Assembly (NCBI GenBank): GCA_900318955.1
Contig: ONMJ01000001.1
Location: 163,381-227,380, forward strand
Length of the DNA: 64,000 nucleotides
Source of the DNA: an uncultured Bacteroidales bacterium
GTDB lineage: Bacteria; Bacteroidota; Bacteroidia; Bacteroidales; UBA932
Direction: 5' to 3'
Shown: positions 1-64,000 of the stretch, one piece after another
How positions within the stretch are numbered: the stretch's first letter is position 1
Layout: every line of letters starts with the position of its first letter
Program-made: the position numbers and the translations under genes
The notes under the pieces: model-generated
Told to the model about the DNA's origin: nothing
The model's database searches: none
Seen by the model: only the letters and a program-made list of their open reading frames with translations

Positions 1-1
1 C

Positions 2-1477
2 TTGGATTACAGGGCGCGCTCAGGAGATATCCTATCACTTTCAGAATTATCTCAGGTTGACGGATTCTCTGAAGAGTACGTAAATGCTCTCTCTCCTTTC
101 ATCTCTCTTTACACTCGGAGTGCCCCGGGCGCCCTTAAAGACTCTCTGAGATGGAAAGGTTCTCTCGAGGCAAAGGCTTCGCTAAGAAGCGGCGGGGAGT
201 TCTCCACCGGTGCGAAATTGCGTCTTTCAAGAGGAGATCTCTTTGGGGCTGGGATTGCTGCGCGGCGTTCTTATGAAGGGAAGTGGAAGGGGACTGGGAA
301 TCTTGCTTTCTATGGAAATAAATGGCTCGGTAAGGCTGTTATTGGAGATTTTAACGCAAGGTTTGGACAAGGCGCTCTCCAGTGGAGCGGCTTCTATCTC
401 TCCTCTGTTTCCGGGATATCCTCTTTGGCGAGGAAGCCGACCGGGATCTCGCCTGTGACCTCATATTCAGGAGACGGTACGCACAGGGGTGCGGCGGCGG
501 TCATCAACTCAGGGAGGTTTTCTTTCTCCGCCTTTGCTTCGGCGGAGGGTCTCAAGGAGAGGATGGAAGGAGCGGATAAGGATATTACTGCTCTTTTCGG
601 CGCTGATCTGACTTATTACGGAAAGAAAGGAGAATTCGGCATTACAGGCATTTCAAAGGGCTTTTTATCGGCAAACGGCAGATGGAGTTCCGGAGGAATG
701 GACTATTATTCGGAACTGGCATACTCTCTAAAGGAATCATCCGCAGCAGGAATAGCAGGTCTCGCGGCCCCGATTGGAAAATACTTAAAGGGAGGAATGA
801 GGCTTCGTGCTTTCCCTTCTTCATATACGGGGAAAAAGAATGGAGAGTATTCTACTTCGCTATGCATGGAATTCTCGGACGGAAAGTATATCCCTCTTAA
901 GGGAAAGACCGGATTCGGGTCTTCTGAAATCAGAAACCAGGCATCACTTTCAGTTGAAGCATCTTTGCTCCCTATTCCTTCAAAGGAGCCGGAAAGGCGT
1001 ATGATAAAGACTGTAATAATCTGGAAGACAAGGATTTCCCCTTTAATCGCCATCGCTTTGAGAGGGGTGGATGCAAGGCGGACTTACAATCCAAAAAGAA
1101 GAATAGATATCCGGAGCGATATACTTTATTCTAACGGCGTTTTTAACGCAGATATTCGCTTTAACGCCGTATATACCGAAGTATTATCTATTCTTTCATA
1201 TGTAGAAGGGGGATACGTCAAAGACGGGTTCAGGATATACGCGCGGGCAGCCCTTTTCAAAGCGGATACATGGGATGGGAGGCTCTATTGCTATGAAAGG
1301 GATGCCCCCGGGAATTTCTCCGTCCCTGCATATTATGGTACCGGTTATGCCTTGTCCCTCTTTGCCGGAGGCAAGGTAGGGAAGGGGCGTCTTTATATCA
1401 GACTCTGTGGCACCGATACAAAGGAAAAGCCCGGCAAGGCCGAGCTTAAACTCCAGTATGTCAGGGATTTCCGCTGA
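2..1477 (+). CDS. Helix-hairpin-helix plus outer-membrane beta-barrel protein, 5' truncated
   Basis: The reading frame is open to the left edge, so the start lies outside the window and 491 residues are visible. The first 30 or so residues (GDILSLSELSQVDGFSEEYV) look like a ComEA-type helix-hairpin-helix, a fold normally used for DNA or protein contact. The remaining 450 residues are short alternating strands rich in Gly, Ser, Tyr and Phe, with many aromatic strand ends and a final Phe-Arg, as expected of an outer-membrane beta-barrel. The pairing of HhH repeats with a barrel is known in Bacteroidetes hypothetical proteins, often loosely labelled ComEA-like. The role is unknown. The gene ends one base from the stop codon of the convergent lytic transglycosylase, leaving no room for a separate terminator. 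Confidence 0.7.
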   Translation: MDYRARSGDILSLSELSQVDGFSEEYVNALSPFISLYTRSAPGALKDSLRWKGSLEAKASLRSGGEFSTGAKLRLSRGDLFGAGIAARRSYEGKWKGTGNLAFYGNKWLGKAVIGDFNARFGQGALQWSGFYLSSVSGISSLARKPTGISPVTSYSGDGTHRGAAAVINSGRFSFSAFASAEGLKERMEGADKDITALFGADLTYYGKKGEFGITGISKGFLSANGRWSSGGMDYYSELAYSLKESSAAGIAGLAAPIGKYLKGGMRLRAFPSSYTGKKNGEYSTSLCMEFSDGKYIPLKGKTGFGSSEIRNQASLSVEASLLPIPSKEPERRMIKTVIIWKTRISPLIAIALRGVDARRTYNPKRRIDIRSDILYSNGVFNADIRFNAVYTEVLSILSYVEGGYVKDGFRIYARAALFKADTWDGRLYCYERDAPGNFSVPAYYGTGYALSLFAGGKVGKGRLYIRLCGTDTKEKPGKAELKLQYVRDFR

Positions 1478-1478
1478 T

Positions 1479-3158
1479 CTATTTCTTGGGAATCTTGAGT
1501 TTCATTCCCGGTCGGATATTCTCCGAGCAGTTGTTGTATTTCATAATATCATTGGCTGTGACACCGGGATATCTGGCTGCAATCTTAGTCAGGGTGTCGC
1601 CCTTTTTCACTGTATATACCGTCGACGAGGTATTGCTTGACGAAGTCCCGGAAGAAGAACCGCCAGATGATCTCACGGAAGAGCCTGAACTAACCGTCGT
1701 CCTTCCTACTTTAAGCCTCTGGCCTTCCCGAATAGTGTTGCTGCGGAGCCCGTTCCAGCTCTTCAACTGATTGATACTTACGTGGTTCCTTGATGCGATC
1801 TTCCCGAGAGAATCTCCTCGTCTTACTTTGTAATATTTCCACTGTGTGGTTGTCGAAGATGAGGTTGAGCCGTAGGAGGAACTTCTCGACGGCCTGTTGA
1901 CATCTACCGACGAAGCAAAGATCTCGTTTGTCTTGTATTTATATATCGAGTCCTGCATCTCGAGAAAGTCGCTGCTATAGTAGAAGGGGAGACGAAGTAT
2001 GTATTCACCCTGGTTGCCCGGTATGATATCTTTATAATACTGGGGGTTCATATCCCTAAGGTCGCTAAGGGGAATGCCTATTACCTCGCTGATTTGACGG
2101 AAATGGAGGTTCTTCCTTATTTTGAAGGTATCTACTCTTTCAGGAAGTTGGATTGGAGTCGCTTCCAGACCATATTCCTTGGCATAATTGATTGCGTACA
2201 TTGCACCGACCATCAGGGGAACATAACCTCTGGTTTCCTTCGGTAGGTAGGGATAAATGTCCCAGAAATCCCTTCTGCCTCCGGCTCTCTTTATAGCTTT
2301 GTTGACATTGCCGGAACCGCAGTTGTAGGAAGAAATCGCAAGGCTCCAATCACCAAAGATATGATAGGCGTCCCGAAGGTATCTGGCTGCAGCGTCCACG
2401 GATTTGAAGGGGTCCCTTCTTTCGTCCACGAACGAATCGATCTCAAGTCCGTAGCCCTTTGCTGTAGCATACATGAACTGCCACATTCCGGTTGCCCCGA
2501 CCCTTGAAACAGCGTTGGGGTTGAGGGCGGATTCGATAATGGAAAGATACTTCAGTTCCAGCGGGAGATCGTACTTGCGGAAGGTTTCCTCGAAGATTGG
2601 CATATAGTATTTCGAGAGTCCGAGCATATTGCACATCTTCTTTGGCATCCTCTCGGAATAAAGTATCATACAGTTCTTTACAGTCTCATTGTAGGGGAGG
2701 GTGATGAACGAATTCATCCTTTGTAGCCTTCCTATCAAGACAGTATCCGGGAGGTTGGTAGTGTAGCGGACGCTGTCCATATTGAAGTTGTCCTCCTCGT
2801 GGAGTCTCTGGTTCTGGCGAAGGAGATACCAGACACTGAGAAGACTGTCAGTAATCTCTTGAGTATAATCTTCCGGTGCGATATCTCCGGCGAGTATATC
2901 GTCCCCCTCCGACGACTCATAGGCCGCCATTGCCTCGGAGTCGAGGGTGTCTTTTGCAGCATCATTCTTAAGCCATAGAATCTCTTCTTCGAGGTCCCTG
3001 ATTCTCTGCTGGAGAAGCTCATTCTCACGAAGAAGCTGCTTTTTAGACTTTCCGTTGTCGGAATTCCTGAAATTGAAAAACTGGGCATTGCAGTCCGTTG
3101 AGGCCGCTGTCCCGATTAGAAGAGTTGCTGCAAGTATAGCGTATACTTTCATATTCAT
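1479..3158 (-). CDS. LysM-containing membrane-bound lytic murein transglycosylase (MltD-like)
   Basis: A periplasmic or outer-membrane enzyme that would cleave peptidoglycan glycan strands to 1,6-anhydromuropeptides. An N-terminal signal segment is followed by a coiled coil at about residues 38-68 and a transglycosylase SLT domain at about 185-330. The motif IIESALNPNAVSRVGATGMW places the catalytic Glu near residue 209, and AISSYNCGSGNV fits the second SLT motif. Two LysM peptidoglycan-binding modules lie near 445-490 and 515-558, separated by Ser/Thr/Gly-rich linkers. The ATG at 3158 is preferred to an upstream TTG at 3161 because it forms a TGATG overlap with the DUF5683 stop codon, indicating translational coupling. 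It closes the parA-parB-DUF5683 operon, an order common in Bacteroidales. Confidence 0.92.
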   Translation of the reverse strand: MNMKVYAILAATLLIGTAASTDCNAQFFNFRNSDNGKSKKQLLRENELLQQRIRDLEEEILWLKNDAAKDTLDSEAMAAYESSEGDDILAGDIAPEDYTQEITDSLLSVWYLLRQNQRLHEEDNFNMDSVRYTTNLPDTVLIGRLQRMNSFITLPYNETVKNCMILYSERMPKKMCNMLGLSKYYMPIFEETFRKYDLPLELKYLSIIESALNPNAVSRVGATGMWQFMYATAKGYGLEIDSFVDERRDPFKSVDAAARYLRDAYHIFGDWSLAISSYNCGSGNVNKAIKRAGGRRDFWDIYPYLPKETRGYVPLMVGAMYAINYAKEYGLEATPIQLPERVDTFKIRKNLHFRQISEVIGIPLSDLRDMNPQYYKDIIPGNQGEYILRLPFYYSSDFLEMQDSIYKYKTNEIFASSVDVNRPSRSSSYGSTSSSTTTQWKYYKVRRGDSLGKIASRNHVSINQLKSWNGLRSNTIREGQRLKVGRTTVSSGSSVRSSGGSSSGTSSSNTSSTVYTVKKGDTLTKIAARYPGVTANDIMKYNNCSENIRPGMKLKIPKK

Positions 3159-4123
3159 CAAAAGTTCAGTTTCAATCCCATCCCAACGGACGGGGGAGCG
3201 GTCATTGCGAATGCATTTCCCGGAGGAGCAGCATTGAAAGAGGGCTCTATATTGAGTGAAATATCATCCGTCACCTCAAAATCCATCATATAAGAGAAAA
3301 CATCTGCATCGATTACGTTCAGAAGGTAGGAAAGCAAGAGGGCGACGGCGCTCCAGTCTCTGTATCTTCTGAAAACGTTTCTGTAGTAGAGGGCTGCGTC
3401 GGCACTGATAGGTCCGGAATATGAGGTGTCCGGATCAGTGGCTTCATTGTAGATGCGTCTATACCTCTTGTAATTGGTATTGTTCAGTGAATAATAATTC
3501 AATGACGCCGCCATCGCACCCCAATAAATAGGGATTTTCCAGTATTCGTGGTTGTAGATCTGTCCGAGGCCAGGAAGAAGGATGGAATAGATTGTGGCCC
3601 TCCCGGGGTGCTGCGACGGATCTCCCTTTTTATAGTTGATGTTTCCGTCCATTAGCATTCCCCACCATGTGAGAGCCGCCCCAGCGAACGCCCAGTTGCT
3701 GTATTTCTTAAAGTTCTCGTTAATCGAAAGGGTTGTCTGAGGGTCGAGCTCCAGCGCAGCATTGTAGGCCTTTACTGAGGAATTGTACTGGGTTCTGTAA
3801 TAGATTCCGAGTCCGAGTCCGGCTCCAATCCCGCCATAAATGACGGGAAGCTTCCAATACTGTTTATTGTAGATTTGCTGGCTGCCCCAAAAAACAGTAG
3901 ACCCACCGAAAAGAACTCCGATTCTTACATCCCTTTTGTGTGAAACGCCACCAAAGAATTCGGCGAAAGAAAACAGTTGATCGACAGTGTCCGCCTGAGC
4001 CGTCCCTGAAGAGGTATCGTAATTCTGCGAAAAAGCATCCTCCTTGAACTGTGCGTTCATGGTGGCGGAAAAAGCTGTTATCGCAGCGATTAGCAGAATT
4101 ATTTTCTTCAGAGTCCGGGTCAT
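3158..4123 (-). CDS. DUF5683 domain protein
   Basis: 321 residues with a signal peptide ending near ATMNAQ. The C-terminal two thirds carry hydrophobic, glycine-rich segments, including ILLPGLGQIYNHEYWKIPIY, the hallmark of DUF5683. The same type of segment occurs earlier (WGSQQIYNKQYWKLPVIYGG), so the domain appears internally duplicated. No biochemical function is established for the family. Its position between parB and a lytic transglycosylase, with ATGA overlap to parB and TGATG overlap to the next gene, suggests a cell-envelope role tied to division or segregation, but this is inference from neighbourhood only. Confidence 0.85.
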   Translation of the reverse strand: MTRTLKKIILLIAAITAFSATMNAQFKEDAFSQNYDTSSGTAQADTVDQLFSFAEFFGGVSHKRDVRIGVLFGGSTVFWGSQQIYNKQYWKLPVIYGGIGAGLGLGIYYRTQYNSSVKAYNAALELDPQTTLSINENFKKYSNWAFAGAALTWWGMLMDGNINYKKGDPSQHPGRATIYSILLPGLGQIYNHEYWKIPIYWGAMAASLNYYSLNNTNYKRYRRIYNEATDPDTSYSGPISADAALYYRNVFRRYRDWSAVALLLSYLLNVIDADVFSYMMDFEVTDDISLNIEPSFNAAPPGNAFAMTAPPSVGMGLKLNF

Positions 4124-5043
4124 TTCCTGTTTTCATCGAGAGCCTTCAAAAATCCTTCCATTTCAGCGTCTGAATTGAAATGAATTGTAATTGTCCCTTT
4201 GCCGCTCTTTCCTCTTCTCAAGGAAATATTGTCCCCAAAATAGCGGCCGATATGCTCTAGAACTCTATAATAGAAGTCAGGAAGTTCCTGCTCGTGCTCT
4301 TCGGAAGGAACGGCTGAAAGTCTTTTTATTTTGTCTTCAAGCTGGCGGACAGAGAGGCCGTTCTTGACAATTGAGTCACATAAAGCCTCCTGGACAGCGG
4401 GATCTTCCACTCCGAGAAGAACTTTTGCGTGTCCGACGCTCACTAGACCTACTTTCAGATCGTGCTGGACCTTGGCAGGAAGTTTCAATAGGCGAAGATA
4501 ATTGGTAACAGAAGCCCTTTTCTTTCCAACCCTTTCCGCCATTTTTTCCTGGGTAAGGTTGCACTCGTCGATAAGTCTTTGATAACTCATTGCGACTTCG
4601 ATGGGGTCGAGATTCTCCCTCTGGATATTCTCGACTATCGCCATCTCCAGCATGCCTTGGTCTGAGGCGTCGCGGATATAGGCCGGGACCATTTCAAGCC
4701 CGGCAAGACGGGCTGCGCGGTATCTGCGTTCACCGCTGATTATCTGGTATTTCCCATTGGATTTTGCCCTTACGGTCAGCGGCTGAATGAGACCGAAGGT
4801 CCGAATTGATTCGGCGAGTTCTTCCAAAGCCTCGGCATCGAACGATTTTCGGGGTTGGAAGGGGTTGGGTTCGATAAGGTCAACAGGTATCCTGAGGATA
4901 TCGGAGGTGTCCTTTGCCGGGGATGATTCGGTAACTATTTCTTTGTTTATGTATCCGACCGGCTGCCTTATGGAGCTAAGGTCAGAGCTTTCTCCAAGGA
5001 GAGCTCCAAGCCCTTTGCCGAGTCCGTGCTGGATCTTTGCCAT
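4120..5043 (-). CDS. parB: Chromosome partitioning protein ParB (Spo0J family)
   Basis: 307 residues, normal length for chromosomal ParB. After a short N-terminal tail beginning with KHGLGKGLGALLG-like sequence (here QHGLGKGLGALLG), the ParB/Srx domain spans about residues 48-140, with the CTP-binding and arginine patch GERRYRAARLAG and the ENIQRENLDPIE motif. A helix-turn-helix for parS binding follows (LTQEKMAERVGKKRASVTNY), then a C-terminal dimerisation domain. ParB loads on parS near the origin and stimulates ParA ATPase. It lies 3 bp behind parA and overlaps the next gene by 4 bp. I found no parS-like palindrome in the window. Confidence 0.96.
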   Translation of the reverse strand: MAKIQHGLGKGLGALLGESSDLSSIRQPVGYINKEIVTESSPAKDTSDILRIPVDLIEPNPFQPRKSFDAEALEELAESIRTFGLIQPLTVRAKSNGKYQIISGERRYRAARLAGLEMVPAYIRDASDQGMLEMAIVENIQRENLDPIEVAMSYQRLIDECNLTQEKMAERVGKKRASVTNYLRLLKLPAKVQHDLKVGLVSVGHAKVLLGVEDPAVQEALCDSIVKNGLSVRQLEDKIKRLSAVPSEEHEQELPDFYYRVLEHIGRYFGDNISLRRGKSGKGTITIHFNSDAEMEGFLKALDENRK

Positions 5044-5046
5044 TTG

Positions 5047-5829
5047 CTATGAGTTTTTGTCAATAACCTCTTTCGCGAGGTTGAGATAGTTGGATGTGCC
5101 GTTATTCATCACATCGTAGAGGATGATCGGCTTGCCGTGTGAAGGAGCTTCGCTGAGGCGGATGCTCCTTTGGATAATCGTATCAAAGACCATGTCTTTG
5201 AAGTGTTCCCTAAGTTCCATAACTACCTGGGAATGAATCTTTGTCCTGCCGTCGAACATGGTTACGACGAATCCTTCGATAGTCAGTTTGGGATTGGGCT
5301 TTGCCTGAACCAGGCGGACGGTCTGAAGAAGCTTTCCCAGGCCTTCCAGGGCGAAAAACTCCGGCTGGACGGGAATCATCACCGAGTCGGCTGCAGTCAG
5401 ACAGTTTACGGTAATCAGTCCGAGGGAAGGGGAGCAGTCTATGATGATATAGTCATAATCGTTTCTGATTGGGGCTAGAGCTTTTCTCAGAATGGATTCG
5501 CGTTCGTCCTGATTGATGAACTCGATTTCCGCCGCCACCAGATTGATGTGGGAGGGAATCATGTGAAGATTCTTCAGCTCTGTCTGAATCAGGGCGTCAC
5601 GGACGTTGATACCACCGAACTTGGGATCCCCGATCATGACCTCGTACAAAGTCCTTTTGCCGGTGCCGTCAGGGGAGAAATTGAGCCCTGAAGTCGTATT
5701 CGCCTGAGGGTCTGCGTCGATAATGAGAACCTTCTTTTCGAGTACTGCCAGAGAGGCGGCGAGATTGATTGCGGTAGTGGTTTTCCCGACTCCTCCTTTC
5801 TGGTTTGCTATTGCTATGACTTTGCCCAT
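5047..5829 (-). CDS. parA: Chromosome partitioning ATPase ParA (Soj/MinD family)
   Basis: 260 residues from the ATG at 5829. A TTG six codons upstream is rejected because the family starts right at MGKVIAIANQKGGVGKTTTA, where the deviant Walker A motif (KGGVGKTT) sits at residues 10-17. Walker A' (LIIDADPQANTT) and Walker B (IIIDCSPSLG) follow in order. ParA forms ATP-dependent dimers on DNA and segregates ParB-parS complexes. A Bacteroidetes-type -7 box (TATATTTG, 5852-5859) sits about 22 bp upstream of the ATG, inside the 54-bp gap after the oxidoreductase gene, so parA may have its own promoter. Confidence 0.96.
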   Translation of the reverse strand: MGKVIAIANQKGGVGKTTTAINLAASLAVLEKKVLIIDADPQANTTSGLNFSPDGTGKRTLYEVMIGDPKFGGINVRDALIQTELKNLHMIPSHINLVAAEIEFINQDERESILRKALAPIRNDYDYIIIDCSPSLGLITVNCLTAADSVMIPVQPEFFALEGLGKLLQTVRLVQAKPNPKLTIEGFVVTMFDGRTKIHSQVVMELREHFKDMVFDTIIQRSIRLSEAPSHGKPIILYDVMNNGTSNYLNLAKEVIDKNS

Positions 5830-5851
5830 ATATTCGCTTTTATACAAAATG

Positions 5852-5859
5852 CAAATATA
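5852..5859 (-). promoter_or_regulatory. Candidate -7 promoter box for parA
   Basis: On the minus strand the octamer reads TATATTTG, an exact match to the Bacteroidetes -7 consensus TAnnTTTG, and it ends 22 bases before the parA ATG. No clear TTG -33 element is visible at the usual spacing, so this is a sequence match only. Confidence 0.4.
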
Positions 5860-5883
5860 ATAAAAATTCGGATATAACTTGAA

Positions 5884-6882
5884 TTATCGCGAATTCAGGC
5901 ACTTGTCGATTATCTTCAGAGTGTCAATCGATACTTTCAATGTGTTGATTTCGGATTCTTTAGCCCCGGCTTCGATGAGGTCGATGAATTCCTTGATTTC
6001 GTAGTAGTAAGACCCATGGTCCAGCCCTTCCGAAACCGGTATTTTCTCGCTTCCGGGGCCCCTCCCCGCAGTTGGTGCAGCGTGGGGCATGAACCATGCT
6101 TTTTTAGCGTCGTGAAGGTTGTCGAGTAAGACGGTTCCTCCCTCTCCGGAAATCTCGGTCGGCAGGGATGAATCATTGACCTTTGACCATGAAAGGACGG
6201 CATCCATTGAGGGATATTTCAGGATAACATCTCCGAAAATATCTGTCGGGCCTTCGTCCGTTTCAAAGAAAGTGAGGGAGGGGAGGACTCTTTCCGGCAA
6301 GCCGAAAAGGGCGACGACAGGATAAATCGTATATATGCCGATATCTCTTATGGCTCCGCCTGTTCCCGGCTTGAATGAAGATGCGATTCTACCTTCTTTA
6401 AGAGCCTCATATCGGGTCGAATATTGGCAGAAAACAGCATGGCAGGTATGGATCTCCCCACAGTTAGGGATCAGTTTTCTCGCTTCCCTGAAATTTGGAT
6501 TCAATGTCGAGATCATCGCCTCCATCAGGAGGACGTTGTTCTCCCTTGCAATCTTCACCATTTCTTCGCCTTCTTCCGCACTGATGGCAAGCGGCTTTTC
6601 ACAGAGGACATGTTTCCCATTTTCCATGCATATCTTGGAATACTCTAGGTGGGTTTGGTTCGGAGTACCGATATATACAGCCTCTACAGAGGGATCAGAG
6701 GCCATCTCGGCAACTGATGAATATGCCTTCGCTCCGCTAAGTTCATGCCTTTCTATAAAGTCTTGAGCTTTGTTTATATCCCTTGAGCAAACTGCTGATA
6801 CAGAGAATCTTCCGTCTTCAAGGGCGTCCTTTATAACCCAGTCGCTGATGCGTCCTGTACCGATAATCCCGAAACGAGTCAT
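5884..6882 (-). CDS. Gfo/Idh/MocA family NAD(P)-dependent oxidoreductase
   Basis: 332 residues. The N-terminal Rossmann fold begins at once with RFGIIGTGRISDW, and the family motif CEKPLAIS lies near residue 95, carrying the lysine that usually contacts cofactor and substrate. The C-terminal alpha/beta domain includes GTGGAIRDIGIYTIYP, similar to dimeric dihydrodiol dehydrogenase and glucose-fructose oxidoreductase relatives. The cytosolic enzyme probably oxidises or reduces a sugar or polyol; the substrate cannot be read from sequence. It is divergent from the exopolysaccharide operon and upstream of parA on the same strand. A minus-strand -7 match (TAATTTTG, 6910-6917) lies upstream. Confidence 0.88.
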   Translation of the reverse strand: MTRFGIIGTGRISDWVIKDALEDGRFSVSAVCSRDINKAQDFIERHELSGAKAYSSVAEMASDPSVEAVYIGTPNQTHLEYSKICMENGKHVLCEKPLAISAEEGEEMVKIARENNVLLMEAMISTLNPNFREARKLIPNCGEIHTCHAVFCQYSTRYEALKEGRIASSFKPGTGGAIRDIGIYTIYPVVALFGLPERVLPSLTFFETDEGPTDIFGDVILKYPSMDAVLSWSKVNDSSLPTEISGEGGTVLLDNLHDAKKAWFMPHAAPTAGRGPGSEKIPVSEGLDHGSYYYEIKEFIDLIEAGAKESEINTLKVSIDTLKIIDKCLNSR

Positions 6883-6909
6883 AGTTGTCTTCTATTTTTA
6901 TGTGTTTTA

Positions 6910-6930
6910 CAAAATTAATTATTATTTTTG
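6910..6930. promoter_or_regulatory. Overlapping divergent -7 boxes between oxidoreductase and export operon
   Basis: The 73-bp gap between the divergent genes has a plus-strand TATTTTTG at 6923-6930, about 25 bases before the exporter ATG, and a minus-strand TAATTTTG at 6910-6917, about 27 bases before the oxidoreductase ATG. Both match TAnnTTTG. The -33 elements are not convincing. The two promoters would share upstream DNA, so their activities could be linked. Confidence 0.45.
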
Positions 6931-6955
6931 TGAGATATAATTATATTCCGTAAAT

Positions 6956-9430
6956 ATGCTTAAAAATAAGAGATTATTATTCCTGCTTGTTCTGCTGGTT
7001 ACTTTGGGCTCGGTCAATGCTTATGCCCAGATGACCGACGAGCAGATTATCACCTATGTTTCAGAAGGGGTTGCGGCAGGAAAGTCGGAGCGTCAAATTG
7101 GCACTGAGCTGATCTCGAGAGGCGTTTCCACCACTCAACTGCAGCGAATTCTTAGAGAATATCACTCAGGTGCTTATAAGTCGACTGTCGACGAGAATTC
7201 GACAAGAAAGCTCAGCCAGTCCCGTTCGGAGCGTAAGGTGTCTGAAAGTGATGAGACCGCTGTTGCTTCAAAAGCCGAAGAGAAGGTGAAGGGCAAGAGT
7301 GAAAACGAGGATAAAACTCAAAAGGATCAAAAGGATCAAAAGGCTGAAATCGTTGTCGACGGTAAGAAAATAATCTATGGACACGATATTTTCTCTGCTG
7401 ATAAACTTACCTTCGAGCCTAATCAGAATGCCGCTACTCCTGAGGACTATGTTCTCGGTCCCGGAGATGAGATTGTAATCGATATCTGGGGAGTAAATGA
7501 GGCAACCATAAGGCAGAAGATTTCGCCGGAAGGGCGAATAATTGTCTCTCAGGTCGGCCCGATCCAGCTTTCAGGTCTTACAGTTAAGGAAGCCAAAGGC
7601 AAGATCAAGGCTGCATTCAAAAGGATGTATTCTTCTCTTTCAAGCGGTAGTTCACAGCTGAGCGTTACCCTTGGTGACCTAAGGACAATCCAGGTCAATG
7701 TACTTGGTGAAGTTAAGGTGCCGGGAACATACAGGCTATCTTCTTTCTCGACTCTTTTCAATGCCATCTACAGGGCTGGGGGAATCACCGAAATCGGATC
7801 TCTCAGAAATGTAAAGGTTGTTCGCGGAGGAGAAGAGTTTGCAGTTGTAGACATCTACGATTACCTTTTTGGCGGGAAACTGGAGTCAAATGTGTCTCTT
7901 AAAGAAGGCGATGTTATCCTTGTTCCTCCATACAGCGCGCTTGTCAGCATTGAAGGAAACGTAAAACGTCCTATGTATTATGAGGTCAAGGATGGTGAGC
8001 CTGTCTCAGGTATTATTTCTTATGCAGGAGGCTTTACGGGAAATGCATATTCCGGAAGCGTTAATGTTGAACGTAACGACGGAAGGACAAACCATATCTA
8101 CACTGTCAAATCTTCCGATTTCGGGACCTTCGCTCTTAAAGACGGTGACGCAGTCTCTGTCAGCGGAAGCGAGGTTGAGACCTTCACCAACCGTATCGAG
8201 GTAAAGGGAGCCGTTTATCGCCCGGGAGTGTTTGAGCTCGGAAATGACATAGCATCAGTCAAGCAGCTCGTTTCTCATGCAGGCGGTCTTCTGGAAGATG
8301 CCTTCACCGGCCGTGCCCAGATTATCAGGGAGAAGTCTGACCGCAGTCTTGAACTTCTTTCCATTCCTTTGAAGGGTATCCTTGACGGAACGGAACCGGA
8401 CGTCGCACTCAGGAGAAATGATATCTTGATGATTGCCAATATAAATGACATTGAGACTAAGGGAGATCTCACAATAACGGGATATGTCCTTAATCCGGGA
8501 AAATATCAGTATGCGGAACATACTACTGTTGAGGACCTTATTCTTCTTGCAGGGGGACTTGACGAGGGCGCATCTTCAGCGAATGTCGAGGTTTCCAGAA
8601 GAATTATCGACCCGACGAGCACTACTGCTGGAGAATCACTCTCGACAGTCTATACTCTCACAATAAAAGACGGATTGATTGAAGATGGAGCGGGAGGATT
8701 TGAATTGGCTCCGTTTGATGTTGTCTCAGTAAGAAAGAGCCCCGGTTATGTAGAGCAGAAGATAGTATCCATTGTCGGCGAGGTGAATTTTCCCGGAGAA
8801 TATGCCCTGGTTTCCAATAATGAGCGTGTCTCTGATCTTGTAAAGCGTGCCGGAGGAGCCACTCTAAATGGCAATGTGCACGGAGCTATCTTAAAGAGAA
8901 AAATCAACGAGTACGAGAGGAATGTGAGACAAAATCTCATAGATCTTGCAGACCAGACGGCATCTAAGACCGACACCCTTGTCCTTGACCGTAATCTTAT
9001 CGAGGATATTTATACAGTGGGCTTGGAGCTGGACAAGGCTATCGCTAAGCCCGGTTCCGACTACGACGTTGTTCTTCGTGACGGGGATGAACTTATTATC
9101 CCGGAGAAGTCCTCTACCGTGCGGATTCAGGGCGAAGTGCTTTATCCCAATACTGTCCACTATATCTCAGGAAAGTCGGTTAGTTATTACATCAACCAGG
9201 CTGGCGGATATAACAATAAGGCCAGACGCTCAAAGGTATATGTCATCTATATGAATGGGACAGTCGATTCCGGGTCGTTTGCCAAGGTAGAACCCGGATG
9301 CGTGATAGTCGTTCCTGCGAAAAATGAAAAGAATAAGATGACAACGGCCGAACTCCTGAGTGTCGGTACTACTACGGCATCCATTACGACTATGATTGCG
9401 ACAGTAGTCAGTCTGTTTATTAAAAAATAG
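6956..9430 (+). CDS. Polysaccharide export outer-membrane protein with six SLBB repeats (Wza-like)
   Basis: 824 residues, about twice the length of enterobacterial Wza, as is usual in Bacteroidetes. A signal peptide ends at NAYAQ, without the lipobox Cys seen in Wza. A low-complexity charged linker (about residues 75-120) precedes the polysaccharide export domain (EDYVLGPGDEIVIDIWG, about 160-240). At least six SLBB-type units follow, each with a G-x-V-x-x-P-G core and an AGG end, for example GEVKVPGTY, GNVKRPMYY, GAVYRPGVF, GYVLNPGKY, GEVNFPGEY and GEVLYPNTV. A hydrophobic segment near the C-terminus may anchor it. It heads the exopolysaccharide operon and would form the outer-membrane channel. 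Confidence 0.92.
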   Translation: MLKNKRLLFLLVLLVTLGSVNAYAQMTDEQIITYVSEGVAAGKSERQIGTELISRGVSTTQLQRILREYHSGAYKSTVDENSTRKLSQSRSERKVSESDETAVASKAEEKVKGKSENEDKTQKDQKDQKAEIVVDGKKIIYGHDIFSADKLTFEPNQNAATPEDYVLGPGDEIVIDIWGVNEATIRQKISPEGRIIVSQVGPIQLSGLTVKEAKGKIKAAFKRMYSSLSSGSSQLSVTLGDLRTIQVNVLGEVKVPGTYRLSSFSTLFNAIYRAGGITEIGSLRNVKVVRGGEEFAVVDIYDYLFGGKLESNVSLKEGDVILVPPYSALVSIEGNVKRPMYYEVKDGEPVSGIISYAGGFTGNAYSGSVNVERNDGRTNHIYTVKSSDFGTFALKDGDAVSVSGSEVETFTNRIEVKGAVYRPGVFELGNDIASVKQLVSHAGGLLEDAFTGRAQIIREKSDRSLELLSIPLKGILDGTEPDVALRRNDILMIANINDIETKGDLTITGYVLNPGKYQYAEHTTVEDLILLAGGLDEGASSANVEVSRRIIDPTSTTAGESLSTVYTLTIKDGLIEDGAGGFELAPFDVVSVRKSPGYVEQKIVSIVGEVNFPGEYALVSNNERVSDLVKRAGGATLNGNVHGAILKRKINEYERNVRQNLIDLADQTASKTDTLVLDRNLIEDIYTVGLELDKAIAKPGSDYDVVLRDGDELIIPEKSSTVRIQGEVLYPNTVHYISGKSVSYYINQAGGYNNKARRSKVYVIYMNGTVDSGSFAKVEPGCVIVVPAKNEKNKMTTAELLSVGTTTASITTMIATVVSLFIKK

Positions 9431-9438
9431 CTGAGATT

Positions 9439-10515
9439 ATGAAAGAATACCCTGAAGATACTCCTGTAGCAGAGAGCGTTAGTTTCAATATCGATCTTAG
9501 AAAATATTGGAATAAACTCAAGGCCAGGTGGAAAACCATACTGATCTGGACTCTTGCAGCCGCAATTCTCGGAGCCGCATATTCATTGACTATTCCGCGG
9601 CGCTACACCGTTGTTTCAAAGCTTGCCCCGGAACTTAGCAACAATACGGTCAATAGGATTTCTGCTCTCAGTCAGCTTGCCGGTTTAAATGCTACTATGC
9701 TTGGATCGACTGATGCGGTGTATCCTATGGTCTATCCGGATATCATGCATTCTACAGACTTTCTCGTTGATCTTTTTGATACTCCTGTATCATTCGTTGA
9801 GAAAAAGGAGAGAGTCGACACGACCTTGTATGAGTATATGCTGAATCATCGTAAAGGATCGGCTCTCGGTTGGGTAATGTCTCTTCCGGGAAGGGCAGTG
9901 AGCGGAGTCAAAGGTTTATTCAAAAGGGAAGCCCCGATGGATACAACCAGTTTTGTCGACCCTTTCAAGTTAACGAATAAACAGTTTGCCGTTGCAAACG
10001 GCCTGAAGAAAAGTATTCAGCCTGTAATCGACAAGAAGACCATGGTCCTTACCATCCAAGTGACAATGCAAGATCCCAACGTCGCTGCAACTGTCGCTAA
10101 GACGGTCAATGAGAAGTTGAAGGAGTACGTATCCAAATATAGAACTGAAAAAGCTGTTCATGATCTTGACTATTATCAGAAAATATATGATGAGACCAAG
10201 GCCCAATATCTGGCTTCCCAGAGTCGCTATGCCCGTTTTGTCGATAACAACCAGGGAATGGTTCGACAGAGTTCCAGGATAGAACAGACAAGGCTTCAAA
10301 ACGAGGCAAGCCTTAATTATCAGCTTTTCAATAACGCCGCCGTGCAGCTTCAGAATGCAAAGGCGAAAGTTCAACAGGATACTCCTGTTTTTGCCGAGAT
10401 AATCAGTCCTACAGTGCCGCTGAAGCCTTCAAAGCCTTCTCGCAAGATGATTACTCTTGTCTTTATGGTACTCGGATTCGGAATCGGTTGCCTATTTGCA
10501 TTATTCAAGAAGTGA
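9439..10515 (+). CDS. Wzz-type polysaccharide chain-length determinant
   Basis: 358 residues with the classic Wzz topology: a transmembrane helix at about residues 30-50 (TILIWTLAAAILGAAYSLTI), a long periplasmic region with coiled-coil character (about 210-300), and a second helix near the C-terminus (MITLVFMVLGFGIGCLFALF) preceded by the proline-rich PTVPLKPSKPSRK segment. It has no C-terminal tyrosine-kinase domain, so it resembles O-antigen Wzz more than a Wzc co-polymerase. It would set polymer length together with the downstream Wzy-like protein, with which it shares a TGATG stop/start overlap. Confidence 0.88.
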   Translation: MKEYPEDTPVAESVSFNIDLRKYWNKLKARWKTILIWTLAAAILGAAYSLTIPRRYTVVSKLAPELSNNTVNRISALSQLAGLNATMLGSTDAVYPMVYPDIMHSTDFLVDLFDTPVSFVEKKERVDTTLYEYMLNHRKGSALGWVMSLPGRAVSGVKGLFKREAPMDTTSFVDPFKLTNKQFAVANGLKKSIQPVIDKKTMVLTIQVTMQDPNVAATVAKTVNEKLKEYVSKYRTEKAVHDLDYYQKIYDETKAQYLASQSRYARFVDNNQGMVRQSSRIEQTRLQNEASLNYQLFNNAAVQLQNAKAKVQQDTPVFAEIISPTVPLKPSKPSRKMITLVFMVLGFGIGCLFALFKK

Positions 10516-11843
10516 TGACAAGACTGTCGGGATTCATTAGAGCGAACCTGCCGGAAATGATTGTTTTGGCGGTCCTGTTTGCAGACCTGTTCATCAAGGT
10601 TCTGCCCGCAGCTCCGCTATTCGTGCTGATCGTTTTACTGCAATTCCTTCGTCTTGACATCAATTCCAATATCTTCCTTTGCCTTCAAGGCCTCTCAGTG
10701 TTTGCCGGTGCTGCGTTTAATACAATGGGTATCTCAGGACTTGGAGGAGCTTTCCTTATTCTCGGAGCCGGTCTTTTGGTCTATGGAATAATAAAAGGGT
10801 ATACAGAATTGACTTATACCGGGCTTCTTAGTTTCATTCCGCTGATAGTAATTCTTCTGTATTTTACCGTTTCGATGATGCTCACCTCTGGAGGTGATTT
10901 TGCGGGTAAGAAGCTTTCGCTTACTTTCAAAAACGGCATAGCCAGTATTATCGCATTCGTAGTAATATTTACAAACCTTAAACGTACCAATACGGATCTT
11001 CTTGGCGTATATCTTATCCTGTATGCGCTATATCTATTACGGCTTTCTATAGATACGAATACGATTCCGGGGCCTTCCGGACTGTTTGATTTCGCTTTCA
11101 TGAGGACCCAGACAATCGAAGTTCTGGGATATGTCCCGGAGGTATTTTGCATCGGCTATCAGCACCCTGGCTTTTATGCTCTTCAGGGTGTTGGCTTGTA
11201 TATGCTGAAGTATCATTCTGACAGGAGTATTCCGGTAATTCTGCTTATTCTTGCAGGCATTATTTCACTTTATGCCGGGGCGCGCCAAATGATAATAGGA
11301 GTATTCGTAATCGCCCTCATCTGGGTGCTGGCGTCTTTTGGCAGAAGAGGCATTTTCATAGTGGCTCTGATGTCCCTGCTGGTTCCTCTTCTATATTTTT
11401 TCAGTTCAAATATCAACGAACTCTTTTCGAGCACCGTTGAAGAAGGATATGTTGAGGGAGGCGGACGCGGGATATGGCTTCTTGCGGGCGTCCAGATGTT
11501 TCTTGACAATCCGATTCTTGGTGCAGGCTTCGGTCGGTTCAATTTGATGGGAGATTATGATACCTATCCTCATAATCTTATTATAGAGATTCTATGCGAG
11601 ACGGGGATTGTAGGTTTCGTGGTGATTATAGGGATTCTGATTCTGATGCTCGTTCTTACGAGGCATTATATCAGGCGCTATATTTACTATTTACTTGCTC
11701 TGGTGGTAATGGCGATGGCTAGTGGATGTATGTATGATAACATCATTATTTTCACTTTGGTCTTTGCTGCGACATCGTTTATTCCTTCGCGGCAGATTAA
11801 ATTCATAACGACAGATGAAAGTAGAGAATTGCAGACTTGTTGA
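10515..11843 (+). CDS. O-antigen polymerase/ligase family membrane protein (Wzy-like)
   Basis: About 442 residues with ten or more hydrophobic segments, and a large loop near residues 285-345 containing the Wzy_C/O-antigen ligase signature region (NPILGAGFGRFNLMG, followed by YPHNLIIEILCETGIVGF). These features mark inner-membrane polymerases or ligases that join lipid-linked oligosaccharide units. The ATG at 10515 is chosen because it overlaps the wzz stop as TGATG. A 9-codon longer start within wzz is less likely. The gene extends 29 bp past the start of the next gene. Whether it polymerises or ligates cannot be told from sequence; the operon context favours polymerase. Confidence 0.85.
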   Translation: MTRLSGFIRANLPEMIVLAVLFADLFIKVLPAAPLFVLIVLLQFLRLDINSNIFLCLQGLSVFAGAAFNTMGISGLGGAFLILGAGLLVYGIIKGYTELTYTGLLSFIPLIVILLYFTVSMMLTSGGDFAGKKLSLTFKNGIASIIAFVVIFTNLKRTNTDLLGVYLILYALYLLRLSIDTNTIPGPSGLFDFAFMRTQTIEVLGYVPEVFCIGYQHPGFYALQGVGLYMLKYHSDRSIPVILLILAGIISLYAGARQMIIGVFVIALIWVLASFGRRGIFIVALMSLLVPLLYFFSSNINELFSSTVEEGYVEGGGRGIWLLAGVQMFLDNPILGAGFGRFNLMGDYDTYPHNLIIEILCETGIVGFVVIIGILILMLVLTRHYIRRYIYYLLALVVMAMASGCMYDNIIIFTLVFAATSFIPSRQIKFITTDESRELQTC

Positions 11844-12231
11844 CATTCCGAAAATCCTGGACAAGAGGGGTAACCTTTCTTTCGTTGAGGAGAATAAACA
11901 CATCCCCTTTGCGATAAAGAGGACCTATTGGCTCTATGATGTCCCGGGAGGAGAAGCCAGGGGAGGCCACGCGTACCTCTCGACTGAAGAATTCATCATC
12001 GCCCTCTCCGGTAGTTTCGACGTCGTTGTGGACGATGGAAGCAAGAAGAAGGTTTTTTCTCTCAACCGCTCGTATTACGGTCTATATATCCCGAAAGGGC
12101 TCTGGAGAGAAATCAATAATTTTTCCACCAACTCGCTTGCTCTCGAATTTGCTTCGACACCCTTCGATGAAGGTGACTATGTATACGACTATGAAGAATA
12201 TCTAAGGATGAAGGCCAATGAAGAAATATAG
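11815..12231 (+). CDS. FdtA/QdtA-like dTDP-sugar ketoisomerase (cupin), His-to-Tyr variant
   Basis: 138 residues forming a single cupin jellyroll, the normal length for dTDP-4-keto-6-deoxyglucose 3,4-ketoisomerases. The active-site stretch reads YWLYDVPGGEARGGHAYLST. In characterised FdtA the equivalent motif is R-G-x-H-A-H, and both histidines are catalytically important, so here the second His is Tyr. The neighbouring copy keeps HAH. The protein may be inactive, regulatory or of altered specificity. The start codon lies inside the 3' end of the wzy-like gene (29-bp overlap) and the gene overlaps the next one by 14 bp, so all three are probably translated together. Confidence 0.82.
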   Translation: MKVENCRLVDIPKILDKRGNLSFVEENKHIPFAIKRTYWLYDVPGGEARGGHAYLSTEEFIIALSGSFDVVVDDGSKKKVFSLNRSYYGLYIPKGLWREINNFSTNSLALEFASTPFDEGDYVYDYEEYLRMKANEEI

Positions 12232-12640
12232 TCTTGACGATTGTCTCATAATAGACCTTGACAAGCACCACAGCGACCGAAAAGGCAACCTCTCCGTGGT
12301 TGAGAACGGCCTCACTCTTCCTTTTGACGTCAAGAGGGTTTATTACCTTTACGATGTCCCCGGAGGAGAGTCCAGAGGTGCCCATGCCCACAGGGAACTC
12401 AGTCAGTTTATAGTTGCGGCATCGGGGTCCTTTTCAGTTACTTTGACTGACGGAAATGAGCGGAGGACCTTCTTCCTCAACCGCCCGTACAAGGGTCTTC
12501 TGGTCCGCCCGGGTATGTGGAGGGATCTTGATGATTTCTCTTCCGGAGCAGTCTGCATGGTGCTTGCTTCAGATATCTACAAGGAAGAAGATTATATTAG
12601 AGATTATGAGGAGTTCCTTGATTTCAGAAGAAATGTATAA
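12218..12640 (+). CDS. FdtA/QdtA-like dTDP-4-keto-6-deoxyglucose 3,4-ketoisomerase
   Basis: 140 residues, a second cupin of the FdtA family with an intact active-site motif (YYLYDVPGGESRGAHAHREL). These enzymes isomerise dTDP-4-keto-6-deoxy-D-glucose to the 3-keto sugar, which a PLP aminotransferase then aminates to dTDP-Fuc3N or dTDP-Qui3N. That aminotransferase is probably the DegT gene two positions downstream. The copy is clearly homologous to the preceding gene across its whole length, suggesting a tandem duplication. It overlaps the next gene by 8 bp (ATGTATAA). The product stereochemistry (fucose or quinovose type) cannot be decided from sequence. Confidence 0.85.
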   Translation: MKKYSLDDCLIIDLDKHHSDRKGNLSVVENGLTLPFDVKRVYYLYDVPGGESRGAHAHRELSQFIVAASGSFSVTLTDGNERRTFFLNRPYKGLLVRPGMWRDLDDFSSGAVCMVLASDIYKEEDYIRDYEEFLDFRRNV

Positions 12641-13868
12641 GTATTTCGTACTTTTAGGATGTAACCGGCTGCTGACCGGTCAGGTGGCCCACCTTCGGGA
12701 GCTGGGTTATAAGGTCATCGTTGTGGCTTGGAACGAAGTCCCTTCTATCACGGGAGATCTTTATATAAGGATGGATGTCAAGGACAGTAGCGGTATCGTC
12801 GCCGAACTTGAGAAAAGAGGTTTTGCCGGAAAGGTTGAAGGCGCTCTCTCAAGCATTGATCTGGCCGCTCCGACGGTGAACGCCATCAACCGCTGGTGCG
12901 GTAACCGAGTGATGCCGGAGAAATTCGACCGGGTGCTTTCCAAGAATGAGATGAGAGATTCATGGATGGCAGCGGGTGTTTTCAACCGGATATCCATGAT
13001 GGATTCTGAGTTTGATCTTGAGAAGATATTCGATCTGTCTAAGAGGATGAAACTCATTTGCAAGCCGGATGTCTCCGCCAGTTCAAGGGGAATCACAATC
13101 CTGGAGAAGGGACAGAGCCGGGAATCCCTCCTTAAAGCTTTCGAAAGGGCCTCTTCCGCTTCTTTCGACGGCCGTTATATGATAGAGGAATTTGTTGAGG
13201 GTGAGGAATTTACTGTGGATATGCTTGGGGATGCCTATGGGAATGTCAATTGTTACGGAAGCTCCATCCAGCACCATTCCAAGTATGCTCATGACAACCA
13301 TGTGACTGTTATCCACCATTGGAATTCCAGAAAATATGATGACGCTACCTGGAACCGTATCGCGGAGTTTGGAATAGCTTGCTATAAGGCTCTGGGGCTC
13401 CATAGTATGTTCGGTCACCTTGAAATAATAATGAAGAGTGACGGCTCGTTCACTCCCGTTGAAATGGGCGCCCGCTCCAGCGGTTTTATCTGCAGTCATA
13501 CTGTATGGAAGGCATCCGGGCATGATTATCTCGGCGACTATGTGAAGATGCTCCATGGCGGTCGAGTCGAGCCGGGAAATTATCTTAACGGTCCCAATGC
13601 TTCGATGTGGTTTGGATATGATATCCCTTCCGGGTCTACTTCCGTTAAGGAAACAGACATAACAAAATTCCTCGATCCTCGAATCCATGTCCTTTTCGAA
13701 GATCACTCCGGCCTGAAGGCAGGGGATCATTATGGCGATTATATTGATGACGGAGACAGGGATAAATTCGGATATGCCATCCTTTCAGGACCGAGGGATG
13801 TTCTTACTTATGAGAGTGTCTCAGAGTCCAACGAACGTTTCCTGGACGATTATTTAGGAAGAAAATAG
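12633..13868 (+). CDS. ATP-grasp ligase in sugar biosynthesis operon
   Basis: About 411 residues. The start is placed at the ATG at 12633, where MYKYFVLLGCNR begins the pre-ATP-grasp fold; the frame upstream is open but runs inside the preceding cupin gene. The ATP-grasp core spans about residues 95-300, with a lysine region (LICKPDVSASSRGI), IEEFVEGEEFTVDML, and the metal-binding stretch PVEMGARSSG. Such enzymes form an amide through an acyl-phosphate. Sitting between the ketoisomerase and aminotransferase genes, it may attach an amino acid or other carboxylate to the 3-amino sugar, in place of the N-acetyltransferase usual in Fuc3N or Qui3N pathways. That role is inference. Confidence 0.82.
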   Translation: MYKYFVLLGCNRLLTGQVAHLRELGYKVIVVAWNEVPSITGDLYIRMDVKDSSGIVAELEKRGFAGKVEGALSSIDLAAPTVNAINRWCGNRVMPEKFDRVLSKNEMRDSWMAAGVFNRISMMDSEFDLEKIFDLSKRMKLICKPDVSASSRGITILEKGQSRESLLKAFERASSASFDGRYMIEEFVEGEEFTVDMLGDAYGNVNCYGSSIQHHSKYAHDNHVTVIHHWNSRKYDDATWNRIAEFGIACYKALGLHSMFGHLEIIMKSDGSFTPVEMGARSSGFICSHTVWKASGHDYLGDYVKMLHGGRVEPGNYLNGPNASMWFGYDIPSGSTSVKETDITKFLDPRIHVLFEDHSGLKAGDHYGDYIDDGDRDKFGYAILSGPRDVLTYESVSESNERFLDDYLGRK

Positions 13869-13877
13869 AATAATAAA

Positions 13878-14981
13878 ATGATACCGTTCCTTTCATTGAA
13901 AGACGTTACCTCGCTTCACGGTGAAGAAATTCAGGAGGCTGTCGCCAGAGTGGTTTCCGGCGGCTGGTACCTGCAGGGAAGTGAGAATGAAAAGTTCGAG
14001 GAGGATTATTCCCGATTTATAGGCTCCAAGTATACTGTTGGCTGCGCCAACGGCCTGGATGCATTGATTCTGATATTCCGGGCTTATATCGAGATGGGAG
14101 TAATGGCTCCGGGAGATGAGGTTATAGTCCCTGCCAACACTTTTGTCGCGACGATTCTTGCCATTACAGAAAACGGGCTCGTCCCGGTTATGGTCGAGCC
14201 GAGGATGGATACTCTTGAGATAGATGATTCCCTGATCGAAGCAGCTATTTCTTCGAGGACAAAGGCAATCTGCATTGTCCATCTGTACGGGCGCAACGCA
14301 TACACCGAAAAGATAGGCCCTTTGTGCCGGAAATATGGTCTCAAACTCGTTGAGGACAATGCCCAGGCTCATGGATGCATTGCTCTTGACGGGCGCAGGA
14401 CAGGAAGTCTCGGAGATGCCGCGGGCCATTCATTCTACCCCGGAAAGAATCTTGGGGCTCTTGGAGACGGCGGCGCAGTTACAACGAATGATCCTTCTCT
14501 TGCAGAGGCTGTGAGAAGTCTGGCCAATTACGGCAGTTCTAAAAAGTATGTTTTCAAATACTGCGGAAGGAACAGCCGTCTCGACGAAATCCAGGCGGCG
14601 GTACTGGATGTCAAGCTGTCCCATCTCGATGACGATAACCTCAGAAGGAAGGAGATAGCGGCCTTTTATTATGACAATATTTCCAATCCAGCGATCTCTT
14701 TGCCGGTTCGTCTTGCCGGAGAAAACAACGTCTATCATATTTTCCCGATACTGGCCTCTAGGCGGGATGAATTACAGAAATACTTGAAGGATAATGGAAT
14801 AGGTACTGTGATTCATTATCCGATTCCTCCGCATAAGCAGGAGTGCTACAAGCAGTGGAACGGTCTTTCATATCCTGTCACAGAGTATATCGCTGATCAT
14901 GAACTTTCTCTTCCTATAAGTCCCTCGATGACCCTCGAAGAGGCCGCGGAAGTAGTAAAAAGGATAAATGCTTTCGAATGA
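13878..14981 (+). CDS. DegT/DnrJ/EryC1/StrS aminotransferase (FdtB/QdtB-like)
   Basis: 367 residues, the normal length for PLP-dependent sugar aminotransferases. Visible marks are GCANGLDALILIFRAY (cofactor phosphate region), VEDNAQAHG (the Asp contacting the pyridine nitrogen) and HSFYPGKNLGALGDGG, whose lysine would form the internal aldimine. The final part (VIHYPIPPHKQECY) is typical of the family. Given the two FdtA-like ketoisomerases just upstream, the likely reaction is amination of a dTDP-3-keto-6-deoxyhexose to the 3-amino sugar. The gene begins 9 bp after the ATP-grasp gene and overlaps the glycosyltransferase gene by ATGA. Confidence 0.9.
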   Translation: MIPFLSLKDVTSLHGEEIQEAVARVVSGGWYLQGSENEKFEEDYSRFIGSKYTVGCANGLDALILIFRAYIEMGVMAPGDEVIVPANTFVATILAITENGLVPVMVEPRMDTLEIDDSLIEAAISSRTKAICIVHLYGRNAYTEKIGPLCRKYGLKLVEDNAQAHGCIALDGRRTGSLGDAAGHSFYPGKNLGALGDGGAVTTNDPSLAEAVRSLANYGSSKKYVFKYCGRNSRLDEIQAAVLDVKLSHLDDDNLRRKEIAAFYYDNISNPAISLPVRLAGENNVYHIFPILASRRDELQKYLKDNGIGTVIHYPIPPHKQECYKQWNGLSYPVTEYIADHELSLPISPSMTLEEAAEVVKRINAFE

Positions 14982-16174
14982 AGAAGATACTCCTGATAAC
15001 GCCGCTGTATCCGATCCCATATCCGGAGAACAACGCGACGGATGTCTGCCACTCCTTTGCAAAAGAGTGGGTCAGGCAGGGATATGACGTCCTTGTTATC
15101 CATCTTCAGGGAGTCTACTGCCTGGCTTGGCATCTTCTTATAAAACTTTTCGGGCGACAGATAGCAAACCGTGTCGGAGGAGGAAATTTTTATTCCAAAA
15201 GGCTCAGAAAGACAGAGTATTACACTATGGATGGGGTCCCTATTTTCAGAGTACCCGTATATAATTTTATACCTCACGGACGTTTTCCCAAGCGGTCTAT
15301 CCAAAAGTTCATATCGGAGGTTCTTGATATTCTAAAGGCAAAGGACTTCGTCCCGGATGCGATTACTGGGCATATGTTGTCTCTTGAGATCATCCCTCTT
15401 CTGAATGAACATCTTCATTCAAAGACTTTTATGGTTGAGCACGGGGTGCCTAAAAAACTCAAAGAACGCTACCCTGATTATGAGAAGATTATCTCTTCTT
15501 ATACCAGGTACGGATTCCGTTCAAAGGGGATTCAGGAGGATTTCGAGAGAAAGATTTGCAAGGTCCCCGCTCCTTTTATCTGCTATTCGGGCATTCCGGA
15601 TTATCTGCCTTTGCAGGAAAGCCGGAGGACATTTGAAGGACCGTTGTCAAGGTTTATCTATGTCGGAGAATTCATTCGTAGAAAGTATCCTTCCAAAGTC
15701 GTGGAAGCCCTGAGTAAAGTATATCCGGATAAAGGTTTTTCCTTGACATTTGTAGGGGAAGGACCTGATAGAGAGGAGATTGACAGTGCTATTGCCGCTA
15801 CTTCTTCCGCTTCTTCGGTGCGTTTTTCCGGAAAGCTTCCTAGGAAGGAAATAGCTCCGCTTTATGATGAGGCGGACTGTATGGTAATGATAAGCGAGCA
15901 TGAAGCTTTCGGTCTTGTCTATCTCGAAGCCATGGCCCGCGGATGCATCACTATCGGCGCCAGGGGAGAAGGTATTGACGGAGTTATAGTTGACGGAGTC
16001 AATGGCTTCCTATGCCCCGCAGGGGATGCTGATGAACTTGCTTCTCTCATTCGAAGAATCAATGGATTGACTTCCTCCGAGAGGCTGGCGATTTCCAATG
16101 CAGCGATCAGTACCGCGCGCAGAATGACGGATTCCGCGGTCGCAGAGGATTATGCAGAATTATTATTGTCATGA
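14978..16174 (+). CDS. Glycosyltransferase, GT4 family (GT-B fold)
   Basis: 398 residues. The N-terminal half begins with KKILLITPLYPIPYPENN and contains residues typical of the acceptor domain. The C-terminal half holds the nucleotide-sugar site, FIYVGEFIRRKYPSKVVEAL, FVGEGPDREE and the EX7E motif SEHEAFGLVYLEAMARG. It would transfer one sugar from an activated donor to the growing lipid-linked repeat unit at the inner face of the membrane, with retention of configuration. The ATGA overlaps on both sides show tight coupling with the aminotransferase and the GT2 gene. Donor and acceptor cannot be predicted. Confidence 0.9.
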   Translation: MKKILLITPLYPIPYPENNATDVCHSFAKEWVRQGYDVLVIHLQGVYCLAWHLLIKLFGRQIANRVGGGNFYSKRLRKTEYYTMDGVPIFRVPVYNFIPHGRFPKRSIQKFISEVLDILKAKDFVPDAITGHMLSLEIIPLLNEHLHSKTFMVEHGVPKKLKERYPDYEKIISSYTRYGFRSKGIQEDFERKICKVPAPFICYSGIPDYLPLQESRRTFEGPLSRFIYVGEFIRRKYPSKVVEALSKVYPDKGFSLTFVGEGPDREEIDSAIAATSSASSVRFSGKLPRKEIAPLYDEADCMVMISEHEAFGLVYLEAMARGCITIGARGEGIDGVIVDGVNGFLCPAGDADELASLIRRINGLTSSERLAISNAAISTARRMTDSAVAEDYAELLLS

Positions 16175-17103
16175 CGAAAGCGAGTCCAAGGTTTTCTGTT
16201 ATTATCATCACCTATAATCAGGAGGATGTAATTGCCCGTACTCTAGAGTCTCTCCTTTGTCAGGAGTATCTCTATGAAATCTGCGTGAGCGACGATTGTT
16301 CCTCCGACCGGACTTGGGAAATCCTAAATGAATACTCTTCTCGCTATCCGGGACTTTTCAAACTCAATAGGAACGATCCCAATCTCGGTATTTTTGCAAA
16401 CGAGGAGAAAACATGGGAGATGCCGACAGGTGACATAATTTACCGCATCGCAGGCGATGATATGTGCTGTGAAGGGTATTTTAAGGCTGTCGTGGATTTT
16501 ATCTCCGAAAAAGGAATCGATATCGGGAGCGACCTTTACTGCGTAGTCGGCAATACTATTGTCAAATATCCTGATGGGTCGGAGTTGGCCCGTCGGAATA
16601 AGCTGCTGGATAAGGAGTTATCTCCTCTTAAGCTGAAACTTCGCGGTCTGATGGACGATAGGAGCGCCTGCTTCTCTATCAATGTCCTAAAAAAATATAT
16701 TCCTGTCAGTCAGGGGCGCTCCTTCATGGTTGAAGAGGCTCAGGACGACCAGCTTGAAATCTTTTCAGAGAGGTTCTACCATATCCCTGTCCCGGGGAAT
16801 ATCTACTTTGCCGAGAATGGTATTAGTTCACGCTTGAGCCCCGAGATCAAGAAACAAAGAATTGCTATCTATGAATTCTTCAGCGGTTTTCTCGAGAGGC
16901 TTGGCATTGATCTGGACCGCTCGGACAGGGCCTATATCAAGTTCCGAACGGAGGTGCTCAAGCATAATGCGAAGCCCTCAGTGACGTCTGCCTTGAGAGC
17001 TCTAGGCTACTATTTCCTCTCACTGGATCCTCATCTTGGCTTTGCCGGCATGGATCTTTCCCATTTTTTCAATGCAATTAAGAGAAGATTGAGAAGAAAA
17101 TGA
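16171..17103 (+). CDS. Glycosyltransferase, GT2 family (GT-A fold)
   Basis: 310 residues with the GT2 signature at the N-terminus: FSVIIITYNQEDVIARTLES, then CVSDDCSSDRTWE with the first Asp pair, and YRIAGDDMC as the DXD-like metal site. The C-terminal 120 residues are helical and basic, with no convincing transmembrane helix. It would add a sugar to the repeat unit with inversion. It overlaps both neighbours by ATGA. Only two glycosyltransferases are present and no initiating sugar-phosphate transferase or Wzx flippase is in the window, so the rest of the pathway must lie elsewhere. Confidence 0.9.
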   Translation: MTKASPRFSVIIITYNQEDVIARTLESLLCQEYLYEICVSDDCSSDRTWEILNEYSSRYPGLFKLNRNDPNLGIFANEEKTWEMPTGDIIYRIAGDDMCCEGYFKAVVDFISEKGIDIGSDLYCVVGNTIVKYPDGSELARRNKLLDKELSPLKLKLRGLMDDRSACFSINVLKKYIPVSQGRSFMVEEAQDDQLEIFSERFYHIPVPGNIYFAENGISSRLSPEIKKQRIAIYEFFSGFLERLGIDLDRSDRAYIKFRTEVLKHNAKPSVTSALRALGYYFLSLDPHLGFAGMDLSHFFNAIKRRLRRK

Positions 17104-18785
17104 GATTCCTTTTATCATTGATTCTGCTTTCATTTGCAGCAACCCCCTCCAGAGTTATTTCTGTCGAAACGCAAGATAAGTTCGACAGGCTTCCAGGGAT
17201 AGTGATTTCCGCCCTTGATGCCGGATACAAGGATATCAGGGTGGAATTCAAGAACACCGGCCCCTTCTTTTATTCTGAAAACCATATGAATTTATCCGGC
17301 CAGGTGTACCCGGAAGCATCTGTTTCATTCGAAGGGAATGGGGCTGTCCTAATTGCCAAGGGAGAAGATTATACTTCGGGAAGTCGTTATAAAGGGGCAT
17401 TCAAGCCTGACAGGGCTGTCCTGAACAGGAATTATGAGAGCGTTGATTTATGGAGCCCGATGTACAGGGTGAGCGGCCGTATAGTCGCTTCCGGAAAGGA
17501 AAAGGGAGTTTATAAACTGCTCTGTCCTCAGATTCGTGCCGCAAAGGTTGAGAATGCTTATATTCTTCTGACAGAATCTTATCAGAGCCACTATTACGAA
17601 GTCGTTAAAATTGAAGACGGGTCGGTGTCTATAAAGGCGGATGACCCAGAGGTGCTCAACCTCGATATGTCCTACGCCGGGAAAGGAGCCCGCTTTAAGA
17701 TTTGCAATTCGAGCAGTTCCCGTCTTCCCATTCCTGACGGCTCAGGGAAGGTACATATCTGCGCGGCAGGACGTTTCCTTGCAAGTTATGGGGCGGCCCT
17801 GAAGTCTCTGTCTTTCAAAGGCTTTCACTTTTATGGAAATAGCTCGGAAAACGGGTATCTCTTTGATTTTACCGATGTGAAATCGTCTTCTCTAGAGATA
17901 TCTTCCTGCGAATTCAGAAATCTCCATACTAATGTTGTTATGGCGGCAGGGACGGACAACTTCTCATTTACTGATAACATAGTAGAGCATTGCTACGCCG
18001 GGGGAGTGACGTCCCTTAACCCCTCTAAGAATACAAGGGTAACGGGGAATCGTTTCGAAGAATGCGGACTTGCCCTAAATATGACTTCGTGCGTTGATTG
18101 CAGCGGGGAGAATTACTATGTAGGAGACAATACTTTTATTAACTTTGGATCCAGAGCAATTACTCTCGGGGTTTATTTTACGAGAGTGCAGACTGCTCCT
18201 TCGTCTGGAATAGTAGAACGAAACTTGATAAAATACGAGGGCGAATGGCTGGAACATCCTGAGTTCTATACTATTATGGATACCGGTGCCATCTATCTAT
18301 GTACATTGAATGATAATGCCATCGTACGTTTCAACAGGATTTGCCGTTTTACCGGACAGAGAAGCAATCGCGGAATTTTCTGCGATGACGGAGCCTCCGG
18401 ATTCAGCATATACGGGAATGTGATTACCGGGATTTCCAATAGTTATTGCATTGATTCGCGTCGGGTTGCCTCTGTAGAATCTAGAATCAAATCAGGGAAA
18501 TCAAATGTCAATAATGACATAAGGGACAATGTGCTTGACGGCCCAATTCGTTTTGAAGGAAGGTCGGGCGGAAACTGCAGGAAGTCAGCGGATTATCTGC
18601 TAAGTAATAATCCCGGGGGAATCCCGGAGATGATGGTTTTATCCGTAACTGTCGAGAAAGCTGATGTGATTCTCAAGTACTCTTCAATCGACGATACTGT
18701 CATTAAGCTTCCGAGAAGCGCCTACAGGAAGCTTAGGAGGTGGAAATATTTCAATGAAATGGGCATGTATTTCGCAGTAGAGTAG
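17100..18785 (+). CDS. Exported right-handed beta-helix protein in exopolysaccharide operon
   Basis: 561 residues with a signal peptide (RFLLSLILLSFAAT). The middle and C-terminal parts show short repeated strand patterns of parallel beta-helices, such as SLEISSCEFRNLHTNVVM, FTDNIVEHCYAGGV and TRVTGNRFEECGLALNM, as in pectate lyase-like and NosD-like proteins. The operon position (ATGA overlap with the GT2 gene) suggests it trims, modifies or binds the polysaccharide during or after export, like periplasmic lyases of alginate-type systems. No catalytic residues could be assigned with confidence. Confidence 0.78.
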   Translation: MRFLLSLILLSFAATPSRVISVETQDKFDRLPGIVISALDAGYKDIRVEFKNTGPFFYSENHMNLSGQVYPEASVSFEGNGAVLIAKGEDYTSGSRYKGAFKPDRAVLNRNYESVDLWSPMYRVSGRIVASGKEKGVYKLLCPQIRAAKVENAYILLTESYQSHYYEVVKIEDGSVSIKADDPEVLNLDMSYAGKGARFKICNSSSSRLPIPDGSGKVHICAAGRFLASYGAALKSLSFKGFHFYGNSSENGYLFDFTDVKSSSLEISSCEFRNLHTNVVMAAGTDNFSFTDNIVEHCYAGGVTSLNPSKNTRVTGNRFEECGLALNMTSCVDCSGENYYVGDNTFINFGSRAITLGVYFTRVQTAPSSGIVERNLIKYEGEWLEHPEFYTIMDTGAIYLCTLNDNAIVRFNRICRFTGQRSNRGIFCDDGASGFSIYGNVITGISNSYCIDSRRVASVESRIKSGKSNVNNDIRDNVLDGPIRFEGRSGGNCRKSADYLLSNNPGGIPEMMVLSVTVEKADVILKYSSIDDTVIKLPRSAYRKLRRWKYFNEMGMYFAVE

Positions 18786-18819
18786 TTTTTGTGATAATAA
18801 TTATAACAATTTTAAGAAT

Positions 18820-19701
18820 ATGAAAAGATTTTTTAAAGTGACTCTCCTTGCCGTTCTTGCGGCAATGTGCGCTCTTCCTTCTTTTGCTCAGGGAGAAAAG
18901 ACTATCAAGAGAAAAGTCGCAATCGGACGTTTCTCGAACGAGACCAAATATGGCAAAGGACTTTTCTATGACAAGGAGAATGATCCTATGCGCAAGCAGG
19001 CTCTGGACCTTCTTTCAGCAAAGCTTGCTGCCAGTGAGAAATTCATACTTCTCGAAAGGGAAGACCTTGATGTGCTTGTTGCTGAGGCTGGTCAGGGAAT
19101 GAATAAGATTGGTGCCGATTATATCATTCTTGGCTCTATCACCGAATATGGCCGTAAGGATCAGGGCGAACAGAGCATCTTCTCTTCATCCAAGACCCAG
19201 ACAGTAGAGGCCGGAGTCAGCATCCGACTGGTGGAGGCTGCAACCGGTCTGATTATCTATTCTGATGAGGCTAAGGGATATGCCGAGACTACAACCAAAC
19301 AGGCCTTCGGACTTGGCGGTCGGGCCGGATTTGACGCAACTCTTAGTGACAAAGCTATTTCTGCAGCACTCAGTCAGCTCGTGGAGAATATCATCAATAA
19401 GTGCATGGACAAACCGTGGAAGTCATATATTCTCTCTGCGGATGATGGCTCATATGTCATTTCCGGAGGAGTTTCCCAGGGACTTGCACCGAACGACATA
19501 TTTAATGTATACAAGAAGGGAAAGGTCGTTACCAATCCTCAAACCGGTATTAAAATTGAGCTGCCCGGAGTGAAAATAGGGACAGTCACCGTGCTCAATT
19601 CTATTGGTGACACCCCTGAGACCGAAATTTCCTTCTGCAACTATTCCGGAGATCCGATTAACACTGAGAAACTTGAAGATTATTATATTTCAGATAAATA
19701 A
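18820..19701 (+). CDS. CsgG/HfaB-family secretion or assembly protein
   Basis: 293 residues with a signal peptide ending at SFAQ. The body matches the CsgG family: RKVAIGRFSNETKYGKGLF, a region around ILLEREDLDVL, and GADYIILGSITEYG, followed by TVEAGVSIRLVEAATGLIIY. CsgG forms the curli secretion pore in the outer membrane of E. coli. This copy lacks a lipobox Cys, and no curli subunit genes (csgA, csgB, csgE, csgF) are nearby. Instead, three lipoprotein genes follow directly, forming a four-gene unit. It starts 34 bp after the exopolysaccharide operon and may be co-transcribed with it. A role in envelope assembly is inferred. Confidence 0.88.
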   Translation: MKRFFKVTLLAVLAAMCALPSFAQGEKTIKRKVAIGRFSNETKYGKGLFYDKENDPMRKQALDLLSAKLAASEKFILLEREDLDVLVAEAGQGMNKIGADYIILGSITEYGRKDQGEQSIFSSSKTQTVEAGVSIRLVEAATGLIIYSDEAKGYAETTTKQAFGLGGRAGFDATLSDKAISAALSQLVENIINKCMDKPWKSYILSADDGSYVISGGVSQGLAPNDIFNVYKKGKVVTNPQTGIKIELPGVKIGTVTVLNSIGDTPETEISFCNYSGDPINTEKLEDYYISDK

Positions 19702-19704
19702 ATC

Positions 19705-20043
19705 ATGAAAAAATTCATTCTTGCAGCTTTCGCTGCCCTCCTTCTTGTCGGATGCGGACTCGGATCATATTCCGTCGCTTCCGGAAGGCCTGACGAAGCC
19801 TCCATATCTTTCGTCTCCGGTACAAAATCTGATGTGCAGGTGACTATCGATGATAATACTTACACTGTCCAGACCGTCAAGACCAGCGATTACAAAGTTA
19901 ATAGAAACATAAAGAAGACAGCCAAGAATACTATCTTCATGACTCCCGGAAAGCATGATGTTACCGTCAAGAAAGGTGGCGAGACAGTCTACGCCAAGAC
20001 TATCTTCGTATCGGTTGGGGAGCATAAGATTGTCGAACTATGA
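19705..20043 (+). CDS. Small lipoprotein with PEGA-like strand pattern
   Basis: 112 residues. A lipoprotein signal peptide with lipobox LVGCG places Cys near residue 17. The rest is a compact all-beta stretch with alternating pattern (VQVTIDDNTYTVQTV, then PGKHDVTVKKGGETVYAKTI) that resembles PEGA-type surface-layer or periplasmic beta domains, although that match is only by eye. It is probably anchored to the outer membrane. It lies 3 bp after the CsgG-like gene and overlaps the next gene by ATGA, so it is part of the CsgG-lipoprotein operon. Function unknown. Confidence 0.75.
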   Translation: MKKFILAAFAALLLVGCGLGSYSVASGRPDEASISFVSGTKSDVQVTIDDNTYTVQTVKTSDYKVNRNIKKTAKNTIFMTPGKHDVTVKKGGETVYAKTIFVSVGEHKIVEL

Positions 20044-20480
20044 GGAAGGTAATCCTTATTGTTTTAGCAGTTGCGGCATTGTCTTCATGCGGCATGACCC
20101 AGTCCCTCTATAATTGGGGATTCAATCTGAGTGATGCGTCTGATTATGAGAATGCTGCATACAATGTCTATAATGCGCAGACTCCGGAAAGCATTTGCCG
20201 ACTTCTCTGCGAATATGAGAAGCTGGTATCTCATCCCGGCGGCTCCAGGGCGGTCCCGCCTCCCGGAATCTGTGCAGAATACGGGTATTTGCTCCTGAAG
20301 CCGGAGACAGCAGAGATCTTTGCATCAAAGGCGACCGCTTCCCAGAAGAGATTATTCGAAGGAAGCGATTATGCGGTTATATTCGCATCCCGGGGAGAGG
20401 AAATGCTGAAGAAAGAATTGGAACTCTATCCCGAGTCCGCCAAGTTGATCCAGCCCATACTGGATAGAATAGGGAGGTGA
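20040..20480 (+). CDS. DUF4810-like lipoprotein
   Basis: 146 residues with lipobox LSSCG and the following SLYNWGFNLSDAS segment typical of DUF4810 lipoproteins. The remainder is helical, with TPESICRLLCEYEKLV and a pattern resembling TPR-like repeats, plus PPGICAEYGYLLL. Members of this family are repeatedly found between CsgG-like and DUF799 (GNA1162-like) genes in Gram-negative bacteria, as here. The function is unknown; a role in an outer-membrane or periplasmic complex with its neighbours is likely. It overlaps the previous gene by 4 bp and is 1 bp from the next. Confidence 0.8.
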   Translation: MRKVILIVLAVAALSSCGMTQSLYNWGFNLSDASDYENAAYNVYNAQTPESICRLLCEYEKLVSHPGGSRAVPPPGICAEYGYLLLKPETAEIFASKATASQKRLFEGSDYAVIFASRGEEMLKKELELYPESAKLIQPILDRIGR

Positions 20481-20481
20481 T

Positions 20482-21171
20482 ATGAAAAGAGTTCTTATTA
20501 TCTTGGCGACGATCGCCATCCTGTCATCCTGTGGGATGACGTCCTCCCTTACAAGGGGAACGCAGTATCCTCTTATGTACAAGGAGAAGCCGGTTACTCT
20601 TCTGGTAATGCCCCCGATCAACAATACAACCAATGTTGAGGCGAAGGACCTTCTTTATACATCCATAAGTAAGCCGCTGATAGATGCCGGGTATTATGTG
20701 ATACCTCCAATGATAACCATGGAAGTCCTGAAAGAAGAGAGTGCTTATGACTCGGAAATATTCGTAGATTCTTCCCTCGATATGTTCAAGACCTTTTTTG
20801 GGGCGGATGCTGTGGTGTTCTCGGAGATCAACAAGTGGGCGAAAGTCGGGGTCGGCATCGATGCCGATATCCGATATTTCATACGTTCCGCAACTACCGG
20901 GGAGATCCTTTTCGACAGAAGCTGCGACCTCTTTCTCGACCTCTCTTCGGATTCGGATTCAGATGACAACAAGAAAACTTCCTTATTATCGGTACTTGTC
21001 GATTTAGCAACTACCGCCATCAATACGGCCATGACAGACCATATTGTGGCGGCAAGAAAAGCTAATAACTATATTTTCGAGGATCTACCCCGCGGCAAGT
21101 ACAGCCCGCAGTATATGCAGGATATGGATGTACATGCCGATGAGATGAATATCTCGAAGACAGTGAAATAG
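20482..21171 (+). CDS. DUF799 / GNA1162-like lipoprotein
   Basis: 229 residues with lipobox LSSCG. The following region, VTLLVMPPINNTTNVEAKDL and GADAVVFSEINKWAK, is the signature of the DUF799 family, related to the Neisseria GNA1162 lipoprotein, which has a fold distantly related to CsgG N-terminal and TolB-like domains. It is the last of the four-gene CsgG-lipoprotein unit. Conservation of this trio suggests a multiprotein outer-membrane assembly, but no substrate is known. It ends 23 bp before the convergent phosphoesterase gene. Confidence 0.85.
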   Translation: MKRVLIILATIAILSSCGMTSSLTRGTQYPLMYKEKPVTLLVMPPINNTTNVEAKDLLYTSISKPLIDAGYYVIPPMITMEVLKEESAYDSEIFVDSSLDMFKTFFGADAVVFSEINKWAKVGVGIDADIRYFIRSATTGEILFDRSCDLFLDLSSDSDSDDNKKTSLLSVLVDLATTAINTAMTDHIVAARKANNYIFEDLPRGKYSPQYMQDMDVHADEMNISKTVK

Positions 21172-21194
21172 GCGTCCTTCAGGAGCCTTCGAAA

Positions 21195-22556
21195 TTACCC
21201 TGAGATTACGACATTATGGATATAGTCGTAGCACAGGGTATTTTTTTGTACCATGAACTTGTCCATGGAAAGGCCAATCCTAACTATCTTGAAAAGACCG
21301 TTCTGGGTATCTATTCCATAGTAGTTGGCGCAGACTCTTGACTCCAGGTCGGCTCCACGGTCGGTGAAGGCGTTTCCACGGAGATTGCCCGCCTGGTCGA
21401 GGGCGACGCAAAGCATATCCGGGTACTTGGCAGGGTAGTAGAGCATGTCGAAATGGCAATGTCCGCAGATCCATGCAATGAATTTGCCGCCTTTGTCTTT
21501 CCAGGCTCGGATAGCATCTCCAAGGGGGTTGACTTCGCTCTTGTCATAGCCATATTTAGCCTCAGGATTTGCAATCTTCTGCCTGATAGCAAATCTCTTC
21601 TCGGCATTGAATGATTTCATGGATATGGTATGGAAGGGAGTCGGTGCGGAAGATTTGAAGTCAATCACTATCCCACCTTCAGGGGAGGAGTTGTATTTGA
21701 ACTTGTGGGAGGCTTCGTCCCATATTCCATCCTCTCCCTCAAAATCGTCGAGAGGGTAGTGGCTTGCGACTATTACAGAGTAGCCGTAGGCCGGGTTTGA
21801 GGGATTGAGGGTATCTTCAAGCCTTGCCGTCAGCCACTCTTCCTGCTCGGAGGTCTTGTGACGGAAGGTATCATAGAAATGCATGCAGTCAGCTCCGATA
21901 AGGCGTATCTTGGCTTCGGGGAAATCCTTGTGCCAGAAGCATGATTTGTAGAATTTGCTCTTTGGATCGTCGTTCCCTTCAGGCATCACGCAGCCTAGCC
22001 CTTCTACATAGTCTTTGAAGAAAGTATCATAGGACTTCTCTTTCCCATAGAAATCCCAGTCAGCCGATCCCTCCTTATGGCCCTTGGAGTTCGATCCCTT
22101 TGCCCCGTCGTGATTGCCAAGGACGAAAAGAGACTTCTCGGCAAGGCCGGACTCCCTCCACCACTGCGCACCGAACGGATATTCTTTTGTGGGCTCAACA
22201 AAGTACTGGACTGCATCTCCCGTATTCAGGACCGCGTCGATATAAGGAGCATAGTCATCCATTATGGAAAGAATCTTGTTTGCGGCTATACTGTCGCCGT
22301 GGATATCCGTATAATGGAGGATGCCGAGAGAGGATACCTTGGGCTTTGACGCTACGTATCTTGCCTGTCTTATCTTATTCAGAAGGACTTTGTCTCCTGT
22401 TGAAGGGACAACGTCTTCGGATACGCTGACGGGAATGGGCTTTTTAGCGGGCTTGCTCTGGGCTTCTGTGGGAATAGGTGCTAAAACGCTGGCGGCAGCA
22501 ACTCCGGCTCCCGTCGCGAGACTCTTTTTAAAGAAATCTCTTCTTGAAAATGACAT
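21195..22556 (-). CDS. Tat-exported metallophosphoesterase
   Basis: 453 residues. The N-terminus carries a twin-arginine signal (SRRDFFKKSLATGAG), indicating export in folded form. The calcineurin-like phosphoesterase motifs appear in order: D-x-H in HYTDIHGDS, GD in NTGDAV, GNHD in LGNHDGAKG, a His in VASHYPLDD and GHCH in WICGHCHFD. These bind two metal ions and hydrolyse phosphate esters or diesters in the periplasm. The substrate is unknown. The gene is 11 bp downstream of upp on the same strand and may be co-transcribed with it. Confidence 0.9.
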   Translation of the reverse strand: MSFSRRDFFKKSLATGAGVAAASVLAPIPTEAQSKPAKKPIPVSVSEDVVPSTGDKVLLNKIRQARYVASKPKVSSLGILHYTDIHGDSIAANKILSIMDDYAPYIDAVLNTGDAVQYFVEPTKEYPFGAQWWRESGLAEKSLFVLGNHDGAKGSNSKGHKEGSADWDFYGKEKSYDTFFKDYVEGLGCVMPEGNDDPKSKFYKSCFWHKDFPEAKIRLIGADCMHFYDTFRHKTSEQEEWLTARLEDTLNPSNPAYGYSVIVASHYPLDDFEGEDGIWDEASHKFKYNSSPEGGIVIDFKSSAPTPFHTISMKSFNAEKRFAIRQKIANPEAKYGYDKSEVNPLGDAIRAWKDKGGKFIAWICGHCHFDMLYYPAKYPDMLCVALDQAGNLRGNAFTDRGADLESRVCANYYGIDTQNGLFKIVRIGLSMDKFMVQKNTLCYDYIHNVVISG

Positions 22557-22567
22557 AATGCAGTTGT

Positions 22568-23197
22568 TTACTTGGTCCCGAAAATCCTGTCTCCGGCATC
22601 GCCAAGACCAGGTACTATATAGGCGTTTTCGTTGAGGCGCTCGTCCACTGCTGCGAGATAAATATCTACGTCAGGATGCTCCGCCTGGACCTTCGCAATG
22701 CCTTCAGGGGCTCCTACAAGGCACATCAGCCTAATGTTATTGCAACCGCGCTTTTTCAGCATCTCGAGGGCGTCGCATGCACTTCCTCCCGTTGCAAGCA
22801 TAGGATCGGTAACTATGACGAGGCGATCCTGGATATCCTCAGGAAGCTTGCAGTAGTAGACAACCGGCTTATGGGTATTCTCGTCGCGGTAGAGTCCGAT
22901 GTGACCGACTCTTGCGACAGGAACAAGCATCTGCAGGCCATCTACCATACCCATGCCTGCCCTCAAGATAGGGACTATGGCCAATTTTCGGCCGGAAACC
23001 TTCGCCGCCTTCATCGGGCAAATAGGAGTTTCGATTTCAACCGGCTCGAGAGGAATGTCGCGAGTGACTTCGTAACCCATCAAAAGAGAAATTTCATTAA
23101 GAAGCTGCCGGAAGTCTTTTGAACCGGTTTCCTTTTTTCTCATGATTGTGAGCTTATGCTGAATCATGGGGTGGTTGATAACATGCAGTTGACTCAT
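22568..23197 (-). CDS. upp: Uracil phosphoribosyltransferase
   Basis: 209 residues, the normal length. The enzyme converts uracil and PRPP to UMP in pyrimidine salvage. Landmarks are [14 protein letters not shown] at the N-terminus, [13 protein letters not shown], the PRPP-binding loop [12 protein letters not shown] and the C-terminal uracil-binding region [16 protein letters not shown]. The ATG at 23197 is the family start. A 15-bp interrupted palindrome, ATTCAC-CTT-GTGAAT, lies at 23216-23230 in the leader and could be an operator, but the evidence is weak. Confidence 0.96.
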
Positions 23198-23295
23198 AAG
23201 TGTTAGAAATTATAGATTCACCTTGTGAATGCTAAGTTACGCTTTTTCTATAAGAAAGCAAAGGCTTTCGTTATCTCCATTTTCATAATAATCGT

Positions 23296-23303
23296 TATAT
23301 TTG
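23296..23303 (+). promoter_or_regulatory. Candidate -7 box upstream of DUF3108 gene
   Basis: TATATTTG matches the Bacteroidetes -7 consensus exactly and lies 27 bases before the chosen ATG at 23331. Transcription would begin near 23309-23311, which argues against starts at or before that point. A clear -33 TTTG is not visible at the ideal distance. Confidence 0.45.
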
Positions 23304-23330
23304 TCTTTAATGACAACTCCCTATATCTGT

Positions 23331-24095
23331 ATGAATAAAGATAATATCTTCTTTATCAAGGCTCTTGGAATCATTTCTATGATTCTTTTCTTATTCTCTT
23401 CCTCCGCAGCCGCCAGAAGAATTCCGGATAGCGCTCTTGGAAAGGCAGAATACGAAGTCCGATACAAGTATAAATTGTTCAACTCCAAAGTGGCGACTGC
23501 AGTTATTTCCCTTTCAAAAGACAAGTGGGAGGGACGTTCGGCCTTTCATGCCAAAGCCAGTATCAAGGCATCATCGGTTTTCCGCATGTTTATGGGGGAA
23601 GAATATGTTTCCGACAGTTATCTTACATCCTCTGCGACGCCACTTTACTGTATCAATCCTTTGAAGAAAGATAAAGTGACAGGGAAGCGGGAGTATTATT
23701 ATAATTCGAAATCAAAGACGATAGAGTCTGTCCTCGCTTGGGGAGATGAAACTCCGAAATCAAAAGTCATCAGTCAGGATGGTCCCACGATGGAACTTCT
23801 TTCACTTATCTTCTTTACAAGGTTCTATGATTTTTCTTCCGGAGAGAAGATTAAACTCCATGTCCTTATGAACGGCCGGTCTTACCCTGCTACTCTATGC
23901 TCGGAAGGAATTGATAATGAACGTTTCCCGGGTCGAAAAGTGGAACGCGTTTTGCTTGAGATGACTGAACGCGGGCTTATGGAGGATGGTAGCGGGAATG
24001 AAATTACCATGTGGCGCTCAACGGGTAGCGACCGTACAGCCATTTGTCTGGAAGTCCCTCTAAGTTCAGGATTAATGACCGTAATGATTAAGTGA
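23331..24095 (+). CDS. Exported DUF3108 domain protein
   Basis: About 254 residues from the ATG at 23331. A TTG at 23301 and an ATG at 23310 in the same frame are less likely because a -7 promoter box overlaps that region. A signal peptide (IISMILFLFSSSAAARR) precedes the DUF3108 region, with AEYEVRYKYKLFNSKVATAV, then the strand-rich middle (KREYYYNSKSKTIESVL) and a late VERVLLEMTERG segment. DUF3108 proteins are periplasmic or outer-membrane-associated beta proteins of unknown function. This gene starts a run of five plus-strand genes that includes the VTC and DUF4956 pair. Confidence 0.8.
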   Translation: MNKDNIFFIKALGIISMILFLFSSSAAARRIPDSALGKAEYEVRYKYKLFNSKVATAVISLSKDKWEGRSAFHAKASIKASSVFRMFMGEEYVSDSYLTSSATPLYCINPLKKDKVTGKREYYYNSKSKTIESVLAWGDETPKSKVISQDGPTMELLSLIFFTRFYDFSSGEKIKLHVLMNGRSYPATLCSEGIDNERFPGRKVERVLLEMTERGLMEDGSGNEITMWRSTGSDRTAICLEVPLSSGLMTVMIK

Positions 24096-24096
24096 T

Positions 24097-24516
24097 ATGA
24101 AGAAGGTAAAGATACTCTCACTTGTAGCTCTTCTCCTTATTGGGGCTGTTTCCGCTTTTTCGCAGGACTCTACGCCGAAAATCAACAAGAAGAATCTCGT
24201 CATCAAAGAATGGAATACCGATGCCAGAAGTAACCGGAAGGTTCTCGACCATCAGACCGTCTATAATTCCGACGGGAAAAAGATAGAGGAGAAGGAGTAT
24301 ACTTCAAACGGAATCAAGTGGACCAAACGATACGAATACGGGGCTGACGGAAAAGTTTCACGTGAGCTGTCGTATGACGAGAGGAACAAGCTTGTCTCGG
24401 TCAAGAAATTCGAGTGGAACTCCTTCGGACGCAAAAAGATTCAGTATACCTACGATCCGAAAGGGAAGCTAGTGTCCACCAAGGTCTATGAGTATATTGC
24501 CGAAGACAGCGAGTAG
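24097..24516 (+). CDS. Exported small repeat protein of unknown function
   Basis: 139 residues with a signal peptide ending at SAFSQ. The mature part is a series of short aromatic beta hairpins (HQTVYNSDGKKIEEKEY, TKRYEYGADGKVSRELSY, KFEWNSFGRKKIQYTYDPKG), each with a turn built on Asp-Gly or Lys-Gly. The pattern resembles YD/RHS-like or MORN-like strand repeats, without a firm family match. It starts 1 bp after the DUF3108 stop and ends 6 bp before the VTC gene, so the genes are almost certainly one operon. Function unknown. Confidence 0.72.
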   Translation: MKKVKILSLVALLLIGAVSAFSQDSTPKINKKNLVIKEWNTDARSNRKVLDHQTVYNSDGKKIEEKEYTSNGIKWTKRYEYGADGKVSRELSYDERNKLVSVKKFEWNSFGRKKIQYTYDPKGKLVSTKVYEYIAEDSE

Positions 24517-24522
24517 GATTTC

Positions 24523-25314
24523 ATGGGGACGGATGTAGACAGTTTCAAGGTCTGGGAACGGATGGGGACCATAAAGCTTGAGGAGATGGATTCCATCAAG
24601 CTGATGAACCGTGTTGATACTAAGTACCTCACTATCGAATCTGTCCTTGAAAAGGTGCTCGAGAAGGCTGCGGATAATGGATACCGGGCATTGGAGGTCG
24701 AAGGAAGCACAATCAGCCCGTACAATTCATTGTACTTCGATACTGATTCGCTGAAGATGTTTCAGGATCATCACAACCGCCGTCTGGTTCGCCAGAAGGT
24801 TCGGACAAGAGTCTACGTTTCGACCTCTCAGACTTTTCTTGAGATTAAGCGGAAAAATAACAAGGGCCGTACAAAGAAAAAGCGTACAGAAATCCCTTCT
24901 GAGGCTTTTGCTGATTTCCGTTCCAATGCATCTGCGGCACGGTTCCTTTCAGAGCATTCGGATTATTCCGTAGACTTGATAAAACCTAGGCTGGAGACTC
25001 TTTTCAGGCGGATTACCCTTGTCAATAGAGCCAAGACCGAGCGCCTTACAATAGACACCTCGCTTCGTTTTATCAATCACGACACATCGCTTACTGCCGA
25101 TTTAGGCTCAGCGGTAATCATAGAGTTGAAGCAGGATGGAAGGGCTGAGAGCGAGATGAAAAGAATACTTCTGGACTGCAGGGTAAAGCCAGTGCGCATC
25201 AGTAAGTACTGCATAGGGACTACTGTTACAAATCCCTCTGCCAAGTCGAATCGCTTTAAAGTCAAAGTCCGGAAAATAGAAAAAACAACAGGAGAAAAAA
25301 TAATAGTAAGATGA
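24523..25314 (+). CDS. VTC domain (polyphosphate polymerase-like) protein
   Basis: 263 residues making up one VTC domain, a member of the triphosphate-tunnel metalloenzyme superfamily. Visible features are MNRVDTKYL at the N-terminus, NSLYFDTDSL, VRTRVYVSTSQTFLEIKRKN with its tunnel acidic and basic residues, TKKKRTEIP, and VNRAKTERLTID later. In yeast Vtc4 this domain makes polyphosphate from ATP. Activity in this bacterial form is not shown by sequence. It overlaps the DUF4956 membrane gene by ATGA, the usual bacterial partner, suggesting a cytosolic catalytic subunit feeding a membrane component. Confidence 0.88.
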   Translation: MGTDVDSFKVWERMGTIKLEEMDSIKLMNRVDTKYLTIESVLEKVLEKAADNGYRALEVEGSTISPYNSLYFDTDSLKMFQDHHNRRLVRQKVRTRVYVSTSQTFLEIKRKNNKGRTKKKRTEIPSEAFADFRSNASAARFLSEHSDYSVDLIKPRLETLFRRITLVNRAKTERLTIDTSLRFINHDTSLTADLGSAVIIELKQDGRAESEMKRILLDCRVKPVRISKYCIGTTVTNPSAKSNRFKVKVRKIEKTTGEKIIVR

Positions 25315-26156
25315 AAAGAATAATTGTCACCCTTTTTTCAGCTCTTGCTCTCTCTCTGGGAGCATGTTATGCGCAGGATGAGCAGCTTTCCGATGAGGCC
25401 GTCGCCTCTTTCGGTAACGTTGATTTGGGCGATGAGGATATTTTAGATGTCGCATCTATAACCGATGCGGTAAAAACTCCCATTCAGAGCCTTACCGAAC
25501 TCTCGCTGCGATTCCTTATCAACCTGCTTTTCTGCTGGATAATCGTTCACTGTTTCTATTATAGGAAAAGCCGTCGCCGCGATTACTATTTCACCTTCCT
25601 CGTCTTTTCTTCTGCGATGCTCATGATGCTCTATATGATGGGCAATGTGGATATTGGAATCGGCCTTACACTGGGCTTATTCGCCATTTTCGGGGTAATA
25701 CGTTACCGTACGGAGACTGTCCCGATCAGGGAGATGACCTATATGTTCGTTATCATCGCAGTCGCTGCAATCAATGGCCTTTCTTCCATCTTCAAGCTGG
25801 TCGGCGAAGGAACTGCCCATCCACACTACACTCTGGAATGGGCGAATGTGGGGATTCTGGTTCTTACAAATCTGCTTCTTATAGTTCTGATTGCAATTCT
25901 GGAAGGGGAAAGGATTGTCAAGCATACTTCCACAAAACTGGTTCTCTATGACAGGATAGATCTGATTGTACCGGAGCGCCGCAAGGATTTGGTTGAGGAC
26001 CTTCAGAAAAGGCTCGGACTTAAAATTGACAATCTGGAGATAGGACATGTGGACTTTCTAAAGGACTCAGCTTATATCAAGGTCTATTATACCCTTGGAA
26101 AAGGGGAGAACAATTCAATAGATTCACTTCAGAAAGCTAAAGATTATGTGGATTAG
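25311..26156 (+). CDS. DUF4956 membrane protein, VTC partner
   Basis: 281 residues. A hydrophobic N-terminal segment ending near CYAQD may be a signal sequence. It is followed by four predicted membrane helices (about residues 60-200), among them FLINLLFCWIIVHCFYY and GLTLGLFAIFGVIRYRTET, then a cytosolic-type alpha/beta tail (LVEDLQKRLGLKIDNLEI). The basic IRYRTE stretch after the third helix is conserved in the family. Bacterial DUF4956 genes are commonly paired with VTC-domain genes, as here. A role in moving or anchoring a polyphosphate-like product is plausible but untested. Confidence 0.85.
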   Translation: MKRIIVTLFSALALSLGACYAQDEQLSDEAVASFGNVDLGDEDILDVASITDAVKTPIQSLTELSLRFLINLLFCWIIVHCFYYRKSRRRDYYFTFLVFSSAMLMMLYMMGNVDIGIGLTLGLFAIFGVIRYRTETVPIREMTYMFVIIAVAAINGLSSIFKLVGEGTAHPHYTLEWANVGILVLTNLLLIVLIAILEGERIVKHTSTKLVLYDRIDLIVPERRKDLVEDLQKRLGLKIDNLEIGHVDFLKDSAYIKVYYTLGKGENNSIDSLQKAKDYVD

Positions 26157-26988
26157 AAGAATAGTTGCCGCGGCAGCCATCTTTTTCCCTTTGGCTGCGC
26201 TGGGGCAGACACTCGATTATGTCGAGGAGGATCCCACATTTGAGACGGGAGCAAGAGTGGCTGTTGGACTCGAAAAGGACATCATCCCTAAGACATTGGC
26301 CATCTTTGCTGAAGAAGAGCTTAGGGTAGATGATAACTTTTCCCATTTACAGAAGTCCTATACGGATCTTGGAATTGAGTATAAAGTCGCTCCGTGGTTA
26401 AAGGCCGCGGTAAGCTATACCCTTATTGCAAATAACTCGGTATCAAAGGGCTGGTACCTGAGACACCGGGGTGCGTTCACTCTTACTGAGACAATCAAGT
26501 CTGGGCGCATGAAAGTCGCTGTCAGGGAAAAGATTCAGGCTACTTATAGGACAGACTCAGTCAATCTCTACCAAAGTCCCAAGACCTCATGGGCACTTAA
26601 GACAAGGGCGAAAATCTCATATGACCTCCCTATGAGTCCGTATACTCCGTATCTCTCGGCAGAGGCGAGGTTCCTTCTTAACGGGGTCAATCCCGAGTAC
26701 TTTGTCTATGACAGCATAGACAAGCGATGGACAAACCCCGACCCCAGGTATAACGATTTGTATTTCACCCGTCTAAGAATAACCGCGGGGTCTACATACA
26801 AGACCCCGCGGAGAAATTCGCTTGATTTTTTTGTCGTAGCCGATCTGAGTTACGATCTCGACATAGATTTCAGTTCCAAGGGCAAGCAGAAAAAGGATGC
26901 TTCATATAGCAGCGGATACGCTCCGTACCTTTTCCTAACGAACTCTTACTTTGTCGGGCTAGGAGTAACTTATACGTTTAAGCTATAA
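26146..26988 (+). CDS. DUF2490-like outer-membrane beta-barrel protein
   Basis: 280 residues with a short signal peptide (AAAAIFFPLAALGQ). The rest is an alternating strand pattern with many aromatic strand ends (VAPWLKAAVSYTLI, GWYLRHRGAFTLTETI, PYLSAEARFLL) and a terminal VTYTFKL that fits the C-terminal signal of beta-barrels, as in DUF2490 proteins. It overlaps the end of the DUF4956 gene by 11 bp, so it is translationally coupled to a putative membrane polyphosphate module. It may be an outer-membrane pore or scaffold for that module. This is inference from position. Confidence 0.8.
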   Translation: MWIRRIVAAAAIFFPLAALGQTLDYVEEDPTFETGARVAVGLEKDIIPKTLAIFAEEELRVDDNFSHLQKSYTDLGIEYKVAPWLKAAVSYTLIANNSVSKGWYLRHRGAFTLTETIKSGRMKVAVREKIQATYRTDSVNLYQSPKTSWALKTRAKISYDLPMSPYTPYLSAEARFLLNGVNPEYFVYDSIDKRWTNPDPRYNDLYFTRLRITAGSTYKTPRRNSLDFFVVADLSYDLDIDFSSKGKQKKDASYSSGYAPYLFLTNSYFVGLGVTYTFKL

Positions 26989-26992
26989 GGCG

Positions 26993-27952
26993 CTACTGCA
27001 TCTGGCGGACTCTCTGAAGGAAGTCCTTTACATGCTGCTTGTACTCCTCAGGATGCTTTGCAAAAGAGTTGGCATGGACAGCGCCTTCTGCCACCCACAT
27101 TTCCTTGTAGCCATTGACTTTGGCGTCATAGTTGGCCTGAAGGTGGGAGAATGGCACGAAATCATCGGCGTCACCATGGATGAAAAGCATCGGACGGTCG
27201 CATTTTGCAAGCTGTTTTACTGAAGAAGCCTCTTTGAAAGACCATCCGTAGCGATTCTTGCAGACTATGCTTGCGCTGTTGAGGATCGGGAAGGGAGGCA
27301 GGTGGAAACTCTGGTGCAGATTGGACTTGAACTGGTCCCAAACTGAAGAGTAACCGCAGTCCTCGATATAAGCTTTGATGTACTCAGGCTGAGGGTCTCC
27401 GCTCATCATCATTACAGTTGCCGCTCCCATTGATACTCCGTGGATGACCATAAAGTCGTCTTTGAAGATGTTGTGGGCGACCTTTGCCCATGTGGATACA
27501 TCATAACGGTCAAGCCATCCCATCTGGGCGGCGGGGCCTTCGGAATAGCCGTGATACTGAAGGTCCGGGAAGAGCACATTATAGTTGAGATCATCCCTGT
27601 ACATGCGAACCAGATAGAGGAATACATAGTGATTGTCGGTGTATCCATGGACCACTATCGCAGTTCCGGCCGCTTCCGCGGGTTTTGCCGCGGGAACGTA
27701 GCAAGCGTGGATCTTGTAACCGTTATAGCCGACAATTGTGGTATCCTTCAGGAGGCCTTCAGCCTTCAGTCCATCGTACCAGGCCGTACTTCCCGGCATC
27801 AGCGAATCGGCTTTATGGCGGGTGCGCTCTATATCATCAACTCCGTGAGGAGAAGGAAGCAGAGCATAGTTGCACATGTATTTACCGGCAAGGCAGCTGC
27901 TAAGGCAGATGCTCATCATAATGATGGCAGAGAGTCGAATCAACTTTTTCAT
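26993..27952 (-). CDS. Lipoprotein alpha/beta hydrolase
   Basis: 319 residues. A signal peptide with Cys in SSCLAGKYMC suggests a lipoprotein. The fold is that of serine aminopeptidase/S33-type hydrolases, with the oxyanion region IVVHGYTDNHYVF, nucleophile elbow GVSMGAAT (Ser), acidic GDADDFVPF and catalytic His in GAVHANSF. It is therefore likely an active esterase or acyl hydrolase facing the periplasm. The substrate is unknown. A -7 match, TATCTTTG at 27991-27998, lies 38 bp upstream and could be its promoter, separating it from the LAB_N gene. Confidence 0.88.
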   Translation of the reverse strand: MKKLIRLSAIIMMSICLSSCLAGKYMCNYALLPSPHGVDDIERTRHKADSLMPGSTAWYDGLKAEGLLKDTTIVGYNGYKIHACYVPAAKPAEAAGTAIVVHGYTDNHYVFLYLVRMYRDDLNYNVLFPDLQYHGYSEGPAAQMGWLDRYDVSTWAKVAHNIFKDDFMVIHGVSMGAATVMMMSGDPQPEYIKAYIEDCGYSSVWDQFKSNLHQSFHLPPFPILNSASIVCKNRYGWSFKEASSVKQLAKCDRPMLFIHGDADDFVPFSHLQANYDAKVNGYKEMWVAEGAVHANSFAKHPEEYKQHVKDFLQRVRQMQ

Positions 27953-27990
27953 TGTTACGAAAATATGCTATTTGGTTATTAATTTCAATG

Positions 27991-27998
27991 CAAAGATA
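27991..27998 (-). promoter_or_regulatory. Candidate -7 box for the lipoprotein hydrolase
   Basis: TATCTTTG on the minus strand matches TAnnTTTG and sits 38 bases before the hydrolase ATG in the 62-bp gap. No -33 TTTG is clear. Confidence 0.35.
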
Positions 27999-28014
27999 TA
28001 TAAATAGTTCCGAT

Positions 28015-28653
28015 TTACGAATCTTTCTTTCTTTTACTCGATGCAAGCGAAATCATTATGTTACGGATTGAGAAAACGATTGCAAACTGGCCTATGACCA
28101 GTACCCAGTCGTGGCGGATCAGACCATAGGCAATAATCATCAGGGATCCTGCGACTGCGAGAATCCAGTGTCCGAGTGGAAGGATTGATTCTTTTCGCTT
28201 CATACTGTAGACAAGCTGGTATACTCCTCGGATTTCATATGTGAACTGTCCGATCATTCCGAGAGCCAAAAGGCCTGGGGGAACCTTCTCATTCATAAGG
28301 AAATCGTGGGTAAAGGCCGGAAAATCGCGGAGCATCAGTCCGATAATTAGAACCGGGAACAGAGCCTGTGCGACGAAAACCCACCTCGGAGTATTCTTGT
28401 ATAGTCCCATGATGGCAATGTTCCACATATAAATATAATATCCAATACTCTCGCCGAAGATAATCGAGAAATCCTTTCGTAGCCAGCCATAGATATAGAG
28501 GACAATTGCGCCGATGCTGCTCATTACCCAGTAGATCCCGGGGGAGACCACTTCATGAGCCTTTTCGGATAAGTACCATTGAACCACAATCCGTACGCCA
28601 TAGATGGCCATACCGGCAAGTCCAAGCAAATATACCCATAGCGGACTGTCCAT
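28015..28653 (-). CDS. LAB_N (lipid-A-disaccharide synthase N-terminal) domain membrane protein
   Basis: 212 residues with six to seven hydrophobic helices. It has two related halves: the first carries LLGLAGMAIYGVRIVVQWYL and ESIGYYIYMWNIAIMGL, the second LGMIGQFTYEIRGVYQLVYS and LPLGHWILAVAGSLMII. This is the LAB_N membrane domain, found alone in many Bacteroidetes and distinct from the soluble LpxB glycosyltransferase. The pattern is also related to small multidrug- or PQ-loop-like helices. The function is unknown; a role in lipid transport or flipping is often suggested. It lies 2 bp after the bifunctional acyltransferase gene, so the two probably act together on membrane lipids. Confidence 0.85.
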   Translation of the reverse strand: MDSPLWVYLLGLAGMAIYGVRIVVQWYLSEKAHEVVSPGIYWVMSSIGAIVLYIYGWLRKDFSIIFGESIGYYIYMWNIAIMGLYKNTPRWVFVAQALFPVLIIGLMLRDFPAFTHDFLMNEKVPPGLLALGMIGQFTYEIRGVYQLVYSMKRKESILPLGHWILAVAGSLMIIAYGLIRHDWVLVIGQFAIVFSIRNIMISLASSKRKKDS

Positions 28654-28655
28654 AC

Positions 28656-30485
28656 CTAAATCTGGGCGTTAGCTCCGTAGAAACGGGTTAATGTCTTATT
28701 CTGAAGGTCCTCAGGCAGCCCTCGTAGGAGGGACTTTAGCGTCTGGACCGGGAATTCGGAAAGGCGCAAGAAGATCAAACCGTCAAGGGAATTGTTGAAT
28801 AGGGGATCCACATTAAAGCAAGCCAGTTTGGCGGAGCAGCTGAAGTACTTTCTGAAGAGGACCGGAAGACGATATTTCCCGTCTGAAAGGGCACCGAGAA
28901 GGCGGTCAAAAGTATCTACGTTGCCTTTAACACCGGCGAGGAGATCATCTGGATTGATGGTCATGTAATCAGGCTTGAAGGGATTGGTTGGAACAACAAT
29001 CTTCTCTGCACCTGGTAAAGAAAAAGAATTCTCAAAGAAACGTACGATGAGACTCTTATAGAAGTCGGGAATAGCATTGCTGACGCTCACAGGACCTGTA
29101 ACATATTCCACCTGAGGCGACCTTGTCATAGTGACCGCAAGACCGGCAAGGAGCAGTTTAAGAGGCTGTACTTCCCTCTGATATTTGCCTATGACAAAGG
29201 ACCTTCCAAGCTCCATGCAACGGGAGAGCAGAGCCTCCGACTGAGGAGAATAGTTAAACAGGGAAGCGCAATATATTCCTTTGATTCCGCCTCTCTCCTT
29301 AAGAATCTCCCCGCATGGACCTAGCCTGTATGCTCCGACAATCTCCTCTGATGGGACATTCCAAAGGACCATTTGCCAGTAATATTCGTCATAGCTGTCA
29401 GTATCAGTATTGAGTCCCGTACCTTCTCCAATCGCCCTGAAAGTCTCCTCTCGAAGCCGGCATAGTTCCTTCATGAAGGAAGGGGCTTCGTTTGGGTGGA
29501 AAAGGAACATCTTGTAATCCCCGGAGGAAAACAGCAGGTTGTCGCTTTCAAGACGTCTTGCATCGGCAAGAATCAAATCCTTTGAAACAGGGGCGTCAAT
29601 TGGCTCAAACTTGGATTCCTTAGAGGTTTGAGCCGGCTTTTCGCATTGTGCCTGAAGGGCATAGCAGCGGCTTCTAAGATATCTTCCGAGCGAGGGAACG
29701 TCGAATCCTTCCATCTCGGAGAGGGTTATCGGCTGCCCGATTCTTACTTTTACTACCGTCCCTTTCTTATTGAACATTTCATGAACAAGGCGGATGGTAC
29801 GAAGTCTCGGGTGGATGCGGCCGAGAATGTGGAACATCTTGGAATTCTCACCTTCGAAATAGATGGGAATAACGGGAAGAGAAGATTTTTTTATCAGCTT
29901 GATTATATTCTCCGCCCATGGAATGTCCTCGACAATCTTATTCTCTCCGGGGGCAGTCCTGTTCTTCCCTTTTTGCCATGTGGCTACTTCGCCTGCCGGG
30001 AAGAATCCCAGCGGTTTCCCTTCGGCAATATGGCCGAGGGCGGCCCTTATGCCTGTGATACTTTTACTTCCTCCGGAAGAGAAATTGTCTACAGGAATGA
30101 AGCTGTCGCGAAGACCTGGGATCATCGTCAGCATAAAAGTAGTGAGAATCCGGAAATCCGGTCTGCGCCTTCCGACTATCGAATTGAGAATCAGCCCGTC
30201 TATGCTCCCGAAATGGTGGTTGGAGACAGTGAAAAACCCTCCTTCGCGTGGAATGAGCTCCAGCTGCTCTGAAGGAATCTCGAACGAGACCCCTATCTCT
30301 TCCAATGTATGGTCCGACATATCGGCACCTTTGGCGGTCGGATATTTCTCTTGAATCCGGTTTACCTTATCTATTTCCAGGATTCTTATAATCATTGCTG
30401 AAAGCCATCTTCCGACAGCTCCTTTCAGACCCAGGGATTTCTGGAGATCCTCAGCTTCGAATACTGTTACCTTTTTCTCTTCCAT
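28656..30485 (-). CDS. Fused PlsC-like acyltransferase and GNAT/OlsB-like N-acyltransferase
   Basis: About 609 residues from the ATG at 30485 (an upstream TTG at 30497 is rejected). The N-terminal 300 residues are a PlsC-type O-acyltransferase, with the H-x4-D motif in NHHFGSIDG near residue 91 and GFFPAGEVATW as the glycerophosphate-binding-like motif. The C-terminal 300 residues are a GNAT of the hemolysin/OlsB type (MELGRSFVIGKYQ, KSLIVRFFENSF). This order matches OlsF of Serratia, which makes ornithine lipid by N- then O-acylation, and the separate glsB and glsA genes of Bacteroides that make glycine lipid. The amino acid headgroup cannot be read from sequence. Confidence 0.85.
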   Translation of the reverse strand: MEEKKVTVFEAEDLQKSLGLKGAVGRWLSAMIIRILEIDKVNRIQEKYPTAKGADMSDHTLEEIGVSFEIPSEQLELIPREGGFFTVSNHHFGSIDGLILNSIVGRRRPDFRILTTFMLTMIPGLRDSFIPVDNFSSGGSKSITGIRAALGHIAEGKPLGFFPAGEVATWQKGKNRTAPGENKIVEDIPWAENIIKLIKKSSLPVIPIYFEGENSKMFHILGRIHPRLRTIRLVHEMFNKKGTVVKVRIGQPITLSEMEGFDVPSLGRYLRSRCYALQAQCEKPAQTSKESKFEPIDAPVSKDLILADARRLESDNLLFSSGDYKMFLFHPNEAPSFMKELCRLREETFRAIGEGTGLNTDTDSYDEYYWQMVLWNVPSEEIVGAYRLGPCGEILKERGGIKGIYCASLFNYSPQSEALLSRCMELGRSFVIGKYQREVQPLKLLLAGLAVTMTRSPQVEYVTGPVSVSNAIPDFYKSLIVRFFENSFSLPGAEKIVVPTNPFKPDYMTINPDDLLAGVKGNVDTFDRLLGALSDGKYRLPVLFRKYFSCSAKLACFNVDPLFNNSLDGLIFLRLSEFPVQTLKSLLRGLPEDLQNKTLTRFYGANAQI

Positions 30486-30494
30486 AAGAAGTAA

Positions 30495-30502
30495 CAAAGA
30501 TA
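30495..30502 (-). promoter_or_regulatory. Candidate -7 box for the fused acyltransferase
   Basis: TATCTTTG on the minus strand matches TAnnTTTG but ends only 9 bases before the ATG, so the transcript would be almost leaderless. No -33 TTG is present. It may be chance, in which case the gene depends on read-through of the terminator at 30537-30562. Confidence 0.3.
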
Positions 30503-30536
30503 CATAATTGCTTTGAAGAATAGAAGAATAATTAAG

Positions 30537-30562
30537 AAAAAACCTCCCTGCGAGAGGGAGGT
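30537..30562 (-). terminator. Rho-independent terminator
   Basis: On the minus strand an 8-bp perfect stem (ACCTCCCT with AGGGAGGT) around a 5-base loop runs directly into six thymines and CTTAATTA. It lies downstream of the DIP1984 gene and a structured stretch, and about 50 bases upstream of the acyltransferase ATG, so it could act either as the end of the upstream operon or as an attenuator. Confidence 0.8.
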
Positions 30563-30563
30563 C

Positions 30564-30723
30564 GCCTTGGCAGCCGGCACGCGGTAGTAAAATGTACGCC
30601 GTAAAATGTGCGCCTGTACGTTGTGATGAGCCTTACAATACTGTCTGGGAACGGCTCCGTTTCCCGATCAATGTGTTGGACGATTTTACCTCCCGTCCGG
30701 AGGTGTGCCCGCTCTGCCTCGGC
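30564..30723 (-). ncRNA. Candidate structured RNA or attenuator leader, family not recognised
   Basis: The 230-bp space between the DIP1984 stop and the acyltransferase start has no convincing gene but is rich in paired segments on the minus strand. The 5' part GCC-GA-GGCAG-AGCG-GGCAC (30723-30705) pairs with GTGCC-GG-CTGCC-AA-GGC (30580-30564), closing a 160-nt domain with 13 pairs. Inside are a hairpin ACCTCC/GGAGGT (30704-30688) whose loop GGACG can pair with CGTCC at 30682-30678, a hairpin at 30665-30647, and a 14-base tandem repeat (30614-30587). The 3' arm GGGAGGT (30694-30688) is also complementary to ACCTCCC in the terminator. I could not assign it to a known RNA family. Confidence 0.45.
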
Positions 30724-30728
30724 TTTTT

Positions 30729-31181
30729 TTACAATAAATCCGTCATCCAGTTGGCCTGCTGCAGGGAAGAGTCCAGCTCGCGGAGCTCTTTCGACAGAGA
30801 GTCCACTTTCTTTTGCAATTCGGTGACATCGATTGTGCGGACAAACTTTATCTCATTACGGGAGTAGCGGTCGCTGCGGACATTGGCGGCCTCAAGGACG
30901 GCACGGAGGGTAGAGAGATGGAGGGAAAGGACATCCTTTGCGGCGATGATTTCCGTCAGAGTCTTTCCTCCCCAGGTTGTCTCCTGATTAGTTTTGTTAA
31001 TTCTTACAATCAGGCTTTCCAGCTCCTTGAGCGAGGCGTTCAGTTCTACGAAAAGGTCCTCCGGTTTCTCTGCCGGGGAGTCACCTTCCTGAACTTTTAC
31101 GTTATTCGAGAGTCTGTCTTTAAGTTGGGCGAGTCGCTTTTGAAGGTCCGCCCGCTGGTTCAATGCTTCTGCTAATTTCAT
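30729..31181 (-). CDS. DIP1984 family protein
   Basis: 150 residues, almost entirely helical with heptad character at both ends (ALNQRADLQKRLAQLKDRL and LQKKVDSLSKELRELDSSLQ), matching the DIP1984 (septicolysin-like) family in length and in the central TWGGKTLTEIIAAKD and YSRNEIKFVRTID segments. These small cytosolic proteins have no established function; the septicolysin name comes from a distant homologue and should not be taken as evidence of a toxin. The gene follows the carboxymuconolactone decarboxylase-like gene by 11 bp and is probably in the same operon. Confidence 0.85.
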   Translation of the reverse strand: MKLAEALNQRADLQKRLAQLKDRLSNNVKVQEGDSPAEKPEDLFVELNASLKELESLIVRINKTNQETTWGGKTLTEIIAAKDVLSLHLSTLRAVLEAANVRSDRYSRNEIKFVRTIDVTELQKKVDSLSKELRELDSSLQQANWMTDLL

Positions 31182-31192
31182 ATTTGAATCGT

Positions 31193-31816
31193 TTAATTAT
31201 CGAGAACAACCGAAAGAGCCCCTCTCAGGCGTTCGGCTTCTTCGTGACCGACTTTTTCTTCTAGGAGAGAGGGCAAAGCCCTTAATTCATCATCTGTAAC
31301 TCCCATGTTTCTGGCTCCGGAGACATGAGCGATAAGCTGGGGTTCGCAGCCTTGAAGGGCGGAAATGGCGGATACCGTCACAATTTCCCTGTCGGCAAAA
31401 GTCAGGTTGTTGCGGGCGAAAATATCGCCGAACAGATGGGCCTTGAGATAATAATCTGTAGCTGGGACGAAACTATATTCAAAAGGCTTCCCGGTAAGCT
31501 GTGTCTGGACAGCTGTGCCTTGTTTGAGAGCGTCATAATCTTCCGGAAGTGGATCGGCGTCCTTTCCGGGATTATCATTGATCCCTTCGGCCTTACGGGC
31601 TGCAAGCACCTTTTGCAAAGTGCCGAGAGCGTTTAGAGAACGGGGAAATCCTGTGTAGGCGTATAATTGCGAAAGCGCTTCCTTCGCTTCGCTGATGGTA
31701 AGTCCGTTATCAAGAGCTTCGGTGAGAGCCTTGGAAAGGCCGGCCTGATCGCCTTTAGCTTCAAAGGCAGCGATTACGGCAAGACCCTTCCTGCGTGGTG
31801 TAAGTGTCTGATTCAT
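31193..31816 (-). CDS. Carboxymuconolactone decarboxylase (CMD/AhpD-like) family protein
   Basis: 207 residues with two CMD-type helical units: an N-terminal one around ALDNGLTISEAKEALSQLYAYTGFPRSLNALGTL and a C-terminal one around FADREIVTVSAISALQGCEPQLIAHVSGARNMGVT. The usual AhpD C-x-x-C redox pair is absent (CEPQ only), so peroxidase-linked thiol chemistry is unlikely in the standard form. Members serve in aromatic degradation or stress response. The function here is not known. A good promoter (TTTG, 19 bp, TAATTTAG) lies just upstream at 31828-31858. Confidence 0.85.
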   Translation of the reverse strand: MNQTLTPRRKGLAVIAAFEAKGDQAGLSKALTEALDNGLTISEAKEALSQLYAYTGFPRSLNALGTLQKVLAARKAEGINDNPGKDADPLPEDYDALKQGTAVQTQLTGKPFEYSFVPATDYYLKAHLFGDIFARNNLTFADREIVTVSAISALQGCEPQLIAHVSGARNMGVTDDELRALPSLLEEKVGHEEAERLRGALSVVLDN

Positions 31817-31827
31817 ATCAATATTAT

Positions 31828-31858
31828 CTAAATTATTCGCATTGATTTCGGCCCCAAA
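31828..31858 (-). promoter_or_regulatory. Promoter of the CMD-DIP1984 operon
   Basis: On the minus strand TTTG (31858-31855), a 19-bp spacer and TAATTTAG (31835-31828) give a full -33 and a 7-of-8 match to the -7 consensus. The predicted start of transcription is only a few bases before the CMD ATG at 31816. Confidence 0.6.
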
Positions 31859-31932
31859 TAGACGGGCAGCATTATCTGAAAATACATCTTTAGGAGAAAC
31901 TCCAGGAGGAGGGAATCATATGGCTGTGAATA

Positions 31933-32835
31933 TCAATCTGTGACCATGCCATTTTTTTGAACAAGTGTCATTACATACAACTCGTGGATCTCCCTGTCGT
32001 AGCCGTCGTAAAAGCCTTTCGGCATACCGAGAACGATGCGGGCGCCACGGTTGGAGAGGACTACGAGTTCGCCGGAAAGGGGATTGACGCAAAGACCTTC
32101 GATTTCGCCGGCTTTTCGGAAGGATGTCATATTCATATACATGGTGACTTCGGCTTCGTCTAAAAGGGTTTTCCCGGAATCCTTATAAGGCAGACAGACA
32201 TAAAGGTGGTCGGCCTCATCCTTGTCGGCATCCCCATCGTCGCAAGAGATAAGTATCCTGCCATCATCAAGGCAGAATATGCCCTGCTGGAGGGAAGGGG
32301 CGGGGTTTAGGGCTACCTTACCAATATATGATCCGTCAGATAGGTCGTAGCAATAGAGGTGGCTCCCGTTGACCCAATCTGCCATCCATACGAGGTCTCT
32401 TTTGCGATCCACTGCAAGTCCGCAGCATTCCACTTGACCGGATTCCTTTTCCCATGTGATGGACCTCTTGTACTCGAGAGTTCCGGCATCATAGATGGCT
32501 ACCTGGATGTTCTTTCCCTCGCCGTCCATGAAGTACTCGCATCCTGCGTAGATTTCGCCCTTGTACACATCGATGTCGCCGATGTGGTTTGGTGCGGGGG
32601 AGCCTGCGGTTATGGATGTAAAAGGATTCTCATTCGAAAGGACGAGTTCCCCATCTATTGTGTATTTATACAGGGCAGTCGATCCTGAGACATAGTAGAA
32701 TTCCCCGTCGCAGGCGACACCCTGGCGGCCCTCGACCTCAATCACTTCTTTCGATGAAGCGGAATCGGCTTTACGATTTTGCACGCACGAAATAGCTAAG
32801 AGACAGAGAAGGGAAAGGACTAATATTCTTTTCAT
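31933..32835 (-). CDS. Lipoprotein with beta-propeller-like repeats, function unknown
   Basis: 300 residues with a lipoprotein signal peptide (LLCLLAISCVQN, Cys near residue 17). The mature protein has repeated short strands and aromatic or Gly-rich turns such as GVACDGEFYYVSGSTALYKY, HIGDIDVYKGEIYAGCEYF, CGLAVDRKRDLVWMADWVNG and GIFCLDDGRILISCDDGD, consistent with a five- to six-bladed propeller that may bind a ligand at the outer surface. No catalytic motif is visible. It is divergent from the exported phosphodiester glycosidase gene, suggesting a possible functional link. Confidence 0.7.
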   Translation of the reverse strand: MKRILVLSLLCLLAISCVQNRKADSASSKEVIEVEGRQGVACDGEFYYVSGSTALYKYTIDGELVLSNENPFTSITAGSPAPNHIGDIDVYKGEIYAGCEYFMDGEGKNIQVAIYDAGTLEYKRSITWEKESGQVECCGLAVDRKRDLVWMADWVNGSHLYCYDLSDGSYIGKVALNPAPSLQQGIFCLDDGRILISCDDGDADKDEADHLYVCLPYKDSGKTLLDEAEVTMYMNMTSFRKAGEIEGLCVNPLSGELVVLSNRGARIVLGMPKGFYDGYDREIHELYVMTLVQKNGMVTD

Positions 32836-32885
32836 CTTTTAATGGTTCATACTTGGTTTGATGAGATAAATATAATCATTTTTTA

Positions 32886-32893
32886 TATATTTG
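32886..32893 (+). promoter_or_regulatory. Candidate -7 box for the phosphodiester glycosidase gene
   Basis: TATATTTG matches TAnnTTTG and lies 78 bases upstream of the chosen ATG at 32971. It sits inside the N-terminal part of the longest open frame, which is the reason for rejecting the upstream ATG at 32842. A TTTG at 32857-32860 is 25 bp away, longer than ideal. Confidence 0.45.
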
Positions 32894-32970
32894 TGCCATC
32901 AAGATTAGACTATGGCAATTCCGGCAATTCTGTACTCGCTGATGATGAATATCAAACAATTAGTCATATG

Positions 32971-33819
32971 ATGGGAACCTATAGGAATTTTATTCTGGTC
33001 GTATCGGCGGCGTTGCTGCTGGGGCAAATGGAATTGTTCTCTCAGACCCGTGCTGATTCGCTCTCATGGGCTGAAGCGAAGTGGGAATGGACAGATCTTG
33101 GAAAGGGTGCAAGAGCCGCTTCCGTGCAGCTTACCCTATTTGAAAGTACGCAGTGTGTCTCCATAGTAGAGTTCCCTTCAAGGCGGTTCCGCCCTGCAAT
33201 TGTCCATGCTCCGGGACCGGAATGTTCGACGACGGATACGCTTGCAATAAGGGCAAAGGGGCGCTTTGCAATAAACGGCAGCTACTTCAATATGAAGCGC
33301 TTGGTCCCTCATACTTTCTTCGCTCTCAATCATAAGATTGTGGGTGAACCAAGGCCAAATGAGCATTCCCGTTCTAATGGAATTCTTGCCATCAAAGGGA
33401 AGAAGATGGAAATCTTCCCTCATGATACCCTTCGTAACGATTATTACCGTCGCCACTATGATGCGGCAATCGCAACCGGACCGATCCTTCTTCTTGACGG
33501 GGTCCCCGGCTCTTTTCGCGAAGGTTGGTCTTTTGCCGAGATGCGCCATCCTCGTTCCATGGTCGGATGGAGAGAGGACGGAACGGCCTGCATAGTAGTC
33601 GTCGACGGCCGTTTTAAAGGTCAAGGGGAAGGGATGTCACTTCCTGAAATGGTAGCTCTATGCCGCCTTTTAGGCCTTAAAGATGCCATCAACCTTGATG
33701 GCGGCGGCTCTGCGACAATATGGACCGACAAGACGGGGATCCTCAATCATCCGTATGATAACCATAAGTTTGATCACGAAGGAGCGAGGAAGGTCCCTAA
33801 TATCCTTGTTTTTCGGTAG
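32971..33819 (+). CDS. Exported phosphodiester glycosidase (NAGPA-like) family protein
   Basis: About 282 residues from the ATG at 32971 (ATG at 32968 equally possible). The frame is open upstream to 32842, but a -7 promoter box lies within that stretch and the hydrophobic signal (NFILVVSAALLLGQ) starts only here. The domain matches the phosphodiester glycosidase family, whose mammalian member uncovers mannose-6-phosphate by removing GlcNAc from a phosphodiester. Motifs seen are FAINGSYFNMKRL, YDAAIATGPILLLDG, CIVVVDGRFKGQGEGM and the C-terminal AINLDGGGSATIW. The PUL lipoprotein at 39874-41214 carries the same domain. Located in the periplasm; substrate unknown. Confidence 0.85.
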   Translation: MGTYRNFILVVSAALLLGQMELFSQTRADSLSWAEAKWEWTDLGKGARAASVQLTLFESTQCVSIVEFPSRRFRPAIVHAPGPECSTTDTLAIRAKGRFAINGSYFNMKRLVPHTFFALNHKIVGEPRPNEHSRSNGILAIKGKKMEIFPHDTLRNDYYRRHYDAAIATGPILLLDGVPGSFREGWSFAEMRHPRSMVGWREDGTACIVVVDGRFKGQGEGMSLPEMVALCRLLGLKDAINLDGGGSATIWTDKTGILNHPYDNHKFDHEGARKVPNILVFR

Positions 33820-33831
33820 TATCAGATAGCC

Positions 33832-34725
33832 TTATTGACCCAGAAATTGTCGCGGAGTGATCCCCGCGACTTTTTTGAATATGCGGTTGAAGTGGTGGGG
33901 ATAGTCAAAACCGAGAAGATGTGAGGTTTCGCTGACATTGTATCCTTGCATAAGAAGATTCTTCCCTTTCTCGACTATAAAAGAATGGATATAACCTATT
34001 GCGGTCCCGCCCGTTGCTTTGTGGATCATGTCGCCGAGGTAGCGTGGCGAATAGGCCAGTTCGGAAGCGCAGTATTTTACAGTAGGGACACCGCCATCAG
34101 TCTGTTTCCCGTCCGCATAGTAGTTGATGAGAAGCTGATGAAAACGTTTCAGCATGTCGGAAGAGTCTTTGTCTTCAGCGGAAATCTGTCTTAGGTAAAT
34201 GCGGTTGCAGTATTCCAGAATCACATGGATATATCCCAGAAGCAGGGAGCGAAGCGAGGGGGAGTCCTCATTTTCCTGAAGTTCATGTCTCATCTGGACG
34301 AGTAGCTGGGTGATTCGCCCCCATTCAGCGGTAGTGGTGCGTAGGGAATCAGTATAAAAATATGAAAAGAAACGGTATCCCTGCAACTGCTTCTCCATCT
34401 CTCTCCCCTTGAATAATTCTGGCGACCAAAGCAGTGCCCATCCTGTCACCGGAACCAGCTCTCCGTTATCCTCTTTTCCTCCGATCTGTCCCGGAGCAAG
34501 GGCTAGGATGGATCCGTCTGAAGCGTCAAACATCTTCATCCCATAGGTGAGTCGTTTTGGAAATTCGGGCTGAATGAAAAGCGCGTATACACCATAGTTA
34601 TTCAGGCTGGTGTGTATTGGAGAGACCTCGTCATAATGGACGATGCTCACTAGTGGATGGAGAATAGGAGCATTCACAAAGGAGGCATATATATTGGGAT
34701 CAGAGAGTTGCAGAACCTTTTTCAT
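33832..34725 (-). CDS. AraC-family transcriptional regulator
   Basis: 297 residues. The N-terminal 160 residues form a cupin-type sensor domain (MFDASDGSILALAPG, GWALLWSPELF). The C-terminal 100 residues contain the two AraC helix-turn-helix motifs: VKYCASELAYSPRYLGDMIH and VSETSHLLGFDYPHHFNRIF, followed by KVAGITPRQF. It is divergent from the lipoprotein alpha/beta hydrolase gene at 34848, whose control region carries repeated boxes suited to such a regulator. It has its own -7 box (TATATTTG, 34752-34759). The effector is unknown. Confidence 0.92.
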   Translation of the reverse strand: MKKVLQLSDPNIYASFVNAPILHPLVSIVHYDEVSPIHTSLNNYGVYALFIQPEFPKRLTYGMKMFDASDGSILALAPGQIGGKEDNGELVPVTGWALLWSPELFKGREMEKQLQGYRFFSYFYTDSLRTTTAEWGRITQLLVQMRHELQENEDSPSLRSLLLGYIHVILEYCNRIYLRQISAEDKDSSDMLKRFHQLLINYYADGKQTDGGVPTVKYCASELAYSPRYLGDMIHKATGGTAIGYIHSFIVEKGKNLLMQGYNVSETSHLLGFDYPHHFNRIFKKVAGITPRQFLGQ

Positions 34726-34751
34726 ATGTGAAATTTGGGGTAATAACAGTG

Positions 34752-34833
34752 CAAATATATGAAAAGTCTGCGTTATTGGTTAATATTGGATAATTTTCTG
34801 TTATATTTTATCCAAATATACCCCGTACATTTG
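34752..34833. promoter_or_regulatory. Divergent control region with repeated boxes (AraC regulator / hydrolase)
   Basis: A minus-strand -7 box (TATATTTG, 34752-34759) serves the araC-type gene and a plus-strand one (TACATTTG, 34826-34833) the hydrolase. Between them lie a 10-bp tandem repeat, TATTGGTTAA then TATTGGATAA (34774-34793), and an inverted copy TTATCCAAATA (34808-34818). The inner arms TTGGATAA and TTATCCAA pair exactly. Neither promoter has a good -33 TTTG, as expected for activator-dependent genes. The boxes are candidate AraC-protein sites. Confidence 0.5.
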
Positions 34834-34847
34834 CAAAAACCCTGAAT

Positions 34848-35921
34848 ATGAAGCATTTTATCCCCATCGCCCTCGCATCCCTGATGCTGCTTGGCTGCAA
34901 AACAAACACTAAAGATATGAGTACGCTTACACTTACCCAGGAGTGGGACAAGACATTCCCCAAATCAGAACTTGTCAATCATTGCAAAGTGACTTTCCAC
35001 AACCGCTATGGCATTGAACTGGCGGCCGATATGTATGTACCCAAGGATGCTGAAGGCAAACTTCCGGGAGTTGCGGTCAGCGGCCCCTTCGGCGCTGTAA
35101 AAGAGCAGAGTAGCGGCCTGTACGCCCAGCATATGGCTGAGCGGGGTTTCGTCGCTGTAGCTTTCGATCCGTCTTTCACCGGAGAATCAGGTGGAGAGCC
35201 TCGCAGAATGGCTTCTCCCGATATCAATACTGAAGATTTCCTTGCCGCGGTAGATTTCCTTTCTACCTGTGACCTGGTTGATCCCGAGCGTATCGGTATC
35301 ATCGGTATCTGCGGTTTTGGTGGTATGGCAGTAAATGCTGCCGCTTTGGATCCCCGTATCAAGGCTACGATGGCTTCTACCATGTACGATATGAGTAAAG
35401 TCAATGTCGAGGGCTACTTCGCAAGTGAAGACACTCCTTCCCAGCGTATGGAAAAACGCAAGGCTCTGGCGGCGCAGCGTACCGAGGACTATAAAAATGG
35501 AACATACAAGAGGGCAGGCGGCGTTATTGATCCGCTTCCGGACGATGCTCCATGGTTTGTGAAAGATTACCATGCATATTACAAGACTCCTCGCGGATAT
35601 CACAAGAGAAGCGGGAACTCCAATGACGGATGGAATGTCATCGGATGCCAGAGCTTCATGAATCAGCCGCTTCTCTGCTGGGCTCAGGAGATTGAGAACC
35701 CCGTGCTATTGATTCATGGAGAGAGGGCTCACAGCCGCTATTTCAGCGAATATGCCTTTGAGCGTATGACAGGGAAGCACGTGGAAGGGGAGAGCGCCAA
35801 AGAGGGAAACAAAGAGCTTCTCATTATACCCGGGGCTTCCCATGTGGATCTCTATGACGATGTCGCCGGAGTAATTCCTTACGACAAGATTGAATCCTTC
35901 TTCAAAGACAATCTTAAGTAG
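34848..35921 (+). CDS. Lipoprotein alpha/beta hydrolase with Cys at the nucleophile elbow
   Basis: 357 residues with lipobox LLGCK (Cys near residue 17). The alpha/beta-hydrolase core includes GIELAADMYVPKDAEGKLPG, GPFGAVKEQ, FDPSFTGESGGEPR and the elbow IGICGFGGMAVNAAA, where Cys takes the usual Ser place, as in dienelactone hydrolase. The acid and His are probably in LLIHGERAHSR and IPGASHVDLYDD. It would act in the periplasm on a small ester or similar substrate. It is followed 2 bp later by a small cyclophilin-like lipoprotein and controlled by the divergent AraC protein. Confidence 0.85.
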   Translation: MKHFIPIALASLMLLGCKTNTKDMSTLTLTQEWDKTFPKSELVNHCKVTFHNRYGIELAADMYVPKDAEGKLPGVAVSGPFGAVKEQSSGLYAQHMAERGFVAVAFDPSFTGESGGEPRRMASPDINTEDFLAAVDFLSTCDLVDPERIGIIGICGFGGMAVNAAALDPRIKATMASTMYDMSKVNVEGYFASEDTPSQRMEKRKALAAQRTEDYKNGTYKRAGGVIDPLPDDAPWFVKDYHAYYKTPRGYHKRSGNSNDGWNVIGCQSFMNQPLLCWAQEIENPVLLIHGERAHSRYFSEYAFERMTGKHVEGESAKEGNKELLIIPGASHVDLYDDVAGVIPYDKIESFFKDNLK

Positions 35922-35923
35922 AC

Positions 35924-36421
35924 GTGAAAAAGATTCTTCATTTAATTACCGGGCTTGGAGCAGGACTTATGCTCCTAGCCCTTCTCTCTTGCACCAAAGG
36001 GGAACAGCCTTTGCAGACTCCTGAGAAGCAAGTTGAGATAAAAGAGCAAGAACAAAAGATGACAGACAAGATTCAATTGACAATTTCCGGAACCACTCTT
36101 CCGGTGCTCATAGAAGATAATGTCGCCACAAGAGCACTTGTATCGGCACTTCGAGAAAGTTCAATTACCTATACCGCCAGAGATTACGGCGGTTTTGAAA
36201 AAGTAGGTGCTCTCGGGCGTTCACTACCGACGAGCGATACTGACATTACTACTCAGGCGGGAGATGTAATCCTTTATAATGGGGACAATATAGTCCTTTT
36301 CTACGGAAGCAACTCCTGGAGCTATACCCGTCTCGGTAAGATACAGTATAAGAGTCTGGACGAGCTCAAATCCTTCCTTAAGGCAGGAGGCGGGAATATA
36401 AGCGTGACACTGTCTCTATAA
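35924..36421 (+). CDS. Lipoprotein with cyclophilin-like fold
   Basis: 165 residues starting at GTG at 35924. Lipobox LLSC places Cys near residue 23. The 110-residue C-terminal part (KIQLTISGTTLPVLIEDN, DYGGFEKVGALGRSLP, GDVILYNGDNIVLFYGSNSW) matches the small cyclophilin-like family found in many Bacteroidetes and Firmicutes, which lacks evidence of isomerase activity. It is co-directional with and 2 bp after the hydrolase gene, so it belongs to the same unit. A strong hairpin terminator follows at 36425-36461. Confidence 0.8.
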   Translation: MKKILHLITGLGAGLMLLALLSCTKGEQPLQTPEKQVEIKEQEQKMTDKIQLTISGTTLPVLIEDNVATRALVSALRESSITYTARDYGGFEKVGALGRSLPTSDTDITTQAGDVILYNGDNIVLFYGSNSWSYTRLGKIQYKSLDELKSFLKAGGGNISVTLSL

Positions 36422-36424
36422 AAT

Positions 36425-36461
36425 AAAGAGGCGACTGATAATCTCTATCGGTCGCCTCTTT
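36425..36461. terminator. Bidirectional terminator between converging genes
   Basis: An 11-bp perfect stem, AAAGAGGCGAC (36425-36435) with GTCGCCTCTTT (36451-36461), extends inwards through a G-T pair and four more pairs to a 5-base loop. A-tract and T-tract flanks let it work on both strands, ending the hydrolase operon and the opposing lipoprotein gene. Confidence 0.85.
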
Positions 36462-36483
36462 AGGAAACTATGAATAAACTGTC

Positions 36484-38739
36484 TTATTTCATATAGAGTT
36501 TGTCGAGAACGAATCCGCCGTCGCGGGTGAGGGCTGCGATGTAGACTTCGTCACCTATAACTCTGACGCAGCAGTCTGCAAGATTTCCAGTTCCGACTTC
36601 TTTCTCGAGATCGGTTGCATCATGGATAGGAGAGGTCATCAGGCCTTCCTTGGCAGCGAGAGAAGAAAGAAGGTCTCCCTTGTCCTCGATGATTTCGATG
36701 CGAGCCTTTGTCTCGCCGATGATACGGGCATAAGCGATATACTTCTTTCCGTTGAATTCGAAGAAGTTGTATCCCCATGTATTGACGCCTTCTGCGGAAG
36801 AAGCGCTGAGAGTGTATTCATCCCATCCGTTAGCTTTTCCGCCGGTCGGTGCAACAAGATTGGCAATGGAACCGTTGGTGAGGAAGAGCTTATTGTCACC
36901 GGGATAGACAGTAAGGTCTTTAATGCCGTCCGGGCTGCTTCCACCTGCATGAATGTGTGTTACGGCAGTGCGTGCTCCATTGGCGATAGAGAGAACGACG
37001 GTCTTCGGCTGGTTGAATGACGGGAAGTAAACCTTTGCATTAGACCAGTCTCCTTCTACGAAGAAGCGGTCGCCGTAACGGCGCCAGTCATTGACATTAT
37101 TAGCTGCGTCATAGCAATACCCTGCAATCTTTGTAGGAGCTGCATCAACGCCATCCTTGTAGGCATAGAGTCTCAGCTGAGCGGCATCTGAATCAGTGGC
37201 AGTAAGGTTACAGAGGAGAAGGACATCCTTGCCTCCGTTCACGCTTGGATCTGTGTTCTTTATCATACGGACAAAAGAGGTAGCGAAAATGGAACCGCCG
37301 TTTATTCCAGTCTTGTTAAGAGCCTTCTGTACGGTCTTATCCTTGATACTTACAGCAGCAACGTTGGCATAACCTGAAGCTTTAGGCAGATAGATGTATT
37401 CATCGTCCATCGCAAGACCGCGGGCCATTCCATAACCGTCGGGATTGGCAATAGAGACACCTGTAATGTTGCTCGTAGCATACCAAGGGGTATCACCCTC
37501 CTTGTAGAATCCCCATACTCTTTCCAGAGTCAGAACTTTTTCCTGTCCGGCAATCTGGATAATCTTTACCTGCTGAACGATTGCACCATTGTCCTTGCGG
37601 ACGATGTCAATAACGGCCTCACGAGGAGCCCCGGTAGTGTTTTCTTCGAGGGTGAGGGTAAGGACATAAGCTGATTTTGTGAGAACAGCCTTGACCCAGG
37701 TAGCCTCTGCAGGAATCTTTACCTCGACATCTACATTTGAAGTAAGGTCGATATTGAATCTTCCGGCTTCTGCGGGGATTGCCTGATAGTCAGCTTCTGA
37801 AGTGAGGATAACAACTTCTGCTTTGACTGTGAAGTTTAGTTTCACCATTGAGAAGAGGCCTGCGTCATTCTGGGCCCATACTAGAACCTGGCCGTCAGTG
37901 ACAGGGTCAGGGACGTTTACTACAACCTTGCCATCAGCAATCTTTGCGGTATAATTTCCACCTGCGAAGCAGTCTACGACGGTATTTTCATTTCCGTTCT
38001 GGACGGTGTATTCGATGTTGAGAACAGCACCGGCTGTGACTTCCTGCTCGGGATTTGCGATGACCAGCTTGAATGCTTTTGCAACGGGGATGCTGAACGA
38101 GCTTCCGTCCTTAAGAGTGAATACAACGGCTTCCTCACCGGGCTCAATCTTCTCGAACATTGAGTCTCCGCTGATTCCGTCCTCACCCTTGACATGGCCG
38201 AGGTTGGTCTCCTTGCTGCCGATGGTCATGATGAGATCTCCATTTGCATTGACAGAAAATACAGGAACTACTGTTGCAGGGACTTTAGCTCCGTCTACGA
38301 GGATGAATTCTCCATCGATAGTCCAATAGTAATTGTTGTCGGTATCAAGCTTAAGGGACGGGGTCTTACCATCATTTCCGGTTTTTCCGGTAGGTCCGGC
38401 AGGGCCTGTTTGTCCGTTTTCACCATTGGTACCATTTTTACCGTTAGTACCGTGATAAAGGGTTACAGTCTTTCCGCCTACGAAAGTAATTGTGTAGCCG
38501 GTCTTGTCAGGGAGTTCCTGGATGCTCTGGACATAACCTCCTTTTTTCCACTCTTCGATGGTCGAGGTAAGCCCGGCAATCTGAGAGTTGATAGATCTAA
38601 TGTCATCTTGGATCTTGGTGATCTGATCTTTGATGGTCTTGACATCGCTCTTAATGGTGGTGTCGTCATACTCCTTGGCGCATCCGATAAGGGCAATGCC
38701 TAATGAGAAGGCGAGGAATAAATTAAAGATTCTTTTCAT
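36484..38739 (-). CDS. DUF4988/BACON lipoprotein with collagen-like segment
   Basis: 751 residues, with lipobox LIGCAK. Order: a short coiled coil (DVKTIKDQITKIQDDIRSIN, about residues 32-65), a DUF4988-type region, a Gly-x-y collagen-like stretch at about 98-127 (NGENGQTGPAGPTGKTGNDG), a further DUF4988-type part, a BACON-like beta domain near 315-395, and a C-terminal domain of about 350 residues like DUF4623. The last domain is shared with the DUF1735 lipoprotein at 45893-47875. Such proteins are surface-exposed glycan-binding components of PULs. It has its own promoter with the GntR operator element at 38775-38790. Confidence 0.8.
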   Translation of the reverse strand: MKRIFNLFLAFSLGIALIGCAKEYDDTTIKSDVKTIKDQITKIQDDIRSINSQIAGLTSTIEEWKKGGYVQSIQELPDKTGYTITFVGGKTVTLYHGTNGKNGTNGENGQTGPAGPTGKTGNDGKTPSLKLDTDNNYYWTIDGEFILVDGAKVPATVVPVFSVNANGDLIMTIGSKETNLGHVKGEDGISGDSMFEKIEPGEEAVVFTLKDGSSFSIPVAKAFKLVIANPEQEVTAGAVLNIEYTVQNGNENTVVDCFAGGNYTAKIADGKVVVNVPDPVTDGQVLVWAQNDAGLFSMVKLNFTVKAEVVILTSEADYQAIPAEAGRFNIDLTSNVDVEVKIPAEATWVKAVLTKSAYVLTLTLEENTTGAPREAVIDIVRKDNGAIVQQVKIIQIAGQEKVLTLERVWGFYKEGDTPWYATSNITGVSIANPDGYGMARGLAMDDEYIYLPKASGYANVAAVSIKDKTVQKALNKTGINGGSIFATSFVRMIKNTDPSVNGGKDVLLLCNLTATDSDAAQLRLYAYKDGVDAAPTKIAGYCYDAANNVNDWRRYGDRFFVEGDWSNAKVYFPSFNQPKTVVLSIANGARTAVTHIHAGGSSPDGIKDLTVYPGDNKLFLTNGSIANLVAPTGGKANGWDEYTLSASSAEGVNTWGYNFFEFNGKKYIAYARIIGETKARIEIIEDKGDLLSSLAAKEGLMTSPIHDATDLEKEVGTGNLADCCVRVIGDEVYIAALTRDGGFVLDKLYMK

Positions 38740-38774
38740 TTTTTTGTGTTTTATGTGTTAGATTTATTTTCAAG

Positions 38775-38830
38775 TGTGGTGTACTGTGGTATCACTTGGC
38801 AAAGATAAGAATAATAGATAAATTATCAAA
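38775..38830 (-). promoter_or_regulatory. Promoter with PUL operator element, upstream of DUF4988 lipoprotein
   Basis: On the minus strand TTTG (38830-38827), a 19-bp spacer and TATCTTTG (38807-38800) form a full Bacteroidetes promoter. Just downstream, plus-strand TGTGGTGTACTGTGGT (38775-38790), a TGTGGT direct repeat around GTAC, would block transcription start if bound. The same element occurs at 57148-57163 and, with one mismatch, at 58280-58295. Confidence 0.75.
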
Positions 38831-39854
38831 AGGTAAATCGCATGTTCATGCGGAATGGGCTATGAATTTTTTCCATATGCCTGTTTATAATCATATCGGC
38901 AGCCATCCGGCCCATCAGAGCGAAGTCTGTGGAGACTGTTGTAAGTCCTCCGAGGATGAGTTCATCCATTTCAGATTCATTGTATGAAATTATCTGAACA
39001 TCGTCTCCGATTGCGAGTTTGGCCTCGTGTATGGCGTGGGTAAGGGATACGAGACCGGCGTCTCTTTGAGAATTGAGCACCAGGAAAGTGTCTCCTTTAT
39101 TAATATCTTTCGGAGCCGAATTGAGATACTCGACAAGTACCCCATGTTCTTTTGAGAAACGGTCGACTCCTTTTCGGATACATGGGCCGTACAAGGAGGT
39201 CGGAAGGGTGATAACGCGCAATTTGCTGATATGCCTTTGAGCTTTGATTCCCTGGTTCAACCCATCGTAGATGTCATTCTCGAAGTCCTGATAGACTGCG
39301 CCGTAGTTATTGCCGGTATATCCGCTCAGAACATGGTCAAGCATGATCAGCTTCCGGTTGGGTATACGGGAAAGCTGCTTGACAGCGCGTGCTTGAGAGT
39401 CGGGATCAAGAGGGAAGTGGGGAGTGACCACGTAATAATCGAAACTGTCCAGATAGTTGTCAAGGTAGTATTGGAGAAGATCAAGACTTTGGTTGTGGTT
39501 TACTATAGTCACTTCGGCCTTACCGCTGAGCGATTCTGCGAATGCGTTGAAGAGAATCTGCTTATAGACCGAGAATTTGTCGAAAATGGCAAGGACCTTT
39601 GGAAGACCAACCTTCTGCAGGTCTGCTGCGTAGAATCCCTTTCCCTGTTTTGGAACGATAAGATTCTTGTTCACAAGTACCCCATAGGCCTTTTTGACCG
39701 TTTCCTTGGAGATATTCAATTTTGCGGCCAGCTCGTTCATGGAGGGAATCTGCTTTCCCGCCTTAAGGATGCCGTCGTGCATTGCTGTTTCAACCTGAGA
39801 AACCAGTTGTTTGTAAAGTGATACTTTACTGGTCGGATCGATTCTGAATTCCAT
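38826..39854 (-). CDS. GntR-family regulator with LacI-type sensor domain
   Basis: 342 residues. Residues 8-78 are a GntR winged helix (SLYKQLVSQVETAMHDG, GKQIPSMNELAAKLNISKET, IVPKQGKGFY). The rest is a periplasmic-binding-protein-like sensor (about 90-330), including YDYYVVTPHFPLDP-type strands and QIISYNESEMDELILGGLTT. This architecture is typical of sugar-responsive regulators such as AraR. It is the last gene of the minus-strand PUL operon, 19 bp after the FN3-glycosidase gene, and therefore likely autoregulated through the operator upstream of the isomerase gene at 57133. It probably represses until a sugar is present. Confidence 0.9.
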   Translation of the reverse strand: MEFRIDPTSKVSLYKQLVSQVETAMHDGILKAGKQIPSMNELAAKLNISKETVKKAYGVLVNKNLIVPKQGKGFYAADLQKVGLPKVLAIFDKFSVYKQILFNAFAESLSGKAEVTIVNHNQSLDLLQYYLDNYLDSFDYYVVTPHFPLDPDSQARAVKQLSRIPNRKLIMLDHVLSGYTGNNYGAVYQDFENDIYDGLNQGIKAQRHISKLRVITLPTSLYGPCIRKGVDRFSKEHGVLVEYLNSAPKDINKGDTFLVLNSQRDAGLVSLTHAIHEAKLAIGDDVQIISYNESEMDELILGGLTTVSTDFALMGRMAADMIINRHMEKIHSPFRMNMRFTF

Positions 39855-39873
39855 ATTCTTGTCTGTTATTATA

Positions 39874-41214
39874 TTATCTAAGGAAAAATCCGAGAGTTGT
39901 GACTACCGGCCTGTTCCCGCCGGTAAGGTCGTTGAGGTGGCCTCTATCTTTTACCCACATTCCGGTTGAACCGCCTCCGTCGAGATTGAGCGCACCTATG
40001 CAGCCGAGTCCCTTCATTATCTTTGCCATTTGTAGGGTGGTTGCTCCATCTGAGCTTGCGATTCTTCCGTCGCAGATGAGTAGGATTATGGTGCCGTCTT
40101 CTTTATAACCGACAGCAGTGCGGTCAGGATGCTGAGTAACTCCGAAGATATCGTCGGCCCAGAGCTCGTAATTGGTCTCCCAATACCCTCTGGCGGTCTT
40201 TTCATTGGAGATTGGACATTTTCCGTCCTTTAGCAGAACCGGTCCGCAGGTGATAGCATTGAATGGAATCCATGAGGAAGGGATGCAGGGGTAGGAAGTA
40301 CTTCCGATGGGGCAAACTGTCTCACCGGCAGTGGACGGAATGGGCTTGTCATATACATAGACCGTCCCGTGCTCAGGCGTGAATGACCAGAAGACGCCTG
40401 GTACGCCGCTTCTGTCAACTCCGAAGAGCCCTCTTGACACTGGGTGCAGCTTCCCGTCAGCGCTCCAGTATTCTCGGTCAATACGGATCTTATCCTCGTC
40501 TTCGGATACTCTCCAAGGGGTCTGGACTCCGTCATTAATCGCAAAACCTATCGGGCGTAGGAACTTTCCGCTGAAAATGCCCCCGTTGATAAGGACCAGG
40601 CATTTCTCATTTGCCTCTGCTTGCTGGTCTATTGTAAGGGTTTTCTGGTCGCCGGGGAAAAGGACTTTGAATTCGACAGCTCCGTCGCATCTTGCAGAGG
40701 CGTACCATGCGTGGAAAGGTTTCCCTTCAAGAGGTTCCTCTGTTTTATAGACCTTTACATCTCCCGGAAGGGACAGTCCGCTGACTTCTGTCCAGTTGAA
40801 ACGAATAGTTTCCGAAGGGTCTTCATCCTCCGGCTCTTTTTCTGCAGCCGGAGTCTTCAGAACGGGAAAATCTTCCCGCAGCGAGAGGGCTCCGTCGTTT
40901 CTGAATGCCTGCAGGGAATAACGGTATTCGCTCTCAGGGAGCATGTCTTCCGCGAGGAATGTTGTAGTATTCTGTGGAAGAACTATCCTGTTTTGCTGCA
41001 ATCCCGTGCTTCCTTTTACAAATAGATAATATCCGTCCTCGTCCTTGCAGTTGTCCTCCCATACCAAGGAGGCACTTGTTGGGTTAACGAGCGAAGCCGA
41101 GAGACTGGTAGGCGAGGGGAGAGTATCCGCCGATGCCGGCTGCTTTCCGTCGCATGCCGACAGTGAGATGATAAGGAGGGAGAGAGCTCCGAATATTGAT
41201 TTATTCCTTTTCAT
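39874..41214 (-). CDS. Lipoprotein with FN3 and phosphodiester glycosidase (NAGPA-like) domains
   Basis: About 446 residues from the ATG at 41214, which begins the signal peptide MKRNKSIFGALSLLIISLSA with lipobox Cys. It overlaps the preceding gene by 14 bp. Order: fibronectin type III-like region (SLSASLVNPTSASLVWEDNC, about residues 35-120), a linker, and the phosphodiester glycosidase domain (about 190-446) with CLVLINGGIFSGKF, PFNAITCGPVLLKDG, IILLICDGRIASSDGA and ALNLDGGGSTGMWV. It is predicted to face the cell surface or periplasm and to cleave sugar phosphodiesters or related bonds. Its paralogue at 32971-33819 lies outside the PUL. Confidence 0.85.
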   Translation of the reverse strand: MKRNKSIFGALSLLIISLSACDGKQPASADTLPSPTSLSASLVNPTSASLVWEDNCKDEDGYYLFVKGSTGLQQNRIVLPQNTTTFLAEDMLPESEYRYSLQAFRNDGALSLREDFPVLKTPAAEKEPEDEDPSETIRFNWTEVSGLSLPGDVKVYKTEEPLEGKPFHAWYASARCDGAVEFKVLFPGDQKTLTIDQQAEANEKCLVLINGGIFSGKFLRPIGFAINDGVQTPWRVSEDEDKIRIDREYWSADGKLHPVSRGLFGVDRSGVPGVFWSFTPEHGTVYVYDKPIPSTAGETVCPIGSTSYPCIPSSWIPFNAITCGPVLLKDGKCPISNEKTARGYWETNYELWADDIFGVTQHPDRTAVGYKEDGTIILLICDGRIASSDGATTLQMAKIMKGLGCIGALNLDGGGSTGMWVKDRGHLNDLTGGNRPVVTTLGFFLR

Positions 41215-44200
41215 AAACAAGAACATCCAAGTCATATTGTCCTAAATCCAACTTTTGGGACCGTAGAGGGGTAAAGTCGAGATCCCTTCCTTCCACAAAG
41301 CGGTATCCGGGGACATCAATAATTCCCTTCTCCCTTCTGTCACCTGTGTTGGTGACTACAATGGCCATTCTGTCTCCGGAGCGGAAACTCCTTGCGGTAA
41401 GCTCCGGATTAGAGCAGGTGAATCCCTCAGTGGCGGTGTATCGACCCTCCAGCAAAAGCTCTGGCCACGCATGTCGGAGAGCATTGATTTTGGCAAGATG
41501 GGCCTGATATACAGGTGTTTCATCGATTAGCCCGCGGCAGCGGAATACCTCAATATCGTTGCGGAGACCCTTTAGGAGGGTATTATTAACCCTTCTCGGC
41601 ACATCGTTATCGTCCCTGACGCATCTATCGCTCCATATCACCTCCGGGAAGGTGTAGCGGAACCACTCGGGGAAACTCTCAGGAAGTGCTGTAAACTCAA
41701 CTATATGGACAAAGTCGCAGAACTGGCTGGTGCAATCGCTCAGCCATTCCGTACCGAGGGCGAATTCGGGGTCTTTAGCCTTTATATGGTCGCGTATTTC
41801 TCGAAGCGCATCTGCCTTATAGGCTCCTGTGTAGATATCTTGGACCGGGTATTCCCGGGAAAGGTCCCAGTTCGGAAACTCTTCAGCCACACCGAGTTGG
41901 TCATAGAAAACAGCATCGGCCCCATAAGACATTGCCCTGTCGGCCCAGTCGAGGAGCTGATCCCGCCAAAGGCGCTTTGACATATCGGCAATCACAAAGG
42001 TTCGGGAGTCGTAATAGCCGAGGGTGGTCCCTTGCCCGGTAAATTTGTAATGCTCCGTGAATTCTCTTCCGGTATTGTCCTTATTTGAGACAAGGCGACC
42101 TCCGCCATTTCTGTAGAAATCGCTTTCTACGTCGATCAGACGTCCGTTGAAGTACAGAAGCAGGCGATTCCCCTTGGACCTGTAGTTGGCAATTGCCTCC
42201 TTCCATGCCTCATCTCCACCCTGAGAATCATCGACTGTATAGTTTGGGTAACCGTTGTCCATACCTTCCTTCCACCATCCGAAGGCCAAGACGGCGTTGC
42301 ATCCTACGGATTCTCCAGCAGAGGCTATCCTTCCCGGGAGGTCAGTATACTTTCTAAGGTACTCTCCGTACTGGTGCTTGAATATTATCCGCTGCCATCC
42401 GGTCATATCCTGAACCCATTTCGGGACATCTGAGTGCTTCCACCAGGTGTCAGCCCACTTCCTGTATATCCTTGAGGTTGCCGTCCAATCGCCCTCGTAA
42501 GGAGCGACCACGGAGGCGTCATTGCTCCAGGAGTCCCCGCACATCGCGTTCGGATATCTGTAAAAACCGGCTTCCAGATGCTTGAAATCCGTTGTTGTGT
42601 GCCCGATTGTCCCTTCGTCAGGGTAAGTTCTGAGACCGTGCCATGTCTGCTGAAGAGAAACATCATGAGATCCGAAATACAGTCCGTGCTTCTCTCCGAC
42701 GAAGGCGAAGCAGTTGGAGGCTGCATTGCGAGGATACTGCAGATCGTACTGGCGGAACTTTTGAGCCGGGGTCATGTAGAGAGGACGAACGTCTACGTTT
42801 GAGATCTTCCAGACGGGGTTATCGAAAACTTGTCCGCCCGTATGGGTGGTGAGAAGCTTGTAATCAGCAGGGATCTGAAGATGGCCGATAAGGGGATACT
42901 GAAGCTCCCTGATGATGGTATGGGGCTCCCTGTTTTCAAGGGATGCACCAAATCGGACAAAAGTCCCTTCCGTCCATATTTTAAGGCACAGGGAGAACTC
43001 TTTGCCCCCGACCTTGTCGTAATTTAGGAAGATGGTATCTGCCTGCTTGCTGATAAGAGGCTTCTCGTCAGCCCCCGAGACTTCGATTTCCTTTTCCTCG
43101 GGAGTATTGTAATACAACCTCCAGAGGGGGGCTCCTCCTGCATAGTTCCTGCCGCCAAAAGAGAGCTTTACCAGGCGCCCGGAGGCGTCAATATCTATCT
43201 CAGTCTGAGGTAGTTCTCCGCGGTTCCCCAGAACGAAACGGCAGATATCATTGTAGAGAGCCTGATCTTGAGGAAGGGGTGATTCTGCGAGCTGGGTGAA
43301 CGAATTGGTCCCGGAGTAAAGAGCGATGGATTTTCTTCCGTAAAAGCCTGCATCCTTGTACTCTTTCATATAGCGCCTGACCCTGTCCTGAAGTGCCGGG
43401 ACGTCGGAAGGAGAGAAGATCAGTTTCCCGTCGCCGTCCGGTCCAAGACTGCCGGACCCCATCTGAGCTGCAACAGCAGAGTATTCCATCTCAAGCTCCA
43501 TCCCGCCAAGGGAGGCTTCATTAATGGCTGAAATCGTCTTTTCAAACGGATGGCGCCCCTCTGCCTTAAGGTCCCAGTACCAGTTCGGCTGCATCCAGAC
43601 CTGGTCTATACCAAGTTTCTTCCAGTACTTGTACCCGGGGGCAAGATGATATGGAATCCAGTACAATCCTTCTCCGGCGCTGTGGCAATACTCAGAAAGC
43701 CTCGGAACAATGTCCTCCCAGTTTTTGTAGCGGGAGTTGACATCAACATCATATGGAAGGTATAATTCTTCCGATGTGATATAAAAGCCGGCGAGTTCCA
43801 GATATTTGCACTGAAGAGATGAGAACATCTCCCTTGCGCTGTCTATGTACCATTTCAGGGCCTTCATCCTGTCATCGACGCTCGAAAAATCGAGTTCGTC
43901 CCCCCAGTAGGTAGTGGCGGAGGTCTTATCGGCGAAGTTTTCAAACATTATGGCATCCGGGATCCCTATGATAACTCCGCGTTTCCGAGCCGGGTCTCCT
44001 ATTCTTGATGCAACATCGGCACAGGCTTTTTCCAATTCGTATACGCCGCCTCCATCTCCAAGCCAGAGATCCAATTGATACTTCCACACTTCCTTGTCTG
44101 CGGAAACACCGGAAGGTGAGATGGTCAGATTCTTTCCATGAATCCAGTCCGATCCTTCCAAAAAGAGGAAGGCCTCAAAGAGCCAGTGTTCGCTCCCGTC

Positions 44201-44374
44201 AGGGGTTTTCCAGCTTACGTGGGGAGCGAAGCGGGAGGCATCCCAGCTATAGGGCTCGCGATGCCAGTAGCCGACGAGGGTGACATCTGTGAATGTCCGC
44301 GGCTCGGAAATAGTTTTTTCCGAAGAGCAGGAAATCACCAGAATCGAAGCTATGATAATGAGTATCTTTTTCAT
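41201..44374 (-). CDS. DUF4855 plus glycosidase-like (DUF6259-type) fusion lipoprotein
   Basis: About 1057 residues from the ATG at 44374, which forms an ATGA overlap with the upstream DUF4855 gene. An 11-codon longer start lies inside that gene. Lipobox VISCS. Residues 25-400 are DUF4855 (HWLFEAFLFLEGSDW, KYLELAGFYITSEELYLPYD, YHLAPGYKYWKKLGIDQVWM), homologous over their length to the preceding gene. Residues about 405-650 look like a beta-sandwich, and about 650-1057 a TIM barrel (FGWWKEGMDNGYPNY, GADAVFYDQLGVAEEF, FALGTEWLSDC) of the DUF6259/GH-like type. Catalytic acids cannot be named with certainty. Probably cleaves glycan from outside the cell. Confidence 0.8.
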   Translation of the reverse strand: MKKILIIIASILVISCSSEKTISEPRTFTDVTLVGYWHREPYSWDASRFAPHVSWKTPDGSEHWLFEAFLFLEGSDWIHGKNLTISPSGVSADKEVWKYQLDLWLGDGGGVYELEKACADVASRIGDPARKRGVIIGIPDAIMFENFADKTSATTYWGDELDFSSVDDRMKALKWYIDSAREMFSSLQCKYLELAGFYITSEELYLPYDVDVNSRYKNWEDIVPRLSEYCHSAGEGLYWIPYHLAPGYKYWKKLGIDQVWMQPNWYWDLKAEGRHPFEKTISAINEASLGGMELEMEYSAVAAQMGSGSLGPDGDGKLIFSPSDVPALQDRVRRYMKEYKDAGFYGRKSIALYSGTNSFTQLAESPLPQDQALYNDICRFVLGNRGELPQTEIDIDASGRLVKLSFGGRNYAGGAPLWRLYYNTPEEKEIEVSGADEKPLISKQADTIFLNYDKVGGKEFSLCLKIWTEGTFVRFGASLENREPHTIIRELQYPLIGHLQIPADYKLLTTHTGGQVFDNPVWKISNVDVRPLYMTPAQKFRQYDLQYPRNAASNCFAFVGEKHGLYFGSHDVSLQQTWHGLRTYPDEGTIGHTTTDFKHLEAGFYRYPNAMCGDSWSNDASVVAPYEGDWTATSRIYRKWADTWWKHSDVPKWVQDMTGWQRIIFKHQYGEYLRKYTDLPGRIASAGESVGCNAVLAFGWWKEGMDNGYPNYTVDDSQGGDEAWKEAIANYRSKGNRLLLYFNGRLIDVESDFYRNGGGRLVSNKDNTGREFTEHYKFTGQGTTLGYYDSRTFVIADMSKRLWRDQLLDWADRAMSYGADAVFYDQLGVAEEFPNWDLSREYPVQDIYTGAYKADALREIRDHIKAKDPEFALGTEWLSDCTSQFCDFVHIVEFTALPESFPEWFRYTFPEVIWSDRCVRDDNDVPRRVNNTLLKGLRNDIEVFRCRGLIDETPVYQAHLAKINALRHAWPELLLEGRYTATEGFTCSNPELTARSFRSGDRMAIVVTNTGDRREKGIIDVPGYRFVEGRDLDFTPLRSQKLDLGQYDLDVLVYEKE

Positions 44375-45900
44375 TTTTTCAGATTGGATCCTATGATAAA
44401 TTGGCAAAGGTCATTATACATCTCGCGGTCACCAGGATCTGACGAAGTCGCCAGCTGGTGCATCGCATCTGTCCCTGAGTAGACCGCAATAGGGATTTTA
44501 CCGTATTGGCCGGTATTCTTGTAGGAGAGCATATATTCGCGTACCCTTTCCCTTAGCATCGGCACATCCTTGGCGTAGAAAGTCGGATTCCCGGCTCCGT
44601 CGGGCCCGGAACGACCGTCGGACATAATGCTATAGACGGGCGAATACTCGAACTCGAGTTCCATCCCCATCTGATACTTTCGGATTGCATTTTCTGTTGC
44701 GGACATGGGATGGGATACCCCGTCATGATCCCAGTAATAGTTGGGCTGCATGAAGACATTGTCAAAACCGAGTTCCTTCCAGACTTTATAACCCGGGGCT
44801 AGATGGTATGGTATCCACCAAAGGCCCTCCTTGCAGGAATGGGCGTAAGAAGAGAGCCATGGGACTATCAGCTCCCAATTCTTATGATTCCAGTTCCAGG
44901 TATCGGCGCTATCGAAGGTCTCTCCGGCTGCTTTATAGAAAGCCGGATTGAGCGGAAGCTCTTCAGAAAGAACGTAAAATCCGGCCAATTCCAGGTGCTT
45001 GAAATGCCGGGAATAGAATAGTTCCCTGCAACGGTCCATATACCACCCGCAGGCCTTTTCCTGATCGGAGACTTCAGCGAAATCGAGATCTTTCCCGCTA
45101 AGCTTTCCCCAGTACGTAGTTGAGGAATTCTTGTCTTGAAAATACTGGAAACGTATAGGGTCGGGGATGCTCATTATCACATACCTCGAAGCCGAGGGAG
45201 TACCTAGTATAGAGCTAGCGCGGCTGATTGCAGCATCGAGTCTGATCAGAGCCCCGTTTTCTCCAAGCCAGGCATCCAGAAGGTCTTCCCATGAGTCTTT
45301 ATCGGCAGAATATCTCCCGTTTGCGATACTGTATGAAAGGTTCCTGACGGGGTCCCATCCGTCGATGCATAGAAATGCATCGAAAAGCCAGTGGTTCTTC
45401 CCATCCGGATCTTGATACAGGACATGTGAGAGGAACCGTTCCTCCGTCCAGGCGGGAGGATTGTAATTGTGCCAGCCCATTGTAATCAGGGAAACATCTG
45501 CAAACGAGGGAATTATACTCCTTTGAGACTCCCATGGGTACAGACTCTCAGGCCCTTTGGTGGTTGAAAAAGGGACCTTCAAAACTGTTCCTTCTTCGCC
45601 GGAAGGCCCGATTCCCACGATGAACAATTCATAGCTTGTCAGAGGCTGGAGGCCGGAAAGACGAACAGTGCACGTTACAGGCCCCTCAGAACCGGTTTCC
45701 AGGGTTTCTGACATTTTTTCATCGATCCCATAGCGGAGTTTCCCGGTATTAATGGATTGGACCGAAAAGGAGGCGTCAAAGGCGGTGGCCTCAATCAGCT
45801 CGGCCCGTATAGCCGGAGTAACAGGTTCAGCGACCGGCTCCTTCTCCCCGCAAGAAGCCAGGAGAAGGAGTCCGATTGCTATGACCTGCCATTTATTCAT
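44371..45900 (-). CDS. DUF4855 lipoprotein with FN3-like N-terminal domain
   Basis: 509 residues with lipobox LASCGEK. Residues 25-115 form an FN3-like domain (LSGLQPLTSYELFIVGIGPS), and residues 125-500 DUF4855, with KNHWLFDAFLCIDGWDP, KHLELAGFYVLSEELPLNP, YHLAPGYKVWKELGFDNVFM and MELEFEYSPVYSIM. Structure predictions for this family usually give a TIM-like barrel, and a hydrolase role is often supposed. It is a clear tandem paralogue of the first third of the next gene. It overlaps the DUF1735 gene by 8 bp, keeping the SusCD-downstream operon continuous. Confidence 0.82.
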   Translation of the reverse strand: MNKWQVIAIGLLLLASCGEKEPVAEPVTPAIRAELIEATAFDASFSVQSINTGKLRYGIDEKMSETLETGSEGPVTCTVRLSGLQPLTSYELFIVGIGPSGEEGTVLKVPFSTTKGPESLYPWESQRSIIPSFADVSLITMGWHNYNPPAWTEERFLSHVLYQDPDGKNHWLFDAFLCIDGWDPVRNLSYSIANGRYSADKDSWEDLLDAWLGENGALIRLDAAISRASSILGTPSASRYVIMSIPDPIRFQYFQDKNSSTTYWGKLSGKDLDFAEVSDQEKACGWYMDRCRELFYSRHFKHLELAGFYVLSEELPLNPAFYKAAGETFDSADTWNWNHKNWELIVPWLSSYAHSCKEGLWWIPYHLAPGYKVWKELGFDNVFMQPNYYWDHDGVSHPMSATENAIRKYQMGMELEFEYSPVYSIMSDGRSGPDGAGNPTFYAKDVPMLRERVREYMLSYKNTGQYGKIPIAVYSGTDAMHQLATSSDPGDREMYNDLCQFIIGSNLKK

Positions 45901-47875
45901 CGTTGCTTACTCTGAAAAGCGACAGACCTACGTTCTGCTTGATTACTGCAATATAGACCTCGTCGTCCTTTTGGCATATATCGAGATCCATTCCGCTGTT
46001 GCCGGAGAATTTCTCTGAAGGGGTTGTGTCTAAGGCCTCATTCTCGGTCTCATTCTGGATTGCTGCTTCGTACACAACCTTGTTGTCCGAGATGATCTGT
46101 GCCCATCCTTCAGCGCCTTCTCCTTCGAGAATCAGCAGCCTGCCGCTTGAAGAACTGTCTTGCTTTGCAACTGCAATATAGCGTTTCCCTGCGAGGGTGA
46201 AGTAGCGGAAGGAGCTATTTGCCCAGGCTGGATCGAGTTCCTTGAGGGTAGGATTGTTGTCAGCCCCTTCGAGAGTCTTGAGGTTCTTCGATGCGGTTAC
46301 AAGCCAACTTGTCTGTCCGCCTCTGACGGAAATAATTCCGCTGTTGATATTGTCGGGGAAGGGGAAGTATGCGGCTGCACCGGTTTCTGCAGGGGCTGCC
46401 AGTCGGCCGGTAAGGAACATCGTGCCTGAAGTCCTTCCGGTCAGAGGGAAGGTGACGGTTCCCTGTGTAGAATTATAGTCTTTGAAGAAGACGACTCCGT
46501 CCTTATAATTACCCCACCAGCTGAAGGTATCTCCAAGTCGGCGGCTTGCCCATGTAGTCATGGCAATAGGTGTCGGGTCGGCATTGATTCCGTTGACATA
46601 AACATAGAGGGTAGGATCACCTTCAATCATGTTGGAGACAGCCAGAACATCCTTTCCTCCATTGATCGCGGCATCGGTGTTCGGGATTACGCGAGGGCAG
46701 CTGAGGTAGAAGATGCCTTCGTCTTTCACGGTCCCGACAGGGAGCTTCTTGTAGACCCCTGGATCCTTGAGGCTGATTGCCCAAAGATTCTTGGACTTGT
46801 TGGTCTCGGCGACATAGACATATTCTCCGTCGAGGGTGACATTGCGGTCGGCGTTGGCTGTAAATCCGCTCATATAATCGCTCCAGCTTTCGCTTGCGGA
46901 GGAATATCTTCCCCATTCGCGGCTTACGTTGAAGCCCTTCTTCGTCTCTTTCCAGGTAAAGTTAAAGACAGTGGCGTTGTTGCCGTATGAAAGGCCCTTC
47001 AGGTCGAAATCTTCTCCCTTCAGTGTGGCTTTCATCCCTTCTGTCTTAATGCGTACGGGCACTTCATAGTCAGGGAATTGATACAGGAGCCCGTCCTTTA
47101 GGAGGACACTGTAATCGATTTCTACCCGGACGGTGCCACTCTTTCCGCCTTCAGGAATAGTTACGCTTTCTGTGAGAAGTTTGACCAGTCCTTCGGGTGC
47201 GTCATTTGTTCCTATTTCCAGAGGATATTGGATTCCGACACCTTCAATCGGGTTGTCTATTTCCACATCAAGAGAAACTGTCTCCTGCAGTTGGGGTACG
47301 TTGCCTGATTTGTCCGGTTCTACATTTTTCTTCTCTACGGAGCGCGAAATGCTTTTCTGCTTTAGAGAAACGCTCGAGCGGTTGAGATGGACAAGGAGGA
47401 AACTCCTGTTGTCTTTTACCTTCACAACCTGATCATCCGACTGAATGAGTATAGGGATGACATATTGTTCGCTATCTCCCATGAAACGGGCCAGAATATC
47501 CGGATCCCAGCTTATTGCAACCTCTTTGGCAGCGTCTTCTGCGGTGAAGTCGAAGTCTGTCTTGTCCATTACTATAAGAGAGCTCATAACGGCTTTGAAC
47601 TCCGTGTTGTGCTCCTTATTGTAGGAAGCGAGAAGTGACTGGATGTCGTCCTGGCTGTAATTTATGCGCACATTGGCTGCCGACTGGCCTTTACCGCTCT
47701 TGGCTATGCCGAATACGTAGCTTCCCTTATGCACGGATGCTTCCACCACATTGTCGAGGGAAGTGATCCCGAAGGAATCATCGACCATGAAATTGTTCCG
47801 ATCGTCGGGGAAACAACCGCTCAAAAGCAGCAGTCCTGCGAAAAGTATACTTAATCTTTTCATAGTGATATTCAT
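45893..47875 (-). CDS. DUF1735 and DUF4623-like surface lipoprotein
   Basis: 660 residues. Lipobox LLSGC (a second in-frame ATG at 47863 is equally good as start). About residues 25-160 are a DUF1735 (BT_3987-type) N-terminal domain (NVRINYSQDDIQSLLASYNK), followed by a second similar repeat to about 310. The C-terminal 350 residues resemble DUF4623 and the C-terminus of the protein at 36484-38739 (AAINGGKDVLAVSNM and VYIAVIKQNVGLSLF). It directly follows susD, the usual place of a surface glycan-binding protein (SusE/F position), and would help capture substrate at the outer membrane. Confidence 0.82.
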   Translation of the reverse strand: MNITMKRLSILFAGLLLLSGCFPDDRNNFMVDDSFGITSLDNVVEASVHKGSYVFGIAKSGKGQSAANVRINYSQDDIQSLLASYNKEHNTEFKAVMSSLIVMDKTDFDFTAEDAAKEVAISWDPDILARFMGDSEQYVIPILIQSDDQVVKVKDNRSFLLVHLNRSSVSLKQKSISRSVEKKNVEPDKSGNVPQLQETVSLDVEIDNPIEGVGIQYPLEIGTNDAPEGLVKLLTESVTIPEGGKSGTVRVEIDYSVLLKDGLLYQFPDYEVPVRIKTEGMKATLKGEDFDLKGLSYGNNATVFNFTWKETKKGFNVSREWGRYSSASESWSDYMSGFTANADRNVTLDGEYVYVAETNKSKNLWAISLKDPGVYKKLPVGTVKDEGIFYLSCPRVIPNTDAAINGGKDVLAVSNMIEGDPTLYVYVNGINADPTPIAMTTWASRRLGDTFSWWGNYKDGVVFFKDYNSTQGTVTFPLTGRTSGTMFLTGRLAAPAETGAAAYFPFPDNINSGIISVRGGQTSWLVTASKNLKTLEGADNNPTLKELDPAWANSSFRYFTLAGKRYIAVAKQDSSSSGRLLILEGEGAEGWAQIISDNKVVYEAAIQNETENEALDTTPSEKFSGNSGMDLDICQKDDEVYIAVIKQNVGLSLFRVSNDE

Positions 47876-47883
47876 TTTATGGC

Positions 47884-49911
47884 CTACCAGCCGGGATTCT
47901 GAGTAAAATTAGTCATTTCCGCCAGTTGGGCGCTTCCGAATGGGAAAAGGTAATCCCGCTCGCGGAAAACGGACCGCCCTCCGATGTAATCGTCACTGAC
48001 GCGTCTGTATGAATCTTCATAGTTGTCGGCAGTCACGTGGAGAGTCCAGTTTTCTACATTATAGTCCTTCATGGCCAGCATTCTTCTCATGGCGTCATAG
48101 TGGCGCTGGCTGCCTTCAAACGGGAATTCGCACATTTTTTCCTCGAGGATTATCCATCGGAGCCATTCCTGGCCGGTCCTGGAGACTTCGCCGATTGTGC
48201 CGCCGTTCCCCTCGAAATCAATCTCGGGGTAAGCTTCCCTAAGTCCTTTAAGACCGGAACGGGCGCGGACCATGTCGATATAGCGGATAGCTTCGTCTAC
48301 ACGGCGAACCTGCATCTCATTGCAGGCCTCAGCTAGGATGAGATAGATTTCAGCCATTCTGAAAGTAGGGAATACATAATGGATGCTGGTGTAGTCGGTG
48401 ACTTCTTTCAGCTGGTTGCCTGCCTTGTAGAGGCGTCTCCATGTATATCCGACTCTGTTGCAGCCTTCAGTAGGAGAGTAGGGGGAGGTGCATTCATTTA
48501 CATTGTCGTAGCAAGTGAAACGAAGGGCATTTCCATCCATGGGACGCTCGCAGGGCCACCAGAAGCCGTTTGGAACGAAGCAGGAGTAGAAGCGGGCATC
48601 CCTTCCGACGGTAGTGTTGTGCGCCTTGAAAGGCTTTGCCCACGAAGGGTTCACGTCCACAACCTGCTGATAGTTCTCGGTCCAGCCTGTTGCACTATAT
48701 CCTGAGAGAGGATCAACCATAGGACGGGAATAATCCGGCATTCCGTTGGTCATCTGGTAGTCGAGCACCGGATATCTTCCGCTTTCAGCCATCGGATAAG
48801 CATCGATAAGCTTCAGGGACGGAGTGATAAGGGCATAGCCAATACTGCAGATTTTCCCTCCGGAAGGTGCTGAGAAGGCGATTTCACCGCCAATGGATCC
48901 CTGGTAATCCGCCCATTGGCGATACCACCATCCCCAGATGATCTCGGGATTTGCGCTCCAGTTCTGGAACCAGACATTCTGGTAGGAATCGGCAGCATCC
49001 TGAATGGAGGATAGGGGATTGCCTTTTTGGGTGAGACTATAGAGATTGAGGTCTACAACGTCCTTCGCCGCTTCGTAAACTGCATCCCATTTGGTTATGT
49101 CATATTCAGGGAAGAGTTTATCTCCGCTTTTGTTGGTAAGACCGCTGTATATTCCGCTACCATTCTGACCATTGAATAGGGGAGAGGCGGCATATAGAAG
49201 CAAGCGAGCTTTGAGTGCCATTGCGGCTCCCTTGGTCGCCCTTCCCATATTGGAAGAAGCGGCCATTAAATCAGATACTTTCTCCGGAAGAAGTGCGGCT
49301 GCACGGTCCAGTTCCTTCACCATAAAATCGACATTCTGCTCTACTGTATGGCGGTCTATCGATTCTCCGTTGATGTTCTGGTCAGAGGTTACGGGATCTC
49401 CGTTCTCGTCCATCCATAGGAAGACCGGGCCGTAGTGACGGAAAAGGCAGAAATAGTAGTAGGCGCGAAGGAAACGGGCTTCGCCTTCCATGGCTGCGAC
49501 CAGTTTTTCGGAGTCTTCCTTGTCGTAATGCAGGTTGTCAATAAAGGTGCTGCACTCATTGATTGCCTCGTAGAACTTCTTCCAATAATTGCCGCTTCCG
49601 ACATCTGTCGAGCTTGCGCTGCTGTATTCCCCGCGGCGGACCTTGTACCAGTTGGTCTCATACTGACTCTTGGCGTGGAGGGCCTCGTCGCTTCTGAGGC
49701 TGGTGCCGCCTTCGTTGGCCCTCAGGTTTTCATCGTTTGGAATATATGAATAGAGGTGAGCCAGATATTGGCGGACTGCAGTGGACCGGCTCATAATATC
49801 TTCAAGCGTAGCCTGATCCTTTGTGTTGATGTCGAAGAAGGAGTCGCAGGAAACGGCGGTGCAGGCGGCTGCCAGCACGAAAATGATTATCTTTTTTATA
49901 CTGTGTTTCAT
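47884..49911 (-). CDS. SusD/RagB family outer-membrane lipoprotein
   Basis: 675 residues, a normal to long SusD. Lipobox AVSCD places Cys near residue 22, followed by the SusD TPR-like helices (RSTAVRQYLAHLYSYIPND, AMEGEARFLRAYYYFCLFRH) and the C-terminal SusD domain (FRMAEIYLILAEACNEM, YIDMVRARSGL). The AEGEARFLRAYYY region is the usual SusD landmark. SusD caps the SusC transporter and binds the oligosaccharide. The gene is 13 bp after susC, the standard order. Nothing in the sequence tells which sugar it binds. Confidence 0.95.
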   Translation of the reverse strand: MKHSIKKIIIFVLAAACTAVSCDSFFDINTKDQATLEDIMSRSTAVRQYLAHLYSYIPNDENLRANEGGTSLRSDEALHAKSQYETNWYKVRRGEYSSASSTDVGSGNYWKKFYEAINECSTFIDNLHYDKEDSEKLVAAMEGEARFLRAYYYFCLFRHYGPVFLWMDENGDPVTSDQNINGESIDRHTVEQNVDFMVKELDRAAALLPEKVSDLMAASSNMGRATKGAAMALKARLLLYAASPLFNGQNGSGIYSGLTNKSGDKLFPEYDITKWDAVYEAAKDVVDLNLYSLTQKGNPLSSIQDAADSYQNVWFQNWSANPEIIWGWWYRQWADYQGSIGGEIAFSAPSGGKICSIGYALITPSLKLIDAYPMAESGRYPVLDYQMTNGMPDYSRPMVDPLSGYSATGWTENYQQVVDVNPSWAKPFKAHNTTVGRDARFYSCFVPNGFWWPCERPMDGNALRFTCYDNVNECTSPYSPTEGCNRVGYTWRRLYKAGNQLKEVTDYTSIHYVFPTFRMAEIYLILAEACNEMQVRRVDEAIRYIDMVRARSGLKGLREAYPEIDFEGNGGTIGEVSRTGQEWLRWIILEEKMCEFPFEGSQRHYDAMRRMLAMKDYNVENWTLHVTADNYEDSYRRVSDDYIGGRSVFRERDYLFPFGSAQLAEMTNFTQNPGW

Positions 49912-49924
49912 AACTGCTGCTCGT

Positions 49925-52900
49925 TTAGAAGTTCAAATTCAAGCCGAGGCTCACGTTCCGTGTAAGCGGATAGACGTTGCCGTATGAAGAAGAGAGTTCG
50001 GGATCCCACAGTTTGAACCCGGAGAAGGTCAGGAGGTTCACTCCTTGGAGGTAGATTCGGATAGTTGACATCCCGATTCGCTCAGAGACCTTCTTAGGCA
50101 GGGTATATCCAAGCTCTGCATTTTTCAGCCTCAGGAAACTCATGTCTTTCTGCCAGAAGGTGGATGCACGTAGGTTATTGGCAGGAGTCTCAGTGGCAAA
50201 ACGGGGATATTCTGCGTCAGGCTGATGAGTAACCGACCAGCTTTTCTCGGCTACGTCTGCAAATATCTGCCCCTGAACCTTGACGTTCGTGGCGGCGCCT
50301 CCGTAGAGGTTGTAACCTCCGATGATCCTGGTTACGTGGGACATGCCGCTGAAAAATACCGAAGCGTCGATTCCCTTCCAGCCGAGTGAAATACCAAATC
50401 CGTAATTTATTTCAGGTACTGAAGTATAGCCGATAGGAACAACATCGTATGCGTCGACCTGACCGTCTCCGTTGATGTCGCGGTATTTGATGTCTCCGGG
50501 AGAGACTGCTCCGAAGGTTTGTTTCGGCCAGGCGGCAATCTCCGCTTCGCTCATGAATAAGCCTTCGGCGATTAGGCCTCTCTGCTGTCCGTTGGCAAAT
50601 CCGGCGGTATTCTGGTAGGGCCACACCTGCGAAGGTTTGTCGTCATACATGCGCTTATTGCGGTTGAAAGTATAATTCCCTCGCATTGAAAGGTTGAGTC
50701 CATTCGGGAACATATATTCGAACTGGGCGGAAGTATCGAATCCGGAGTTCTTCATCTCACCAATGTTGGTGTATTGGGTCTTCCTCATTCCGACTGCTCC
50801 CGGGAGGCTCTGCCTTTCGATAAAGATGCCGCTGCGGTAGTCGTTGAAATAGTCAACCTGCAGCTTGAGGTGGTCTGCCCAGAAGTTGATTTCAACGCCC
50901 ACATTGCGTTTCAGCGCCTCTTCCCAGACGATTGCTGGGTTGCCGATGTCACCTGTCGTAACTCCGGCGGTATAAACAGGATTTCCGAGTCCCCAGTTGA
51001 ATCCGCTGATGCCGCTTGTATCCATCGTTGTATTGTATCCGAAACGGCGGTTTCCACCAATCTGGTCGTTACCGACCTTTCCGATTGAGGCCTTGATCTT
51101 GAGGAGACTTACCCATGATTTGATGGGATCCCAGAATCTTTCGTTCGAAATAATGTATCCGACGGCTCCGGAAGGGAAGAAACCGAATCGGTGGCCGGGA
51201 GAGAAGTTTTCGGAACCATTGTAACCGAAGTTGAACTCGGCAAAATAGCGGTCACGGTAGCTGTAGGTAGTTCGACCGGCAATACCCATGCTCTTGTAAG
51301 GGAATGTGTTCCAGTATGTTCCGGGATTGATATTGGTCCTTTCCCTTAGGTAGTAGAGGAACATCGCTCCGACTCTGTGGGCACTGTTGAAACTGCGCTC
51401 GTAATTGGCGGAAGCTTCCAGATTGAGAATGGTCTGCCCGGATACTGATGAATTCGAAGTATTGATGTACCCGGTCCCGCTGTTGGCCTGCAAGATGTAT
51501 TCCGAAAGATCGTCGCTCAGGTAGTATACCCTCGGGCGGATTACGTTGGTATAGGCGGTGTTACTCTTGGCGTCCCAGGAGAGCTGTACCTTTGTGGTAA
51601 GGCCCTCGAGCAGGAAATCAGAGTAGTCCTGGGTGAGCGATACTGTCGTCTGTGCATTTTGGGTCGAGGTGATGGCATAACCCATATTGTTGATAAGATT
51701 GTAGGGGTTGCTGCCGGTCACCGGATTTGAAAGAGTGCCGTCACTGAATACCATAGGAAAACCAATCGGAGTGATTTGCAGAGCGGCGGCATAAATGTCG
51801 CTGAGGGAGCTTCCGGGCTGGTTTTTCCTGGTGAACTGGGTGCTAAGGTCCATTCCCAGCACAGTGGACTTGGTAATGTTGATATCCACATTTGTACGGA
51901 AATTGAACCTCCTGTAATTCATCTGGGCATTGTATCTCCCGTTATCCGCAACATTGAAAATACCGTCTTCGAAGTAATAGGATCCTCCGGCATAGTAGCG
52001 GACATTTTTGGTACCGCCGACAACGGCGATATTGGCCTTGCGGGTAGATGCTCTCTCCTTGAAGATCTCATGGATCCAGTCTACGTTGGGGTAAATATCT
52101 TTATAAAGAATCGGGAGGGCTCCTTCCTCTTCGCTCACCCTCTGTGACCGTACTGCGTCGGACGCAAGATACATCGACCTGCTATAGTCATCTATAGTGC
52201 CCGGGGTCATAGTGTTGAGGTAGTCTATGAATTGGGCGGCAGATGCCATCTCGGGAAGCATAGTAGGGGCGGTAAGTCCGCTCTCGATCTTGACGCTGAC
52301 CTTTGGCTTGGATTCGCTACCGCGTTTGGTTGTAATCAGAACGATTCCGTTAGCTCCTCGGACTCCGTAGAGAGCAGTCGCAGTAGCATCTTTAAGGATG
52401 GAGAACGAGGCTATGTCTTCTGTGTCCACAAGGTCCATGGATCTCTCTACTCCGTCAACCAGGATGAGAGGGTAAGCATTTGCACCAAAGGTGTTTACAC
52501 CGCGGATCCAGAACTCTGCGCTGGATCCCGGCTCTCCGCTGTGCTGGACGGCTACTACGCCTGCCAGTTTTCCGGCAAGACCTGTGGAGAGCTGTCCGAC
52601 AGGGACCTGGAGCTGGGCTACATCTACAGATGAGATGGATCCGATGACAGAAGCTTTCTTCTGTGCGCCATAGGCAACCATGACAACCTCGTCGAGCTGG
52701 TTGGCCTGGGGAACCATCTTCACCAGAATGTCTTTCTGGCCTCCGACCGTAATCTCTTCGTCATTGTAACCCAGGAAGCTGAATATCAGAACGTCGGTCG
52801 GCTTGACGGAGAGCTGGAAGTGACCGTCTTCGTCGGTCATCACTCCTCTTGTCTCTCCCTTCACCGTGACGAAGGCTCCGGCGATGGGAGCTCCTGTCTC

Positions 52901-53005
52901 ATCCTGCACCAGTCCCTTCAAGTTGCCATCTTGCGCTGCGGCTTCCCTAATAGGGACCAGCAGCAGGCCAATGACGGCAAGCATGGAAAAGATTCTTTTA
53001 AGCAT
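49925..53005 (-). CDS. SusC/RagA family TonB-dependent outer-membrane transporter
   Basis: About 1026 residues from the ATG at 53005, where the signal peptide MLKRIFSMLAVIGLLLVP begins. The longer frame to 53119 runs into the ROK gene. Order: carboxypeptidase-regulatory-like domain (KGLVQDETGAPIAGAFVTVK), TonB-dependent plug with GVNTFGANAYPLILVDGVER and GIVLITTKRG, then a 22-strand-type barrel ending NVSLGLNLNF. It imports oligosaccharides released at the cell surface using TonB energy, together with the downstream SusD. It lies 13 bp after the ROK kinase gene, so transport and cytosolic sugar genes share one operon. Confidence 0.96.
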   Translation of the reverse strand: MLKRIFSMLAVIGLLLVPIREAAAQDGNLKGLVQDETGAPIAGAFVTVKGETRGVMTDEDGHFQLSVKPTDVLIFSFLGYNDEEITVGGQKDILVKMVPQANQLDEVVMVAYGAQKKASVIGSISSVDVAQLQVPVGQLSTGLAGKLAGVVAVQHSGEPGSSAEFWIRGVNTFGANAYPLILVDGVERSMDLVDTEDIASFSILKDATATALYGVRGANGIVLITTKRGSESKPKVSVKIESGLTAPTMLPEMASAAQFIDYLNTMTPGTIDDYSRSMYLASDAVRSQRVSEEEGALPILYKDIYPNVDWIHEIFKERASTRKANIAVVGGTKNVRYYAGGSYYFEDGIFNVADNGRYNAQMNYRRFNFRTNVDINITKSTVLGMDLSTQFTRKNQPGSSLSDIYAAALQITPIGFPMVFSDGTLSNPVTGSNPYNLINNMGYAITSTQNAQTTVSLTQDYSDFLLEGLTTKVQLSWDAKSNTAYTNVIRPRVYYLSDDLSEYILQANSGTGYINTSNSSVSGQTILNLEASANYERSFNSAHRVGAMFLYYLRERTNINPGTYWNTFPYKSMGIAGRTTYSYRDRYFAEFNFGYNGSENFSPGHRFGFFPSGAVGYIISNERFWDPIKSWVSLLKIKASIGKVGNDQIGGNRRFGYNTTMDTSGISGFNWGLGNPVYTAGVTTGDIGNPAIVWEEALKRNVGVEINFWADHLKLQVDYFNDYRSGIFIERQSLPGAVGMRKTQYTNIGEMKNSGFDTSAQFEYMFPNGLNLSMRGNYTFNRNKRMYDDKPSQVWPYQNTAGFANGQQRGLIAEGLFMSEAEIAAWPKQTFGAVSPGDIKYRDINGDGQVDAYDVVPIGYTSVPEINYGFGISLGWKGIDASVFFSGMSHVTRIIGGYNLYGGAATNVKVQGQIFADVAEKSWSVTHQPDAEYPRFATETPANNLRASTFWQKDMSFLRLKNAELGYTLPKKVSERIGMSTIRIYLQGVNLLTFSGFKLWDPELSSSYGNVYPLTRNVSLGLNLNF

Positions 53006-53018
53006 AAGTATATTATGT

Positions 53019-53831
53019 TTATTTATTTTTAAATAATGTTGAAAGGCCTTCAAATACAGCTCCTTCCGGAACGGAGAGGATACTGATGCCGCTAAGCTGA
53101 TCTCTAAGGGAACCCTCAAAAAGGCTCATAGATTTTGATATCTGTCCTCCGAGAAGGAGGGTCTCGATTCCGAGTTCATCTATTATCCCTTTAAGAGCTT
53201 CTCCGAGCGTTTCTCCAAGGTCGTGGAATACTCTTATTGCAGCATCCTCTCCGTTGTAGGCCATTTCGGCAATGGAGAGGACACTCCGGTTATTGTCTCC
53301 CGTCAAATTATTATATGCCGAAAGAATACCTCTAGCCGATACCCGATCTTCAAGTATGCCCCCGTCGCAGAGGGGAATGTTCCATAAACTCCTCGCCGGA
53401 GATCCCATCTCGTTGTATCTGACCTTTCCTTCAAGCGCAAAAGCGAATCCGAGACCGGTCCCAAGAGTGACTACTGCCGTATTTCCTTTCTCCAGTCCAA
53501 GCTGACGGATAGCTCCTAGGAGAAGGGCATTGACATCATGATGGAATTTCAGTTCAATTTCCTCCCGAAGACCTAAGAGGTCCCTGAAGGAAAGTCCATA
53601 GACCGATTGGAACTTATGTTTCATCAGGAAGATTCCATCGCTGTAGTTGAATGGGCCGGGGATAGCGACTCCTACTCCTTTAAGCCTGTCCAGGGGGCCT
53701 ACGGCCTCTTTCAAGGCAAGAGAAATTGCGTCCTTGCTCCCGTTTGAAGGAACAGGGATCTGCCTTCCGTCGGAGCATTTGATGAAAGTGCCCCCAACGT
53801 CCAGAAATCGGTATTCCTTAGAGTACAACAT
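53019..53831 (-). CDS. ROK-family sugar kinase
   Basis: 270 residues. The ATP-binding motif is RFLDVGGTFIKCSDG, followed by GVGVAIPGPFNYSDG and VVTLGTGLGFAFALEGK. The usual zinc-binding CxCGxxGCxE motif of many ROK proteins is missing; the corresponding part reads LCDGGILEDRVSARG. ROK proteins phosphorylate glucose, mannose, fructose or N-acyl hexosamines, and loss of the zinc site does occur in some active kinases. It overlaps the upstream phosphomannose isomerase-like gene by 14 bp, making mannokinase-like activity plausible, but the substrate is not proven by sequence. Confidence 0.87.
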   Translation of the reverse strand: MLYSKEYRFLDVGGTFIKCSDGRQIPVPSNGSKDAISLALKEAVGPLDRLKGVGVAIPGPFNYSDGIFLMKHKFQSVYGLSFRDLLGLREEIELKFHHDVNALLLGAIRQLGLEKGNTAVVTLGTGLGFAFALEGKVRYNEMGSPARSLWNIPLCDGGILEDRVSARGILSAYNNLTGDNNRSVLSIAEMAYNGEDAAIRVFHDLGETLGEALKGIIDELGIETLLLGGQISKSMSLFEGSLRDQLSGISILSVPEGAVFEGLSTLFKNK

Positions 53832-55662
53832 CCTGGAATCCGTCTCTTAGAAGGGTTTTATGGACACAAATCGGCTCAGCACCGAGATTCTCAATGACAT
53901 AAGCACCTGTATCAGCGGGGACTACGACAATGTCCATGAAACGGGCTTCATACGAGCGCTCCGGATGGGCGACGCTGCGGATGCGGATATGCTCTCCGTC
54001 AACAAGAGTCAGCACGTGGAAGATCCCCTTTGTATCTTGAGAGCAACTCTTCTCGAATTCCAGACGCCTAAGGCTGAAATAGAGTTGAGGATTCTCTCCG
54101 ACAATATACTCCTTCCATCCTTCACCCTCATCTGCGAGACGGGGCTTCTGGACTATGTAATCCTTGCTCTCAGGGTCATGGATTATAGAAGTCCGGCGCT
54201 CTTGATTGACATTGAGTTCACCGAGTTTGGTATGGATCGGCCTCTGTTTCCCATCGAAGTCGAGGCGGAGGTAGTCGTACATCTTATAGGTGTAGGAACC
54301 AATTGTGAGAGAGCCGATTTCAAGAATAACCTGGTTGCGTCCGCTGGAGTGGATAGTCCCTGCAGGAAGCATCACCTGGAGGCCGGGTCTGGACTCCTCG
54401 TAGCTGACATATTTCATGTAATCGACGCTCTTATGCTCTGTGTCAGCAGCTTCTATGTCTTTGAAGAATTGAGGGATATCGGCATCGTCCCTGAAACCTA
54501 TGAAGGTCTTCGCATCGTGGCCGGTGATAACTACGTAGTAGCTCTCGTCCTGACGACCGAACTCGTTGTAATGCTCTTTGTTATAGACGCTTCCACTGTG
54601 GCACTGGATGCTCATGTTGCCGGTTGAATGGTAGCTGTCGTCCCAGTTGAAGCGGATAGGGAAGTAGCCATTGAACTTCTCAACTACGGATTCTCCGAGC
54701 ACTTTCGCCCCTTCTTTCATGAAGAAGGTAGAGAAAGGAATCTCGAGAACCGTCCCGTCCACATCTACGAGGATGCTGACTTCCATCGGAATCAGGTCGA
54801 ATACCCATGCTGCGTTTCGCATCTGATCGGGAAGCTTCCTCAGTTTTTTCATGTATGTGCCTCCCCATACGCCTTCGAGATAGACCGGTTTGCACCGGAA
54901 AGGATAGTCAGCAAGAGAAGCGGTAATCTCCGAGAAAGCTTCGTACGGAAGCAACTTCATGTCATTGGGGTAGTCGTTCTCAACGTAGAAATCCACGTTC
55001 CCCTCAGAGGAGAGCAATTCTTTTCTCAAATGGACGGCGACCTCGAAATCGCAGTAGTAGCAGCGGCGGATGATAAGGGGAGTGGTGAGCGGAGAGCTCA
55101 TCCCGAGATTGATGTACTGCCCTCGGCGAATACGAAGGATACTTTCCTTAGGAGTGACGTCCAGGTAGATCTTGTACTCATAAAGATTGCGGAGTTCCGG
55201 TATAAGGCAGCCCTGTCCGAAGACTATGAGCACTTCTTTTCCCTGCTTCCCGAGTTCATTTGCCAGAGCCTGCTTCTTCTCGTTATCCAGAAGTCCTTCG
55301 AAACCGCCCTTGTATACTTTTCCAAAGAGGAGAGTCGGATCCTCGGAACGGTCCCAACTGAGATTTTTGTCTACAATCTCCCATAATTCCCCTTCGCTCT
55401 TATAGCAGTCCCTGAAGTTGATTCTTCGGGTTTTAAAGCCCCTGACATGAAGCTGTGCTTCAAGAAGGTTCACGGTGCGCTCGAAATCTGCTCCGACGTA
55501 GCCGTCTACTGCGAAAATGCTGCCTTCGTGAGCCTTTGCCGCGAGATAAGCTGCAACTTTTACGCTTCCTTTTACAAGTTGCTTTGAGGTTCCTTTCCCA
55601 ATGGCCGGACGGTTGACGGGAGTCTGGTCGTCAAAGGGAAAGGGATTATACATGAAACTCAT
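53818..55662 (-). CDS. Class I mannose-6-phosphate isomerase-like protein with N-terminal degenerate kinase-like domain
   Basis: 614 residues, much longer than ManA (about 390). The N-terminal 230 residues resemble a uridine-kinase-type P-loop fold, but the Walker A site reads AVDGYVGADFER, without the GK-S/T, so nucleotide phosphorylation is doubtful. The C-terminal 350 residues are a cupin, with CKPVYLEGVWGGTYMKKL, FNWDDSYHSTGNMS and the metal-site-like PAGTIHSSGRNQVILEIGS. A phosphomannose isomerase would link mannose-6-phosphate to fructose-6-phosphate. The other possibility is another hexose-phosphate isomerase or sensor. It lies 7 bp after the isomerase gene. Confidence 0.8.
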   Translation of the reverse strand: MSFMYNPFPFDDQTPVNRPAIGKGTSKQLVKGSVKVAAYLAAKAHEGSIFAVDGYVGADFERTVNLLEAQLHVRGFKTRRINFRDCYKSEGELWEIVDKNLSWDRSEDPTLLFGKVYKGGFEGLLDNEKKQALANELGKQGKEVLIVFGQGCLIPELRNLYEYKIYLDVTPKESILRIRRGQYINLGMSSPLTTPLIIRRCYYCDFEVAVHLRKELLSSEGNVDFYVENDYPNDMKLLPYEAFSEITASLADYPFRCKPVYLEGVWGGTYMKKLRKLPDQMRNAAWVFDLIPMEVSILVDVDGTVLEIPFSTFFMKEGAKVLGESVVEKFNGYFPIRFNWDDSYHSTGNMSIQCHSGSVYNKEHYNEFGRQDESYYVVITGHDAKTFIGFRDDADIPQFFKDIEAADTEHKSVDYMKYVSYEESRPGLQVMLPAGTIHSSGRNQVILEIGSLTIGSYTYKMYDYLRLDFDGKQRPIHTKLGELNVNQERRTSIIHDPESKDYIVQKPRLADEGEGWKEYIVGENPQLYFSLRRLEFEKSCSQDTKGIFHVLTLVDGEHIRIRSVAHPERSYEARFMDIVVVPADTGAYVIENLGAEPICVHKTLLRDGFQDVVL

Positions 55663-55669
55663 ATCTACT

Positions 55670-57133
55670 CTATCTTATATTGTAAAAATCAAATCCCATA
55701 ATTTCGGCAAAAGCTTCAAGCTGCGGCCTGTAATCTCCGTCCACGACTGCGTAATGCTGGGTGACGCCGATTTTCAGGACCTGCTCAAATAGCTGCTTTA
55801 CAGGTACTTCCGGTCTGAAAATGGTATGGCTGTAGGTGGCCAGAAGATGCTTTTTGTCGCTCTGGGGGGTGTCCTTGGCATCGAGGCTTTCTGCCATGAA
55901 AGTTACCAGTTTGTATCGGCCGCTTTGCTCGTAAAGGCCGACTACTGTCTTCATTCCGGGGCTTATGCGATACCAGGCGAATGGAGCACCGGCATATTTC
56001 CAGGAAGTTTTAGCAAAGCGGACATCCCTTGAGATAATTACATTATCCTGCCAGGCTGGGTCGTTATGGTCATTTGGACCTGCATGTCCGCCCGCGAATG
56101 TCCCGAAGTCATTCTCAATATGGAAAGGTTCGATGAAATTGACATTCTTTCCGCTAAGCAACTTGAGAATATATGTAGCAAGTCCGGCTCCTATATCGGC
56201 TTCCGGTACGAGTACGCTTACATTGTCATTGAACCACTGAGGATAGAATCCGGCACGGCATCCCGCGGTACGGAAAGTAGCCTGGTCGATATCGTTGTAG
56301 ACGTAACAGTCGATATCGTTTTTCTCAGCCATTTTCTTGATGGCAAGGGTAGCCTTTACGCATCCGATGAATTTGTCGTATTCTACATCCGGCATCATCT
56401 TGTAGCGCCCTGTCAGCTCGTCCGCGTAAGCTTTGACCTCCTCATCCGTGAGGGCGTCAATCTCTGCTCCGTAGTCGCTGTAGGGGAGATAATGGATTTC
56501 GGGCCCTATCTTGGTGAACAGGTCGTAATTGTCGATATAGGTGCTCCACATCGCTTCGTTCATGTTCGCCATCAGTCCTACGTTCGAGTGGCGGAGAATC
56601 GAGCGGACACGCGCGGCTTCAGCGAAAATGCGTACTTTCTCTGTAATCTCTTCCCTTGTCCCCATTACGGTGCGGACATTTCTTCTCGGAATTCGTTTCA
56701 GACTACCGGAGCCCTCCAGAGAGCCGACAAGCGTGCCTGCGCAGAGATAATCCACGAAGTCATCCTCGTCCAAAGTGGTCTCGAAACTCATCCTGGGCTT
56801 TGCTACATTGCAGAAGATTATAGGCATCTCTGGGCAGTCCCTGAGGAAACGTATCCAGGCGAAATCTTCGCTCCAGGAAAGGAATTCTGCGTATACGAAG
56901 TCTACATCCTCCGCGAAAAAAAGATGTAGAGCTTTTTCGGCGTCTTCACGCTCATATACTATTCCGGGGTCGACTATATCCAGAAAGTCCAGAGTGGCTT
57001 TTATCTCACGGACGGCTTTATCTTTCCGTTCTCCGTAAGTTCCTCTCTTCGGACCATATAGATTCTTGAATCTTGGGGATGCTATAAGAAGCATTCCCAC
57101 CTTCGGCTTGCGTTGTTTGTCGTTAGTGTTCAT
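55670..57133 (-). CDS. L-fucose/L-arabinose isomerase family protein
   Basis: 487 residues. The layout matches sugar isomerases of the FucI/AraA superfamily: an N-terminal Rossmann-like part (RKPKVGMLLIASPRFKNLYG), a central part with EFLSWSEDFAWIRFL and a C-terminal metal-binding region with GKNVNFIEPFHIENDFGTFA and GGHAGPNDHNDP. The reaction would be aldose-ketose isomerisation in the cytosol. The substrate is not clear from sequence, and the identity to characterised L-fucose isomerase is likely low. It is the first gene of the PUL operon and its promoter (57148-57195) carries the shared operator element. Confidence 0.8.
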   Translation of the reverse strand: MNTNDKQRKPKVGMLLIASPRFKNLYGPKRGTYGERKDKAVREIKATLDFLDIVDPGIVYEREDAEKALHLFFAEDVDFVYAEFLSWSEDFAWIRFLRDCPEMPIIFCNVAKPRMSFETTLDEDDFVDYLCAGTLVGSLEGSGSLKRIPRRNVRTVMGTREEITEKVRIFAEAARVRSILRHSNVGLMANMNEAMWSTYIDNYDLFTKIGPEIHYLPYSDYGAEIDALTDEEVKAYADELTGRYKMMPDVEYDKFIGCVKATLAIKKMAEKNDIDCYVYNDIDQATFRTAGCRAGFYPQWFNDNVSVLVPEADIGAGLATYILKLLSGKNVNFIEPFHIENDFGTFAGGHAGPNDHNDPAWQDNVIISRDVRFAKTSWKYAGAPFAWYRISPGMKTVVGLYEQSGRYKLVTFMAESLDAKDTPQSDKKHLLATYSHTIFRPEVPVKQLFEQVLKIGVTQHYAVVDGDYRPQLEAFAEIMGFDFYNIR

Positions 57134-57147
57134 ATATTTCAGTTATC

Positions 57148-57195
57148 TGTGGTGTACTGTGGTGCAAAAGTATGAAAAAATACAATAACCTGCAA
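57148..57195 (-). promoter_or_regulatory. Main PUL operon promoter with operator element
   Basis: On the minus strand TTG (57195-57193), a 20-bp spacer and TACTTTTG (57172-57165) form a good Bacteroidetes promoter. The plus-strand element TGTGGTGTACTGTGGT lies at 57148-57163, one base after the -7 box, overlapping the expected transcription start, so binding would repress. It is 14 bp before the isomerase ATG. Confidence 0.75.
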
Positions 57196-57211
57196 CTATT
57201 CCAGAAGAATC

Positions 57212-58276
57212 TTACAAGCCAAAGTATTCCCGATAGCGGTCGTAGAGGTGCCCAGCCTGGAGATAGGCGCTCTGCGGGCTCATGAAATGGCTGAATTCGA
57301 AAGTGATGGCCTTGTCATATCCGCATCGTCCGGCCGCTTCCAGTTTTAGGCGGAGCTTGTCGAACTTGATGGGGAAGAACTTGATTGGCATGTCTCTGTC
57401 AAAGCTTTCGGCATTGGTCCAGCACTTCATCCCGTATTTGTCCGCAAGTTTTTTGTTGACGCTGAAGAAGGCGTCCAGCTCGTCATAGTCTATATGACCG
57501 TCCTGGAAGGCGCAGGCGTCCACATACTCGTGGATTCCGTCGAAGATCTCGTTCCACTCCCTCTCATGTTCCTCGACAGAGACAGCGTCAGCCCTGCTCA
57601 GGGCAGAGGAATTCGCTGCAACCGACTTTTTTCCGTCAATCCATGGGGATATGAATGTCGGAAGTCCGCCGGAAACTTCCTTGCATTGCCTTCCCATTGT
57701 CCTGAAGCTTTCAATGGCTCCTTTGGTCGCTCTTGAAATCTCTCCGGAAATGTACCAGCCGCCGAAGCTCGGGTACTTTTTCCCATAGCGTTCCCAAACT
57801 TCCTCGATTACGTATTTGTTCGATTCCACCTCATAGCTCATGTCGCCGGTGTCCCAGTATCTGCCGCTGTCGTATAGGCCCAGCATGAAGGTCATTCCAT
57901 ACTTCTGGGCAAGGCGGCAGAACATATCTATAAGGTCGACCGAAGGCATGTAGCATCCCTTTTTGAGAAGGTAAGGCGAGGGGTAGGTTATGAATTTCCG
58001 GTATCCGCAGCGGATATCGATAACTGTATCTATACCTATATCCTTCATATAGCGGAAATCCCTGTCCCATTCCTTTTCTCCCCAGTTCTGATGGGGAATA
58101 TCATGGGAGATCTCGTCGAGGAAAGTGCCTGTAATAGGAAGGGCATTCCCCTTCGGAACAATCAGGTTGTCATTGACGGGAGCATCCTCCTGCCGGCAGC
58201 CTTCCAAAGCAGGGGAGACCATTGCTGCCGCAGCTGCCATAGCGGTTTTCTTGAGGAAAGATCTTCGATTTTCCAT
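57212..58276 (-). CDS. Exported DUF4434 domain protein (TIM-barrel type)
   Basis: 354 residues. A twin-arginine-like signal (ENRRSFLKKTAMAAAAAMVS) precedes Cys in EGC, so it may be a Tat lipoprotein. DUF4434 follows, with ITGTFLDEISHDIPHQNWGE, YMKDIGIDTVIDIRCGYRKF and FGGWYISGEISRATKG. This family is predicted to be a glycosidase-like TIM barrel and occurs in PULs. Glu in YISGEIS is a candidate catalytic acid, by analogy only. The gene is divergent from the AGE epimerase and shares a control region with it. The 77-bp gap behind it holds the promoter of the main PUL operon. Confidence 0.82.
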   Translation of the reverse strand: MENRRSFLKKTAMAAAAAMVSPALEGCRQEDAPVNDNLIVPKGNALPITGTFLDEISHDIPHQNWGEKEWDRDFRYMKDIGIDTVIDIRCGYRKFITYPSPYLLKKGCYMPSVDLIDMFCRLAQKYGMTFMLGLYDSGRYWDTGDMSYEVESNKYVIEEVWERYGKKYPSFGGWYISGEISRATKGAIESFRTMGRQCKEVSGGLPTFISPWIDGKKSVAANSSALSRADAVSVEEHEREWNEIFDGIHEYVDACAFQDGHIDYDELDAFFSVNKKLADKYGMKCWTNAESFDRDMPIKFFPIKFDKLRLKLEAAGRCGYDKAITFEFSHFMSPQSAYLQAGHLYDRYREYFGL

Positions 58277-58279
58277 AAC

Positions 58280-58339
58280 TGTGGTGTACTGTGTTTCTTT
58301 TTTTTACGCAAAAGTATTATTTTTGTCCGGATATACAAA
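58280..58339. promoter_or_regulatory. Divergent promoter with operator element (DUF4434 / AGE operon)
   Basis: The minus-strand promoter is TTTG (58339-58336), a 19-bp spacer and TACTTTTG (58316-58309). The plus-strand -7 is TATTTTTG (58318-58325), with a weak -33. The element TGTGGTGTACTGTGTT (58280-58295, one mismatch to the other two copies) lies 13 bp downstream of the minus-strand -7 and near the plus-strand -33 region, so one protein could control both directions. Confidence 0.7.
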
Positions 58340-58350
58340 AATAACCACCT

Positions 58351-59529
58351 ATGACCAAGAATAATTTTGCCGAAATGGCGCAGCGCTATCACGAGGAACT
58401 CTATTCAAGAGTACTACCTTTCTGGCTTGAGAAATCGCAGGACAAGCAGTATGGCGGATACTTTACATGCCTACTGAGGGACGGGAGTGTCTTCGATACT
58501 GATAAGTTCATCTGGCTTCAGGGAAGGGAGGTGTGGATGTTCGCTATGCTATATAATAAAGTGAAAAAAGACCCGGCCTGGCTTGCATGTGCCCTGCAGG
58601 GTGCTGAATTTCTGGAGAAGTACGGGCATGACGGCAATTATGATTTTTACTTTTCCCTGACTCGTGAAGGGAAGCCGATAATTGCCCCTTACAACATCTT
58701 TTCAAATACCTTCGCCTGTATGGCATTTGCTCAGCTTGCCGTTGCGACCGGAGACGAGCACTATGCTGATATAGCGAGAAAGACCTTCCGTCGGATCCTC
58801 GAAAGACGTTCCAACCCGAAGGGAAAATGGCTCAAGGCAGTTCCTGGCACTCGTCCTATGAAGGATTTCGCCCTTCCGATGATTATTTGCAATATGGCCT
58901 TGGAAATAGAGCCTATCATCGAGGATAAGTCTCTTTTGGACAGGACAATTGAAGAAGCCCTTCACGAGGTTCTCGACGTATTCTATCAGCCGGACCTTGG
59001 TGTCATGGTAGAAAACCTTGCCCCTGACGGAAGCCTTATCGACTGTTTTGAAGGCAGGCGGGTCAATCCCGGACACGACCTCGAGGCGCTTTGGTTCATG
59101 ATGAATCTCGGTACTCGTTTGAACCGTCAGGATATTATTGATAAGAGTATGGAGATTGCCCTTCGAGTCATAGACTACGGATGGGACAAGGAATATGGCG
59201 GAATATTCTATTTCATGGACCGCAAGGGATATCCTACCCAGGAATTGGAATGGGACCAGAAGCTCTGGTGGGTGCATATCGAGAGTGCGATTGCCATGAT
59301 CAAGGGGTACCGCCTCACCGGAAATGAGAAAGCGTTGGAGTGGTTCCTAAAGCTCGACGACTATCTCTGGACTCGTTTCCGCGATCCGGAGTATCCTGAG
59401 TGGTTCGGATATCTCAACCGCAGGGGAGAGGTCCTTCTCCCTTTGAAGGGAGGTAAATGGAAGGGCTGTTTCCATGTCCCCAGGGGCCTTTATCAGATTG
59501 GAAGTATATTGGATGAACTTGCAAAATAA
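58351..59529 (+). CDS. AGE-family epimerase (N-acylglucosamine 2-epimerase-like)
   Basis: 392 residues, the normal length of this (alpha/alpha)6-barrel family. Motifs: KFIWLQGREVWMFAMLYNKV, NPGHDLEALWFMM with the conserved His, DQKLWWVHIESAIAMI with the second catalytic His and KGCFHVPRGLYQIG near the end. Family members epimerise N-acetylglucosamine to N-acetylmannosamine, isomerise mannose to fructose, or act at the reducing end of cellobiose or mannobiose. Here the last two fit better with a neighbouring transporter and ROK kinase, but sequence cannot decide. The stop overlaps the transporter start as TAATG. Confidence 0.88.
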   Translation: MTKNNFAEMAQRYHEELYSRVLPFWLEKSQDKQYGGYFTCLLRDGSVFDTDKFIWLQGREVWMFAMLYNKVKKDPAWLACALQGAEFLEKYGHDGNYDFYFSLTREGKPIIAPYNIFSNTFACMAFAQLAVATGDEHYADIARKTFRRILERRSNPKGKWLKAVPGTRPMKDFALPMIICNMALEIEPIIEDKSLLDRTIEEALHEVLDVFYQPDLGVMVENLAPDGSLIDCFEGRRVNPGHDLEALWFMMNLGTRLNRQDIIDKSMEIALRVIDYGWDKEYGGIFYFMDRKGYPTQELEWDQKLWWVHIESAIAMIKGYRLTGNEKALEWFLKLDDYLWTRFRDPEYPEWFGYLNRRGEVLLPLKGGKWKGCFHVPRGLYQIGSILDELAK

Positions 59530-60818
59530 TGGAAAAGGTTAGCGCACGAATAGTTTTTTTAGCGGTTGTCGCCGCAATTGGAGGGATCCTCTTCGGATAC
59601 GATACCGCTGTCATATCAGGAACGACGGAGGTTGTCAAAACTCAGTTTGGCCTTTCCACAGGAGGTGAGGGCTGGTATGTAGGGTGTGCCCTTATTGGTT
59701 CCATAATAGGAGTTCTTGTGGCCGGGATGCTGTCGGATTTCCTCGGACGAAAGAAAACGATGATAATCTCAGCGTTGCTTTTCTCCATCTCCGCCATTGG
59801 ATGTGCCTTGTGTGCAGACTTTTCCCAACTTGTCATTTTCCGAATTATCGGAGGACTCGGAATAGGTATTGTCTCCATCGTTTCTCCAATCTATATTTCC
59901 GAAGTTTCGCCCGCTGAGGTACGAGGGACGATGGTCAGCCTCTATCAGCTTTTTATCACAATCGGCTTCCTGCTTGCCTACTTGATGAATTTTCTCATAC
60001 TCAGAGGTGCATCTTTAGATGCTACTGACACCAACCTTGGTTCGGCCATGTTCAACCAGGAATACTGGAGGGGAATGCTCGGATGCGAGGCCATTCCGGA
60101 CCTTCTGTTCCTTCTCCTTATATTCTTCATTCCCGAGAGTCCGCGTTGGCTTGCTGTCCGGGGAGAGAGGCAGGATAAGAAGGAAGAGTGGAAATACTTG
60201 CGTGAGCCGGGTATTCTCAGGGCGGTCCTTATCGGCAGCGCCATTGCAATCCTCGGGCAGTTTATGGGAGTCAACGCTGTGCTCTATTATGGCCCGAAGA
60301 TATTCTCTGATGCCGGTTTCGAGGATCCTCTTTTCTCAACGGTACTGGTAGGTGTCGTAAATATGGTCACTACAGTCATTGCTCTGTTGATCATTGACAA
60401 GGTCGGGCGTAAGCAACTCGTCTGGTGGGGAGTTGGAGGCATGATAGTCAGCCTTCTGATGATCGGCCTCTATTTCTTGCCTTTCACTTCCCTGCCGACC
60501 GGCTTCATGCTCACATTCTTCCTGCTTTATGTATTCTGCACGGCCATTTCAATCAGTGCGGTAGTATTTGTGCTTCTAAGCGAAATGTATCCCAACAGGG
60601 TGCGGGGACTTGCAATGTCCATCGCCGGCTTTGCCCTTTGGATAGGTACATATCTCATCGGCCAGCTTACTCCTTGGATGCTGGAGAACCTTACCCCTGC
60701 AGGGACATTCTTCTTGTTTGCATTTATGTGTGTCCCTTATCTTATAATTATGTACAAGTGCGTTCCCGATACAACGGGTAAAACCCTTGAAGAAATTGAG
60801 GCGTACTGGAAAAGATAA
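59529..60818 (+). CDS. MFS sugar porter (XylE/GLUT-like) with short central loop
   Basis: 429 residues, 12 transmembrane helices. Sugar porter marks are GRKKT after helix 2, PESPRWL at the end of helix 6, GQFMGVNAVLYYGPKIF in helix 7 and PDTTGKTLEEIE at the C-terminus. The loop between helices 6 and 7, normally about 60 residues of short helices in XylE-like proteins, is only about 20 residues here (residues 209-228), accounting for the short total length. It would import a monosaccharide or disaccharide by proton symport across the inner membrane. It starts 1 bp into the AGE stop codon, so the two are coupled. Confidence 0.9.
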   Translation: MEKVSARIVFLAVVAAIGGILFGYDTAVISGTTEVVKTQFGLSTGGEGWYVGCALIGSIIGVLVAGMLSDFLGRKKTMIISALLFSISAIGCALCADFSQLVIFRIIGGLGIGIVSIVSPIYISEVSPAEVRGTMVSLYQLFITIGFLLAYLMNFLILRGASLDATDTNLGSAMFNQEYWRGMLGCEAIPDLLFLLLIFFIPESPRWLAVRGERQDKKEEWKYLREPGILRAVLIGSAIAILGQFMGVNAVLYYGPKIFSDAGFEDPLFSTVLVGVVNMVTTVIALLIIDKVGRKQLVWWGVGGMIVSLLMIGLYFLPFTSLPTGFMLTFFLLYVFCTAISISAVVFVLLSEMYPNRVRGLAMSIAGFALWIGTYLIGQLTPWMLENLTPAGTFFLFAFMCVPYLIIMYKCVPDTTGKTLEEIEAYWKR

Positions 60819-60823
60819 TCAAT

Positions 60824-61651
60824 ATGTTGCTGGAACTCCATCATCCCCTTGACGGTTATTACCAGGGCACCCGCTTCGATCGGAGCGGAGTGTTCAAGTC
60901 CCTTATATTCGAAGGGATTGAGCTCTGTGCTCCGTGGTTTGAAAGGTATTCTCCCACCATGCATGATGCCGTCTGCGGACCTTCGGAGGAGTTTTCCATA
61001 ATAGAATGCGGCCCCTATTGGCTGAAACCGGGGGTAGGGCTTCTTTTTAGGGATTCTGAGCCGTATGACCGCTTCAAGCTTTACTCTGTTAAAGACCCCG
61101 GTCTTTGGACAGTAGAGTCGGAGGGAGCATCGACTGTTTTTCGCCATAGGCTCGATTCCTATTATGACTATTCCAAAGAGATTCGTCTTGTCTCGGAGAA
61201 CGTCTTTAGAATAGATCATGAACTCAAAGCTCTGATTCCATGGGAAGGCACCGTCTATAACCACAATTTCTTCACTTTGGGAAAGCTTGAGACAGGTCCC
61301 TCACGGCTGATTGACTTTCCTTTCAGTCCGGAAGGAGTTTGGCGAACAGAATATGATTCAGTAGGCTTTTCTGAGAGGGGAATCAGGTTTTCAAGGGCCC
61401 TTTGCAAAGGAGAATCGGTCTACAACTGCGGAATTCATGAGGCCGGGAAGTCTGGAATGCCATACGATATGACCCTTTCCGAAGGTCCTCTTTCGATTCA
61501 CATTCAAGGCTCTGCCCCTGTGACCCATACTGTCTTTTGGGCAAATCACCGCATAGCCTGCGTTGAACCCTATGTGAAACTCGTTGCTGCTCCCGGCGAG
61601 AAAATGCACTGGTCAATTATGTACGAAATCAATCTTTGCCATGAGAATTAA
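60824..61651 (+). CDS. Galactose mutarotase-like protein (aldose 1-epimerase superfamily)
   Basis: 275 residues, all-beta in appearance. A His in VYNHNFFTLG and a Glu in RIACVEPYVKL are placed like the catalytic pair of galactose mutarotase-type sandwiches, but the overall match is distant. The residues around CGPSEEFSIIECGPYWL are consistent with a sugar-binding cleft. It may interconvert anomers of the imported sugar or bind it. It sits 5 bp after the transporter and overlaps the GH127-like gene by 11 bp, so it belongs to the same unit. It has no signal peptide and would be cytosolic. Confidence 0.72.
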   Translation: MLLELHHPLDGYYQGTRFDRSGVFKSLIFEGIELCAPWFERYSPTMHDAVCGPSEEFSIIECGPYWLKPGVGLLFRDSEPYDRFKLYSVKDPGLWTVESEGASTVFRHRLDSYYDYSKEIRLVSENVFRIDHELKALIPWEGTVYNHNFFTLGKLETGPSRLIDFPFSPEGVWRTEYDSVGFSERGIRFSRALCKGESVYNCGIHEAGKSGMPYDMTLSEGPLSIHIQGSAPVTHTVFWANHRIACVEPYVKLVAAPGEKMHWSIMYEINLCHEN

Positions 61652-63680
61652 ATATTTAATATCTGCATTCATCTTATTGGGAGGAGTTCTCTCTCATGCT
61701 CAGGTGTTTAACAGGGCTCCTCTGGAACCCTCCCGTTATGCCGCCCTTCCTCTTGGCTCGGTCAAGGCTGAGGGATGGCTTCAGGAGCAGCTTCGCCTGC
61801 AAGCGACCGGACTGACTGGAAACCTTGATGAAGTCTATTCTGAGGTAGTCGGAGCCGATAATGCCTGGCTTGGAGGCGATGGAGATGCCTGGGAAAGGGG
61901 ACCATACTGGCTCGACGGTCTTCTTCCGCTCGCATATATCCTCGGCGATAAAGATTTGATTGCGAAATCTCAGACATGGGTTGAGGCGATACTTTCGTCT
62001 CAGCAGGCCGATGGATACATGGGACCCTCTGAAGACCATCCTTATGTCTACGGCCTTCAAAGAGGGAAGGCCCACGATTGGTGGCCGAAGATGGTGGCTT
62101 TGAAGATAATCCGCCAGTACTATGAGGCTACCTCTGATCCCCGGGCAATCGATTTCCTGAAGGCCTATTTCCGTTATCAGGCCGCGAACCTTGAGAAGGC
62201 ACCTTTGAATCATTGGTCGAGCTGGGGAAAGTGGCGCGGAGCAGACAATCTCGATGTCATTTACTGGCTCTACAATCTGACAGGGGAGGACTGGCTTCTT
62301 GATCTTGGGGAGATTGTTCATTCCCAGACTGCCGACTGGACTGAAATGTTTCGGGAGGGAAAAATATTCTCTACCCAAGGGAGTGTCCACTGTGTCAATC
62401 TGGCGCAGGGATTCAAGGCTCCTATGGTATGGTGGCAGTACTCTCATGAGGATTCGGATCTGGAGGCTCCTGTGATTGCAGCTGAGACAATAAGCCATAC
62501 TGTGGGCATTCCGAATGGTCTTTGGGCCGGAGATGAGAAGCTTCATTTCGGTTCTCCTTCCCGCGGCAGCGAGCTCTGCACGGCGGTCGAGATGATGTTC
62601 TCTCTCGAAACTATGCTCCAAATAAGCGGGGATGTACGCTGGGCGGATTGGCTAGAAAGAGTTACCTACAATGCCCTTCCGACGCAGGTCAATGATGATT
62701 TCTCGGCAAGGCAGTATTATCAGCAGACGAACCAGATAGCAGTCACAAAGGAGTGGCGTCCCTTCTCTACTCCTCATGAAGATACAGACGTTCTTTTCGG
62801 TACGCTGACGGGCTATCCCTGTTGCCTTTGCAATATGCATCAGGGCTGGCCGAAGTTTGTCCGGAACCTTTGGTATTCGACTCCTGACGGAGGCTTGGCC
62901 GCCCTTGTTTATGCTCCTTCGGCAGTAACTGCAAAAGTTGCAGGAGATGTCCTTGTCAATATTCGGGAAGAAACAGATTATCCTTTCGACGGGACTGTGA
63001 CTTTCACTGTTGACTTTTCCGGGAAAAGGAGAAAGAAGGTTTCTTTCCCGCTGTCTTTGAGGGTCCCTTCATGGTGTGATTCCGCTGTTGTAAGGCTAAA
63101 TGGAAATCTCTTGGAAGTAGATGTGGATCAAGGGATTGCGACTATTGATAGGGAGTGGAAAAAAGGTGATGTCCTCTCCCTCGAGATGGATATGAAAGTA
63201 CGTACCGAAGAGGGCTGGGACAAGGCGTGGAGTATTCTTCGCGGCCCTCTTGTCTATGCTCTTGAGATGGAAGAAAACTGGCGCTGGATTGATTTCAAGG
63301 GCACCGACCGTCATTTCGGATCGGGGGCCTGGGAAGTGGTTTCGGAAAGTCCTTGGAACTATTGTCTCATGAGGGATAGTTTCAAGACGGATTCATGTAC
63401 TGTCAGCGTCAAAGCCGTGGATTCTTATCCATGGAATCTGAAAGGGGCGCCAGTAAGGATTACCGTGCCGGCTCGTGAGCTGCCGCATTGGAAGGCCTCA
63501 AACGGCTCGGTAGGGGAGATTGCATATTGGACTGAAGAAGGTGACGATACTGGGGAGGAATGTAGGATAGTGCTTGTCCCATACGGCTGCACTACACTCA
63601 GAATCGCTTCCTTCCCGACACGAATCATCCCTTGGGACAGGGCCATAAGGAAAGAGAAATATCTTTCCCCTGAGCAGTAG
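61641..63680 (+). CDS. Exported GH127-like (DUF1680) beta-L-arabinofuranosidase family enzyme
   Basis: About 679 residues from the ATG at 61641, which overlaps the previous stop and starts the signal peptide MRIKYLISAFILLGGVLSHA. The (alpha/alpha)6 barrel spans most of the protein. The zinc-thiolate active site of GH127 enzymes is recognisable: E-x-C in SELC at residues 311-313, and the Cys pair in GYPCCLCNMHQG at 394-395. In HypBA1 of Bifidobacterium the equivalent Glu338, Cys340, Cys417 and Cys418 bind zinc, with Cys417 as nucleophile. It probably removes a beta-L-arabinofuranose or related sugar in the periplasm, but specificity within the family varies. Confidence 0.85.
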   Translation: MRIKYLISAFILLGGVLSHAQVFNRAPLEPSRYAALPLGSVKAEGWLQEQLRLQATGLTGNLDEVYSEVVGADNAWLGGDGDAWERGPYWLDGLLPLAYILGDKDLIAKSQTWVEAILSSQQADGYMGPSEDHPYVYGLQRGKAHDWWPKMVALKIIRQYYEATSDPRAIDFLKAYFRYQAANLEKAPLNHWSSWGKWRGADNLDVIYWLYNLTGEDWLLDLGEIVHSQTADWTEMFREGKIFSTQGSVHCVNLAQGFKAPMVWWQYSHEDSDLEAPVIAAETISHTVGIPNGLWAGDEKLHFGSPSRGSELCTAVEMMFSLETMLQISGDVRWADWLERVTYNALPTQVNDDFSARQYYQQTNQIAVTKEWRPFSTPHEDTDVLFGTLTGYPCCLCNMHQGWPKFVRNLWYSTPDGGLAALVYAPSAVTAKVAGDVLVNIREETDYPFDGTVTFTVDFSGKRRKKVSFPLSLRVPSWCDSAVVRLNGNLLEVDVDQGIATIDREWKKGDVLSLEMDMKVRTEEGWDKAWSILRGPLVYALEMEENWRWIDFKGTDRHFGSGAWEVVSESPWNYCLMRDSFKTDSCTVSVKAVDSYPWNLKGAPVRITVPARELPHWKASNGSVGEIAYWTEEGDDTGEECRIVLVPYGCTTLRIASFPTRIIPWDRAIRKEKYLSPEQ

Positions 63681-63688
63681 TAGTTATC

Positions 63689-64000
63689 TCAATTGCGGAA
63701 AAAGAAATAATACGCCGCTTGGTATAGAGGTATTCCGTCAGCATGGCCTACGATTCGGTATGAGGCGTCCTGTATGGTCCCGTCAGACTTGATGTGACCT
63801 ATGATTCTATAGCTGGAATCCTGCACTGTTCCGTCGTTTTTGATATGGCCGATAATTCGGTAAGACTTGTCCTGGACAGTCCCTCCTTTGAGGTAACCGA
63901 CGATTCTGTACGACGAGTCTTGGATAGTCCCATCCCTTTTGAAATGCCCGGTTATCCTGTAAGACGCGTCCTGGATGGTTCCGTCAGACTGGATATAGCC
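63689..64000 (-). CDS. Repeat protein, C-terminal part, 5' truncated by window edge
   Basis: 103 residues are visible ending at a TGA at 63689. Reading from the right edge, four 17-residue units and one of 16 follow one another, with a consensus close to GHIKSDGTIQDASYRII (the third lacks one residue), then a 19-residue tail ending in aromatic AAYYFFFRN. The short Gly-Asp-Gly repeat resembles the Bacteroidetes proteins annotated as 5-fold beta-flower, in which each repeat makes one petal; this is by eye only. Function unknown. The start and any signal peptide lie beyond the window. The gene is convergent with the GH127-like gene. Confidence 0.72.
   Translation of the reverse strand, partial: GYIQSDGTIQDASYRITGHFKRDGTIQDSSYRIVGYLKGGTVQDKSYRIIGHIKNDGTVQDSSYRIIGHIKSDGTIQDASYRIVGHADGIPLYQAAYYFFFRN
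63749..64000 (-). repeat. Five tandem repeats of about 51 bp
   Basis: Units 63950-64000, 63899-63949, 63851-63898 (48 bp), 63800-63850 and 63749-63799 encode the 17-residue repeats. Third-codon positions differ between units, so the repeat is old rather than a recent expansion. Further copies could lie beyond the edge. Confidence 0.9.

Follow-up and report, generated by a model that had tools for sequence, protein, structure and literature searches.

The window analysed here, a stretch of 64,000 nucleotides from an uncultured Bacteroidales gut bacterium, contains a SusCD operon on the minus strand whose genes stretch from position 57133 to the end of gntR. We counted ten open reading frames in this operon, and not the eleven genes given by the first-pass annotation. 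The first gene (55670-57133) is perhaps a distant sugar-isomerase relative (AraA/FucI-like), with weak matches that all fall below cut-offs (NCBIfam E 1.7e-4; Pfam E ~0.01; PDB 4lql, E 0.018). Residues 251-478 of the second gene product (53818-55662) resemble mannose-6-phosphate isomerase (PDB 1qwr, E 5.5e-6), and a Pfam search with this protein gave no match. These are followed by a ROK-family sugar kinase (53019-53831; PF00480, E 1.5e-13), a SusC and SusD region (47884-53119; SusC open frame 49925-53119, SusD 47884-49911) and genes for BT_3987-like_N, DUF4855, DUF4855/DUF6259 and NAGPA proteins (39874-47875). The true start of SusC is probably near 53005. The last gene encodes the GntR regulator P0001 (38826-39854).

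Several genes flank the operon. A DUF4988 lipoprotein gene (36484-38739, minus strand; Pfam DUF4988 over cut-off) lies on one side. On the other are a DUF4434 gene (57212-58276, minus strand), whose product is a homologue of PDB 4h41, a putative alpha-L-fucosidase (E 2.4e-189), and a divergent N-acyl-D-glucosamine 2-epimerase (AGE) gene (58351-59529, plus strand; NF052547, 653 bits, cut-off 600) with a sugar-porter MFS gene 3' of it (59529-60818, plus strand; TIGR00879 over cut-off). The window also holds another regulator, an AraC-type gene at 33832-34725.

P0001 belongs to the GntR family, with a winged HTH at residues 13-75 (PF00392, 47.9 bits; curated cut-off 27) followed by a LacI-type periplasmic-binding fold. 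This C-terminal fold was confirmed by Peripla_BP_3, also over cut-off, and by a Foldseek search whose best 50 matches include LacI, PurR and CcpA (AlphaFold model, mean pLDDT 88, pTM 0.76). Among NCBIfam models, P0001 was most similar to PdxR, in the HTH (E 4.1e-15), with a score far short of the cut-off set for that model. We found no other GntR of its type in its own genome.

A tandem element at three promoters

A 16-mer occurs exactly at 38775-38790 and 57148-57163 and with one mismatch at 58280-58295, as first reported. All three copies are on the minus strand, and each lies after a -7 box of the form TAnnTTTG; direct reading of the promoters gave gaps of 9, 1 and 13 bp, within the 1 to 13 bp noted before. 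Putative operator 1 (ACCACAGTACACCACA on the coding strand) lies in the promoter of the DUF4988 gene, TTTTG-19-TATCTTTG-9-site, with TTTTG at 38827-38831, the -7 box at 38800-38807 and the start codon 35 nt past the site. Putative operator 2 is in the promoter of the SusCD operon, TTG-20-TACTTTTG-1-site (TTG, 57193-57195; -7 box, 57165-57172). Putative operator 3 (AACACAGTACACCACA) is in the promoter of the DUF4434 gene, TTTTG-19-TACTTTTG-13-site (-7 box, 58309-58316); an AACACA variant was found at the corresponding place in loci L295 and L302. The divergent AGE gene has its own directly read -7 box (TATTTTTG, 58318-58325, plus strand), and operator 3 ends 22 bp upstream of it, in the -33 zone, from where it may also control the AGE side.

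We compared the number of copies with background. At ≤3 mismatches the window held four matches, a number reached in 0 of 100 shuffles (mean 0.14). The fourth, at 39494 (3 mismatches), is inside gntR and probably reflects coding conservation rather than an operator, because genome G295 has a match at an equal distance from the gntR start. Seven matches were found across the whole genome (2.40 Mb) at the same threshold: the three window copies were the only ones with 0-1 mismatches, one on contig C40 had 2 and three had 3. The check for random copies did not refute the operator idea. With the four middle bases left free, ACCACA-N4-ACCACA occurred exactly three times, at 38775, at 57148 and on C40. 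A relaxed scan (2 mismatches of 12) was near background (85 matches; 68 for the reversed control), and weaker targets therefore cannot be named.

The element is a head-to-tail repeat, approximately (RYACCACASY)x2 on the coding strand, with half-sites 10 bp, or one helical turn, apart. Among 103 sequences (not deduplicated), direct TGTGGT pairs numbered 69 at spacer 4 and ≤3 at every other spacer from 0 to 30, and inverted pairs numbered ≤1 per spacer and order. The 10-bp periodicity extends to alignment columns outside the search pattern. A palindromic reading of the 16-mer was ruled out, since no inverted arrangement of the half-site was enriched. The direct-repeat architecture was absent from the first-pass annotation.

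Conservation of the element with the GntR gene

Around GntR orthologues the element is kept, and the conservation check likewise did not speak against the operator idea. In 80 such loci we observed 24 exact copies, some of them near-duplicates, and no exact copy of 12 permuted controls or of the reversed element. Among 63 non-redundant sites, 52 lie 1-16 bp after a TAnnTTTG box on the same strand, compared to 64 of 16,000 random positions in the 80 loci (coding included); the other 11 lack a -7 box on their own strand within 45 bp. At some good -7 boxes the site points the other way (C40, gap 11; L144, gap 10; L145, gap 5). On the usual strand, L144 and L145 also have a weaker TAnnTTTA that directly precedes the site. 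DUF4988 was the best window match of the downstream gene at 26 of 62 other non-redundant sites. MFS genes, fetched by protein similarity and found in 12 of 14 genomes, carried the element in all 12 cases with a readable 5' end, each time with a gap of 1 bp from the -7 box (L303, which has no 5' end, was left out).

The exact form goes together with the GntR gene. Of 299 genomes in the family, 20 have a GntR orthologue, and 6 of these contain ACCACASYRYACCACA; among the 279 that lack one, a single genome contains it, and that copy is intragenic (Fisher p 2.8e-7, taking each genome as independent). The 20 include G211, a weak match (27% identity). Per-genome counts at ≤3 mismatches, among the matches listed, did not separate genomes with and without gntR. 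The exact form is missing from 14 of the 20 orthologue genomes, 11 of which have a variant before gntR.

A copy or variant (≤3 mismatches) lies within 260 bp before gntR at 13 of 21 gntR places, with clade-specific half-sites: TGTTGTGTAGTGTGGT in G010, G064, G107, G229, G260 and G287, and TGTGATGTACTGTGAT in G248. The eight places without a site there are the window, G295, the first copy in G293, both in G254, G294 (where the region is cut by a contig end), G227 and G149. The window, G295, G293, G254 and G294 have exact sites elsewhere; G149 and G227 have none in the 260 bp even at ≤4 mismatches.

Probable regulation by P0001

These data suggest, with a probability of about 0.88, that the element serves as operator for the GntR/LacI-fold regulator encoded next to it, which would repress from a position over the transcription start. 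The comparison with relatives supports the operator nature, the link to gntR and a position suited to repression, all proposed in the first-pass annotation, as well as the three local promoters. The winged-helix domains of a P0001 dimer would read the two half-sites side by side on one DNA face. In the absence of inducer, the regulator would sit on the first bases to be transcribed, immediately past the -7 box, and so prevent initiation; it would be released when its LacI-type domain binds a sugar or sugar phosphate derived from the substrate of the PUL. Its predicted regulon takes in the genes for the DUF4988 lipoprotein and the DUF4434 protein, all ten genes of the SusCD operon, gntR among them, and probably the divergent AGE gene. 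The proposed autoregulation stands in part: it could act through the operon promoter, and the 260 bp directly before gntR in the window hold no site at ≤4 mismatches. Relative to transcription the sites show a strong orientation bias, which a purely DNA-level block would not need.

P0001 might instead be an activator or a dual regulator here. The divergent AGE promoter, where the site is upstream of the -7 box and falls in the -33 zone, would allow this, but most sites (52/63; MFS, 12/12) are downstream of the -7 box, where activators rarely bind. FucR, a relative named by neighbourhood, is moreover a repressor, released by fucose. We regard activation as unlikely.

Still less probable is that the element acts in RNA, where the ACCACA repeats at the start of the 5' leader would be the target of an RNA-binding protein or a determinant of translation or mRNA stability. 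In favour of an RNA role, the A/C-rich strand is the coding strand just after the -7 box at 52 of 63 sites, and the DUF4434 site ends 3 nt before the ATG. The reversed sites at good -7 boxes argue against such a role, though two of them, L144 and L145, have the weaker box on the usual strand as well; the 10-bp period, the co-occurrence with one GntR gene and the clade-dependent half-sites better fit a DNA-binding dimer. Least probable is an operator of another regulator kept in the same PUL, such as the AraC-type gene of the window or an unlinked LacI or ROK protein, given the copies or close variants before gntR itself at 13 of 21 places, the tracking of the GntR gene across 299 genomes and the many paralogous gntR genes preceded by the 10-bp architecture with other half-sites.

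Repression by P0001 would probably reach beyond the window. The regulon had been predicted to be single and local and to define the borders of the PUL. The first prediction is not supported and the second was rejected, because the third perfect half-site pair is on contig C40, where it precedes an MFS-GH39 operon. The C40 MFS is 86.5% identical to an MFS beside gntR in G293, and relatives of the operon adjoin gntR elsewhere; it would probably belong to the regulon. The window ends at its contig end, and physical linkage to C40 is therefore possible. The C40 site could also be a relic of a lost paralogue, because it is reversed relative to its -7 box and the closest relatives of the C40 MFS are MFS genes beside other GntR clades. 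We do not favour C40 as a contaminant (GC 0.512 versus 0.483; 4-mer distances to three window chunks 0.178, 0.148 and 0.119, and 0.106-0.165 between those chunks; 20 kb compared).

Known systems and related regulators

To our knowledge, few GntR-type regulators of Bacteroidota sugar loci have a known operator. AraR of Bacillus subtilis has a GntR winged helix followed by a LacI-type domain, and its operators are palindromes. P0001 has the same domain order and a similar HTH (4egy, E 2.7e-5), whereas the element that it would bind is a direct repeat (69 pairs at spacer 4; inverted ≤1 per spacer). A two-fold symmetric dimer is expected of the LacI-type half, and such a dimer would fit a direct repeat awkwardly; how a protein with this core could bind as a dimer to a tandem site without symmetry is a clear structural question. 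Direct repeats are described for the GntR HTH in GabR, TauR, PdxR, NanR, FarR and NagQ (PMC5320631, PMC4494728); these differ in their C-terminal types (aminotransferase, FadR, HutC) and half-sites.

FucR of Bacteroides thetaiotaomicron (BT1272, fucRIAKUP) is described as a GntR-family protein with a single target operon (PMC3878776). One clade of GntR/LacI-fold homologues, which we call FucR by neighbourhood only, is found immediately before fucI in 11 of 34 genomes, with ACAG-type repeats before gntR (exact period-10 repeat in 6 of 11). P0001 is not of this clade: it is surrounded by a SusCD PUL with isomerase-like, ROK and DUF genes, and it differs in half-site, recognition helix and target genes, with several predicted targets versus one operon. 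ManR (BT2103, GntR) of the same species links the uptake and conversion of mannose to a SusC/D PUL (PMC3878776), and by description the regulon logic here is similar (MFS, kinase, ManA-like protein, SusC/D). Motifs for FucR and ManR are in the supplements of PMC3878776, where a direct repeat may already be drawn for FucR. The 16-mer did not occur in the literature searched.

Many relatives of P0001 seem, from their upstream regions, to use the head-to-tail layout. Of 82 such genes for related regulators in Bacteroidota, 33 had a period-10 direct repeat in the 330 nt upstream, compared to 0-6 for other periods. The set drew on 40 of 43 non-own places (G417, G472 and G452:C8 left out) and on 42 of 52 places in a second list, where the own genome and G010 were already covered and 8 short partial matches were dropped. 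For L255 only a short upstream stretch was available; L226 and L252 belong to P0001's own subfamily by score, and neither has an exact period-10 repeat. Inverted 6-mers (spacer 0-20) occurred in 1 to 10 of the 82 with no single peak. Clustering at 45% left 11 clusters, 4 with period 10 versus 3 with period 7 (shuffle mean 0.27, maximum 2), and the class-wide claim therefore rests on the 82 and 56-cluster counts. The repeat was within 52 bp of the gntR start in 21 of 33 cases. A strict TAnnTTTG within -4 to 20 bp accompanied only 8 of 33 repeats, 7 of them on the same strand (random positions with a same-strand box, 232/4100), and promoter position is therefore well shown only for P0001's own subfamily.

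On balance we lean towards reading the Bacteroidota GntR/LacI-fold regulators as one class. Unlike the two-fold symmetric AraR/LacI pattern, its members would read head-to-tail half-sites at one-turn spacing, with the half-site set by the recognition helix and the sites typically lying near the beginning of the gene under control. A 10-bp direct repeat near the promoter with a clade-specific half-site would be a simple rule for predicting regulons; if the class reading is true, protein sequence could be used to predict the operators and regulons of many sugar regulators not yet characterised. By eye, the recognition helices paired with half-sites as ISKETVKK with ACCACA, SRDTVFK with ACAG repeats and SRDTV[LM] with ACCAGT (G248 protein left out).

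A promoter element linked to gntR

Two exact copies of the 16-bp element TGTGGTGTACTGTGGT were found in the window, at 38775-38790 in the promoter of the DUF4988 lipoprotein gene and at 57148-57163 in the promoter of the SusCD operon. A copy with one mismatch lay at 58280-58295, at the DUF4434 gene with its divergent AGE gene, as the first-pass annotation had stated. That annotation had given the operon eleven genes; we counted ten from 57133 down to 38826. Window matches at ≤3 mismatches numbered four (mean 0.14 in dinucleotide shuffles; 0 of 100 shuffles reached four). All three promoters agreed with the earlier description: TTG or TTTTG, 19-20 bp, a −7 box (TAnnTTTG), then the element after 9, 1 and 13 bp at 38775, 57148 and 58280, respectively. 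A search of the 2.40-Mb genome gave no copy at ≤1 mismatch beyond these three; weaker matches were one with two mismatches on another contig (C40) and three with three mismatches. The three-mismatch copy at 39494-39509, within gntR, recurs equally far from the start of the gene in G295 and probably reflects coding conservation.

We observed the conservation near orthologous regulators that had been anticipated. A named-genome scan found 246 relatives, and the best 80 of the 246 were kept; these are labelled Bacteroidales or Bacteroidia, with Alistipes among them, and come mostly from the gut of ruminants and herbivores. Their loci (1.14 Mb, with some near-duplicates) held the element 24 times exactly, 50 times at ≤1 mismatch and 69 times at ≤2. 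Twelve permuted elements gave 0 exact matches and at most 1 and 2 at these thresholds; the reversed element gave 0, 0 and 12. Orthologues of the regulator were present in 20 of 299 family genomes (E 1e-30). The form ACCACASYRYACCACA was exact in seven of the 299, namely 6/20 with an orthologue versus 1/279 without (Fisher p = 2.8e-7, related genomes counted as independent), and the copy in the sole genome lacking an orthologue (G058) sits within a coding frame. Eleven of the 14 orthologue genomes without the exact form have a variant before gntR, including TGTTGTGTAGTGTGGT in G010, G064, G107, G229, G260 and G287 and TGTGATGTACTGTGAT in G248; among the 13 covered (all but G211), no variant was found before gntR in G149 and G227. 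Overall, 13 of 21 gntR places had a copy or variant (≤3 mismatches) within the upstream 260 bp. The window gntR had no site there at up to 4 mismatches, so autoregulation would go via the operon promoter.

The promoter position was also conserved. A same-strand TAnnTTTG preceded the element at 52 of 63 non-redundant sites, with a gap of 1 bp in 13 and 6-16 bp (mode 9) in 39; no such box lay within 45 bp at the other 11. Random positions in the 80 loci, coding included, had a box at that distance in 64 of 16000 cases. Independently of the motif, we searched the MFS protein of C40 against 14 genomes picked from the 80 and found a match in 12. The element (≤1 mismatch of 16) lay 1 bp after a −7 box in 12/12 MFS genes with their 5' end in the data.

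Direct-repeat architecture and the predicted operator

On the coding strand the element reads ACCACA-GTAC-ACCACA. We counted TGTGGT pairs in 103 sequences, comprising the 80 relatives, our fetched stretches and the window, with duplicates retained. Direct repeats numbered 69 at spacer 4, and no other spacer between 0 and 30 had more than 3; for inverted pairs, no combination of spacer and order had more than one. The middle four bases of the 63 sites were G/C, T/C, mostly A (54/63) and mostly C (51/63). The flanks, outside the search pattern, repeat the unit: position 16 was only G or C, 17 mostly T, −2 mostly purine and −1 mostly pyrimidine. These data suggest a full operator of ~20 bp, with two RYACCACASY copies one helical turn apart. 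A third half-site stands in step with the other two at L159, and a weak one was seen in G248. G124 and G215 depart from the remaining subfamily: there the site upstream of gntR, TTTGTTGTACTGTGGTACACAACACC, shares bases with the −7 box and appears partly palindromic.

According to PMC4494728, typical GntR operators are palindromes; FarR, NagQ and NanR are exceptions with direct repeats. The same paper lists AraR as a minor GntR subfamily and counts one Bacteroidetes factor in its set. The regulator P0001 combines a GntR winged helix with a LacI-type domain (AlphaFold mean pLDDT 88, pTM 0.76), and LacI-family structures were among its best Foldseek matches. The only other GntR-domain match in the genome was in a 118-aa open frame.

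The comparative data indicate a real element and strongly support its proposed reading as an operator. The sequences show the site, where it lies and its association with gntR; we infer binding by P0001, repression and the ligand: most likely, apo-regulator would lie over the first transcribed bases and block initiation, and a sugar bound to the LacI-type domain would free it from the site. With the repeats one turn apart, both winged helices would sit on a single face of the DNA and point the same way. This would require either a core that departs from its two-fold symmetry or head-to-tail dimers such as those described for MocR regulators (PMC5320631). An element working purely at the RNA level is argued against by the sites at C40, L144 and L145, which are inverted relative to a good −7 box, although the usual strand carries a weaker box at L144 and L145 as well.

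Proposed regulon and candidate substrate

Perfect ACCACA-N4-ACCACA pairs occurred three times in the genome, at 38775, 57148 and C40:38800, the last of these 37 bp ahead of an MFS gene, after which comes a GH39-like gene. With this copy, the single local regulon, defining the PUL borders, of the first-pass annotation is not supported. The C40 MFS is 86.5% identical to the MFS adjoining gntR in G293; MFS genes related to it at 46-84% identity occur in fetched stretches of many relatives. Next to gntR in G107, G260 and G287, a GH39-like gene and an MFS gene come in that order, followed by homologues of three window genes: the isomerase-like, 614-aa and ROK kinase genes. The regulon therefore seems to follow genes rather than a PUL border. 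Because the window's right end (64000) is the end of contig C66, with the right flank of the PUL beyond it, C40 may be its neighbour.

The operon encodes a possibly AraA/FucI-like protein (weak match), a ManA-like protein (PDB 1qwr, E 5.5e-6) and a ROK kinase; AGE scored over the cut-off as N-acylglucosamine 2-epimerase. Our guess is an aldose or N-acylhexosamine pathway. The 614-aa protein (53818-55662), ManA-like over residues 251-478 and with no Pfam match, is kept beside gntR in several relatives and may be a novel kind of sugar isomerase fusion. DUF4434, AGE epimerase and a sugar-porter MFS (57212-60818) form one set, here under a predicted GntR site, which we take to resemble the sialic-acid/GlcNAc genes of B. 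thetaiotaomicron.

Period-10 repeats upstream of related regulators

The interest lies mainly in the direct-repeat layout of the element, which appears to be widespread in this regulator class. A literature search on the 16-mer and GntR direct repeats in Bacteroidetes, with most subscription papers outside it, did not find the rule described. Searches at phylum and order level supplied 82 related regulators (40 + 42), and for each we took the 330 nt that end 10 nt into the gene. An exact direct repeat of a 6-mer had period 10 in 33/82; each of the other periods between 6 and 30 was seen in 0-6 (period-10 shuffle mean 2.83, maximum 8 in 100 shuffles). With the regulators clustered at 60% identity, period 10 was seen in 23/56 (shuffle mean 1.92, maximum 6); clustering at 45% left 11 clusters, too small a set for this test. 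Upstreams of neighbouring genes at these loci gave 10/174 at period 10 and up to 21 at other periods. Inverted 6-mers upstream of the paralogues had no single favoured spacing. A strict −7 box lay within −4 to 20 bp of only 8/33 paralogue repeats, so the case for a promoter position is weaker for them than within the element's own subfamily.

By eye, half-sites followed clade and recognition helix: ACCACA with ISKETVKKAY, ACCAGT with SRDTV[LM], and ACAG repeats with SRDTVFKA. ACCAGT-N4-ACCAGT direct repeats were seen upstream of gntR at L215, L218-L220, L250 and L258. Of 34 genomes tested, 11 have a member of the ACAG clade immediately ahead of fucI and two others have one within 3 kb of it; we labelled the clade FucR by this neighbourhood. 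FucR and ManR are GntR regulators of B. thetaiotaomicron (PMC3878776). The period-10 repeat was exact in 6 of the 11 fucI-adjacent members and imperfect in the remainder, and the ACAG-type repeats near fucI are probable FucR operators. Exact or imperfect repeats of this type precede gntR near fucI at L271, L273-L276, L278, L279, L286 and L289-L292, for example CAGGACAGTACAGGACAG in L273.
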